A stretch of 64,000 bases of DNA from Procambarus clarkii. Its lineage: Eukaryota > Arthropoda > Malacostraca > Decapoda > Cambaridae. This document shows positions 1 to 64,000 of this stretch, one piece after another; the stretch's first letter is position 1; each line of letters starts with the position of its first letter. A model generated the notes under the pieces. It saw only the letters and a list, made by a program, of their open reading frames with translations, did not search any database and was not told the DNA's origin. Both the position numbers and the translations under genes were made by a program. The DNA is taken from positions 22,110,383 through 22,174,382 of the forward strand of contig NC_091220.1 of the NCBI RefSeq assembly GCF_040958095.1, in the 5' to 3' direction.

Positions 1-743
1 TGATACAATATATAAGAGCCTCCGTATCCAGTCCAGTCAACCAGTATGCCAGAATCCTGTTCAGTAGTAATACGGGCTACTGTGTAATGGAGCTATCCAA
101 GGAATCTTGTGGTGTAAGTACCTAAAAGTTATTTTATGATAAGCATGATGAAGCTTTGGACACTGTATTATAATAAATAAATAAATAATGTCTCAGGTGC
201 ATTTGTGATGAAATCTAATCTTTCTAGGATGATATTAGCGATATCAGTGAGGGAGCCGAAGAGAAGAAGATAAAAGAGAAAAAAGATACTACTTCAACTA
301 GCAAGTCTATTATTGTTAAAATAGAAAACCATATCCATTCCAATGATTAAAATGTGGCTTTGAGAAAGTTGGTTAATATAACGCGTGAGACTATATAAAA
401 AAAACAACGTTATTGTGAAATTAATACTCAAAGTTTATTACAAATATTAGAATGGTTTGCTAACCACGATGGAACCGATGTGTTGCTGTACGAATTTGCC
501 CACAGTGCATCATGTCAAAAAAACACTTGTACCCCGATTTGTCTAATGTTTCGCCGGGTTCGTCATCATGTAGTAGTTTCTAGACATCCACATTGTTCGG
601 TGTTAATCTTATATTCAACCCTCTTGTGTACACATGTGTCTTCATGTGTTAATGATGATTGTGGGTTGCCTGCTTGTCATAGACTGAAAACCACCAGATC
701 AACTATAAAGTTTCTCCTTGCCAAAAAGAAGTGTGGTTGTTAA
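1..743 (+). pseudogene. TAZ zinc-finger (CBP/p300-like) gene remnant, 5' end outside window
   Basis: The last part (about 420-743) translates to a TAZ-type zinc finger. It shows the HSASC...CTPIC...HH...HC...CTHVSSC...CGLPACHRLK spacing of His and Cys that resembles the TAZ2 domain of CBP/p300, a helical zinc domain that binds transactivators. A segment at about 115-227 has intron-like ends (GTAAGT...TTTCTAG) and joins in phase, giving an upstream acidic and lysine-rich stretch (DDISDISEGAEEKK). The reading is broken about twice, so it is not expected to give a full protein. It could be a host gene relic. Nimaviruses are also remembered to carry a CBP-like TAZ protein, so it may be an outlying part of the viral fossil. 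The domain call is firm and the origin is open. Confidence 0.55.
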
Positions 744-1152
744 CTCAATGTTGTCTGCTGGATATATATTATTGTTAAAAAATTTAATTCGACCTATCAA
801 CAGAAGCGCATTATGATATTGATTTAAGTGTTTTTTTTTGTTTGTTTTTTTTCCATAATATTTGACAAACGAACATCTGTGAAGAAAAGACGCTTTCCTA
901 TTTCTGCAACGGAGGCCTGCCGCTGGATATTTATTGATTTGTACTAGTTAGTGATATGTTGTATTGAATGTTTTCTTCATACCACTGACTAGTTAAATTA
1001 ATATATATTTACAAACATAAGGCAATTGTGATCTGTTATAGGTCATTTGGTGAGATGGTGTGTTAAATGGTTTCACCATAATGTGTGAGGATTCGATGAA
1101 CATTGTTTTTATTTCACTGGTCGAATCAAATAGGGGCAATCATCAGTTTCAG
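744..1152. other. Intergenic AT-rich stretch
   Basis: No coding signal was recognised. The stretch contains short T runs and one weak open frame at its right end that leads into the first recognised Nup54 exon. Confidence 0.5.
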
Positions 1153-2952
1153 ATGCTTCACCAACAACCGGGCTCATCATCAATGGCATTACATATTGCA
1201 ATCTGTGCTCCTTCCTACTTCAATAATGAAAATGATGAGGTCTTGCGAAAGTGGAATCAACTTCAAGCTTTTTGGGGGTTTGGTAAAGGTAAATATGTGG
1301 ATTTTTTTTTTTTCGATGATGTAGTGAGTAAACCATTATGGAAAACTTAGTAGATTTGACTAGTTGTTTATAATATTGTAAAATGTATATAATTAAAATA
1401 AAGTATAATTTTATGAATTTTATTCCTGGTTATTATTCGTCCAAAATGTCACCTGTAGAGTTCACATCTGAAAATCCATATTGTCGTTTCAAAGTAGTTT
1501 GCTATACAAAAATTCCCAATTATCGTAATGAAGATGGTATTGTGCAAATTATAATTGGAAGGGGCCTTTCAGAAGTGGAGTAAGTAATTAATAATCATAT
1601 ACTGTATAATGTTCTAATAATTTTTCATTGTTAAATATGACTAGGATCCGGGAACATTAAAAAATGTTTTTTTTATTTTTTTTTTATTCTTCCAGGGCCT
1701 ACAAACAGGAAGTTATTTCAGCATTGAGTCTATTATTCGGAGGTAATGAAGTTGTTGTTAATGAAACTTTTGCTGCTGAAGTACCAAACAAAACGAACTT
1801 CAGATTTTACATTCAGCAAGTTTTTCCTAATGGTAAAAGAATTTAAAGATTTTATAATGTTTTCCCTAATAATAATTATCATAAAAGATGATTTCAAGTA
1901 TGGTATTATGCAAACTGCTCTATATTATATATATATACCTTCTAGGAGAGATTCAACGTGCATCTACCACTGACACCTTTAGGCATATGTTAAGAACATC
2001 ATACAATCCAATTTTTAAGGTAAGCCTAAGTAAGCCTTATTATAGCTTGCACCAATCTATTTCATGGGATTTGATATCAGGTTGGCTTAAATAATCAAAT
2101 TAGCTTAAAAGGGACATTATTAATGGAACGTTTTTTGACAGACAGGCAGGTAGATAGCCAGACAGAGACAAAAATGCCTACTTTTTCTGTTTCAGAATTT
2201 GTTTATTGAACAGATTATTCCAATGTTGACTTTAACTGAACAACATATGATTTTGAAATGACCAATCCATCTACTTATCGTGACATAATGACAAAAGTGA
2301 AGATATTACGGGGTATTTTTTTATTGTACCTACATTTGTGGAATTAAAAATTAAAATAAATTATTTATTGTTTATAGGAATTGATCCAGCATTGTGGAAA
2401 CTGGGCAAGCAAAAAAATCCTGACCCAAAGAAATTGATACCTGTTGTAAAAGTGGGATTTCAGGAATTACAGAAACAGTTCAAGTATCAAGAAGAATATG
2501 GTAATAAACTTCATAATAGTATGAAGAATATCATGGATATTATGAATGATATAAGACAATTAAGTTGTATGCAGACGACAATTAAAGCTGCCATTCAGAA
2601 TTTTAAGTTGAAACAGACAAATATAATGCGCTGAGTTCTAAAATTGGTGTCAGCACAAGAGGTTGAAAGGAAAAAAAATCTACCACTAGAAGAAATAGAG
2701 GATCAGATTCGACTGCGATTAGAAAACTTGTATATGCAACTGCAGGACCTCAAGGGATGTTTGAATGAACTAATGGCTCAGTCTATACAGCCTGGTAGTT
2801 TTCCGCGAGACCAACGGTATGGACTGGTTGTTGACAAAGTGCAGGATATATCACAATACCTAATATGGCAGCAGGATGCACTTCAGGCTATAGTTAACAT
2901 ACTTAAGGAAGATATACAAGTGGTCGTTAACATAAAGAAGAACATCAGTTAA
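1153..2952 (+). pseudogene. Nup54: Nup54 nucleoporin gene copy with introns and internal stops
   Basis: Host-type gene pieces match nucleoporin p54, the FG nucleoporin of the central Nup62-Nup58-Nup54 channel complex. The recognisable exons are about 1153-1288 (ends in WNQLQAFWGFGKG), 1404-1579 (SPVEFTSENPYCRFK), 1696-1832 (GGNEVVVNET...VFPNG), 1946-2019, 2196 onward, and 2378-2952. The last holds the coiled-coil core (GIDPALWKLGKQKNPDPKKLIPV and KGCLNELMAQS). GT/AG boundaries and phases agree for exons 2-3 and 3-4. Introns are retained, so this is not a processed copy. In-frame stops occur in the exon starting at 2196 and at 2632-2634 (TGA) in the coiled-coil exon. No FG-repeat N-terminus is visible. 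The likely reading is a duplicated, decaying copy; assembly errors or missed small introns are the alternative. Confidence 0.72.
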
Positions 2953-3042
2953 GTTTTGAGAGTTAAGGAAATTGGCTAACAGTCAACCAACTTCCCCAAA
3001 CAACATTCAAACATTGGTAATTAACCCTATTTAACACCTCCC

Positions 3043-3199
3043 TTCACCCTTTCAGGGAGGGTATGATGCTACACTGAATTTTTTTGGTTCGTAACCAGCA
3101 ACACACATTGAACTGATGATATTTCACTCTCTCAGGGAGGGTATGATGCTACACTGATTTTTTGTTTGTAACCCGCAACACACACATTGAATTGATGAT
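3043..3199. repeat. Two tandem copies of a ~79-bp unit
   Basis: The phrase CAGGGAGGGTATGATGCTAC followed by an AT-rich run, a GTAACC..GCAACACACA stretch and ATTGAA.TGATGATA occurs twice head to tail. The copies differ by small changes. No function is apparent; the repeat sits between the Nup54 tail and the integrase gene. Confidence 0.75.
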
Positions 3200-3462
3200 A
3201 GTCAATAAATTAAATTTTAGTCCAGTTCCTTGTTTTTTTTTTTTTGGTTTTCCACATACAATAAGTGCACTCTGCCCATTAGGCAAAGTATTATAATAAT
3301 TTTGCTAGATATTGATGACACTGACATTTTAACTAAAACTTGAAATAATTGACCTAGAATGTAACAACAATGTTTGTGTTGTCTTACAGCAATAATTTAG
3401 TCAAATAAGCACAAACTGTAAACTGCCAGCTTAACCAAGAAAGCCTGCCAGTGATTGGTCAA

Positions 3463-3503
3463 TATAAAATATTCAGCGTGTGAGGGTTAATATCAGAGTC
3501 AGT
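3463..3503 (+). promoter_or_regulatory. TATA + TCAGT initiator promoter of the integrase gene
   Basis: TATAAAA at 3463-3469 is followed about 35 bases later by TCAGT (3499-3503), the arthropod initiator consensus. GATTGG, an inverted CCAAT-type box, lies just upstream at about 3453. The first ATG of the downstream frame is at 3519, giving a very short leader. Confidence 0.6.
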
Positions 3504-3518
3504 CGATTTTGCTCCAGC

Positions 3519-5816
3519 ATGGAGGACACACCTACAATTTCCTCTCCATTAACATGTGGACAGAAACAACAAGAAAGAAGTGATAATAACAATACTAGTG
3601 TTGATGAAGAACCATTACCTTCAGCATCCACGTCTTTACCTTTGGGACAAAAAGTTAATGAAGGGTGTGAGAGAGAAGAAGAGGTGATACAAAAAAAGGA
3701 ATTTGAATTAAAAATTAGCCAAATGTTGGAAAAAGGTGGGCATGGAAGCCGGAAAATTTTCACTCGAGAAAAATTATCACAATATATTGAGGAAGTCAAA
3801 AATGCTAAATTGAAACTGACTACAAAGACATCTCATGAATATGATCTATTGTCTAGATATGATGTCAAAAATCTATTTGGGGATGACGTCCTAGTAACCA
3901 TCGACGAAACTGAACGAAGAATGAAGCGGGGGACCAAGCGTAAACTGACCAGTGACAATCGTCATTCTACTACGGCTGTAACAACAACAACAACAACAGG
4001 AACAACAGCTGATCCTGGCCGGATGTGTCGTCGTTTCATACATCAAAGGCAATTGTATGATACGATTTATGATGCACACAGAGCAGTTTGTCACGGAGGA
4101 GAAAAAAGAACTTATCTTGAAGCAAGTAAAACTATCGCTAACGTCACTCAACAATCGGTGAAACTCTTTATTTCACTCTGCCACATATGCAATTTGAAAC
4201 GACTTCCTCGACGAAAAAAAGGGGTAATACGGCCCATTGTATCGACCAGTTTTGCGGAGCGAGGACAAATGGACTTAATAAATATGCAAAAAGAAGGAGG
4301 ATGTGTGTATAAATATATTTTACATTATCAGGATCATTTAACAAAGTTTTCGGTTTTACGAGCTCTCCGCAGTAAACGGGCGATTGAAGTGGCACGCCAC
4401 TTACTCGATATATTTGCTCTCTTGGGAGCCCCACGAATTTTACAGAGCGATAACGGCCGTGAATTTGTGGCAGAGGTCATTCAAGAGCTAAAAAACGAAA
4501 TGTGGCCCAACATGCTCCTCATTAATAGCAAACCTCGTCATCCACAGAGCCAAGGGAGCATTGAACGTGCGAATGGGGATGTAATCAAAATGCTTGGCAG
4601 TTGGATGTGTGAAAATCAAACGCGAGATTGGTCAGCTGGACTTCCCTTTGTGCAATTCACCAAAAACACAGCATATTCACTTGGAATTGGCATATCGTCT
4701 TACAAGGTAGTTTTTGGTATAGAACCGCCAATAGTTATGAAGATTCGTCTTTCGCCCTCAATATATAGCCAATTGTTCAATAACTGTCACTATGATGACA
4801 ATGAAGAAGAAGAAGAAGAAGAAGACAAAGAGGATGAAGAAAAAAGAGGCAAAGAAGCAAAGGTAAAATTCCTTAATATTTATTGGTTTTGTTTTCAGTT
4901 CAACCTTGGAAAACAAGAGTCCTTAATTAATTTCTGTATACTAAAATTTTTTTTTTATATAATTGCAGTATTCCCTGTCATCATCAAGTCCGCTGCTGCG
5001 TCAGATTTCTTCACCGTTGCCAGACATGGAAGAAATAATTTTTGATGAGGTTGAGGAGGTTACTGTTACTGTTGCTGCTGGTGCTACAACTGCCTCTACT
5101 TCCATATTATCCCCGCCACAAATACCGCCACCTTCATTACCCCCTATATTATCACCACCAACACCATCATCACCTGGTATTGTGCTGTCGCCTAAAGTAA
5201 TAATAAATAGAAGATTATGTAATTTAGAAGATGGTAAACCTAATGATAATAATAATTCTGAAGTAAATAACGATTCATATAATTTACATATTGAAAATTT
5301 AGGAACTATTAGAAGCAAAGTTTATGAGCGTCAGATAACTAATGCCTCAAAAATGTTACAATTGTCAAAATGTTGTCAATTGTCATATAGGCTAACAGGC
5401 TAACACCTGTTAGCCTATATGATACTGTTAATGTGATAATACCTAAAGAAGATAGGGAAAACAAAACAGGAATGCGAACAATCAGTGGAATTATCATCGA
5501 AATAGACAATGAAAGAGATTTATATCGTGTAGCTACAAAATTTGGAACGATTAACCAATATCTATCAAGAAACGATTTTGATAAAACAATCGAAAGAATA
5601 ATGCCAAACGAAATTAATAAGAATCAACAACTTGGGCTTCGTGAGATTGTTCGTAGACAATCAAATTACTTTCTCAGTGATAATAGACACCTGAAACAAT
5701 TAGTATGCCACTGTAAACTTTTATCCTGTTTAAATCATAGATGTATTTGCAAAAGAAATAATCAGAAATGTACCAAAAAATGCCGGCATAATGAAAATTT
5801 ATGTAAAAACTCGTAG
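3519..5816 (+). CDS. Integrase-domain protein, KRBA2/Ginger-transposase type, spliced
   Basis: A DDE integrase-fold protein. From the N-terminus it has a Ser/Glu-rich leader, an H2C2 integrase zinc motif (H..H...C..C ending CHICNLKR, around residues 190-230), then the catalytic core with the first Asp in GQMDLINM, the second in LQSDNGREFV and the Glu in SQGSIERANGDV. It ends in a Cys-rich tail (CHCKLLSC...CICKRNNQKC), a layout typical of KRBA2/SCAND3-like proteins derived from Ginger-type cut-and-paste DNA transposons. An intron at 4863-4968 (GTAAAA...TTGCAG) splices in phase 0 into a Ser/Pro-rich linker. The C-terminal block (from about 5409) is not in the same frame as the linker; the shift is at a 17-bp-arm palindrome. 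It could be a host-domesticated gene or a decayed transposon. No terminal inverted repeats were found. Confidence 0.7.
5383..5422. repeat. Perfect 17-bp-arm palindrome inside the integrase gene
   Basis: Arms 5383-5399 and 5406-5422 are exact inverse copies (TCATATAGGCTAACAGG) with a 6-base loop. It would form a strong hairpin and marks the point where the linker frame and the C-terminal zinc frame differ. It may be a small fold-back duplication of the sequence on one side. Confidence 0.85.
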
Positions 5817-6250
5817 CACCAAAAAATAAAATTCCGTTTCGCTCGTTTTTCAATATATATATGGTTGGTTTGGTTTAAATGCTCATCAGTAAAGAATTAT
5901 ATTTTGTATTTGGGCTTATTATTTATTACCAGTTCACAAACTGTTATTTTGATTGATTCTGACAGAGTATAGAACACAGGTGAGGAGACTAAAAATAATC
6001 TAATGAACTCAGCCTTATTAGGTAAATGGGGTCTTTCTTGCACAGTAGGCCGAGACGTTTGTTCTCTGGCATAGAACGTACTTCTCAGCCACTATGCAAA
6101 AAGACCCCATTTGCCTAATAAGGTCGAGTGATTTTCTTGTTGTGTTAGTTTATTTAAGTTAATTCGTTTTAACTCAAATATAAACAAATTAACTTAAACA
6201 AACATGAAAGTTGTAGGCCAAGTGCGACGTCCCCTAAAGCCTATAAAAAA
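5817..6250. repeat. Non-coding spacer with a large imperfect inverted repeat
   Basis: About 6006-6045 and 6090-6130 are inverted copies of roughly 40 bases (core CCTTATTAGG.AAATGGGGTC) separated by about 45 bases, which would form a long hairpin. At 5863-5894 there is a GGTTGGTTTG-containing block that recurs at 7831-7861. No gene was recognised. The repeats look like short mobile or boundary sequences at the left edge of the virus-like block. Confidence 0.6.
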
Positions 6251-7517
6251 TTAAAGGTCATTCTTACAATTAACTATAGTATTTGGAGGAGCCACTTTGC
6301 AATTTCCGAGAACACACCAGATTACATCAGACTTCTGAATTACAAAAACGTTTCCTCTGGGGAATAGCAAATGAATATATATGACAGGAAGGATTTTGAT
6401 ATTTCGAGTCAGTAACCCAAGACAGACATATGGGCTGAATAAGTATTGGTCATCATTATTTGATATTATATAACCATCAATTAGGTTATGACTGAATCTA
6501 TCAAATATCTGAGACTCATATACGAGACCAACTGGCTCATAACACTTTACATACTGTGGATACTTATTTATTTGCCCACTCCTCCTGCGAGTACAACTCC
6601 ATCTTTTCTTTAAGGCTCCCATGACATAAGTTTTTTCGTCCATATTCTGATTACTGGTTCCTAAAGCCATTACTCCTAAGGTTATAGGCTCTTTCAATAT
6701 TTCAGCCCTTTTATAACCAAGTTTGTATAATATCAGCAAAGGTACACAGAGACCAATGGGAATTTTCTTGCCTTGTAATTTACATTTTATAGTCCTCTTT
6801 GCAGTACCTTCCCTTTCATGTAATGTCGTTGAAGAAGCATTACAAAGGTCAGGTATTTTTAACCTCTCGAATATTGAAAGAAATGGAATATTATACTCAT
6901 CTTCATTAAACCACTCACAGATTTTTCGTTTCCTTTTAATTTCAAAACGGGGATGAATAAATGTCAACCTTAGATCTACTGGATACAATTTACAAACTTT
7001 TTGATCTGTTTTAAATGAAGGAAAAATTCCACATCTTTCGGCATCAGTATCCATAGTTTTTATTACTTCTTCATAAAATCTCCCAACAATATCGGAAAAG
7101 TTGGGAGGTTCTCCATTGTCGAGGGTACCATTTGCAACTGTGAACTTTGATGTAATTTGTTCTTTCCAGGTAATGTAGTTTTTAGGTAGCAATACTCGTA
7201 TTGACGGAGACTCAATGAAGTATATCAATACTGGTACATCTTCCGGATGTATTAATTCAGCGATTGCTATGAACCCTCTTTTTTTTGTTTTTTTCATTCT
7301 TTACAAGTGTATAACCTGAATATTCGATGGGAATGAATTTTGAAAGTTTATCAACAAGCCAGTCCTTCCCAATGAGGCAATATATTTTAATATCTTTATA
7401 ATTGTTCAACACGCCTAATGTAGCAGAGGCATATTCTCCACAAATGGCAGCTGATCCTCTTGCTTGACCAATTATGTAGCTGGCAAGTTTCATTTTAGGG
7501 GTATGGATTGAAATCAT
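6251..7517 (-). pseudogene. Unknown virus-like gene
   Basis: About 420 codons of AT-rich coding-type sequence on the minus strand with no introns and no family I recognise. The product would be soluble and basic, with scattered Cys and no signal peptide. The first part contains a hydrophobic, glycine-rich patch (SYIIGQARGSAAICGEYAS) near its start. It appears broken about once. It is the leftmost gene of the virus-like block and lies between two copies of a short dispersed repeat (5863 and 7831), which may bound a transposed segment. Placement with the fossil rests on base composition and lack of introns only. Confidence 0.4.
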
Positions 7518-7984
7518 AATTGTAATCTTACCTAATAAAAAATATCTATATCCTTTTATAATGAATAAATATAAAAAAAAAATCCACTACCTGTTAACAG
7601 GTAGAATTAGCTATGTTATCATCAGTGCCAACCAGGCAAAGGACAACACGAGATTGAACAAATGGGAAAAAGTTTATTTAACCCTGAATGCTCCACCTGG
7701 ACTTAATCGAGCCTTTATTATACTTTTAAAAACATTAAAATCGAGCCGGCAGAACATCAAAGCCCCCAAAACATAAACGTATATAATAAAAATTAATAAT
7801 TACTTGCTGTTTTCCGTTTTTGGGGTATACGGTTGGTTTGATTTAATAACACATCAATAAAGCCAACTATTCAAGGTTCGATTTGCATAATAAACAGGAG
7901 CAATATCCTCCCAAAATATATATATATATATAAAGAAGTGTGCGACCAAGAAAATCAAAGTCATTAATCCTATAAATTAAGGTA
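7518..7984. promoter_or_regulatory. Intergenic region with repeat copy and AT-rich leader
   Basis: No convincing gene. It holds the second copy of the GGTTGGTTTG block (7831-7861), then a block (7862-7895, ACTATTCAAG..TCGATTTGC.TAATAA) that recurs near 16514-16549. A (TA)n run ending in TATAAAG at about 7917-7934 and the sequence ATTAAGGTAATGG at the next start could be promoter elements. TTAAG resembles the late TAAG motif of baculoviruses, but only one other start here (61167) has it. Confidence 0.4.
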
Positions 7985-8584
7985 ATGGATTGGAATCAAT
8001 TATTATTATTATTATTAATATTGACCGTAAGAAAAATTACTACTGTTTGTTTTGCTCATTCTATAATTCCATGGGCTCCATTATCTATTAAAACTCCATA
8101 CATGACATTTATAAATGACCCATTCCATCCAACATGGCAAACAAGACATCAACAATCAAAAACAAAATTATTTAAAGAAATAGTAATGATCCCAACTGTT
8201 TATAATATTTCATTTTCAATAACATGTGGTGCATGTTATGCATACTCTTATTTCTTATATCCAAAATTAACTATAAATGAAGAAACAGAGGGACTCTTAT
8301 TATACGAAACTTTTCCAGATGCTAATAAATACTATATAGGATGTAAAATATATGAATGTAAAATGACCACGGTTAAGATTAAATTAAATAACCCTTTGGA
8401 AACATTAGAGGGAAGAATAATTTGTCATTTGAATCGTGGTATCCAACATACTAAAGAAATTCTACTCTTTAAAGGAATAAGTAGAGTACAAATACGTAAA
8501 GTAGAAAACAACCAGTGTGCACTTCCTATTAACTTAACATTGTTGAATTCTTTCATTTCAAGCCGAACGTTTAGTAAAAATTAA
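7985..8584 (+). CDS. Secreted or envelope-type protein, unknown (199 aa)
   Basis: A whole open frame of 199 codons. Residues 1-22 form a clear signal peptide (poly-Leu core, then TVCFA). The mature part has paired Cys (CGACYAYSYF, CKIYECKM) suggesting disulfides, one or more N-glycosylation sequons, and no second membrane span, so it is likely secreted or lumenal. No homologue is recognised. It lies in the virus-like block next to another signal-peptide protein on the opposite strand. The start is chosen because the signal peptide begins right at this ATG, 5 bases after a TTAAG motif. Confidence 0.5.
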   Translation: MDWNQLLLLLLILTVRKITTVCFAHSIIPWAPLSIKTPYMTFINDPFHPTWQTRHQQSKTKLFKEIVMIPTVYNISFSITCGACYAYSYFLYPKLTINEETEGLLLYETFPDANKYYIGCKIYECKMTTVKIKLNNPLETLEGRIICHLNRGIQHTKEILLFKGISRVQIRKVENNQCALPINLTLLNSFISSRTFSKN

Positions 8585-8877
8585 GATATTTGCTATATAT
8601 ATATCCGATAGTAAGTAGTACTAGATCGTTTCTTTTCCAAGAGGAAACACCGTTATTAGTATACCAGATTAACTATACACATCAATCAAATCATGTTGGA
8701 TTATCTCAAGAATTGTGTTTTAAATTCCAATGGTTGTTTGGGGTTTTGGGTTTGGCGCATTTTTTGATACATTAGACATTGATAAAGAAATAGTTTAAGT
8801 TTTTGATGGGATGTTGATGTTTATTAACACAAATTTATTTTAAAGTGGTTCGGGAAGTTCGTATGAAATATACTCTC
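8585..8877. other. Short AT-rich gap, possible decayed coding trace
   Basis: A 61-codon frame (8590-8775) without good start context follows the secreted-protein gene. It may be a decayed trace; nothing was recognised in it. Confidence 0.3.
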
Positions 8878-9840
8878 CTATTTCTTCCTGCCTTTTTTTT
8901 TTTTTTTACTTTTAACACATGTAATATAATATAATTGAATAATTAATAAACTTATTGAAACTATAATTATTATTATACTCAAAACAAACAAATATTGATG
9001 CATATAGGTAATAGCATGCGAATCAATACTTTTTTTACAATTACCAATACACTGTGCTATATAGAGTGTCCCATTTAAATCTTCTCGAAGAACTTTAAGT
9101 ATAGGACGAGTCTTATTATTATATGTTGTTATATTGTCAAGAATGCTATCTTGTTCATCCAATATTTTAATATTATTCTCATCGTACACAAATTTGATAA
9201 CAACAGACGACATTCTATTTAAGGTATCACACCTTTCTGATAATTTATTAACATTATTCACAACCTTTATTTGTGAATGACTGTGATCCAAACATAGTGT
9301 CTTTCTTTGACCATCTATTAAAAACTTAACATAGGTATCTGCTAAGGGCGTCAAAATAAGATATTCTTCTTCGTTACCTGAGGCATCAATTTGTAAATCA
9401 TATTTCATTGATGATGATAATTTTCTGTATGGCCAGCCTTGAGGGCAACCTAGAAGAATATTGATATAGCTAAATATTACAAATCTTCCTATTAATTTAC
9501 TTGTTGTGTTTTGATTCAGTCGTCTTTTCACTGGTAATTGAAATTTATTTAATATAAATAGTTGTGAAACATTCCCAAATTTTAACTCTGCATTTAACCA
9601 TTTATGTTGTTCTGTATTATTATATCCTAATAATTCATTAAAATTTCTATCGTAATAAATAGATATTATAAAATTGAGGTTATTTCTTACAAACCAAAAT
9701 TTAATTGAATCTTCAAATATTGTTAATCTTTTTCCATTTTCGTTGACTGCACATTCAGTATATAAATGGGGATTGTGACTAACTATTACTCGTACTGATA
9801 ACAAAACAAGAAGAAATGTCTTTCGTGAAATTGTATTCAT
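8878..9840 (-). CDS. Type I membrane glycoprotein, unknown (320 aa)
   Basis: A whole frame with an N-terminal signal peptide (FLLVLLSVRVIVS), an ectodomain of about 260 residues with several NxT/NxS sequons and spaced Cys (including CIGNCKK before the membrane), a single transmembrane segment near residues 283-308 (rich in Ile/Val/Leu) and a short, very basic cytoplasmic tail (KSKKKKKGRKK). This is the architecture of a viral envelope or host surface glycoprotein. I do not recognise the family. It is convergent with the 199-aa secreted protein gene, and its gene start faces the spliced gene at 10022. Confidence 0.5.
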   Translation of the reverse strand: MNTISRKTFLLVLLSVRVIVSHNPHLYTECAVNENGKRLTIFEDSIKFWFVRNNLNFIISIYYDRNFNELLGYNNTEQHKWLNAELKFGNVSQLFILNKFQLPVKRRLNQNTTSKLIGRFVIFSYINILLGCPQGWPYRKLSSSMKYDLQIDASGNEEEYLILTPLADTYVKFLIDGQRKTLCLDHSHSQIKVVNNVNKLSERCDTLNRMSSVVIKFVYDENNIKILDEQDSILDNITTYNNKTRPILKVLREDLNGTLYIAQCIGNCKKSIDSHAITYMHQYLFVLSIIIIIVSISLLIIQLYYITCVKSKKKKKGRKK

Positions 9841-9959
9841 TTTTTTAAAAGGTAAGAGTATTATTTCGATGTGTCAGGGTGGTGTTGTGCGTTCTAGTGG
9901 TCTCAACGGAGTTCCCCCACCCCCCTGCCTCCATCCGGGAGAGTCCCATCCTGTCAGGG

Positions 9960-9998
9960 TATAAATATTAAAGGACTCGAGGTTCCACACACATCAGT
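9960..9998 (+). promoter_or_regulatory. TATA + TCAGT initiator promoter
   Basis: TATAAATA (9960-9967) lies about 31 bases before the initiator TCAGT (9994-9998) in CACATCAGTGTG. This is classic arthropod RNA polymerase II core promoter spacing. The first ATG follows at 10022. The sequence just upstream (about 9880-9955) is locally C-rich, unlike the AT-rich virus-like genes around it. Confidence 0.7.
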
Positions 9999-10021
9999 GT
10001 GTCCCTGCTACACCCAACAGT

Positions 10022-11270
10022 ATGGACCATGGGGTCCCTACTATAGATCACCTCTCTAAGGGTTTAGCAAGAGATTTCTCCAGTAAAGTAAAAGGTGAGT
10101 TGCAAGTCTTTTCTGTTTTTAAGGTGCCGTGACCCTGGAAGCCATTCCCAGAGATAAAGGATATTATTAGCCATAGTCTTTGTAGTCTTTGCGATACAGA
10201 ATGGTGATGATCATACATACTTCATAGGATCAATTCAAGTGTATAATTGCCGAGTTCCTTGTCCGAAACTCAGGACAGATGTGGTGGCTATAAAATGAAA
10301 AATCAGAGCAAAAGATTTTCCTAGCCATAGCTGGTTATTTATTTATTTTTTATTTTTTTTTTATAGATCCAGATTCTGAAATTCAGGATACAAGGAAAAG
10401 AAGCATGTCCTTTTCCGAGTTACTGGAAACTGAAAATATGGAAAAAAAAATGCCGGATGAAGATTTTAAATGGACTCCTACTTACTCTCCTCCTCTAATT
10501 TCTCTAGATCAATCTTCCTTCCTTGCCTCAACACACCCACCATCTCATTCTCCTCCTCCTCCTCCAATTAGTTCTCTAGATAAATTTTCCAGTACAATTT
10601 CTATGACTCTTAAAAGTTCCCAATCCCCTCCTCCTTCTCCTCCTCCATCTCCTCCTTCTTCTCCTTCTCCTCCTCCTCCTCTTCCTCCTCCTCCTTCTCC
10701 TCCTCCTTCTCCCCCTCCTTCTCGTCCTTCTGCTCCTCCTCCTTCTCCTTTTCCTTCTCCTCCTCATTCTCCTCTTCCTCATCTTCAGGGTGACGAGTCA
10801 GAGGGAAGTGACTCCTTTTCTGGGTTTAGTGACTCAGATCATAGTTTTATTGAGCCTGTGGCTGGTATATAACTCTTTCAAAAACTTAACCCGGCCCAGC
10901 CCCTTCAATCACCAAACAAATAATGACTAACAAACACACAACTTAGTTATTTGTTTCATTTCGTTTGTAGATGACAAAAGTTCCTCAACGCCGCCCTCGC
11001 CGTCGTCATTTATGTCGACCTATCTTTCTACACAAAAAAAAATAAGAAAAGAAGATGCCCAGAGATATGGCGAAGCAATTAAGGAACTGGAACCACCTGA
11101 TAGGCTGTGTATCACTCTACCAACCATTCTCAGGATTCCTGAAGAAAGGATTTTAAGGAGTAAGCCATGTCAAAATAAATGTAACTTTTTTTAAACCTTT
11201 GACCCTTTAGAAACGAAAGATATGCACTTTGAGTTTCAAGCCAAGCAAAGTACTATTACTTTTGCTAATG
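10022..11270 (+). CDS. Spliced Pro/Ser-rich acidic protein, unknown, 3' end not defined
   Basis: At least four exons fit with GT/AG ends and matching phases: 10022-10094 (start MDHGVPTIDHL), 10367-10864, 10971-11159 and 11211-11270 (followed by GTAAGG). The second exon encodes a long Pro/Ser tract (about residues 50-145) and then an acidic Ser/Asp/Phe segment (SEGSDSFSGFSDSDHSF) resembling an activation domain. The third encodes a helical basic stretch (TQKKIRKEDAQRYGEAIKELEPP) and LPTILRIPEERIL. No known domain was recognised. The last exon could not be placed with confidence. The promoter and introns favour a host gene, or a spliced immediate-early type gene of the viral fossil. The conserved phases argue it is not decayed in this part. 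Confidence 0.6.
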
Positions 11271-11273
11271 TAA

Positions 11274-11815
11274 GGATATATTTGGGATCATCACATGATT
11301 TTTTTTTTAATTTTCAAAAGAATTTTATATATTATTCCTAATGTTAACTTAGCCAAAATATTTAGTATTATCCCATCCTATGAGGATAAAGAGGTTTTGA
11401 ACCTCTCTAACAACCTTAAAGCAAATTTTTCAATCGACATATATAAGTGTATTTTTTCAAATTTTTATAGGAAATTATTCACACCTGACATTATAAGCCA
11501 ATTGGTTCATCACATTGGCTACTAGAGCTAGCTGGTGTCTTAAATAATCACTGAATGTTAATATCATCATTTGAAATTTTAGTTTAAGTTTGTTCCCCTT
11601 ATTTGATTTAAATATCTCTTGTTTGTTTGTGCTAACTTCTATTATTTTAGGCAGTGTTATATTATAACTAATGATGATCAGTCAGGAGAGTGGTTTAAGT
11701 CAGTTACGAGGTTCACAAGCCTGAAGAGGTTGATGTTTCACATTAATTTAGTTGAAGTTATACTTCTTGGAATAGCACTGAATAATCATGTCTTTTTTAA
11801 TAAATATTAAAAAAA
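11274..11815 (+). other. Region without a firm gene
   Basis: Several splice-like acceptors (TTTTATAG, TTTTAG) and short open frames exist, one of which may be the last exon of the preceding gene. None can be supported over the others. Confidence 0.3.
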
Positions 11816-12073
11816 ATGAGTGAATTCCTCGAAAATACTGAAGAAATTGATTTTTATCTACAAATAGATCCGTTATATATTGATAAGACGGAATTTCATA
11901 TTTTAAAAGTTTGGGATATTATAAATAAACATAAAAATTCAAATGTAACATATAACAATATTCTAAATTTATTCTATAATAATGAATGTGAAATATTTTC
12001 CAATGAAATATATTTGAAATTAGTTAATGGTTTTTATATTCCAAAATTTGATATAATACTTAATGTTATTTGA
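11816..12073 (+). CDS. Small acidic unknown protein (85 aa)
   Basis: A whole 85-codon frame starting MSEFLENTEEIDFYLQIDPL. It is AT-rich, Asn/Ile-rich and has no signal peptide or membrane span. Codon use and size are like the neighbouring virus-like genes. No family recognised; it could be spurious. Confidence 0.35.
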   Translation: MSEFLENTEEIDFYLQIDPLYIDKTEFHILKVWDIINKHKNSNVTYNNILNLFYNNECEIFSNEIYLKLVNGFYIPKFDIILNVI

Positions 12074-12134
12074 AATTTAAATTAAATTTCATGTTTATAA
12101 AAAATGTATATAAATTTATCATATTTGTTATTAA

Positions 12135-12506
12135 CTAATCCCAATATACATGGATATTTCTCTTTTCTTTTTGAATAACTTCTAGTAATAATAATATTAC
12201 ATCTTTCATAAGAAACGAAGAGATAACTTTTATATCATTTGGCTTAATAATTATTTCGAAAGGTGACCTAAAAATAGTGAGTGTTTTTTTATTCTCACTT
12301 TGGTACCAACACTTATTACAATTTCCTCTCTTTACCACAACATTTTGGAGATTAGGTAAATATAATACCCAAGAATTTAACAGCTTTTAAAATTGTTTTA
12401 CTTCTGATGGTACATCTATAATTAAGTTCTCTGATTCTTCAATATACTTTATAATATCTGTAAACTTTTGTCTTACTCTCTTTTGGTAATAAGGCTCGTC
12501 ATCCAT
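12135..12506 (-). pseudogene. Unknown small virus-like gene with a CxxC site
   Basis: Minus-strand coding-type sequence beginning MDDEPYYQKRVRQKF and containing a GNCNKCWY motif, a possible zinc or redox CxxC, then a hydrophobic patch. It is broken about once. The first 120 bases are echoed by a diverged copy at 12730-12862, so this area has been partly duplicated. Family unknown. Confidence 0.35.
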
Positions 12507-12862
12507 TATGTCAAGTTTCAATAATAAATAATAATAGGAGGATTCAGCTTCCAGTCCCTCTTAAAAGACTTATGTATGTACAAAGGATCAGCAATATAAA
12601 GAAAATTATAGAATTTAAAAAAAAAATATGAAAATTGGTAACAAGAATTTGAAGAAAATACTGTTGTAGTTGGCCTGGCAGAATTCAGTGTCATGCGCCG
12701 ATCATATTTGCACGATAACTTACTTTGTCTTTAAAAAATATTTTACTTCTGACAGTACAGCTATATATATATATATCTTAGGTTCTCTGATTCTACAATA
12801 TCCTTTATATTATCTTGTAAGCTTTTCTCTCTCTCTATTGTTTAGTAATAAGGATCATGTAC
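12380..12862. repeat. Diverged direct duplication (12380-12505 and 12730-12862)
   Basis: Both segments share TTTTACTTCTGA..GTACA.CTATA, TTCTCTGATTCT.CAATA, a TTATAATATCT-like block and AGTAATAAGGATC-like ends in the same order. The second copy has gained TA and CTCT runs. This is a local segmental duplication about 350 bases apart. Confidence 0.65.
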
Positions 12863-12866
12863 CAAT

Positions 12867-12980
12867 ATGGCGAGTGTTTCATTCATATATCGATGTATTG
12901 AGACTTCAATAGAATTTACTAGTATCAATGAAATTAAACAGGGACACTTATCCACTAGAAATAATATTTTTGAAATAATT

Positions 12981-13013
<33 letters not shown>

Positions 13014-13356
13014 TTAGGAGGAGGAGGAGGAAATGTAATTAGTCGTCCTAGGTTGGTTTTAAAACGATCGCTGCATCAACCAAAAATTGAACAATTTAAA
13101 AAAAAAAACAGAGATAATTACACAAAAATGTGCTGAATTATTATGTAAGGAGCCATATAATGAACTCTTAGCAATGAACCAAAAATGGCAATGTAATATT
13201 TTTTGTCCTTTTCATGAAGTTCGTGGTAAATCTCGTACACCTTCAGGTAGACTTTATATTCATCGTCATCATTTTCACTGTTATTCCACAAATTGTAATA
13301 AAAAAGTTTCAACTGAGAAACTCCTAAATTTTCTCTTAAATAAAAACCAAAAATGA
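12867..13356 (+). pseudogene. CHC2-like zinc-finger protein (primase-type finger)
   Basis: Virus-like coding sequence with an Asn run and a Gly run in its first half. The second half holds a finger of the form CNIFCPFHE - 16 residues - HRHHFHCYSTNC. The CPFH...FHC...C layout is that of CHC2-type zinc ribbons found at the N-termini of DnaG and some viral primases, where it binds template DNA. The gene is short (under 165 codons) and broken about once. Its stop overlaps the start of the PIF-2 gene. A role in replication alongside the helicase-primase at 40-44 kb is inference; the zinc pattern itself is visible. Confidence 0.45.
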
Positions 13357-14471
13357 TTTCTTCGACATACCAGTATTTTCTTCAAATTCCGGTTATAATT
13401 TTCATAATTTATTTTATATATTTTAATTTTTTTTATATTACTGATCGTTTTTACATTCATAGTTTTTTACGTCAAAGTATTAAAGAGGGACTTGAAGCTG
13501 AAGAAATTGCATTTCAAGAAAGACACGAATTTATTGATCTACAAGGTTGGCTAAATTATAATGAATATGATAATAATAATGACATTAAAATCAATAAATG
13601 TAAGGGAATGATTTTAAAAGTAGATAGTTCTCAGTCTCATGACAATCAAATTTGTCAAAAACTTGGGGGCCGTAAATGTGGACGTTATTTAGAAAAGGTC
13701 GTAATACCTATATCATCTTCTACTAACAATATAAAATATTATTATGGAGGTGGAATCCTCAAACCAGGATGCACATACTGTCTTTGGAAACAACCAGAAG
13801 AAAAATTTTGTGACCCAGTATGGGGTTTCTCCCAGTAAACATTTGAAGAAGATCGATGGAAGTGTAAATCCTACCTACCAGGTCTTTATAACGCAACTAC
13901 AAATAGATTAACTGCATGTGAACCAGGAGGAACTTTGGTTAAAATTACCAATGGGCAGGATGAAGTAGTGGACCTTACTCAAATGACCCCCCAAGACTTT
14001 TTTATACCATTAAAAGAACAAGAAAAATATATATGTCGATGTTCCCCTGGATATATTTCTAATCCAGATATCTCACGTTCAGGCTGTTTCCGTGATCCTT
14101 GTCTGTTACATTTACCATCTGGTGTAATTACAGCTCCAGGTTATTCTAATGGTCTATGTGACTGCGGTCCTATGTATACTAACTTACATGACAATAAACA
14201 TTTTCCGTGTACAGCGTGTCCGGATCCCCATTTTGATGAGGAAAAACAAGAATTATCTATTTGGATGAAGTGTAAGATTGATAAAAATAATATTGAAATA
14301 CATAAAGGAACATATCCATGTTCAAATTTTGAAGATATTGACCGTGGATGTGCAAAGGTAATTTTAAAGGCAAAATTTGTATCCAAGACTGATTTGATTG
14401 ATTACGAAAATACCGAAATTTTTTTTAATCGATTTATGAATTCACTCAATATTAAAAACAAAACTAAATAA
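13353..14471 (+). pseudogene. pif-2: PIF-2-like per os infectivity factor (fossil)
   Basis: A membrane-anchored, Cys-rich envelope protein like baculovirus PIF-2, part of the complex that mediates entry into gut cells. Visible parts are an N-terminal hydrophobic anchor (about residues 8-30), GGGILKPGCTYC, DRWKCKSYLPGLYN, then YICRCSPGY, GCFRDPC and GLCDCGP, in the order and spacing expected for PIF-2 (about 370 residues). It is broken about once. The upstream neighbour overlaps its start by four bases and the next frame abuts its end, which is viral-style packing. PIF-1 was considered because it shares Cys patterns, but the order of motifs fits PIF-2 better. Confidence 0.68.
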
Positions 14472-14957
14472 TGTTTGCATGTAACTCAGATGGTAGTATA
14501 GAAATCCCATTATCTTATTTAAAAAAATTACACTTTTATCCTCCTGCTTTACCTTTAGGATCAATTGTGCTAACCAACTATCATCATCATAATATTAATA
14601 ATGTTGATAAAAATGATGATGATGTTACCTTTGAAAATAATAGTGTAGAAGACTTACAATTATTCGTACAATACTTACTCATAAAATTGAAAATGAAATT
14701 ATTATGAAATTGGATTCCCATTCAGTCTGTGATTACTCTCCCAATATAAATAATGTTGCACAGTTCTTAGAAAATGGGAGTGGGAGTGGTAAAATTAACA
14801 TTTTATTTATTAATATTCCAATTTTCTTTTTCCCTGATATTAAAAAAGATGAGCCATTACATAAACGGATATTACGAGTTGTATCCAACACTCATAAAAT
14901 TACTCAGCTAGTTGAAGAATATATGTCTTCAAAATACAAATCCTCACAGAAAAAATA
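14471..14957 (+). pseudogene. Unknown virus-like gene
   Basis: About 160 codons of AT-rich coding-type sequence directly after PIF-2, with a His/Asn/Asp low-complexity patch and a KxLHFYPPALPLGS segment. It is broken about once. Its last bases meet the next start as TAATG. No family recognised. Confidence 0.35.
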
Positions 14958-15629
14958 ATGTTATATGATAACGTTACAACTTGTTTTGAAAATTATGGCA
15001 TTAAATGTCTCTGTAATACAAATTTTCGAATGGATTATTTTGAACAAATGACTAAACAAAAATTCAAATTTTCCTTTTTTACAGTAGGAAATGTAACCAC
15101 TTTTCTTGAAAGAATATATGGGAGAGACAATTTAAAACACCCGATATGGTCTTTGTCAGTACACACAACAACACCGGAAGAGTCCGTTATGGTTTTGAGA
15201 ATCTTAAACGTGAAATTTTGTAATGGATGTAAGAAAGAAATAATAGGAGATGGTATACCTTCGACTTACCATACTGGATCGCTAAAAATTGTTTCAGACA
15301 ATCCTCCCTCAGTTCAATATTTTGATAATACAGGACGTGAGTTGTTTCAGAGTATAAGCAAAAGTAATAATTTTGTAGCAACGGCTGCCTATTATCTCTA
15401 TTGTGCATTAAGTGATGATGAGTATCCCTTATGTAATTTATATGGGAAATGTTTTTGTAATGAAAATTACCGATGGAATTATATTTTATCTGTTCTGAAG
15501 AAAAGCTTCAAACCTAAGGAGATGTTACAATCAAAAATTGAAGATGCAGTTCATTTTATATATGGAGATAAACCATACTTTTTAAACATAACAAATAAGG
15601 AAAATAATCAATATCATATTGTTATATAA
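14958..15629 (+). CDS. Unknown Cys-containing virus-like protein (223 aa)
   Basis: A whole 223-codon frame starting at an ATG that overlaps the preceding stop (TAATG). It has Cys pairs (CFENYGIKCLC, FCNGCKKE, CNLYGKCFC) that could bind metal or form disulfides, no signal peptide and no membrane span. It follows PIF-2 and an unknown gene on the same strand, a cluster consistent with co-transcribed viral genes. No homologue recognised. Confidence 0.45.
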   Translation: MLYDNVTTCFENYGIKCLCNTNFRMDYFEQMTKQKFKFSFFTVGNVTTFLERIYGRDNLKHPIWSLSVHTTTPEESVMVLRILNVKFCNGCKKEIIGDGIPSTYHTGSLKIVSDNPPSVQYFDNTGRELFQSISKSNNFVATAAYYLYCALSDDEYPLCNLYGKCFCNENYRWNYILSVLKKSFKPKEMLQSKIEDAVHFIYGDKPYFLNITNKENNQYHIVI

Positions 15630-15658
15630 AATTTCGATGTTTCAAAGAACGAGGTTCA

Positions 15659-16003
15659 ATGAATATTTTTTATGATCAGGAAAAATGTTGTATTCAAGTA
15701 CAATTTTTAGATGTTTATGGAAACATTTTACCAACTTCTTGGTTTAAATTATTCGATGAATATTATTATATCCAAATTGGTATTCGCAAAGTTATTACTC
15801 CCATAATGTTATTAGCATTTGTAAGTCATTATTATTATTTTGTATTTAGGGATTTTGAAGTTGGCATGTATTGTTCGTTCTTCAAATGGATTAATGATGA
15901 AAATAGTGATAATATAGATTATAATTATGATACAGAGGCAAGTAACGACTACAAAGAATATGGAAGTAGTGATTATGAAAGTAGTGATGAAATATTTGTT
16001 TAA
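15659..16003 (+). CDS. Unknown small protein with one membrane span (114 aa)
   Basis: A whole frame: a hydrophobic stretch around residues 45-62 (ITPIMLLAFVSHYYYFVF) and a strongly acidic, Tyr/Ser-rich C-terminal tail (YKEYGSSDYESSDE). It would be a membrane protein with an acidic tail. It is the last gene of the plus-strand PIF-2 cluster. Family unknown. Confidence 0.4.
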   Translation: MNIFYDQEKCCIQVQFLDVYGNILPTSWFKLFDEYYYIQIGIRKVITPIMLLAFVSHYYYFVFRDFEVGMYCSFFKWINDENSDNIDYNYDTEASNDYKEYGSSDYESSDEIFV

Positions 16004-16890
16004 TAAAAAGAAAATATATATATTTTTTCAGTTTTTTTTAATTTTATTGAAAATAAATGTTTATAAAATAAATAAATAATATATAAAATGACTTTGAGTG
16101 ACTTTTTCTTTGGTTTATTTTTATATAAAAAATCGAATTTAACTATAAAGGGGAAAATATTATTTCTGTTTTCTTTAATTTTATCTCAAATTATAAAGTA
16201 ACTATGAATATTTTTATCAAAATGTATATTTTGTTTTTTTTATTTTAAATATATATAAAAAATTATACATAAAATTAATAATATTATATATTTAATATCT
16301 GTGATAAATAAAATTATGTTTATAAAATTTTACAAAACTTAAACATCAAAAATTTTATATTATATAGAAAAGTTTATAAGTTTTATTTTTTAATAAAATT
16401 TGGAAAAACATATAAATCCATAAAGAATTAATTGATTCTCTTCATTTTTTTGCCTTAATTAAAAAATAACCAATACAAAATTTGGAGTTATAAATAAAAT
16501 TTGATGTCTTATTTGGCAAACTATTCAAGATCCGATTTGCCTAATAAGCCAACGAATGGTCCACCACCGGTTGATGGTCCACCACAGGGTCCTCACTGAC
16601 CACGGGCTGGTGGTCAACCTCATTTTTTTCCACAAAATATTTTTTATGGATGAGATACCATCTCTAATAAAAAAAAAAAAAAAGAATGATGTGCTGTTAC
16701 ACTGCCCCTAGATATCATTCGGTTCCCAAGAGTTCGACTTAATCAAACCAGAAATGCTGCTCTTCAAATCAAGGGTCTTAAAATATTGAATGCCGTTCCC
16801 AATCATAGCAAAGACTGTACCTCTCCCAACTAGTTTAAGAAAAAATGTAAAGTGAGTATAATAAGAGTTTTGGTGAACTTTTGGGATTCC
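16004..16890. other. AT-rich non-coding stretch with a small GC patch
   Basis: No gene supported. The stretch is very AT-rich with many polyadenylation-like AATAAA words after the preceding gene. At 16514-16549 it carries a copy of the short dispersed repeat seen at 7862-7895. At about 16560-16620 there is a GC-richer patch with repeated GGTCCACCACC words forming weak inverted repeats. Confidence 0.5.
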
Positions 16891-18546
<1,656 letters not shown>

Positions 18547-18564
18547 GTTTTTGTATAAAAAAAG

Positions 18565-19662
18565 ATGAATAAAAAGGATAAACTTTCAATTAACATACAA
18601 ATCGAACATATAAATAATGAGAAGTTTAACATTAAAAAAAAACCTGGATTATATTATTTTCCCCTGAGATTTAATCTAACAAGACAATTATTTATAGCTG
18701 ATAAATTATATTATAAAAATAATATTGATGATTCTCATATTACTTTTACTTATCCTAACAATCTTAGCAGAAGTCAATTAATATATCATAAAATTTATGA
18801 CATATCAGGACTAACAGCTGATAATAAATTTGTCTGGTATGAAAGATTTTTCACGCAAATTCATAATCAAAATATTGTATATGAAGACGATGATCAGGAT
18901 TTTTCACTTTCAGTTTATTCTAGAACTCATTCCCCTTTTAAATTAGAAAAAACCAAAATGATACTTTTTATCAACGAGGTTGTGTATTTAATGTTGTTTC
19001 TTTTAGATGGGGTAAGAGATATTACCCAAAGTTTAAAACAAAGTTCATTAAGGGAGTATATTATTAATAATTGTATAAATTATCAAAAAGCATTAAAAGC
19101 AAATAAAAAAACTCTTAAAACTATTGATATGTACATTTGTATTGATGATGTAATTAAATATGATGAGCTTATCATTGATCATCTTATTAGATATTTTGAA
19201 AAAGATAAAAATTGGTCAGAAAGAAAACATATATCATTATCCACTGCATGGCATATGCATTGTGAGTTATTGCAAATATTTACTATGATTAAAGAAAATA
19301 AAAAGATTATATCAATACCAAGACTTGCAAAATTTAATTTACAACTTTTACCCGATTATCAAATAACTAAAGTGATAGCTTACCTTCCACAACAAACCTA
19401 CCATAAAAATATTTGGCACAATCAGTACAAAAATTATTATATTTATAATAATGGTATTATTATTAAAAAGAGGAAGGCGTTGGATGAGATGGAGGAGGGA
19501 GGTTTGGAGGATGTGGAGGATGAAGCGGATCAGGCGTTGGAAGATCAAGTGGATCAAGAGATGGAGGAGGTAGTGGAAGAGATTGATGATGATGGAGAGG
19601 AAGAGGAGGAATATATTTGTTCAACATACCATGGTGCACGGCTTCGGGCTGAGAGAATATGA
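18565..19662 (+). CDS. Unknown virus-like protein with acidic C-terminus (365 aa)
   Basis: A whole 365-codon frame beginning MNKKDKLSINIQIEHINN. The first 300 residues are mixed alpha/beta-looking, AT-biased and without a signal peptide; one hydrophobic helix (MILFINEVVYLMLFLLDGV, about 132-150) may be buried or membrane-associated. The tail is Glu/Asp-rich (EEVVEEIDDDGEEEEE). The gene is sandwiched between a GT satellite on its left and a CA satellite on its right. No family recognised. Confidence 0.5.
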   Translation: MNKKDKLSINIQIEHINNEKFNIKKKPGLYYFPLRFNLTRQLFIADKLYYKNNIDDSHITFTYPNNLSRSQLIYHKIYDISGLTADNKFVWYERFFTQIHNQNIVYEDDDQDFSLSVYSRTHSPFKLEKTKMILFINEVVYLMLFLLDGVRDITQSLKQSSLREYIINNCINYQKALKANKKTLKTIDMYICIDDVIKYDELIIDHLIRYFEKDKNWSERKHISLSTAWHMHCELLQIFTMIKENKKIISIPRLAKFNLQLLPDYQITKVIAYLPQQTYHKNIWHNQYKNYYIYNNGIIIKKRKALDEMEEGGLEDVEDEADQALEDQVDQEMEEVVEEIDDDGEEEEEYICSTYHGARLRAERI

Positions 19663-19691
19663 TGGAGTCTGGTAGAATGATCGGTGATCAT

Positions 19692-19729
19692 GAGTCTACC
19701 ACAAAGACACACACACACATACACATTCT

Positions 19730-19774
<45 letters not shown>

Positions 19775-20226
19775 TCTGACACACACACACACACACACAC
19801 ATTCTGACACACACACACACACATTCTGACACACACATTCTGACACACAAAACGCATTCTCACACAGGAAACACACACACACACATTCTGACACACAAAA
19901 CGCATTATCACACACACACACACACACACACACATTCTGACACACAAAACGCATTCTCACACAGGAATCACACACACACACACACACACACATTCTGACA
20001 CACATTCTGACACACAAAACGCATTCTCACACAGGAATCACACACACACACACACACACACACATATTCTGACACACAAAACGTATTCTCACACAGGAAT
20101 CACACACACACACACACACACACATATTCTGACACATAAAACGTATTCTCACACAGGAATCACACACACATTCTCACAAACACACACCAAAACACATATA
20201 CACACACACACTCATTCTTACACACA

Positions 20227-20260
<34 letters not shown>

Positions 20261-20312
20261 GACACACACACACACACACACACAAAGACACACGCACACA
20301 CACACACACACA
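19692..20312. repeat. (CA)n satellite with ACATTCTGACAC spacers
   Basis: CA runs alternate with the spacer words ACATTCTGACAC, AAAACGCATTCTCACACAGGAA and, at the right end, AAAGACAC. The right end is therefore the reverse-complement style of the GT satellite at 16.9-18.5 kb. Larger units of about 60 bases repeat at 19.93-20.17 kb. Confidence 0.93.
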
Positions 20313-20487
20313 CTAGTGAAAATCCTCTCGTTGCTCCGCCCACTTCACCCGTGATTGGTGCTCCATCAAGCCAATCACAGCAGACCGGCCGCACAGTTAC
20401 CACGACTCACATACCAAACACTTAATTGTTTTAAAACAGTAAAGTTAACTCTTTTTTAATACTTATTTAAAAGAGAAAGAATAGCTC

Positions 20488-21567
20488 ATGACAGAATTGA
20501 TGATAAAAGAAATTGACCATGGTCTTCAGCCTTTTATTCTCATCACCCAAAGATTGGTTGATGAAAATAAATCTTTTTTAAATACAAATAAGTATCTGAC
20601 AGATTTGACAGAAAACATTAAATTGTCAAATCTTCATCACCCAGCCAAATCTTTTATTAATTCTATCAATGAAAACCTAAATTTTAAATCCCAAAATGAT
20701 TTTAATAAAATTATGAAAAATATTTTGCATGGTGATGTAGAATCCCCTATTCTAAATATTATAGAAAACAAAGCTCTTAAACAACATATGTTAAAAAAAT
20801 ACCCATTTAAACTCTATGAAGAACACATTAACAATGTAAATAAACTTGCCCAAGATCTTGGGTTTGAAAACGAAACTCAATTTCTTGAATATTTAGAAAG
20901 TAATCCTTCACCAACTGATTCCAAATTAACTAAAATTTTTAACACTATGACCAAAAGGGCTGGTAAACATAAAAGTTTGATATTGAAATCTGCGATATTA
21001 TTAGGTGTAGGTGTTGCTTTTCTTGAATATTTGAACAAATACAATCGGAAGAACAGTGGTTGTTTTAGATACCATGTTGGAAAAGGACATTCCCTAAAAA
21101 AAGAAGTATATTTGACCAGATTTTGTAAATTCCCTATCAATCGGGTTGATTATATTAACTATGACATACTAAATGATAATACTCATCCATTGTTCAATAA
21201 AAAAGTCTGGAACTGTCAATTTGATATTCCAAATTCTGCAGAAACCCAAAACATATTAAATTTGGGCTGTAAGGGAATATGTTGTCCCCATAACTACAAT
21301 TATCTTTCACAATTTGTCCAGGGTTATGAACCTATTTCTAATTTAGAAAATAAAGAAATATTTTATATATATAAATGTGAACAGGGAACAATTTTAAGAA
21401 ATATTGCCGAAATTTTAGGAGATGGTATTGGTGAAGTGATTCAAGGCATTGGGCAATCTGATATATGGCAGTTTATATTGAAATCAATTAAAAATATTGG
21501 CTGGGTTATACTTTTAATTTTATTATTAATAATAATGTTAGGCCCATTGATAATGGTGATCAAATAG
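20488..21567 (+). CDS. PIF-5 (ODV-E56)-like envelope protein, whole frame
   Basis: 359 codons. The N-terminal half is helical; a hydrophobic, glycine-containing helix lies near residues 166-184 (LILKSAILLGVGVAFLEYL). A Cys-rich domain follows (GCFRYHVGKG, RFCKFP, VWNCQFDIP, GCKGICCPH, YKCEQGT), then a C-terminal transmembrane segment (WVILLILLLIIMLGPLIMVI). Internal hydrophobic helix, Cys domain and C-terminal anchor match the architecture of PIF-5/ODV-E56, an entry factor. The length also fits. The match is by layout, not by a diagnostic motif. It stands just upstream of P74 on the same strand, which supports a PIF role. It looks whole. Confidence 0.5.
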   Translation: MTELMIKEIDHGLQPFILITQRLVDENKSFLNTNKYLTDLTENIKLSNLHHPAKSFINSINENLNFKSQNDFNKIMKNILHGDVESPILNIIENKALKQHMLKKYPFKLYEEHINNVNKLAQDLGFENETQFLEYLESNPSPTDSKLTKIFNTMTKRAGKHKSLILKSAILLGVGVAFLEYLNKYNRKNSGCFRYHVGKGHSLKKEVYLTRFCKFPINRVDYINYDILNDNTHPLFNKKVWNCQFDIPNSAETQNILNLGCKGICCPHNYNYLSQFVQGYEPISNLENKEIFYIYKCEQGTILRNIAEILGDGIGEVIQGIGQSDIWQFILKSIKNIGWVILLILLLIIMLGPLIMVIK

Positions 21568-21789
21568 TGACATATGAGTGCACTAATGGGTGGTGTGGTG
21601 TATGGTGCATTGATGTAATAATATACAATATTTACTCACTGAGCTTATTTGCAAAGAAAATGTTTAACTACCATTGCAACATTCATTAACATATTTCATA
21701 AATAATTCTCGAGGTAACCCACCATATTCATATGCAATGTATAAGAAGGATATACCCCAGGGGACCTCTGTTATATGTCCATCAATATT

Positions 21790-22278
21790 TCATAAAATTT
21801 TCCATGATTTTAAATTTTCTTTTTCTTTTTCTAAAAAGGAAATTTTATATTGAACTTCAACACTGTAATGGGAATAAATTTCTGATGATTGTGGTAGTGG
21901 TGGTTGTGGTGGTGGTGGTGGTGGTAGTGGTGGTGGCGGTGGTGGTGGTGGTAATTGATAAAAATATTTTGAAGGAAAATCAGAAACGTAACATGAAGAA
22001 GGTGGAATTACATAAATTGAATGTGGCACTGAAGTCATATAATAAGGTACAATGATATATTGAGTTGTTTGTAATGGTATTTGTGGAATGGTTGGTTGAT
22101 AATAATAATCATTTCGATGACACCCATATTCTTCACCACCACCACCACCACCACCACCACCACCACCACTATTCCAACTTTCAGCATCACCATTTACTCC
22201 AGCTTCCACCATGATTCCTCTCAGTATTCTGGTAAATGAATCCTCAAATTTCTTTATTATATTGATTTGAGGATTCAT
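21790..22278 (-). CDS. Gly/Pro-run protein, uncertain (162 aa)
   Basis: A minus-strand frame with a short helical start, a run of Gly, then Tyr/Pro-rich sequence and a long Pro run. The runs come from (GGT)n/(CCA)n repeats, so length alone is weak evidence. The non-repeat parts (NDYYYQPTIPQIPLQTTQYIIVPYYM) look like real low-complexity protein. The start lies within the left arm of a large palindrome. It may be a small viral structural protein or a chance frame. Confidence 0.3.
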   Translation of the reverse strand: MNPQINIIKKFEDSFTRILRGIMVEAGVNGDAESWNSGGGGGGGGGGGEEYGCHRNDYYYQPTIPQIPLQTTQYIIVPYYMTSVPHSIYVIPPSSCYVSDFPSKYFYQLPPPPPPPPLPPPPPPQPPLPQSSEIYSHYSVEVQYKISFLEKEKENLKSWKIL

Positions 22279-22319
22279 TTACCAGAATACTGAGAGGAAT
22301 CATGGTGGAAGCTGGAGTA
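22195..22319. repeat. Perfect palindrome: 55-bp arms, 15-base loop
   Basis: Arms 22195-22249 and 22265-22319 are exact reverse complements. The loop is 22250-22264, and its sequence (TTCTTTATTATATTG) recurs just beyond the right arm at about 22327-22344. It lies about 65 bases before the P74 gene. It could be a recent fold-back duplication, an origin-like hairpin or an assembly artefact. Confidence 0.93.
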
Positions 22320-22386
22320 TTGGAGTATTTCTTTATTATATTGATCAATATTAAAAAAATAAATAAATACTCTTAACAATTTCATA

Positions 22387-24421
22387 ATGAAAACTGTTAC
22401 TGTCTCTGATATTGCAATTGCAACTTACATAGTACATCGTATATCACAACGAAAAACAATGGAGATTCTTCAACAAAGAAATGGAAGTAAGTATTTTAAA
22501 AATATTATCATTAAGAATATACCATGGAAAAATATTCCTCCCAATTTCCCCAAAGCTTTCTTAGATGAAAATCCTAACGACTTTGAAGTTAAATTCACAA
22601 CGCTAGGTTGTAACATGCTAAAATGTTATTATGATGTAAAAACTGCTTGTCAGCCCGGATCTGGATCAGCAATTTTAATAAACGAACGTGAATATGCCTG
22701 TAGTGAAGCATGTTATGCTGTTCATAATGAGGTCCTTGAATTTCTTCAAGAAAGATTTGGTAATGATTTAAAATCTATTCTAAACAATACAGAAACAGAC
22801 AATCATTATTTCTCGAAACCTATTCCCGTTGAAACTTGGTCGATTAATGTCAAGGAATCTAACGAAAATTATTGTTCTGAACAGTTGTCTGCCCTTAAAA
22901 CATTGGCTCTAAGACCTTCAAGTCGATGGAGTCCTTCTAATGAAAACGAATTACAATCTTATCAAAAGAACCCCATTGCCTATGCCAAGAATACAAATAC
23001 ATATCAACTGAGAAAAGCTGTTGCTGGCTTAATCGATGCGCCACCATTGACATGGAATATTCAGCAACAGAATATAAACTTTAACTCAATCTATTGTAAA
23101 TTCTTTCATAAATACTATGATAGCCAGTCAGATCAATGCCATAGTCATGTCCAACGCCAGATATTAGGTTTTATATTTGGCAATCAAGTTATCAACCAAT
23201 TAACCGATGGTGAATTAGTGGACTTACTTAATCCAACAGCAGGAATGAGTATGATTCTTATGGATAAATTGAACAAACAAAATTATATGGATGTTGACAA
23301 AGGTTATATTGAAACAGTTGTTCCACAGTCAATACTCGAAAAAGAACAATTTGTTGACGAAGCGGATATAGTAGTATCCTCCGAAAATGTATCATTTATT
23401 GAACAGTATACTACTACTACTACTAATTTCATAGATGTTATAATAACACGTTTAGAATCTGAGTTTTCCGATTTATTATCATTAATAAAAGATGAGGCTA
23501 TTACTATAACCGAAATTGAAGTTACAACTCGAGTGCCTAAGATAATTTCAAGATTGTTAAAATATTTTTCCGAAAACATTCTCCATGATGCTCTTCAAGA
23601 ATTATTATCTGTAATTATGGTAGAAGCTTCATCTCAACAAATGATTATTCAACTTTTGGCGATGATCATTCGATCATCTATGGTTGAAATGAGCATTCAA
23701 TTTTCAATACGGCTTTTATCCGTTTTATCTTCGTCTTTATCCCTTGTTTTATCTGTGGGATTAGTGTTGTTACCATTAGAATTATATTTATCAATAGGTA
23801 ATATTGGTGGGTACAATAATGAAATAACTCATGCTGCATTAGAAAACCTTCGCCATAAAATAATTAATCAATTGTTAGAACAAGATATAAACTTTGGACA
23901 ATATATTAAATTGGGGCCTCCACAGTCTATAACCACACCACAAATAACACCAGATATGATATATTTATCTGCCATAAATGAAACAATACGCATTTATCCC
24001 CCAATGTATAAACATAATTGGTATGGATGGAACTACCACAAATTCTTTAGAAGAGAACAAGATGATTTTAAGCCTGCTTAGTCAGTTTGATGTAAACAGC
24101 CTTGGTCAAGCAATTACTCACAAGATTAATTCTAAAACCTATGATAGAGATTCTAAAGTGATAGATATCAGTAATTATATCATTAATGAAGCTAAATATA
24201 AACATTATCCCATTCAAACTGCAGATTTGGAATTACAAGAAGTAGAAAATTTAATTTCAAATTCTAAAAGGGATATATTAATTTTATGTTTAGCTTTGAT
24301 ATTTTTAATTGTCAGTCTGTTCCTCTTTCTCTTCAAGAAGCAACTTTATTCTTTTTATACACTAGGCATAAGTAATTGTTTATATATATATTGGTCTCTT
24401 TCTACAGCTTGGTTAAATTAA
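22387..24421 (+). pseudogene. pif-0: PIF-0 / P74 per os infectivity factor (fossil)
   Basis: A homologue of P74, the envelope protein that anchors the PIF complex. The N-terminus starts with a short helix (TVSDIAIATYIVHRI) followed by the family signatures FTTLGCNMLKCYYD, ALRPSSRWSPSNENE, FNSIYCKFFHKYYD and RQILGFIFGNQVINQL. The central part has long hydrophobic helices (about residues 395-480) as in P74, and a hydrophobic C-terminal anchor is encoded near the end. Total length, about 675 codons, is usual for the family. It is broken about once near its far end and is otherwise well kept. Downstream of the PIF-5-like gene on the same strand. Confidence 0.82.
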
Positions 24422-24760
24422 AGATCCATAATAAATATTATATGAGTGTGTGTGTGTATGTGTGTATGTGTGTGCATCCGGTGGTATTCTGAGGCCCCAA
24501 AAATAACAACTTGGACCATTTTTATATAAAGAGCTTCACACCAACAGAGAGATCAGACAAGACTCAATTCGTCTCGTTGATAGAGCCGGTGCCTGTCTGG
24601 GTGTACATCTTTATGCTGGGTCCAGTCCCATTCCCTTTTTTAATTCTAACAACATTTAATAACCCAAAGGTTTTAATGAGTAAATGTCCTCCATTGTACA
24701 AGGTGAATACATGCTTGTCATATGTGGCAAAGACCTCGATCCCCTTCACATATTAAACAT
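24422..24760 (+). promoter_or_regulatory. Host-like promoter region: TATA 24523-24530, Inr ~24553
   Basis: TATATAAA (24523-24530) is followed about 30 bases later by an initiator-like GATCAGAC. A short (GT)n run lies upstream at 24444-24474. It would serve the Ser/Glu-rich frame beginning at 24761. A small minus-strand frame at 24564-24749 is possible but unsupported. Confidence 0.4.
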
Positions 24761-25110
24761 ATGGAACGTATGGATAGTTCTCTTCCCAAAATTAGCATGT
24801 CATTGTTCACTCTGAACAAAATCGACCCAGATAAGTTTCCCTTAACTCAATCTACCCCAGACCTTTCCCCCCCCCCCAAAAAAAAAAAACACCAACATCA
24901 AAAGACATCATCAGATGATAATGATCTTAACCCACCCTTCAAGAAAAGAAAGAAAAATGCCATCAGAAGTAGGTTTGGAATGGTGAATCGAGACGATGAA
25001 GATTCATCTGAAGATTCATCTGAAGATTCATCTGAAGATTCATCTGAAGATTCATCTGAAGATTCCTCCTCGGAATCCTCTGACGAGGGGTTCCTCTCAT
25101 TAATCAAGTA
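24761..25110 (+). CDS. Ser/Glu-Asp repeat protein, first exon, unknown
   Basis: A frame beginning MERMDSSLPKISMSLF has a basic middle (PPPKKKKHQHQK, PPFKKRKKN: likely nuclear localisation signals) and a run of about five SSED repeats from tandem GATTCATCTGAA units. It ends near GTAAGT at 25108, a good donor, so it is probably a first exon. Overall layout (basic NLS then acidic Ser-rich part) resembles a transcriptional regulator. No family recognised. It sits in a host-like, GC-richer patch with the C2H2 gene that follows. Confidence 0.4.
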
Positions 25111-25718
25111 AGTAATGACATTTCTCATAAATATTGGTGTTGGCGTTATGGTGTGTTAACTCAATGGCTCCCTGAAGTCCATTGGGCCAAATATTATATA
25201 CGAGTATCGGATAAAATAATACTCGCCGGAGCTTCGAGACCTGAGCTCTTCGTCGCTGGCCACTAGATTGTCCTCAAAGAATAAAAAGGATGTGATAGCT
25301 CCTTACTCCCTCAGTCTACCTCGTAGTTCACGCCCAGTGACAACATGTGTTTAAATCCTTGAAGAAATCCATTCAGTATAGTGAGTGAAGTCGTATTCTC
25401 GTCGTTCCTTCTTAAGGGTTATAGTATTAATTTGTTTTTTTTTGTTTTTTTTGTGTGTGTGTAATTTTTGTAATTTTTGTGATGAATAATTGTCTAAAAT
25501 TGAATTTTATGGAATGCCTAGGGATGTAAAAATTACAATGTAAAATTTACCAGCAATGAATATTGTTTCTCAATGATCATAGGGTTCTTTTTTTTTTTTG
25601 TTTTTTTTTATAGTTTGGATGTTTATAGACTAATTTAATAATGGTCTGATTGTAACAACCTTTATCCCTAAAAAAATTTCAGGACCCCAGTACTAAGCGG
25701 CTCATCAATCATCTGAAC
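25111..25718. other. Non-coding, intron or intergenic
   Basis: T-rich runs and no open frame of note. It could be the intron between the Ser/Glu-rich exon and the C2H2 gene (TTTTCAG at about 25677-25682 is an acceptor candidate), but the phases I tested did not give a long continuous frame. Confidence 0.4.
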
Positions 25719-26814
25719 ATGGCGCATGTTGGACCTGACACACAGCCCTCTTCCAACCCAGACCAGAAAATCCCACCACAAAGAAACTGTCCCTCAGGCA
25801 GTTGTCTAGAGGCTGGGTTTGTGCCCGGGGCAGTGACAATGGACAACAGCAACCATCTCAACATAACATTTCTCAGTCCCAACATAGTCAAGGGCACATC
25901 AAAGATGTCGCTGGTGGATGCCATGAAGGCATGGACGATGGGGCAATGGGCGAGACGAAGGGACACAAAGTGTGTGAATGTGGCACTGTGGGGGGGAGGC
26001 TCTCGTCTCCTGGCGATGCCCACATCAACACACTCTTCAGTGGTTAGATGAACAATCCCATCAACAGCAACAAAAAATACAGCAACCACATCAAAAAAAT
26101 AACATTTTGGGGAGTAGGGATGATGAAAGAGATGCAGATTCTGCCCAGACCACTAGTAATGGAAAGAAGGTTCGTTCTCCACGTTTCAGTGACTATTGTG
26201 AGGGTCAGTCAGCTCCATCCAACACTCAGGCTAATCCCAAGGTTGTAAGCATTGACTCGTCGTTTTACCCGTCACTGAAGTTGGCACCCCCCGGTTTAGC
26301 CTACTGCCCTCCTCATAACAATGATAATGCAATGACAGCAGATGGAAATGAGGTTGATGATGTACAACCGATCGATCTCTCCCTTAAATCTAAACCATCT
26401 GCATTGCCAAAACTAACCTCTGTACAGTCAGCTCCATCCAACACTCAGGCTAATCCCAAGGTTGTAAGCATTGACTCGTCGTTTTACCAGTTCCTGAAGT
26501 TGGCACCCCCCGGTTTAGCCTACTACCCTCCTCTTAACAATGATCATGCAATGAGAGCAGATGGAAATGAGGTTGATGATGACGAACACAGATTCATATG
26601 TGATATTTGCCAAAAAGTATATAAGCGAAAAGAAGCCTTAACAGAATACCGTCGACTACATACAGGGGAGAAGCCTATTGAATGTGACAAGTGTTTCAAG
26701 AGGTTCTCTTACAGGGGTTCCCATTATAGACATAAACAGAAACACTGTCCAGTTTTGCACTATTTTACTTTCTTCAAGTTCATCCAGGAGTTCTCGTCTA
26801 ATGCGACTCACTAG
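25719..26814 (+). pseudogene. C2H2 zinc-finger gene with CtBP-type motif and internal duplication
   Basis: The 3' part encodes two C2H2 fingers (FICDICQKVYKRKEALTEYRRLH and IECDKCFKRFSYRGSHYRHKQKH) joined by the TGEKP linker, so it is a DNA-binding protein. Upstream there are two 155-bp direct repeats (26206-26360 and 26425-26579) encoding SAPSNTQANPKVVSIDSSFY, and between them PIDLSLKSKP, which fits the PxDLS motif that binds the corepressor CtBP. The first third (25719-26050) is open in other frames with sensible peptides, so the frame of the fingers does not run from a clear start; decay or a missed splice is possible. More GC-rich than the virus-like genes, hence likely host. Confidence 0.55.
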
Positions 26815-26821
26815 TTCCATT

Positions 26822-27056
26822 TCATATGTGTTCTAACAGTGCATCTGACACAATGTTGTTTTTGTTATCACGCAGCAGCTTTAGTCCCATCATATGATTA
26901 ATTTCATATATTCTATCTCGTTTAATTCTTTCAGCATGTTGAGAACTTTGGTAGTTATAGGACGCTTCATTTTGTATTTTTTCCAGTCTATCAATACTTT
27001 TGCCATTCTGCAGGACCAAAGCTGGTACATGATAGTCTATCAGAGACCTTTATACG
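26822..27056 (-). mobile_element. LINE reverse-transcriptase 3' fragment
   Basis: On the minus strand the sequence reads GLIDYHVPALVLQNGKS then DRLEKIQNEASYNYQ. The pattern (slIDYg.paL......kLekiQNealR) is that of the C-terminal region of non-LTR retrotransposon ORF2 proteins of Jockey/RTE type. Only this tail is present; the 5' side runs into the assembly gap. It ends at a TGA near 26822 with no obvious poly(A). Confidence 0.5.
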
Positions 27057-27556
27057 NNNNNNNNNNNNNNNNNNNNNNNNNNNNNNNNNNNNNNNNNNNN
27101 NNNNNNNNNNNNNNNNNNNNNNNNNNNNNNNNNNNNNNNNNNNNNNNNNNNNNNNNNNNNNNNNNNNNNNNNNNNNNNNNNNNNNNNNNNNNNNNNNNNN
27201 NNNNNNNNNNNNNNNNNNNNNNNNNNNNNNNNNNNNNNNNNNNNNNNNNNNNNNNNNNNNNNNNNNNNNNNNNNNNNNNNNNNNNNNNNNNNNNNNNNNN
27301 NNNNNNNNNNNNNNNNNNNNNNNNNNNNNNNNNNNNNNNNNNNNNNNNNNNNNNNNNNNNNNNNNNNNNNNNNNNNNNNNNNNNNNNNNNNNNNNNNNNN
27401 NNNNNNNNNNNNNNNNNNNNNNNNNNNNNNNNNNNNNNNNNNNNNNNNNNNNNNNNNNNNNNNNNNNNNNNNNNNNNNNNNNNNNNNNNNNNNNNNNNNN
27501 NNNNNNNNNNNNNNNNNNNNNNNNNNNNNNNNNNNNNNNNNNNNNNNNNNNNNNNN
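27057..27556. other. Assembly gap (500 N)
   Basis: Exactly 500 undetermined bases, the usual size of a scaffold gap of unknown length. It separates host-like sequence and a LINE tail from the DNA polymerase gene, so the true distance and linkage across it are unknown. Confidence 0.98.
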
Positions 27557-29364
27557 TTAATATTGTAGCTATAATAAAATGTATAAAAATTTAGAAGACA
27601 ATGGAGAGGAACCAGATAGTTTTTTTTTTGAAAATTTTCTAGATTATTGTACTGTAGATGTGGATCTGGTCACTCAATTGAATGGGCACCTTAATACTAT
27701 TAGAATTACAATGGGTTTATCTCGTATGGGTGACCTTGACCCATACTATTGTCTTGGTGCCAGTTCTACAGCTATTGTGAGACGTTACCTTATAAATTTA
27801 CTTAATTCAATTTATACGGCTCCTATTGACGAACATCTAATTAATAAGGTAAACTGTTATTCACAATCTCAATGGGAAATAGGTCGTATTCTTCCACAAA
27901 ATCGATACGCTAGACATTCCATCGAACAAAAGGATCATTTGGATACAGGTAGAAAAACACTTACAAAGGCGCTGAAGTTCTTGAACCGAAAATTGGAGTA
28001 CATTTAGCTTCTAATACTCATTCAATATTTGTTTTTGATTTTTGTTCATTATATCCTAGTTTAATTATTGACTATAATTTAAATCGAGGGTTCGTGACTC
28101 GAATTTTACGTTGTCAACTCCCAGAAGTTGATGAAAATTTATTTCATATACTTATTATGGATGAAGATCCTTATTTTGCTTATGTTAGTGTTAAAGCCCA
28201 AGAAGGAAAACCATACACTCAATCACCATTACGTCAGATATGTGAAAAATTAGTAAATGAACGAGGTATTATGAAAAAATTAGGAATGACCACTCAAGCT
28301 AACGCTCTTAAGATTATGGTAAATTCTATTTATGGGGCAATGGCGGCCATTAAACTACTCGCAGATAAACTGGTCCCATGCATGGTTACTGGTTATGGTT
28401 GGTATCATCTTAATCGAGCTCAACATTTTTATACTAAAGATGAAAATGGAATTGGAGCGACAGTTTTATATGGCGACACTGATTCATTATTTCTGAAGGT
28501 ATCTCGTTCAGCAGGAACTGGAGATGAATTGGCTAATCGTTATAATACTAATCTCAGACAAGATATACCTTCTACATGTTATCTCAAACTAGCTTTCGAA
28601 AATGCATTTGGTGTTCTAGTGCTAATAAAAAAAAACATTATATGGCTATACAAGAAAGACAAGTTGGCAATAAATGTAAAATCAGTGGTTATAAAAAACG
28701 TATCAACCTTAGTAATCATCGTGACCCAACAAATTTATTGCAACATGTTCTTATGATTTTACGGGACAATGACCCAGCTCACATTTTTAAGAATATTAGA
28801 AATGAAGTAACACAATGGTTTAATCAAATAATAAATCAAAATGATGATGAGATCAACCACCAGCGCTTTTTGAGTACCATTAAAATTCGACCTCTTCATA
28901 TGTATAAATCAACTAGTTGCATTCATTATTGCTTGGGAACTAAAATTGAACAACTTCATCCAGGTACAATAACAGCAGAAGGTGGTACTCATATTTCATA
29001 CTATACAATGGTACTATTAGTACCAAGGGCTTTAACTTTACCCAAGGGTGTGTGTCTATGTCCAGCTATTACATATAGACCCCAAATACAAATAATTAAT
29101 CGTTTAATGGGATTAATTTCTGATATAGGCCAAACTGTTAATGCCCTTATTCAGACTGCTGATTCAGAAAATGCGTCTCAATATAGTATAGAAAAGTTAA
29201 GCTTGGATTATCAAAAAAATGAAAGATATCAGCTCTATGAAAAACATGTTGCACATGGTTATAGAGTTTGTAATCTGAGTGCCTGTAAGCTTTTGTTAAA
29301 TATTCCTTGCATTGAAATAACTTCAATATGGCCCTCATTTCATTACGAGTGTTTAGAAAATTAA
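27557..29364 (+). pseudogene. Family B DNA polymerase (viral fossil), 5' part in the gap
   Basis: The replicative polymerase of the virus-like element. Visible parts in order are the Exo III region (DYCTVDVDLVTQL), palm motif A (FDFCSLYPSLIIDY, about 28036-28076), the finger motif B (ALKIMVNSIYGAMA, about 28310) and palm motif C (LYGDTDSLFLK, about 28470). The thumb part follows to about 29364. The catalytic words are those of alpha-like family B polymerases of large DNA viruses. The exonuclease N-terminus lies in or beyond the gap. The remaining sequence has about three breaks. Confidence 0.82.
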
Positions 29365-29410
29365 AAAATTTTATATGTCGTCTTTGACTAGAAAACATAA
29401 ATGGTGGTAT

Positions 29411-29460
29411 ACTACTACTACTACTACTACTACTACTAATAATAATAATAATAATAATAA
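29411..29460. repeat. (TAC)n/(TAA)n microsatellite
   Basis: About nine TAC/CTA triplets followed by about eight TAA/AAT triplets directly after the polymerase gene. Confidence 0.9.
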
Positions 29461-29526
29461 GAAAAAAATTCTGAATGTAATTTTATTTTACGTACAACTT
29501 TTCATTATGATAAGACCAAAAGAAAA

Positions 29527-29886
29527 ATGTGGGTGACTCTAGATTCTGATTCTCAATGTCGAAAATTTAGCAATTTAAAAAATATATCACATTTTCTTTC
29601 TGGTAATGTAAGCAAACTGACACATTTGGTACCAACGATCTCAATGGTGAATAATAGCAATATTAATAATACAAACATTTTATTCACATTAAATTCTAAC
29701 TGTTTCGAAGAGATGTTAGCCTTTTTTATTTTTGTTTATAGTTTGGAGTGTGATATGTATGATATAATTATGGAAAATAAACAAAATAAGATAGATAATG
29801 ATGATGATCGGTGGTTAATTATATTACCATTTGTCGCCATAAGGCGAGACACATTGGCAGAAAATTCATATTATACATTTTATTAA
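29527..29886 (+). CDS. Unknown virus-like frame (119 aa)
   Basis: Open frame MWVTLDSDSQCRKF... with an Asn-rich middle and a hydrophobic helix (FEEMLAFFIFVYSLE, about residues 67-81). It ends at the edge of a (TA)n run, so it may be the 5' part of a gene cut by the Penelope-like insertion. No family recognised. Confidence 0.3.
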   Translation: MWVTLDSDSQCRKFSNLKNISHFLSGNVSKLTHLVPTISMVNNSNINNTNILFTLNSNCFEEMLAFFIFVYSLECDMYDIIMENKQNKIDNDDDRWLIILPFVAIRRDTLAENSYYTFY

Positions 29887-29887
29887 A

Positions 29888-29889
29888 AG

Positions 29890-29977
<88 letters not shown>
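29888..29977. repeat. (TA)n microsatellite, left flank of Penelope-like element
   Basis: About 45 TA repeats, running directly into the left 99-bp inverted repeat (starts 29975). Confidence 0.95.
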
Positions 29978-29981
<4 letters not shown>

Positions 29982-30065
29982 AAATATGACCGAAAAAGTA
30001 AGATTAATAATTCTAACACGAATTTTCTCAATCTTTCGTACATTACGCTTCACTGTTGGAGGTAA

Positions 30066-32111
30066 ATCAAAAAGATTATTCCACGACCAAGAGATGGCTT
30101 CCTGAACCTTGCAGGAATTAACCTCACTGAGGACCAAGTCACTCTCCTAAATCTGGGCATAAACTGTCATGTTATGTCCAGACCGAGTAAAATGGCCCGG
30201 AAAGTAGAGTTGGAAATTCTGTTGGACGACATATTCGACCTCGAGACACAAAAGAAGGTCACTACCAAAGATACCTTACAAGCAGAACTTATTGCAGAAG
30301 GAGGAAAGAATCGAGGCAACTACAGAAGCACCATACTGTCCCCCGAGCTTAAAGCGGCAGCTAAAAGCCTTCGTGAGAACAAGGAGATAGTTGTCAGGAG
30401 AGGTGACAAGTCGCCAATATATGTCATTCTTAAAAAAGACGAATATCTGGCGAAAATGAACATCATACTCTCTGACCAAACTAAGTTCCAAAGGGTAACG
30501 AAGGACACTACAGCCGAATTAAAAGCAAAGGTCAACAAATTGATCGAAACTGTGAACGCCAAGAAATCCGGACTCCACCTGCCAAAGATCATTGGGGAAT
30601 ATAAACCTGGATATGCGTATGGAAATGTCAAGACGCACAAGCCTGGAAACCCACTTCGGCCAATCATTAGCCAGATACCCACACCCACGTACAGACTGGC
30701 GAAGCGACTCAACGGCCTGCTGACTCCTTATGTTCCTTGCGCCTTCAGCCTGAAGTCTCCAAAGGAATTTGTGGACTTACTGCGGGGCACACGGGCCACA
30801 GGGATAAGAGCCTCGTTGGACGTAGAATCGCTGTTTACCAACGTACCTGTGGACGAGACAATCGGAATGATAGCCGACAGAGTGTATCGTGATCCAGCCT
30901 GTACTCCTCTTGACATGCCAGAAAGTATTCTGAGGAAACTACTCCAAGCTTGTACTAAAGAGGCACCCTTCTTGAGCCCGGATGGGCACATGTATAAGCA
31001 AGTAGATGGGGTCGCCATGGGTTCTCCCCTAGGTGTCCTGTTTGCAAACTTCTACATGGGTACCATCGAGCAAAAAGTCTTAGTCGACATGAACTTGAAA
31101 CCGGCCATATACTGCAGGTATGTTGACGACATTTTTACACAGGTACCTGATGTCAGACATCTGCAGGAGCTGAAGGAGGCATTTGAGCAGAGTTCCGTGC
31201 TGCGTTTCACTTACGAGACGGAAAAGGATGGGAAGCTGCCTTTTCTAGATGTAACAGTCATGGAAAAGGGCGGAGGTTTCCACACTGCAGTCTACACTAA
31301 GGAAACAAACATAGGAATGTGCCTAAATGCCAACAGCGACTGCCCCGACAGGTACAAGAGGAGTGTTGTTAACGCATACGTCGACCGTGCTCTCAGCCAC
31401 AGCTCAGAATGGAAGCAAGTCGACGAAGAACTCTGTAGGGTAAGGCAGGTTCTAGTCAATAACGGCTTCTCCAATGGTTTCATCGAAGACATCATAAGAA
31501 GGAAAGTGAAAAGCCATGCAACCTCTGAAGAGACAACTAACACAACACCTATACCCCCTATTAGACTATTTTACAGGAACTTCTTTTCCACAGCTCATAA
31601 AACGGAGGAAAGGGTCCTGAAAGATATTGTTAATAGAAACGTTATCCCTACAGACAAAAATCAGAGGATACAACTGACGATTTACTATAAAACCAGAAAA
31701 ACGGCCAGCCTACTCATGAGAAACTCTCCAGACACAAAACAGAACGCTTTAAAAGAGACTAACGTCGTCTATGCCTTCAAATGCCCACTTGGGGACTGTA
31801 AGCTCCAAAAAACCCAGTATATAGGCAAGACAACAACATCTCTTTCTAGGCGTTTAACGATGCATAAGCAACAGGGCTCCATTAAGGAACATATAATCTC
31901 TTCCCATAACCAAACCATCGCCAGAGAAATCCTAGTAAACAACACAGAAATCATCGATAGATACAGCGATAGCAGGCGGCTTGACGTTTGCGAGGCACTA
32001 CACATCAAGAAGTCAACACCAGCAATCAACAGCCAATTATTGCACAACTATATTCTACCCACCTCAAGACTCCGCTCCAATATAGAAGCATCAAGAAATA
32101 TGGACCAATAG
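30066..32111 (+). CDS. Penelope-like reverse transcriptase with GIY-YIG endonuclease
   Basis: The frame is open from 30066 (first ATG 30174) to 32111. It encodes the Penelope fingers and palm with LNLGINCHV upstream of the ATG, KTHKPGNPLRPIIS, SLDVESLFTNVPVDE (first catalytic Asp), DGVAMGSPLGVLFANFYM and the CRYVDDIFTQV catalytic box. The C-terminal GIY-YIG nuclease follows (TQYIGKTTTSLSRRLTMH with the conserved Arg), then a Cys-rich linker. The RT copies RNA primed by the nuclease nick in host DNA. In-frame homology starts before the first ATG, so the copy is probably slightly 5'-truncated; otherwise the frame is uninterrupted. Codon use is more GC-rich than the viral genes around it. Confidence 0.88.
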   Translation: MKKIIPRPRDGFLNLAGINLTEDQVTLLNLGINCHVMSRPSKMARKVELEILLDDIFDLETQKKVTTKDTLQAELIAEGGKNRGNYRSTILSPELKAAAKSLRENKEIVVRRGDKSPIYVILKKDEYLAKMNIILSDQTKFQRVTKDTTAELKAKVNKLIETVNAKKSGLHLPKIIGEYKPGYAYGNVKTHKPGNPLRPIISQIPTPTYRLAKRLNGLLTPYVPCAFSLKSPKEFVDLLRGTRATGIRASLDVESLFTNVPVDETIGMIADRVYRDPACTPLDMPESILRKLLQACTKEAPFLSPDGHMYKQVDGVAMGSPLGVLFANFYMGTIEQKVLVDMNLKPAIYCRYVDDIFTQVPDVRHLQELKEAFEQSSVLRFTYETEKDGKLPFLDVTVMEKGGGFHTAVYTKETNIGMCLNANSDCPDRYKRSVVNAYVDRALSHSSEWKQVDEELCRVRQVLVNNGFSNGFIEDIIRRKVKSHATSEETTNTTPIPPIRLFYRNFFSTAHKTEERVLKDIVNRNVIPTDKNQRIQLTIYYKTRKTASLLMRNSPDTKQNALKETNVVYAFKCPLGDCKLQKTQYIGKTTTSLSRRLTMHKQQGSIKEHIISSHNQTIAREILVNNTEIIDRYSDSRRLDVCEALHIKKSTPAINSQLLHNYILPTSRLRSNIEASRNMDQ

Positions 32112-32294
32112 GCTTTCTACAAACACTTCTATTCAATACCCATTGTTTTCTGTTCTGTCTTGTGTTGATACTTTTAATACCCTATTAATATCCCCTGTTC
32201 TGTCTTGTGTTAATGCCACATCATCCTTCCCACCTCACTCAAATGTAGATATAATATCAGAGAGACGTAAGTTCTAATCAGTTGTGTATTTGTG

Positions 32295-32350
32295 AAGTCT
32301 TTGAAAATGTAATAAGTTTTATGAAACGCGCCCGTGTCGCGTCAGACTAG
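32295..32350 (+). ncRNA. Candidate degenerate hammerhead ribozyme in Penelope 3' region
   Basis: AGTCT (about 32296-32300) could pair with AGACT at about 32344-32348 as stem I. GAAA is followed by CGCG-CCCGTGT-CGCG, a good stem III, and TC at the expected cleavage side. The box between is TTGAAAA instead of the CTGANGA consensus and stem II is weak. Hammerhead ribozymes are known in Penelope-like elements, so this is plausible but degenerate. Confidence 0.35.
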
Positions 32351-32509
32351 AAATAAAAATGAATTTTGGAGAAGTGATTTTTGATTTACCTCCAACAGTG
32401 AAGCGTAATGTACGAAAGATTGAGAAAATTCGTGTTAGAATTATTAATCTTACTTTTTCGGTCATATTTAATAATATATGTCTACAGGAAAGACTGCTAC
32501 CAAAATATA

Positions 32510-32609
<100 letters not shown>

Positions 32610-32685
32610 TATATTTTTTTTTTTTTTTTTAAAGTCAGTCAGTATATAATTAGGATATCAAAAGTTCATAACTCATTATATCATT

Positions 32686-34132
32686 TTGACCCTTTCATAC
32701 AATGAATACCTCAGGATATTATGGTCAATATTTACCTTCTACTACCTATCCACCAGCAGCAACAACACAACTACAGCAACAACAAACAATAATTCAGGCA
32801 AAAAATGCAACCTCAATCACCAACCAACGACTACAGATGGAATTTATCAATCTCACCCTCCTCCCCCTAAACTTCAAACTGAAGAAAAGTATTATAGCAC
32901 CCTCAACTTTATCAACGAAGATGAAGAGGTTATGGAAATTATTGCAGAAATGCTGAACAAAGCTTCAAGTTCGAATTATTATATACTTCCCAATGAGCCA
33001 CCCAATATTCACAAAAAATTGATAACCATCGAAAATGTAAGAGAGTTGAATAAAAACAATATTTTAGAGAAATTAACTAAATTTAAAGAACAATATGAAA
33101 AACTCGGTAATTCTGTATTTGAAGAAAAAATCAAGGCAAATAACCAAAACAACATGAAATATTATAGAATTAACAATGATTATTTAACTAGCCTAACCGT
33201 TAAGTTGTTGGAGGTCAAATGTTTTATAGTTTCGGGAGGAACAAAATTTGGCTTAGTACCTAATAAGATTGGAAATATTGAATTCGGTGAAGATATTCAG
33301 AAAATATTTGAAGAAAATCTAATCCAACCAATAGCTGAGGCATTAAAAATTGATAAACCTTCCCAGGGTAAAATCTGGAGCGCATCAATGTATATAGATG
33401 GTCATAAAGATAAACAATGTTCTTTAAAATGTAATGAAATACTTATACAAAAACAGCCACAATTTCAGAACGAGTGTTTGCGTCAACGTATAAATTTAGG
33501 TGTTCAATTTTGTCCTTTTGTGGCCAACCCTAAAGAAGATGAAGTTTACATGGGTTCGCCGCTAGGAAATGTTTACATCAAAAATTCTAAAATATATGGG
33601 ATTGGTCGTAACCGAATCCCTTACTCAAGTGAAACCTTTGTTGAAATTAGAGAATCTCCGTGTCCTGTTAATGCTTTAATTTCATTTGGTTTATCTGAAA
33701 TTGGAGTTTTTAATAACAAAATAATTCTGTATCTACGTAATTTAGATTCTGTTTTTTATTCAGATGTCCCAGCTAACAATATCCGAAATCAAGCCTCTGA
33801 TGCAATTAAACAAATTCTTTTAACTAATAATAGCATTAGGAAGAAACTAATGCCCAAATATAAAGATATTATTTCTAAAGTAATAGATGAATTTCAGGTA
33901 GAAGAACCTATATGTAATGGAAGTGTCACAGCAGAAGAAACACCATTCAAACGAATAAAAATTGAGGAAAAAAGTTAACGAGGACGATTTTAAAGAGGCA
34001 GAGAAGTGTAATTTAGATGTGGAAAATAGTAAAATAGTAGCTCCTTTAGTTGGAGAATTAAATGAAGAGGAGAATTGTATTAATTATGAAAATCAAGAGG
34101 AAGCAGCATTAAATTTCCTTAATATGTTCTAA
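32686..34132 (+). pseudogene. Unknown virus-like gene (~480 codons)
   Basis: An AT-rich gene with a Thr/Asn/Gln low-complexity start (TTTATTNNNSG), then a globular region (about residues 70-400) containing GGTKFGLVPNKIGNIEFGED, Cys pairs (CSLKCNE, FQNEC) and YMGSPLGNVYIKNSKIYG. The tail is basic (FKRIKIEEK) then acidic (LVGELNEEENC). No signal peptide. No family recognised. It has about one break near its end. Position right after the Penelope-like element and upstream of the mucin-like gene. Confidence 0.45.
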
Positions 34133-34661
34133 TAAGAAATTATACATTAAAAATGATAATGTAAAACTAAAAATTATTAAAAGAAATTAATAGATTTTCG
34201 TATTATTCCAATATGCTATATTTTTTTTTAACAAAACTAAATTCTATTTTTTTTTTTTTTAGTAAATCACCATTTGTAAGGAAATTTGCCTAAAAATTTT
34301 GCGAAATTCTTCTGAAATTGGTAGGTAAATCACATACTGGGAGCAAACAAGATTTGATATTAAAAGATAGTTGAGTGCTTCCGGCACCAACACCATGGAG
34401 AGAGGAGATAAAAAAAGATCCTCCGGCTCCTTTTCTTTACAGTGGCACGCTGCCTCCCGGAGTGAGCGGACGTGTGTGTGTGTCTCTCTCTCACACAGGC
34501 TAGTGCTGTTAACGGGGTTTGTGCCTGCTACGCTGGCAGTGTCTTGTGCTCGATTTTCCTAGTGGACCATATAAATATAGTAAATCACAGCAAATTTATT
34601 TCATTTCTTCTGTGAATTTTGATCGATTCACATATCAACCTTTTCCTGACACTAAAAGAAA
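34133..34661. other. Spacer with a GC-rich foreign-looking patch (34376-34562)
   Basis: AT-rich sequence surrounds an approximately 190-bp GC-rich patch (CTTCCGGCACC ... GCTCGATTTTCC) with GT/CT microsatellite words. It has no coding homology I recognise and resembles host non-coding DNA. The TATAAATATAG at about 34570-34580 could be the TATA box for the next gene. Confidence 0.4.
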
Positions 34662-37352
34662 ATGAATGTGCTAATACTCATATTAATAGTTGGATTTACC
34701 AAAAGTTGTATGTGGTCCCAAAAGAAAAACACAACTACACCAATTACATCTTCCCACTTAATTGTAACGGATGAAAATGAGAAAACATCAACAGCCCCTC
34801 TAACATCATGGGAAAATGATACAGTGACGGAAACACCTACATTTGTCTCACTAATGATAACTTCAGAAAATGAGAGAGCAGCTTACAACACAACAACAAC
34901 TAAAACCAAAAAGATAACTAAACCTCTTATTAGCAACTCAACAACAGCCAAACCAAGACTGGTAGTAATATCAACAGAAAATGATACTGATGAGGAGACA
35001 GCATCCACCCCTCAAGAAAGCCCATCAACTTCAGATGAAGAGATAGAAACTACTCCACCCTTAACAACAACAACAACAACAACCACAACCAATGATACTG
35101 ATGAGGAGACAGCATCTACCCCTCAAGAAAGCCAGGCAACAACATCATCAGAAAATTATTATAACTATGAGGAGACTGGGCCAGGTGAAGGTCGGGGACG
35201 TCCGCTCTGTCTGGCCAACTGTTCTGAACCGAGCTCGGACCGGCGTATCTCCGTCCCTTCGGTAGACGCTAGGCTGCGTGGGCGTGTTCTCAAGCGGCGC
35301 GGCGTGCCCACAACAACAACAACAATAACCACAACCAACGATACTTATGAGGAGACAGCATCTACCCCTCAAGAAAGCCAGGTAACAACATCATCAGAAA
35401 ATTATTATAACTATGAGGAAACAGAAACTACTCCTCCCTCGACAACAACAACAATAACTACAACCAACGATACTTATGAGGAGACAGCATCTACCCCTCA
35501 AGAAAGCCAGGTAACAACATCATCAGAAATTTTTTATAACTATGAGGAAACAGAAACTACTCCTCCCTCGACAACAACAACAACAATAACCACAACCAAC
35601 GATACTTATGAGGAGACAGCATCTACCCCTCAAGAAAGCCAGGTAACAACTTCATCAGAAAATTATTATAACTATGAGGAAACAGAAACTACTCCTCCCT
35701 CGACAACAACAACAACAATAACCACAACCAACGATACTTATGAGGAGACAGCATCTACCCCTCAAGAAAGCCAGGTAACAACATCATCAGAAAATTATTA
35801 TAACTATGAGGAAACAGAAACTACTTATCCCTCGACAACAACAATAACCACAACTAACGATACTTATGAGGAGACAGCATCTACCCCTCAAGAAAGCCAG
35901 GTAACAACATCATCAGAAAATTATTATAACTATGTGGAAACAGAAACTACTCCTCCCTCGACAACAACAACAACAATAACCACAACCAACGATACTTATG
36001 AGGAGACAGCATCTACCCCTCAAGAAAGCCAGGTAACAACATCATCAGAAAATTATTATAACTATGAGGAAACAGAAACTACTCCCTCGACAACAACAAC
36101 AACAATAACCACAACCAACGATACTTATGAGGAGACAACTTCTACCCCTCAAGAAAGTCAGGTAACAACATCATCAGAAAATTATTATAACTATGAGGAA
36201 ATAGAAACTACTCCTCCCTCGACAACAACAACAATAACCACAACCAACGATACTTATGAGGAGACAGCATCTACCCCTCAAGAAAGCCAGGTAACAACAT
36301 CATCAGAAAATTATTATAACTATGAGGAAACAGACACTACTCCTCCCTCGACAACAACAACAATAACCACAACCAACGATACTTATGAGGAGACAGCATC
36401 TACCCCTCAAGAAAGCCAGGTAACAACATCATCAGAAAATTATTATAACTATGAGGAAACAGAAACTACTCCTCCCTCGACAACAACAACAACAATAACC
36501 ACAACCAACGATACTTATGAGGAGACAGCATCTACCCCTCAAGAAAGCCAGGTAACAACATCATCAGAAAATTATTATAACTATGAGGAAACAGAAACTA
36601 CTCCCTCGACAACAACAACAACAATAACCACAACCAACGATACTTATGAGGAGACAGCATCTACCCCTCAAGAAAGTCAGGTAACAACATCATCAGAAAA
36701 TTATTATAACTATGAGGAAATAGAAACTACTCCTCCCTCGACAACAACAACAATAACCACAACCAACGATACTTATGAGGAGACAGCATCTACCCCTCAA
36801 GAAAGCCAGGTAACAACATCATCAGAAAATTATTATAACTATGAGGAAACAGAAACTACTCCTCCCTCGACAACAGCAACAACAATAACCACAACCAACG
36901 ATTCTTATGAGGAGACAGCATCTACCCCTCAAGAAAGCCAGGCAACAACATCATCAGAAAGACCGGCCACGGCCACAACACCACCACCATGGGAAAATGA
37001 TACAGTGACGAAAACATATACAGTTGTCTCAACAGAAGAAATAATAATTATTAAGGCAACTACCCCATTAACAACCGAAGAAAGCCAGTCAACTTTCGAA
37101 ACAACAGAAGAAACTCCTAAAGAAGAAACCACTGACTCAACAACACCAAATGACACACAAGAAACAATTAATATCAATTCGACTGTTCTTATTATTATTA
37201 TTATTATAATTCCTATTTTTTTGATAAGTTTAGTAGTTTTCATTTGGATTTATAATAACTTCTCATCTTATACAATAAATGAAGATATAGAATTAAACCA
37301 CTCTAATCAGGTTAAAACGAAATATGATTTAATAAAAACAAAATTTTTCTAA
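34662..37352 (+). CDS. Mucin-like Thr-rich type I membrane protein with ~13 tandem repeats (896 aa)
   Basis: A whole frame. The N-terminal signal peptide is MNVLILILIVGFTKSCMW. The ectodomain is almost entirely tandem repeats of 42-44 residues (units 126-132 bp, about 35340-36960) with the core NDTYEETASTPQESQ, each carrying Thr runs for O-glycosylation and an N-glycosylation sequon (NDT). It ends with a membrane span (VLIIIIIIIPIFLISLVVFIWIY) and a short tail (SNQVKTKYDLIKTKFF). A non-repeat, Arg-rich insert (about 35178-35310) interrupts the array in frame. Mucin-like envelope proteins are common in large DNA viruses, but a host origin is also possible. Confidence 0.65.
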   Translation: MNVLILILIVGFTKSCMWSQKKNTTTPITSSHLIVTDENEKTSTAPLTSWENDTVTETPTFVSLMITSENERAAYNTTTTKTKKITKPLISNSTTAKPRLVVISTENDTDEETASTPQESPSTSDEEIETTPPLTTTTTTTTTNDTDEETASTPQESQATTSSENYYNYEETGPGEGRGRPLCLANCSEPSSDRRISVPSVDARLRGRVLKRRGVPTTTTTITTTNDTYEETASTPQESQVTTSSENYYNYEETETTPPSTTTTITTTNDTYEETASTPQESQVTTSSEIFYNYEETETTPPSTTTTTITTTNDTYEETASTPQESQVTTSSENYYNYEETETTPPSTTTTTITTTNDTYEETASTPQESQVTTSSENYYNYEETETTYPSTTTITTTNDTYEETASTPQESQVTTSSENYYNYVETETTPPSTTTTTITTTNDTYEETASTPQESQVTTSSENYYNYEETETTPSTTTTTITTTNDTYEETTSTPQESQVTTSSENYYNYEEIETTPPSTTTTITTTNDTYEETASTPQESQVTTSSENYYNYEETDTTPPSTTTTITTTNDTYEETASTPQESQVTTSSENYYNYEETETTPPSTTTTTITTTNDTYEETASTPQESQVTTSSENYYNYEETETTPSTTTTTITTTNDTYEETASTPQESQVTTSSENYYNYEEIETTPPSTTTTITTTNDTYEETASTPQESQVTTSSENYYNYEETETTPPSTTATTITTTNDSYEETASTPQESQATTSSERPATATTPPPWENDTVTKTYTVVSTEEIIIIKATTPLTTEESQSTFETTEETPKEETTDSTTPNDTQETININSTVLIIIIIIIPIFLISLVVFIWIYNNFSSYTINEDIELNHSNQVKTKYDLIKTKFF
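35340..36960. repeat. Tandem array, ~13 units of 126-132 bp
   Basis: Units begin GATACTTATGAGGAGACAG and are nearly identical; variants such as ETTSTP, EEIETT and short PS versus PPS alternate in a pattern suggesting a second-order duplication of about four units. The repeat encodes the mucin-like ectodomain. Confidence 0.95.
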
Positions 37353-37448
37353 TCAATTTCTTGCTCAATAATTTCTGTCTTAATGCATTTATTGAATGAT
37401 TAAAAGCAAAATAAATATTTGATAATTTATTATTCCATTTTTTTTTGT

Positions 37449-37484
<36 letters not shown>

Positions 37485-37508
37485 CGGTCTGGTATTCTAT
37501 TTACAGTA
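37353..37508. repeat. Spacer with (CA)n run (37449-37480)
   Basis: An AT-rich spacer with polyadenylation-like words between convergent genes and a CA microsatellite of about 16 units. Confidence 0.85.
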
Positions 37509-38179
37509 TTAACATTTAAATTTATCCAATAAGAAGGTTAATTTGTTTTTTAAAGTTTCGAGGCCTATTAGCATAATATTTTCAGGCTTTAATGCACCTG
37601 AACTTTCAATATTGAAATAAAATTGTTTTCGTTTATTACAATCTTCCAGAAAATAAGAAGAAGTGTTGTTACAGCAATCAAAATCTATATTAATTGACGG
37701 ATTCCATTTGGCGTGGTTTTTGCCAATCCCCTTGATAGCATATGCTTTTAAGCATAATTCTTGTCCATTATTAAGTTTAACCAAAGGAATTGGGATTTCT
37801 TTGTGAAAAGATGGTATTATATCAGATGTTGTTATGAGGTATTGTTTGTCTTCACGACATTTAACATCCAAAATAAATTCTACTGCACATTTCGTACAAA
37901 AGTTAATACATTGACATTTCCATGGAATCTTTAATTTATTAATGAATTCATCTGAAGGTATTGGAATTAGACCTAGACGATGAATAATGAACTCATCACT
38001 TAATATAGTTGTATTTTTTTAATTTGAACCCAATCAATGGCTATAGTAGGAGTCTCAGTTATAAAAATCTACCGCAATCTATTTACTAGAGCTAAATTTA
38101 TATTTTCTATTTTAAATTGTATCATGCCAGGTGATAAATCTAAAATTTTAATTGTTATCTGATCTGTATTGATAGCCAT
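37509..38179 (-). pseudogene. RPB3-like RNA polymerase II subunit gene, intronless, broken
   Basis: Clear similarity to RPB3 (POLR2C), the alpha-like assembly subunit of RNA polymerase II. The N-terminus reads QITIKILDLSPGMIQFKIEN then TPTIAIDWVQI. The second half reads KLNNGQELCLKAYAIKGIGK then HAKWNP, and FYFNIESSGALKPENI. It covers most of the family length in one genomic stretch without introns. It has about two breaks. It may be a host retrocopy, or a captured gene carried by the virus-like element; AT-rich base use equal to the neighbouring viral genes favours capture. It is convergent with the mucin-like gene. Confidence 0.72.
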
Positions 38180-38434
38180 GTCTTGAAATAATATTGTTTT
38201 GAATAAACCGTTTACTTAATATATAGTATGTAAGGTTACAATATATATTCATTTTAGGAATAAAAAAAAACTTAAATTATCATGGAATACCGGAAAACCA
38301 TACCCAGGTCATACATACAATTATCACTCTTTACCCATCATCAGTCATCCATCCCTCACCCATCTGCCCCTGGCACTGGTCCAAGAGCAAGGGTCACTAA
38401 TTCTCTTCAACTTTGAGGAAATAATAAGTAAAGT
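38180..38434. other. Intergenic, nothing recognised
   Basis: No open frame or repeat of note; a slightly GC-richer piece at 38280-38400 resembles host spacer DNA. Confidence 0.4.
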
Positions 38435-39386
38435 TTATTTATCTTTCCTTCTAATTTTTCGACATTTTAAAATTACTAAGGGACCTTGGGTATCCCCACT
38501 ACCATCAACATCAACATTATTATCAGAATCTTCATCATCACCCATATTTCTATTGTTATCAGTGTCATTAATTTCACAAGTCTCTCTATTGATCTTAGCA
38601 TATCTGAAATTATACTTAATATTATTAGTATTCATTTTTTGGGAAGATGCATTATCATAGTTTTTTTTTTTTAGATATATACAAGAGTTGTTACATTCAT
38701 GTACAGCCACTAGTACGCGTAGCGTTTCGGGCAGGTCCCTGGAATACGATCCCCTGCTGCGAAGAATCGTTTTTTCATCCAAGTACACATTTTTACTGTT
38801 GCGTTAAACAGAGGCTACAGTTAAGGAATTGCGCCCAGTAAATCCTCCCCGGCCAGGATACGAACCCATGACATAGCGCTCGCGGAACGCCAGGCGAGTG
38901 TCTTACCACTACACCACGGAGACTGTAGTCTAATGCACTGTACAAAATATATTTCTGTAAACGTACTACTGCCTGTTGATGTGTAGCAGCAGTTAGTGAA
39001 TCAAACACAGTAAGTAATTTGAAGTGTAATTTAGTGGCATCTCTAGAATTGATCTCTTTGATATCATGATCACAAATTACAGTGTCCGTCAATTTTCTAA
39101 CAAATTTGTAAAATAATTCACTACTATACATGTTTGCTTTTTCAATAAAATTTACCATGTATAAGCTATTATTATCTATATACTTTTTATTGTTAAATTG
39201 AATATGTTTTCTTAACTTACCAATTTCATTAATAAGATATTTATAAATTAACTTTTGATCCTTCCGGTCTTGTTTTACCATTAAAAATGTCCATAAATTT
39301 GTTAACATTCTAATATATAATATTATGTATTTATATTCTAACGAAAAACCTTCATTTTTAGGTATTTGTTCAATGTATTTAGACAA
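38435..39386 (-). pseudogene. Unknown virus-like gene interrupted by a SINE
   Basis: The 5' part (from MSKYIEQIPKNEGFSLEYKY) is helical and Lys/Asn-rich; after the SINE (38697-38926) comes a Cys-containing, Asp/Asn-rich acidic part ending in RKIRRKDK. Both sides are AT-rich coding-type sequence on the same strand, so a SINE landed in a gene of the virus-like block. Besides the insertion it shows no obvious decay. No family recognised. This insertion is direct evidence that the block has been sitting in a host chromosome. Confidence 0.45.
38697..38926 (-). mobile_element. tRNA-derived SINE, decapod type
   Basis: Read on the minus strand, the head TCTCCGTGGTGTAGTGGTAA holds an A box and GGGTTCGTATCC is a B box, spaced as in a tRNA promoter. 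The body follows with GGACCTGCCCGAAACGCTAC and GCGTACTAGTGGC, words I remember as widespread in decapod crustacean genomes. No intact tRNA cloverleaf follows. Target duplications were not obvious. It marks the host as likely decapod. Confidence 0.8.
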
Positions 39387-39394
39387 ATATTGTT

Positions 39395-40012
39395 TTAAAG
39401 TTTCATGTCAAAGAAACGAGTATTAAATTTCAGTTTGAATCCTGGAAAGCCCAATCTAGCGATTTGATATATTTTTCTAACTATAAAGTTATTTTTATTG
39501 GATTCCGATTGAGGGAAAATATAAGTACCATTGTTTTGAATACCCCTTGGACGAGAAGAATTGAGATTTCTATGAGAGGGGGCATTTATTCCACCCTTCT
39601 GGAGTAGACCATAAGAAGATTTATTTCCATTAGATGGACCAGGACCACTGATCTCGTCTACTTCATCTTCAATATTATCTTGTATGACATTTCTATGAAT
39701 TTCATCATCTTCTGTTGGACTGTTTCTATCTTCTCTTACTTTGGCTCTTTTGAATCTCCTAATTAATCCATAATTCATTCCCCCTTTTTTTACTGATCCT
39801 AATCCCTCTCCTGTAAACATATTAAGTGAAATATAGTAATGAATTAACAATCTTAGTGGTATTTCTTGTTTTACTGTTAACAGTGGGAAAAACTTTTTAT
39901 TAAAATTACCAGTTGAATATGTTTTTGAAATTCTTATTTGGAAATATTTTTCTTTTCCATTACAATTTTGGAAATTAAAAACAATTAATTGACTCCTATT
40001 TGAACTGGACAT
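39395..40012 (-). CDS. Unknown virus-like protein (205 aa)
   Basis: A whole frame starting MSSSNRSQLIVFNFQNCNG. It has a folded N-terminal half, a basic patch (RRFKRAKVRED), an acidic patch (EDEVDEISGPGPSNG) and a basic tail ending FDMKL. No membrane span. It starts one base before the end of the next upstream minus-strand frame, so the two may be co-transcribed. Family unknown. Confidence 0.45.
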   Translation of the reverse strand: MSSSNRSQLIVFNFQNCNGKEKYFQIRISKTYSTGNFNKKFFPLLTVKQEIPLRLLIHYYISLNMFTGEGLGSVKKGGMNYGLIRRFKRAKVREDRNSPTEDDEIHRNVIQDNIEDEVDEISGPGPSNGNKSSYGLLQKGGINAPSHRNLNSSRPRGIQNNGTYIFPQSESNKNNFIVRKIYQIARLGFPGFKLKFNTRFFDMKL

Positions 40013-40273
40013 TTATTTTATACTATTTATTTTTATATATTTTATAAAAAAAAGATATTTTTTATTAATTTTACATACACTTTCTAAATTTAATAAAGTC
40101 GAATCATCCAAATTAAAAAAAATTAAATCTTCTGTTTTTATTTGTTTTTTAATATCATTGAAAAGGTTTTCTAATTTGTTATGTTTGTTATTATTGTTTT
40201 CTCCATTTTTTGGAGATTCTGTTTCAATTTGTTGTTTAGGGGACGATTTATTATTTCCAGGTGAAGAAAACAT
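40013..40273 (-). CDS. Small unknown virus-like protein (86 aa)
   Basis: Frame MFSSPGNNKSSPKQQ..., with a polar, Asn/Lys-rich first half and a compact second half (LFNDIKKQIKTEDLIFFNLDD). The upstream leader is very AT-rich with TATATAAATATAG-like words. It abuts the next minus-strand gene. Nothing recognised. Confidence 0.4.
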   Translation of the reverse strand: MFSSPGNNKSSPKQQIETESPKNGENNNNKHNKLENLFNDIKKQIKTEDLIFFNLDDSTLLNLESVCKINKKYLFFIKYIKINSIK

Positions 40274-40356
40274 TATATGGTTTTCAGTATATTTTCATAT
40301 CACACACATATAAATATAGAGTATATATACTTTTTTTTTTTAAATACCTGTTTAAT

Positions 40357-42124
40357 TTAATTTTGAGTTAATCTGGCAAGATTTCTATCATTTATTTTAC
40401 AATTTTGTTCACAAATTCCCTCTATGATACTAATAGTTGGTTCATTAATTGGTAAATGGGATTGTGGAATATTTGCCAAACGATTGCTGTTTATTGGTAG
40501 CCATGATACCTGGTATACATTTTAAAAAAAAGATGAGCATCTGCCAATGAAATATTTTTAAGGGCCTTGGGGAAACTACGCAAAAGAACTGATAGACGAT
40601 GTAGGGTAATAAACCCACTATATGGTTTCTCTACCAGATGGCACTCTTCCATTATTTGGGCTACAATTCCACGTTCTGGTGAATATAACTCAGTTGCCTC
40701 CATAATTTTAATTGGGAGTGTGAGAAAGTTAACAGTCTGGTTCATTGATACAAACCAGGGCGAATTGAGTTGATCATGACAGTTAGCATGAATAAAGAGT
40801 GCCATCATTCCTTCAGTCAGATGCTTTTTCTTTCGATCATCAGTCATGAGATGAAATTGGGGAAAAATTGAATATTGAAATGACGTAGGCACTTCAGAAT
40901 CAAACCGCGCACGGAATGAAATGAAACGAAGTCGTTGCATCAAGGCTGAGTCATATTCGCTGAAAGTTGGGCAATTGTTGCCAAACAAAAAAATAGGTGT
41001 TGCTAAATTATATGTATCCCCATCCATATAGTTTTGACGAATCCCATTGGGGCATGACCGCTCAATTGCTTTAAAAACAGAGAATTAAGGGTTTTAGTCA
41101 TACTTAGTTCATCCATGTACCACATTCTAACCATTTCTCCACCTCTTCCTAAATCATGGGTCCGTTCTTGGAGACCCTTATGAGCTGTATGTACTGAGAG
41201 AATACCTGTCAAATCACCAAGAGTTAGAGTAAGAGTATTTAATAAAGCAGTTTTTCCTGAATTTGAATCTCCAATACCCAAAGTTATCTTCTTGTCATTT
41301 TGTCGATGGCATGCTTTTACTATTAGTGAAAAAAAATAAATCATAGTAGTTGCATCATAGCAAAAGATCTGTGCTAGTGTTAAAAAAAATATCAACTAAT
41401 TGACAATTACAATTAGGTTTCACTGGTTCACCAACATCATCTTTTCGTATAAACCGTCCATTTACCTTTAGATTTTCTTTTAAAATAGCATCTAGATGGT
41501 AAATACTTTCTTTGATAGGAATTTTACGATTTTTTATCCCATGACGGCATTCTTCAATGAGTCTATTAAGAAGATCTTGATATTTATTTTCTATATTAAT
41601 ATTTTCTGAAACTCGGTTTAGTGATTCTAAAGAAGTAACCATATGTTTTAGCACATAATATTTGACAAGTTGAGCTAATCTATTCATACCATCATTCCAA
41701 AATCGATCTATAAAGTTTATATGATATTGTTCACGACTAAGTAAGAGAATTTTATTTTCTCTGCAACTGTCAACTTCTTATAATATTTCTTTTTTTCGCT
41801 TTCGTAATGTAGAATATCTTTTAATATTGGATTACATTGCTGCATAAAAAAGGTACATTTTGGTATGTGATCTAATAGTTTCAATACTTCACTCCAATCA
41901 TAAATAGTTGGTCTTGTATCAGAATTTGTATTATTTGATGATTTGTACAGGGGAAGTGGTAGGATATAAAAAATTTGGTTCATCTCACTACTGCTACTGC
42001 CGCTGATGATATAACATTGAGAAGAAGCAATAAAATATCGAGGTATATCCAAGATTTTCATGTTTGCATAAAAACTCTTTATAGAATTTAGAAGACTATT
42101 CTGAATAAGACTTCGTTTCTTGTA

Positions 42125-42157
<33 letters not shown>

Positions 42158-54408: not shown

Positions 54409-55600
54409 TTGTTAAAATTTAGTTGGTTTTGATTGTTAAATTTATAGACATGGAAAGTAAAATTTTTTTCATTGTCAGTAGGATTTATAAATAAATAAAA
54501 GAATAATTTGAATTACAGGATGCATTGTGCAGTTAAACCATGTACTGTATATATTTTTTAGTACAAATTAACAAATTTATAGATCTACTAAAGAATTGGA
54601 ATCTGCTAAAGCTCAAGTGCAACTATAATAGTATGAAATATTTTTACCATATGCAGCAAAAATAGAGCTGTATAGTCCTTCGAATGTAGAAGCTGGGTGT
54701 AGTGGAGTTTTGAGAATATAATAAGTTTTTTGTTACAAAAGAATAAAATGAAACCTTTTTTCGAGGAACATTTACTTTCATCCTAGACTGAGAGAGTGTG
54801 CTAGCCAAAGCTCCTCCGTTTTAAAGCTATTTATTATACATTATGGATGTTTTAATGATTGAACTATTGGTTTTAGTTGAAGCTCTGAGGACAGAATTAA
54901 ATTACTTACGGGACGAAGTACAGCAGTTGAAATAGCATCAGGCGAAAAGAAATAAGGAGACCAGCTTTAAAAAAACCACTTGGAAAGTTGTTAAGGATAG
55001 AGGTCTTAAGAAAACTTTGGTAATAAATTATCTATCAGCTCACCCACAAGATGAACTTCATTCAGATTACAGTGCTTAAAGTAACAGTTACCTAATTTTT
55101 AATTAAAGCTCTTCTAACCTTTGATATATATTGATGAAAATATCCTTGAAACGTGCTTTACAAACTTACAAAAAAAACAGCTCTTCTAATAAAATTTTAA
55201 TCATCACAAAAACTTGGCCTATTGGGTGGGGCCTTGCATGGCGGGCAGGGTGAAGCGTGTGAATTGACTAGCATTTACGTCCACACGTCACAAACGGTTT
55301 ATGTCAGTGTTCGTATTTCCTTATCATAATGGAGACACGCCCTGTATTTAAAAGCATAACCAGCCTGGATGAACATTTGTTTGAACAGTTTACCAAAGAT
55401 ACATTAGCTTTACAGTCATTCATTTTCAGACCTGGTGAAAAAAAAAAAAAAAAATACACAGCGTCAGCGTCTGTGGTCAACCCTTGAGCCCATAATGTTT
55501 GCAAGTACTCTGCATTGGTTGCAGTCTTTTCCAACATTTTCTGGGCTGATATTTTGGCTCAGAGGCGTGTGGTTGATAAGTACTTAAGTAATGATGTTTT
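54409..55600 (+). other. Intergenic, with a possible retroelement ORF1-like trace (54843-55078)
   Basis: Mostly AT-rich non-coding. At 54843 a short frame encodes a coiled-coil-like start (MDVLMIELLVLVEALRTELN) with one stop, then KTTWKVVKDRGLKKTLVI; the leucine-heptad start followed by a WKVV-type segment is reminiscent of short host LINE ORF1 remnants, but the call is weak. The piece 55200-55560 is GC-richer and holds a short A run. Confidence 0.25.
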
Positions 55601-55682
55601 TTTTATATCTTATTTTGAGTTAGTTAAAAATTTATGACCTCTTGTTCTTTTAAGCTTTGTATAACAGCAATTATAAAAACTT

Positions 55683-55870
55683 AGCCCAGACTTGTCACTG
55701 GCTGTGCTTGTTCTGCCTGACTTGTCATTGGGTGTGCTTGTTCTGCCTGACTGACTTGTCACTGGCTGTGTATGTTCTGCCTGACTTGTCATTGGGTGGG
55801 CTTGTTCTGCCTGACTGACTTGTCACTGGCTGTACTTGTTCTGCCTAACTGTGACTTGTCACTGGCTTTA
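55683..55870. repeat. Minisatellite with GACTTGTCACTGGCTGTG units
   Basis: About six copies of a 25-36-base unit (GACTTGTCA.TGG.TGTGCTTGTTCTGCCT with or without an extra GACT). Non-coding in either strand as far as I can tell. Confidence 0.9.
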
Positions 55871-56087
55871 TTTACTTAAATCATTATTACCATTGAGATG
55901 TTGTGGGTAATTATAACTGTATATAATTAAAGTCAGAATCATCCTTTATTAACTTATTTACCTTAAATTAAACCTCACATTAGTACACGCCAGGAATTTT
56001 TTGTGGGTGCATAATTTTAAAAATCAAAACTATTATTAATGTCATCAATTCTCATTATATATTTCCACACAATAACAACTCCAATAA

Positions 56088-57460
56088 TCATATTCTCATA
56101 TAAAAATGAACAGTAGACCTAATAAAAATGGGCACACTAGATGTTTGTACATGAATGTATTTTTCATTTAAAACACTTTTAATAACCATAGGAAAGTTGG
56201 AACCAAACATTATCACTAGTCGTCCTTTGAAACTTTTAAGTATACTATCGATAGTCATATAAAAATTCCGAATGGGTTCATTGATTATAAGTATATTGGC
56301 ATTTGAATATTCTTTATTAATACAAGTTTCTTTAACTATATGCCTAATATACCCGTTTGGTAACCATTTAACTGCAGTTATATACTCTAATCTTTCTGTG
56401 TTTTCTGTTGGAATAATGCTCACACCTCGATCCAGCAAAAAACTCTCAACCCATCCACCACGAGCATAAATAGACACCACAGTGTCCTTTGGGTTTATAA
56501 AACTCATTATTTCATCAAGTTCCTTCTTGGTAAGTATATGCTTTCCAAAAATAAAAATGTGCTCTTGCCAATAACAATCGTTAGCATGATTACAAATATT
56601 TTGAAGATGTTCTAATCTTATTTTTGATGCACAATTTAAGACAGTAGATTTCGGCTGGAAATAAGCAATCTCACCTTGCCAAGATAATCGTTCATCTTCA
56701 GAAAAGAAAGATGAACGTGGATAACCATCTATTGGTAGTTCAGGGTGGAATTGAGGTGAAAATTTATTATTTATATGATGTCCCCAGAATTGAATATGTG
56801 CAACTGAAAGATCTTGCAACAGAATGTGATCTAAATCAACTTCAATATTTACTAACTTAGGTAGAGAGGATTTCTTTTTCTTTGGGTGTATCATTAACAC
56901 TATTAAATGTAAAAATGCACCATAAAATAAATCTGTTTGGTTGCCTTCAGGAAATTCTTTGATTATTATGATATATGTACTGTAAAATAGAATAATTAAA
57001 TAAAATAAAGTTAATATAACCTGATAACAGTTCATATAAAAAAAAGGAGTAACATTAATCCCATACTTAAAACCATATAATAACCATGTACTCCATAGAT
57101 TAATTTCCACATAAAATAAGTAATCATTAAACATGCTACTAGAAATAAGACATTTGTGTCATCTATAGTACATATACCAATTCCTAAGCAGAAATATATA
57201 ACCATATATTGAACTTGCTTCCTGCAAACTTCTCTGTTTCTTTCACATATTAGGCAAAAAACAAGTGCAACAAAATTCACTTCTCTAAGCCCTGAATAAT
57301 ACCAAAAAAGACCACAAAGAACTGTCCACAGGTTAAATATGTGTGTACTATAAACATCATCTAAATACAGTTGAATTTCATATGAAAGTGGTTGCCAAAT
57401 GAAATCTTCTAACAGCAACATCATGATGATAATGATGATGATGATGATGATGGAAGCCAA
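56088..57460 (-). CDS. Multi-span membrane protein followed by methyltransferase-like domain
   Basis: The 5' part (57460-57032) encodes four or more hydrophobic helices. The 3' part (57134-56088) starts with two further spans (VILTLFYLIILFYSTYIII) and continues into a soluble domain of about 240 residues. This has DTVVSIYARGGWVESFLLDRGVSIIPTE, where the segment around IYARGGWVES looks like a Rossmann/SAM-binding loop followed by an acidic strand end. The fold call is inference. The two parts overlap in different frames: either two overlapping genes or one gene with about one break. In the virus-like block by composition. Confidence 0.4.
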
Positions 57461-57554
57461 TCAATAAGTCTATTCTTACTTAAACATCCTGTAGACAAAA
57501 GAAAAAAATATGATTTCGATTATTTCCACACCATACAACACACACATACATAAA

Positions 57555-57965
57555 TCAGCGATGTTTCTTATATTTATAGACTTCCCCATCTTTATATATA
57601 TGAAGATCAATAGTTCGAAGAATATCCCCTAAACAATCTAAATTGTTTTCAGATTTTGTTTTAGGAAGGCAGTTTAATCTTTTAAGATTTTGTTTGGGGA
57701 GAGAACAGAGAAGAATAGTCTCTAACCAATTTACACATTTAAATTTTTTCATAAGTAAATTATACAAATTATATATAACAATTCTTGTTACTTCATTTAC
57801 ATATTTTACAGTAGGTGATCGATAATATACATTACTTAAATTATCTTTTAGGTCATATATATCGGTATGAGACAGAAGAATGGGTTTAATACATCTTTCA
57901 TTCAATATAGGTTTTCTAATTAGAGAATAAGGTATTTTTCCTTGTATAGTCCAAATAGATTCCAT
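57555..57965 (-). CDS. Unknown virus-like protein (136 aa)
   Basis: A whole frame MESIWTIQGKIPYSLIRKP..., basic and Leu/Lys-rich, with Cys near residues 76, 87 and 99 and no membrane span. Lies upstream of and on the same strand as the membrane/methyltransferase-like gene. No family recognised. Confidence 0.4.
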   Translation of the reverse strand: MESIWTIQGKIPYSLIRKPILNERCIKPILLSHTDIYDLKDNLSNVYYRSPTVKYVNEVTRIVIYNLYNLLMKKFKCVNWLETILLCSLPKQNLKRLNCLPKTKSENNLDCLGDILRTIDLHIYKDGEVYKYKKHR

Positions 57966-58161
57966 AAGAGCCCATCCTTGATATCGTAACGTATTTTCTA
58001 AGAGAATAATGTATAATTTGATAATATGAATTCTTTTTAGGAGTTTGTATAAATAATAACTGAATTGTCTTCGAATAAAATCAAGAATAAATTCACATCA
58101 GTAATGATCCCATTTTCCATTTATTATTAAAAACCCAATATTTTGACATATATCTATATAT
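57966..58161. other. Short AT-rich intergenic
   Basis: Nothing recognised between divergent frames. Confidence 0.35.
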
Positions 58162-58350
58162 GTGTCAAACATAACTGATATAATATTATTAAATTCACTA
58201 TGTAACATATCAAACATTGGCAATAAATATGCTTTATATTATAATTATAAAGATTTGCCCGTTTTTTATACCTACCATCCCAGGTATACAATAATTACTA
58301 TCTCTATTATAATCTCATTTGTGTTATTATTATCTTTCTATAAAATATAG
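58162..58350 (+). CDS. Small C-terminally anchored protein (62 aa), tentative
   Basis: A 62-codon frame with a polar Asn/Tyr-rich head and a C-terminal membrane span (TIITISIIISFVLLLSFYKI). Tail-anchored mini-proteins are common in naldavirus envelopes, but a frame this short in AT-rich DNA may be chance. Confidence 0.3.
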   Translation: MSNITDIILLNSLCNISNIGNKYALYYNYKDLPVFYTYHPRYTIITISIIISFVLLLSFYKI

Positions 58351-58744
58351 TGAGACTAAGACGTGGAGGTGGGGGAGGGGGAGGGGGGTGCATCCAAGAA
58401 TCTCTCTATCAAGTCGATAATATGGCCAGATTGTTGACGTCCTTATTTTTGCAAGCGTCCATGAACACATCATCTTCTTCATCAGTGAAGTGTCGCCACT
58501 GTCATCCTTGACCCCGACTCAAAACTTAATTTAACCCCCCAAAAAATATAAAAATTGGTGTTCTATGATAATGTATAAACACTATAAACCTCATTGAGAT
58601 GGTAACTAAAATAGAAAGTTAGTTGGTATAGTTTAACAACCTGTTGTAACATATCTATATTTATAATATAATAATTAATATATGGTCAGTTTAAATTTGC
58701 ATTTTTTTATATAAAATAGTATGAAATAAAATATTAATATACAG
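58351..58744. repeat. Spacer holding a diverged copy of part of the neighbouring gene
   Basis: A piece at about 58540-58690 repeats, with changes, sequence from about 59110-59280 (AAAATATAAAA.TTGGTGTTCTATGA and AACATATCTATA). A G-run (58366-58388) and a GC-richer patch also lie here. No gene. Confidence 0.5.
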
Positions 58745-60697
58745 TTATTCCTCATCATTGATATTTGCACATTGAGCACATATTAAATCAAAACTATTAA
58801 AACGTGTAAATCTTACCGCTACCATATCACACCAATTGATTTTTTGTTTTAGAGCAAAATATTCATCCTTTAGAGATTTAGAACAATGAAGACAGTAGTG
58901 GCGTTCGCTTATATTAATTTCATTAAATGTCGCCAATTGTTGTCCAAGAATTGTATTAATATCTTTTTCAAATGAATTATTCAGTTCAATTTCCAATACA
59001 TCAAATTTTAAATTGTTAGTGATTGTTGCAATCATATGATGTTCACAAATTACATCTTTTCCTTTAAATAATCGAACTAATGAAAATGTTGGCATAGTTT
59101 GAATTGTTATTAACATATCTGTATAAATGATATAATAATTAAAACTTGGATGATATTCACCATTAAAGGTGCATTTTGTTTTTAACCAAAATATAAAATC
59201 TGGTGTTCTATGACAAGATAATGCATAGGCACTATAAATCTCACTGTAAGTTAACGGAGGTGGTAACCAACAATTGCATTCAACATCATATTCATGTCAG
59301 TCATATAAATTATATATAGAGAGAACATCATCTAGAAATCTTTGAAAAGTCCCATCTATTGTAATAACACAAAATTTTTCCATAGAAGAATTACAATAAT
59401 GGTCATAACAGTACATATATATACTTGAAATAGATGAACAAATAACTAAAACATTGTCTTCACAACTCCTTTCTTGCACCTGACACATTTCAGTATTTAC
59501 ATGAATTATAAAGTTACGTAGTCCCAAAATACAATACATAATAAAACATAAATCATGATTCCTCTTACTTACCATTAGTAGATGTACATTAATATTTAAA
59601 TTATAACAGGGTTTATTTTGTTCAGATAAAATGTTTCTAAATTTGATTACTGAAATTTCTTTCACTTTTTTTCTCCAGTCTTCCTCCCTATTAATATCAG
59701 AAGAATCTGGCATAAGCACCAATACATCAAAAGAAAAAGAAAAAGAATTAAACATAGAAAATGAACAAATAGCATTTTGCGGTAACTGTTGTACAAGTGG
59801 TGATTGTGGCTGCGATTCGATAATTAAAAATTGCAAAGATGAATGCCGCTTTACTATCTTCAAAACTATACTGACTATATCCACTCCAGGAACATAATCG
59901 ACACGTGTAATTTCACCTTTACTTGGAACATGATTGATTAGAAGGGCCTGTTCACAATAATATGTTTGTTCTGATGATTGAAGAATTATATTTTCGGTCA
60001 GATAGAGTGCAGAATGTACCTTATAATGATTAATATTAGATTGCTGTAAGTTTTGAAAAGAAAAAAGAAAAATAACTGTATATCCATAAAAAATATTCAG
60101 AACAGTTGACGTGGGATACATTCGAAGACAAATATTTAACAATTGTAAAATTTCATCTGTATCCCGAGAGAACATTGTCATAGCTGTCACTAAGGACCAC
60201 ACTTTGTTTTTGTTTATCATACCTTTTAAACGATGATTAACACTCGTCATTGTTTTTAATGTTGATGTAAACATAGGATGATCATTCAATAACTCAAATA
60301 GTTCAGAGTCTTTTTTTTCTTGACCCATTTTCGACCAGTTATTCATTTTAGTCTCGATCATCTTTAGAAGGCCTCTCATACAGTATCTTCCATCGGTTAT
60401 GTTGTATTTGATGTAACATAATTGTTCCACAATATAGGATGCATTGTAAAGAGACAAATTACCATCTTCATTGCTGTGTAGAAGTGGACTAGGGAAAAGA
60501 GTATATGAATACCATATTAATCGATGATAAAGAGTGCGGAATGGCATGTATGACGAGTCAAGAATAACATGGCTCCAAATTTTACAAACTCTGGAACAAA
60601 TAATTAAAAGATGACGATATGGAACCAGTGCAAATATGTTTTCTAATAACACCTGTGGTAGGGACGACATTTTTTGGATTACAGTTTGCATCAACAC
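58745..60697 (-). pseudogene. F-box protein with C-terminal zinc-ribbon-like end
   Basis: The N-terminus (from about 60664, MSSLPQVLLENIFALVPYRH) is an F-box: LLENIF..VPYRHLL..CSRVCKIWSHVI. F-boxes bind Skp1 and bring substrates to SCF ubiquitin ligases. The long middle (about 400 residues) is not recognised; it includes EQALLINHVPSKGEITRVDY. The 3' end has HYCLHCSKSLKDEY and DLICAQCAN, two CxxC pairs fitting a zinc ribbon. About 650 codons in all, intronless, AT-rich, with about one break. In a viral setting an F-box protein would redirect host ubiquitination; this role is inference. Confidence 0.55.
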
Positions 60698-60844
60698 CTG
60701 TTGTATTACAGTGTTCAGTAAGCAAAACAGTAAGTAATTTAAGTAGGGTAGTAGTAGTAGTAGTCTTTTTTTTTTAAATCAGGGACTCAAATCTCTTTTT
60801 TTTCAACTATCCATCAGGGTGTTTGTGACTGTTGTCACATCTGC

Positions 60845-61062
60845 ACACGTTCAATGTTGAATATACTATCCAATATCATTGGATACTAACCAGAAAACTA
60901 ATCAATATCGACATAGTATAGAGTATATAGTATAGTGCTGGATACTGGAAAACAATCCAACATTGAATGACTCATTCAACATTGAATTACTCATTCAATA
61001 TTGAATGATATTCCAATATTTAATATAATATCCAATATCACTTAATACTGGAAAACTACTCA
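60845..61062. promoter_or_regulatory. hr-like cluster of short palindromic repeats
   Basis: Many overlapping copies of (C)ATTCAA.ATTGAAT, TCCAATAT and GGATACTGGAAAAC occur within about 210 bases, in both orientations, next to a gene start. Clusters of imperfect palindromes of this type act as origins and enhancers (homologous regions) in baculoviruses and nimaviruses. The role here is inference; the repeats are visible. Confidence 0.45.
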
Positions 61063-61166
61063 ACAGGATAAAAACAATAACATATTTGACTTTGGTTGAA
61101 TAATTACTTTATTTTTAAAAATATCTGAATTAAAAATCATATAATTAAAAAAAGAGAAAATTAAGA

Positions 61167-63199
61167 ATGAGTAATCTACTGTCAATAATTATTATGTTAA
61201 TAATATTAATTATTTTCCTAACAGTTATAGTAGTCATTAATTCACGGAAAAAATTTAAAAATATTAAAAAATTATATAAAAAGGAAAACAATTACAATTC
61301 CATCAGCCATGAAACAACACCAGAGTCCATTGAGCTATCTCAACAATCTTCCCTCGGTCCAACAGAAGCTTCTAAAGTACCTCAAGAATCATTAACATCA
61401 GTCAGCAGAACATTAACAACTGAGGCCTCCGAACTGCCTCAAGAACCTCAAGAAACATCACAAACTGAGGCCCCCGATCTGCCTCAAGAAACATCACAAA
61501 CTGAGGCTTCTGAACCACCCCAAGAAACATTAAAATTGAAACCTCTGAACCACCCCAAGAAACATTAACAACTGAGGCCTCCAAACTGCCTCAAGAACCT
61601 CATTTAGAAACATCACAAACTGAGACCTCTGAAGAAACATTAACAACCGAGGCCTCTGAACTACCTCAAACAAGTGAAAATGAGTCCTCTGGCGTTCCTC
61701 ACGTCATCAGTCAAATGGAATCCGTCGAACAACCTCATGAATTACTTCAAGAATTATTACAATCCTCCATCTGTCAAGCAGATTTCTCTAAACTACCACA
61801 TGAAACAAAAGAATATGCCCAAGAAACAAAAGAATTCGTTTGTCAAACAGATTCGTCTGAACTTCGAAAATCCAAAATGAAATCCAAACTTATAGAATCA
61901 TTATTCTCGCCATTTATCGAAGACATAAAAACTTATAAAGGTCTCTTTATTGTTCCCAAACCACCAATTTCGTATAATCCTAAAACTATTACTGAAACTG
62001 ATAAGACACTAATTCAACCTTTTAATAAATTCCTTAGTTATTATGATGAAATCCACAAATACTTTACCAATGGTTATTCTGCATATTACATAAATAAACT
62101 ATATACAAATTCTAATATTGATAGGGGATATTATACAAAAAATCCAATTGTATTAATATTTCCATGGAATTTCCATAATTTCACACCTGATATTTATACA
62201 GATCGAAATGAAATAAAAGACGTCAAATTAAAGAACAATTTAGATGCATCACGTAAAAAATTTCGAAAGGAAGGAAAACTATTTTACATGAACAAATTGT
62301 TGATATCATGTACCCATGCTGCAAGTCAAGATATATTTAATTGTGGATTTTATTTGGACAGTTTCCCAATGAAAGAAAATTCACTACCCCCATTCGTGGT
62401 TATGAAACTTGAACTCGAAGACGGTCATAATGAGGTGGAATGTAAAATGTTAGCTAAGAATATTAATTCCTCAGACACATTTGCTAGCATTAAATTTAAC
62501 ATTTATGTGGAAGTCGAGAAAGAAGAACAAACAAAAGAATCACATGGAGGAGGAGAATTACAAAATGCAGGAGAAGGAGTAGGAAAGGTAAAAACTTCAC
62601 AAACAGTAGAAGGAGGAGGAGGAGGAGGAGAACCGCAAACAGTTGGAGGAGAAGGAGGAGGAGGAGAAGAACCACAAACAGTTGGAGGAGGAGGAGGAGG
62701 AGGAGGAGAAGAACCACAAACAGTTGGAGGAGAAGGAGGAGGAGGAGAAGAACCACAAACAGTTGAAGGAGAAGGAGGAGGAGGAGGAGAAGAACCACAA
62801 ACAGTTGGAGGAGGAGAAGAACCACAAACAGTTGGAGGAGAAGGAGGAGAAGAACCACAAACAGTTGGAGGAGAAGGAGGAGGAGGAGGAGGAGAAGAAC
62901 CACAAACAGTTGGAGGAGAAGGAGGAGGAGGAGGAGAAGAAGAACAAACAGTTGGAGGAGGAGGAGGAGAAGAACCACAAACAGTTGGAGGAGGAGAAGA
63001 ACCACAAACAGTTGGAGAAGGAGGAGGAGGAGGAGAAGAACCACAAACAGTTGGAGGAGGAGGAGGAGAAGAACCACAAACAGTTGGAGGAGAAGGAGGA
63101 GGAGGAGGAGGAGAAGAAGAACCACAAACAGTTGGAGGAGGAGGAGGAGGACCACAGCCCCACCGAAAAAAATATAAAAAAAAACTGGATTCGGTTTAA
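61167..63199 (+). pseudogene. N-anchored structural-type protein with Gln/Pro and Gly/Glu repeats
   Basis: Begins MSNLLSIIIMLIILIIFLTV, an N-terminal membrane anchor, then a basic patch and repeats of the type TEASELPQE(P)QETSQ (about 61400-61680). A folded domain of about 220 residues follows (KTYKGLFIVPKPPISYNP, PIVLIFPWNFHNF, LLISCTHAASQDIFNCGFY), likely beta-rich. A long GGGEEPQTVGG repeat completes it, ending in a basic tail (PHRKKYKKKLDSV). An N-terminal anchor plus beta domain is the plan of nimavirus envelope proteins, but no specific homologue is recognised. It has about one break. TTAAG lies just before the start. Confidence 0.45.
62605..63152. repeat. GGA/GAA minisatellite encoding Gly/Glu-PQTV units
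   Basis: About 17 units of CCACAAACAGTTGGAGGAG with variable runs of GGA. All three plus frames and minus frames stay open across it, so only the frame continuous with the folded domain upstream is meaningful. Confidence 0.92.
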
Positions 63200-63423
63200 A
63201 GGAAGAAAACGTATTTATCTTGACCCAGACGCTGGTCTTATAGTCATTTTAATTTTATTTACTCTGATATATAAAAGGCCCGGAGATTTTATATACTCTG
63301 GTATATAAAACGTCAAAAAAGTATATAAAATTATCAATTGAATATAAAATTAAAGGTTCCCACCGAACAATACTTGTCTATATCAGCAAACTGGCCATAG
63401 TCATCCTTATGAATTATTTGACT
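63200..63423. other. Short intergenic
   Basis: Contains two copies of ATACTCTGGTATATAAAA-like sequence near 63260-63312. No gene. Confidence 0.4.
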
Positions 63424-64000
63424 CTAAAATTCAGGGATGGTCAACTTCTTGGGCTGCTCCCAAGAGAACTGTTGCCGTCCAAAATGTCCATAACACGAGG
63501 TATCACTGTAAATTGGTCTCTTTAAGCCCAGCTCCTTGACAATATGTCCTAGTCGTAGATCAAAGTTGTGGTTAACAATCTTCAGAAGCTGTTTTGATGT
63601 GTACTGTGAGGTGCCATAGTGGAAGATGCTGATGCTTATGGGGTGCACAACACTAAGATACCTGAACCAAACAGCGTCTACATAATTTGTTTTTCACCAA
63701 TGACTTGGCAACCCATCGGGCGGCATAGGCCGCTGAGCGGTCAATCTTTGTGTAATCTTTGCCAGAGAACGCTCCCCCGCCGTGAGCGCCCCACCCACCG
63801 TAAGTGTCAACGATGATTTTCCTACCAGTTAGCCCAGCGTTACCTTGAGGTCCACCCATGATGAATTCTCCGCAAGGGTTGATGTGGTATTTCGTTTGAG
63901 TATCTATATATTTTTCAGGAATAATGACCTTGATGACCTTCTCTATAACCTCGTCACGCAAAGCTTCGACAGTAATTTGTTCCGAGTGCTGTACAGAAGC
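63424..64000 (-). pseudogene. S-adenosylmethionine synthase copy, 5' end beyond window
   Basis: Very strong match to the C-terminal half of SAM synthase (MAT): [54 protein letters not shown], then HPISISIFHYGTSQ and CYGHFGRQQFSWE. The enzyme makes S-adenosylmethionine from methionine and ATP; the Gly-rich loop binds phosphate. Over 570 bp without an intron. The frame shifts near 63650 (after LVQVS), so this copy looks like a host retropseudogene or a sequence with an assembly error; an exon join there is less likely. The usual HINPSG Ser is Cys here. Confidence 0.8.

What the first reader, a model, noticed from the sequence alone, without database searches (positions are those of the whole stretch)
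6251..63199. Large endogenous naldavirus (nimavirus-like) fossil in a decapod-type genome
PIF-0, PIF-2, PIF-3, a PIF-5-like protein, DNA polymerase B and a D5-like helicase-primase lie within one 57-kb stretch, interleaved with host-type DNA. Host mobile elements are inserted in and between the viral genes. The sequence divergence of the recognised proteins suggests a lineage distinct from described ones. It is the main candidate for something undescribed in this window.
Basis: partly seen in the sequence, partly recalled or inferred. Interest (0 to 1): 0.92.

Follow-up and report, generated by a model that had tools for sequence, protein, structure and literature searches.

The report
Giant viral jumping element in crayfish
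A large DNA virus related to shrimp white-spot virus appears to have become a giant, many-copy mobile element in the genome of the red swamp crayfish; this stretch is one decayed copy, while many near-identical copies elsewhere point to recent spread.

Summary
The window lies in a 4.03-Gb genome that matches Procambarus clarkii by exact contig length. P74 (PIF-0) and DNA polymerase B are confirmed; PIF-3 scores just under Pfam's cut-off; PIF-5, PIF-2 and the D5-like helicase found no profile support. The block is longer than stated: an integrase (rve, intact DDE, 3519-5045) belongs to it, and homology continues past 64000.

The same genes recur genome-wide: at least 77 P74 and 85 integrase places, mostly at 93-99% identity. 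Twenty-eight best-scoring P74 copies differ by 0-3 of 1615 bases, so the family spread recently. P74 changes lean to silent sites (p 0.002).

The integrase groups with that of Hemigrapsus takanoi nimavirus, apart from other animals' KRBA2/Ginger2-type sequences. Best reading: a naldavirus-derived giant mobile element of the kind Kawato et al. described in crabs, but a distinct crayfish lineage (all but one outside P74 at 29-36%; polymerase frame typically about 1,220 aa against 2,351 in WSSV). The window copy is broken and apparently internally deleted. Termini, target site and family placement remain unproven.

The parts
3519..5045 (+). Ginger2/KRBA2-type DDE integrase (D252, D311, E349 of the ORF; HHCC-like zinc motif by eye)
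   Evidence: Pfam rve 29.9 bits (cut-off 32.6); PFV integrase E 1.1e-13; DDE spacing 58/37; tree; 85 genome places (85 of 19326 candidates scored)
5026..5816 (+). two short ORFs behind the integrase, the second cysteine-rich; possibly the rest of the integrase gene
   Evidence: ORF list; no Pfam hit above cut-off for 5472-5816; inference
6251..9840 (.). three ORFs of unknown function (6251-7297 -, 7985-8584 +, 8878-9840 -)
   Evidence: ORF list; no Pfam hit above cut-off
   Evidence: three of four pieces scanned, no Pfam hit above cut-off; one piece against the PDB, no useful hit
18565..19662 (+). 365-aa ORF, unknown
   Evidence: no Pfam hit
20488..21567 (+). PIF-5-like 359-aa ORF, open; relatives at 99, 62, 40 and 27%
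   Evidence: no Pfam support
22387..24421 (+). P74 / PIF-0, frame broken near residue 539; 73 of 77 places (window included) have no stop in the matched stretch
25700..26814 (+). C2H2 zinc-finger ORF, part of the element
   Evidence: Pfam 21.6 bits, under cut-off 27; 40 genome places (40 of 1736 candidates scored)
26800..27000 (.). inferred deletion junction: zinc finger and polymerase lie 3 kb apart here, 65-81 kb in three other loci (C45, C71:24.0 Mb, C32)
   Evidence: marker map; inference
27000..29364 (+). DNA polymerase B, C-terminal part, in broken frames
30174..32111 (+). Penelope-like retroelement between TA repeats (host insertion)
   Evidence: RVT_1 28.5 and GIY-YIG 17.6 bits, both under cut-off; TA repeats
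34662..37352 (+). threonine-rich ORF with 129-bp repeats and a hydrophobic stretch near its end (by eye)
40491..44541 (-). helicase-like gene in at least six ORF pieces; the frame that holds its first 449 residues is 1395-1407 aa long in 39 of 94 listed places (3 of them with a stop inside the match)
   Evidence: counted by hand; motifs by eye; no meaningful Pfam hit
44617..45039 (-). PIF-3
   Evidence: Pfam 20.7 bits, cut-off 22.2
45039..45791 (-). Fic/DOC protein
   Evidence: Pfam 37.7 bits
46157..48707 (+). low-complexity ORFs, the second cut by the LTR retrotransposon
48708..54053 (.). LTR retrotransposon (zinc-knuckle gag), host insertion, target duplication CAAAC at 48703-48707 and 54054-54058
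56088..59116 (-). three ORFs of unknown function (56088-57134, 57555-57965, 58745-59116)
   Evidence: no Pfam hit above cut-off
59297..60697 (-). F-box protein of the element
   Evidence: Pfam 27 bits; 92 places (92 of 439 candidates scored)
61715..63199 (+). 494-aa ORF with a Gly/Glu-rich repeat tail
63414..64000 (-). S-adenosylmethionine synthetase-like gene, continuing past the window (window part recognised by eye; the one frame sent from it held stops)
   Evidence: Pfam 139.5 and 128.5 bits on L054:3-677, which overlaps the window's last 83 bases; 40 of 177 candidates scored

Best explanation
The window holds one decayed copy of a family of giant mobile elements derived from a naldavirus (most likely a nimavirus-related lineage) in the red swamp crayfish Procambarus clarkii. 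The element carries virus genes (PIFs, polymerase, a helicase-like gene, ribonucleotide reductase) and a Ginger2-like DDE integrase. The proposed cycle: the virus DNA is copied by the element's own replication genes, the integrase joins it to host chromosomes in germ cells, copies are inherited, and particles with PIFs may allow oral passage between animals. Shown: gene content, high copy number, near identity of many copies, conserved order around the integrase, silent-site bias in P74, decay and host insertions in this copy, integrase kinship. Inferred: catalysis by the integrase, a linear substrate, particle formation, oral spread, target site.
For: At least 77 P74 and 85 integrase places. 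Of the 77 P74 places 33 have a listed integrase within 45 kb; in all 33 it lies upstream on the same strand, 18-40 kb away (23 have one only farther off, 21 none on the contig, in capped lists). 75 of 86 markers upstream of the anchors have the canonical orientation, nearly all 76-150 kb away. 28 P74 copies differ by 0-3 of 1615 bases, intergenic means 0.24-0.86%. P74 window lineage: 9 silent, 7 replacement changes, p 0.002. Integrase: catalytic triad, PFV integrase E 1.1e-13, one side of the tree with HtNMV integrase, support 99. Host retrotransposon with target duplication inside the copy.
Against: No terminal inverted repeat or target duplication of the element was found; its ends lie outside what could be read. 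The published crab TIR core matches the window only at chance level. For the integrase core the silent-site bias is uneven: p below 0.05 in 9 of 19 (not independent) comparisons, and one copy shows 1 silent against 8 replacement changes. Only the best-scoring copies were scored, so copy statistics lean towards similar copies. PIF-2, PIF-5 and helicase rest on weak evidence. Eleven of 86 upstream and 13 of 37 downstream markers do not fit the canonical order, and 97 of 148 anchors had no other listed marker within 150 kb.
Confidence: 0.8

Rival explanations
1. An ancient endogenous virus was copied around the genome by segmental duplication and satellite or heterochromatin turnover; the integrase played no part in the recent spread.
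For: The window's flank holds a 252-bp satellite in two opposite arrays; several copies cluster on C71; pairs of inverted neighbours occur; the blocks at C71:21.96-21.99 Mb equal the window's F-box (over residues 1-426) and polymerase piece at 100% aa, which a local inverted duplication would explain. Host flanks of different copies were not compared at element ends.
Against: Listed markers fall in 228 clusters more than 300 kb apart on 129 contigs; integrase and P74 keep conserved order (33 of 33 near pairs) and mostly open frames; P74 looks constrained.
Confidence: 0.12
2. A narrower version of the best reading: the block is an ordinary member of Nimaviridae of the sesarmid/Hemigrapsus type (Whispovirus in the wide sense) with the same (AT/TA)n target, not a new lineage outside it.
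For: Integrase on one side of the tree with the HtNMV-type clade; decapod host; a (TA)52 array lies in the left flank; kindred crab elements of about 265-285 kb carry Ginger2-like integrases (PMC10871703, sections read).
Against: P74 open frame about 685 aa and polymerase typically about 1,220 aa (a few longer polymerase frames of 1,456-2,638 aa exist) against a 2,351-aa polymerase in WSSV; no named nimavirus P74 among 19 homologs (with a length limit that could hide long ones); G+C near 33% against 44% in the sesarmid genomes.
Confidence: 0.45
3. Exogenous virus or contamination assembled into a host contig.
For: Many copies are nearly identical.
Against: Host LTR retrotransposon with target duplication and a Penelope-like element inside the block; 228 marker clusters over 129 contigs, including 63 of C1-C95.
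Confidence: 0.02

Closest known systems
Hemigrapsus takanoi nimavirus and the sesarmid crab nimaviruses SiNMV and CdNMV (Kawato et al. 2023, PMC10871703)
   Same: Large endogenous virus in decapods, multi-copy, Ginger2-like integrase; the window integrase is 45% identical to HtNMV's over 65% of its length and falls on one side of the tree with it
   Different: Crayfish host not among theirs; lower G+C; polymerase frame about half of the 2,298-2,351 aa of Metopaulias and WSSV (no length for HtNMV or SiNMV was seen); TIR and AT/TA target not tested here; Fic, F-box and SAM-synthetase genes (not compared with theirs)
Majanivirus and Pemonivirus of penaeid shrimps (PMC10871703)
   Same: Endogenous and multi-copy (22-477 copies per haploid genome across the viruses of that paper)
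   Different: They carry tyrosine recombinases and insert in telomere repeats; here a DDE integrase
Clopovirus of terrestrial isopods (PMC10871703)
   Same: Divergent naldavirus relative in crustacean genomes, low G+C (31-35%)
   Different: Tyrosine recombinase and telomere motif; 416-579 kb; no sequence comparison made here
White spot syndrome virus
   Same: Naldavirus with PIF genes (table in PMC10271883, passages), DNA polymerase and ribonucleotide reductase
   Different: Free-living, no integrase; polymerase 2,351 aa, RR2 413 aa against a 295-aa ORF here
Teratorn of medaka (herpesvirus joined to a piggyBac transposon; make-up recalled, the name stands in PMC10871703)
   Same: Works like it: a large virus made mobile by a transposon enzyme
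   Different: Unrelated virus and enzyme

Membership tests
Naldaviricetes | p74 / pif-0 | tested here: met
   13 of 20 aligned sequences match PF04583, the window ORF itself not
Naldaviricetes | pif-3 | tested here: inconclusive
   20.7 bits against a cut-off of 22.2
Naldaviricetes | pif-1, pif-2, pif-5 | tested here: inconclusive
   No Pfam support for the candidate ORFs; pif-1 not identified; fold comparison not available
Naldaviricetes | family B DNA polymerase | tested here: met
   PF00136 40 bits, cut-off 23
Nimaviridae | clustering of the core genes (wsv514, wsv447, wsv026, wsv303 and others) with known nimaviruses | not testable with these tools
   No named nimavirus core proteins could be fetched; viral contigs gave no relative of P74 or the PIF-5-like ORF
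Nimaviridae | long DNA polymerase (2,351 aa in WSSV, 2,298 in Metopaulias) | tested here: not met
   18 listed copies with frames of 1,206-1,234 aa; four longer ones (1,456, 1,631, 2,099, 2,638) also exist; this size is a usual trait, not a formal criterion
Ginger2-type endogenous nimaviruses (sesarmid, HtNMV) | Ginger2-like DDE integrase | tested here: met
Ginger2-type endogenous nimaviruses (sesarmid, HtNMV) | 46-bp terminal inverted repeat and (AT/TA)n target | not tested
   Element ends not reached; a 12-base core of the published TIR has one match with one mismatch in the window, 1.31 expected by chance
Ginger2-type endogenous nimaviruses (sesarmid, HtNMV) | many copies in the host genome | tested here: met

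The most novel reading that the evidence does not exclude
A family-level new branch of naldaviruses, known so far only from crayfish, with a short polymerase and P74 and a gene block (SAM synthetase, F-box, helicase, polymerase) repeated in inverted orientation at both sides, which lives mainly as a giant transposable element and is still moving in present-day Procambarus clarkii.
Probability: 0.3. Interest if true: 0.82.

Novelty: new variant of a known kind. Interest (0 to 1): 0.62.

Why it matters
It extends integrase-bearing endogenous naldaviruses to freshwater crayfish in a laboratory and aquaculture species, and gives a test case, in an assembly with long contigs, for whether such viruses persist as genomic parasites: copies can be dated, their insertion sites compared between individuals, and expression in germ line checked. 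The integrase tree hints that Ginger2-type integrases form a virus-borne lineage rather than repeated captures from hosts. Some of these integrases are annotated as crayfish host genes (KRAB-A domain-containing protein 2-like), so gene sets may be polluted by virus.

Tried and rejected
Searching the own genome with Pfam PF04583 gave nothing, but its control did not ring either, so it says nothing. IMG/VR scans with P74 (one sequence, then the alignment) and the PIF-5-like alignment found no relative. PDB searches with P74, its alignment, the PIF-5-like alignment, a PIF-2 candidate and a helicase piece gave no useful match; PIF-3 matched mainly designed armadillo-repeat proteins, which I take to be chance likeness, rejected. 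Rfam: 0 matches. Aligning PIF-3 with the Fic ORF was pointless.

Long inverted repeats as the norm: in C45 the two arms of the helicase-like gene differ by 5 of 884 bases, no closer than each is to another locus (6 and 3), which speaks against recently equalised repeats there; the C71 blocks match the window's F-box and polymerase pieces at 100% aa, but the SAM-synthetase stretch there only at 97%, less than the 99% of a copy at C71:24.03 Mb; left open. Part of the polymerase gene is withheld too and was left alone.

Biases: genome searches score only the best candidates. Of the 30 P74 loci fetched, the window copy and L002 were set aside for the region means. In the marker map, rows that were second fragments of one copy and rows not printed were not entered (126 of 152 polymerase matches were).
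Full report
What was checked. The window is G000:C71:22110383-22174382 of a genome of 4,027,284,227 bases in 2308 contigs. Integrase homolog P0028, labelled Procambarus clarkii, lies on a record of 44,802,660 bases, exactly the length of contig C32 of this genome, so the host is almost certainly the red swamp crayfish (family Cambaridae). The P. clarkii assembly listed in PMC10454600 (passages) is 2,735 Mb, so this would have to be another assembly of the species (inference).

Genes. P74 at 22387-24421 is real: the search returned 19 homologs, one at 79% identity over 95% of the query and 18 at 29-36%; of the 20 aligned sequences 13 match Baculo_p74 and 6 Baculo_p74_N, the window's own ORF none. 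Polymerase B scores 40 bits (cut-off 23), PIF-3 20.7 (cut-off 22.2), Fic 37.7 and F-box 27 bits. The PIF-5-like ORF has four homologs, at 99, 62, 40 and 27%; the three that were scanned show no domain above a cut-off. The 62% relative sits in an assembly of the microsporidian Astathelohania contejeani, whose DNA was taken from infected Austropotamobius pallipes crayfish (PMC7849709, first of two parts read); it is probably crayfish-derived, which would put a relative in the family Astacidae (inference). The PIF-2 assignment has no support: three of its four ORF pieces were scanned and one compared with the PDB. The gene at 40491-44541 shows Walker A, Walker B and SF3-like motifs by eye (recalled), but no meaningful Pfam or PDB match.

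An ORF at 3519-5045 is a DDE integrase (Pfam rve 29.9 bits, just under its cut-off of 32.6; PFV integrase E 1.1e-13; catalytic residues D252, D311, E349). Of the 307 homologs found, 120 were listed; they include P. clarkii 'KRAB-A domain-containing protein 2-like' records and the 'integrase-like protein' of Hemigrapsus takanoi nimavirus. In a tree of 56 rows (window plus 55 of those 120), the window, five P. clarkii rows and one unnamed row form a group (98), and this group and the HtNMV group fall in a 22-row side of the tree (99), apart from 34 rows that hold all the other named records (quick search, midpoint root, so direction is not proven, and most rows of the 22 are unnamed).

Copy number and age. 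Own-genome searches gave 77 P74 places (77 of 2696 candidates scored), 85 integrase places (85 of 19326), 94 for the helicase-like ORF (94 of 188), 92 for the F-box gene (92 of 439), 152 matches for the polymerase piece (150 of 245 candidates scored), 40 candidates of 1736 for the zinc finger and 40 of 177 for the SAM-synthetase region. All are lower bounds. In P74, 73 of 77 places have no stop within the match. The 28 copies compared without gaps (beside the window copy) differ from each other by 0-3 of 1615 bases and from the window by 16-18. Over their whole 4.6-kb loci the 29 other copies differ by a median of 0.30%; among 28 of them intergenic means are 0.24, 0.50 and 0.86% in three stretches. 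These copies were the best-scoring ones, so they overstate similarity. At an assumed 3e-9 changes per site and year, half a percent is under one million years; the LTR pair inside the window copy (22 of 1008, K2P 0.022) would be near 3.7 million years. These dates are rough inference.

Selection. Between the window P74 and the 28 other copies, 27 comparisons give 8-9 silent and 7 replacement changes and one 9 and 8, over about 340 silent and 1277 replacement sites; the chance of 7 or fewer replacements among 16 without constraint is 0.002. The integrase core is less clear: p is below 0.05 in 9 of 19 comparisons, which are not independent, and L040 shows 1 silent and 8 replacement changes.

Layout. 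With M (SAM synthetase), F (F-box), O (helicase-like), D (polymerase), I (integrase), P (P74) and Z (zinc finger), many loci read M- F+ O+ D-, then some 76-150 kb, then I+ P+ Z+. Of the 77 P74 places, 33 have a listed integrase within 45 kb, in all 33 upstream on the same strand at 18-40 kb. Of 86 markers within 150 kb upstream of 148 anchors, 75 have the orientation given above; of 37 downstream, 24 have the mirror orientation D+ O- F- M+; 97 anchors had no listed marker on either side. Eight anchors had markers on both sides, six of them, the window included, with consistent orientation. The window reads I+ P+ Z+ D+ O- F- M+, collinear with that right side. From Z to D it has 3 kb, where C45, C71:24.0 Mb and C32 have 65-81 kb, C117 97-105 and C85:11.78 Mb 28, hence an inferred deletion. 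At C71:21.96-21.99 Mb, 119-154 kb left of the window, F-box (residues 1-426) and polymerase pieces match the window at 100% aa while other listed copies reach 98% at most; the SAM-synthetase stretch there is only 97% identical, less than the 99% of a copy at C71:24.03 Mb. In C45 the two arms are no closer than unrelated copies. Whether the element has true long inverted repeats or inverted neighbours is open. Homology continues past the window: for a 7.1-kb stretch that begins 0.5 kb after it, all 22 scored places (of 5487 candidates) start at its first base, and 13 of them, the window's own included, span all of it.

Decay in the window copy. P74, polymerase and helicase-like frames are broken; elsewhere the helicase-like frame is 1395-1407 aa long in 39 of 94 listed places, 3 of which hold a stop inside the match (counted by hand). 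An LTR retrotransposon sits at 48708-54053 with CAAAC on both sides, and a Penelope-like element at 30174-32111. That speaks strongly against contamination.

Comparison with the literature. Kawato et al. 2023 (PMC10871703; abstract, sections 5, 8, 9, 12, 15 and passages read) describe endogenous nimaviruses as giant mobile elements; two sesarmid crab viruses carry Ginger2-like integrases, a 46-bp TIR and insert in (AT/TA)n, and HtNMV has a similar integrase. The crayfish element works like these. It differs in polymerase frame (1,206-1,234 aa in 18 of the listed copies, four longer, counted by hand; WSSV 2,351 and Metopaulias 2,298, PMC4506587 section 20, part 1), in G+C and in host. Its P74 branch is long: path 2.7 or more to every row other than P0001 in a 20-row tree. 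No paper on an endogenous nimavirus of crayfish turned up in the open-access library with the searches (listings read; passages only of PMC10454600, PMC7016691, PMC10271883, PMC4506587, PMC4573495); a crayfish repeat survey lists 'integrated virus DNA' at 0.19% and Ginger2 at 0.02% in Pontastacus leptodactylus (PMC7859515, passages). Most subscription papers and bioRxiv are not covered.

Verdict. A decayed copy of a recently amplified, integrase-bearing naldavirus-derived element. Kind known, lineage and host new as far as could be searched; family placement, ends and movement unproven.

Noticed in passing
L054:1254-3839 (just right of the window): An 861-aa reverse transcriptase plus RNase H ORF (116.9 and 59.6 bits); its DNA is covered in all 22 scored places of that stretch (22 of 5487 candidates scored), so it was probably aboard before the copies spread.
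   Followed up: partly
L051:1230-2117: An open ribonucleotide reductase small-subunit ORF (390.5 bits) lies just upstream of the part matching the window in the C59 copy.
   Followed up: partly
L053:1-5315: Two opposite arrays of a 252-bp satellite followed by (TA)52 in the left flank of the window; TA runs are the target of the crab elements.
   Followed up: no
P0021: A protein labelled microsporidian (Astathelohania contejeani) is 62% identical to the PIF-5-like ORF; its assembly came from infected crayfish and this contig may be host-derived.
   Followed up: partly
P0025-P0028: Further P. clarkii integrases at 57-79% identity suggest additional related element lineages in the same genome.
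   Followed up: no
window 16891-18542 and 19707-20313: Long degenerate TG/AC arrays (1.65 and 0.6 kb) next to viral ORFs.
   Followed up: no
L061:434-1203, L062:643-1216: A GTGTGTGTAGCTA minisatellite about 5.4 kb after the start of P74 in two other copies, without a match in the window; followed in one by a 169-bp satellite.
   Followed up: no
C504:47957-62807: Three F-box genes in tandem, about 6.7 kb apart, in one contig.
   Followed up: no
window 1447-2600: Exon-like stretches with splice-like borders upstream of the integrase ORF, perhaps intron-bearing 5' exons of the integrase or a separate gene (read by eye).
   Followed up: no
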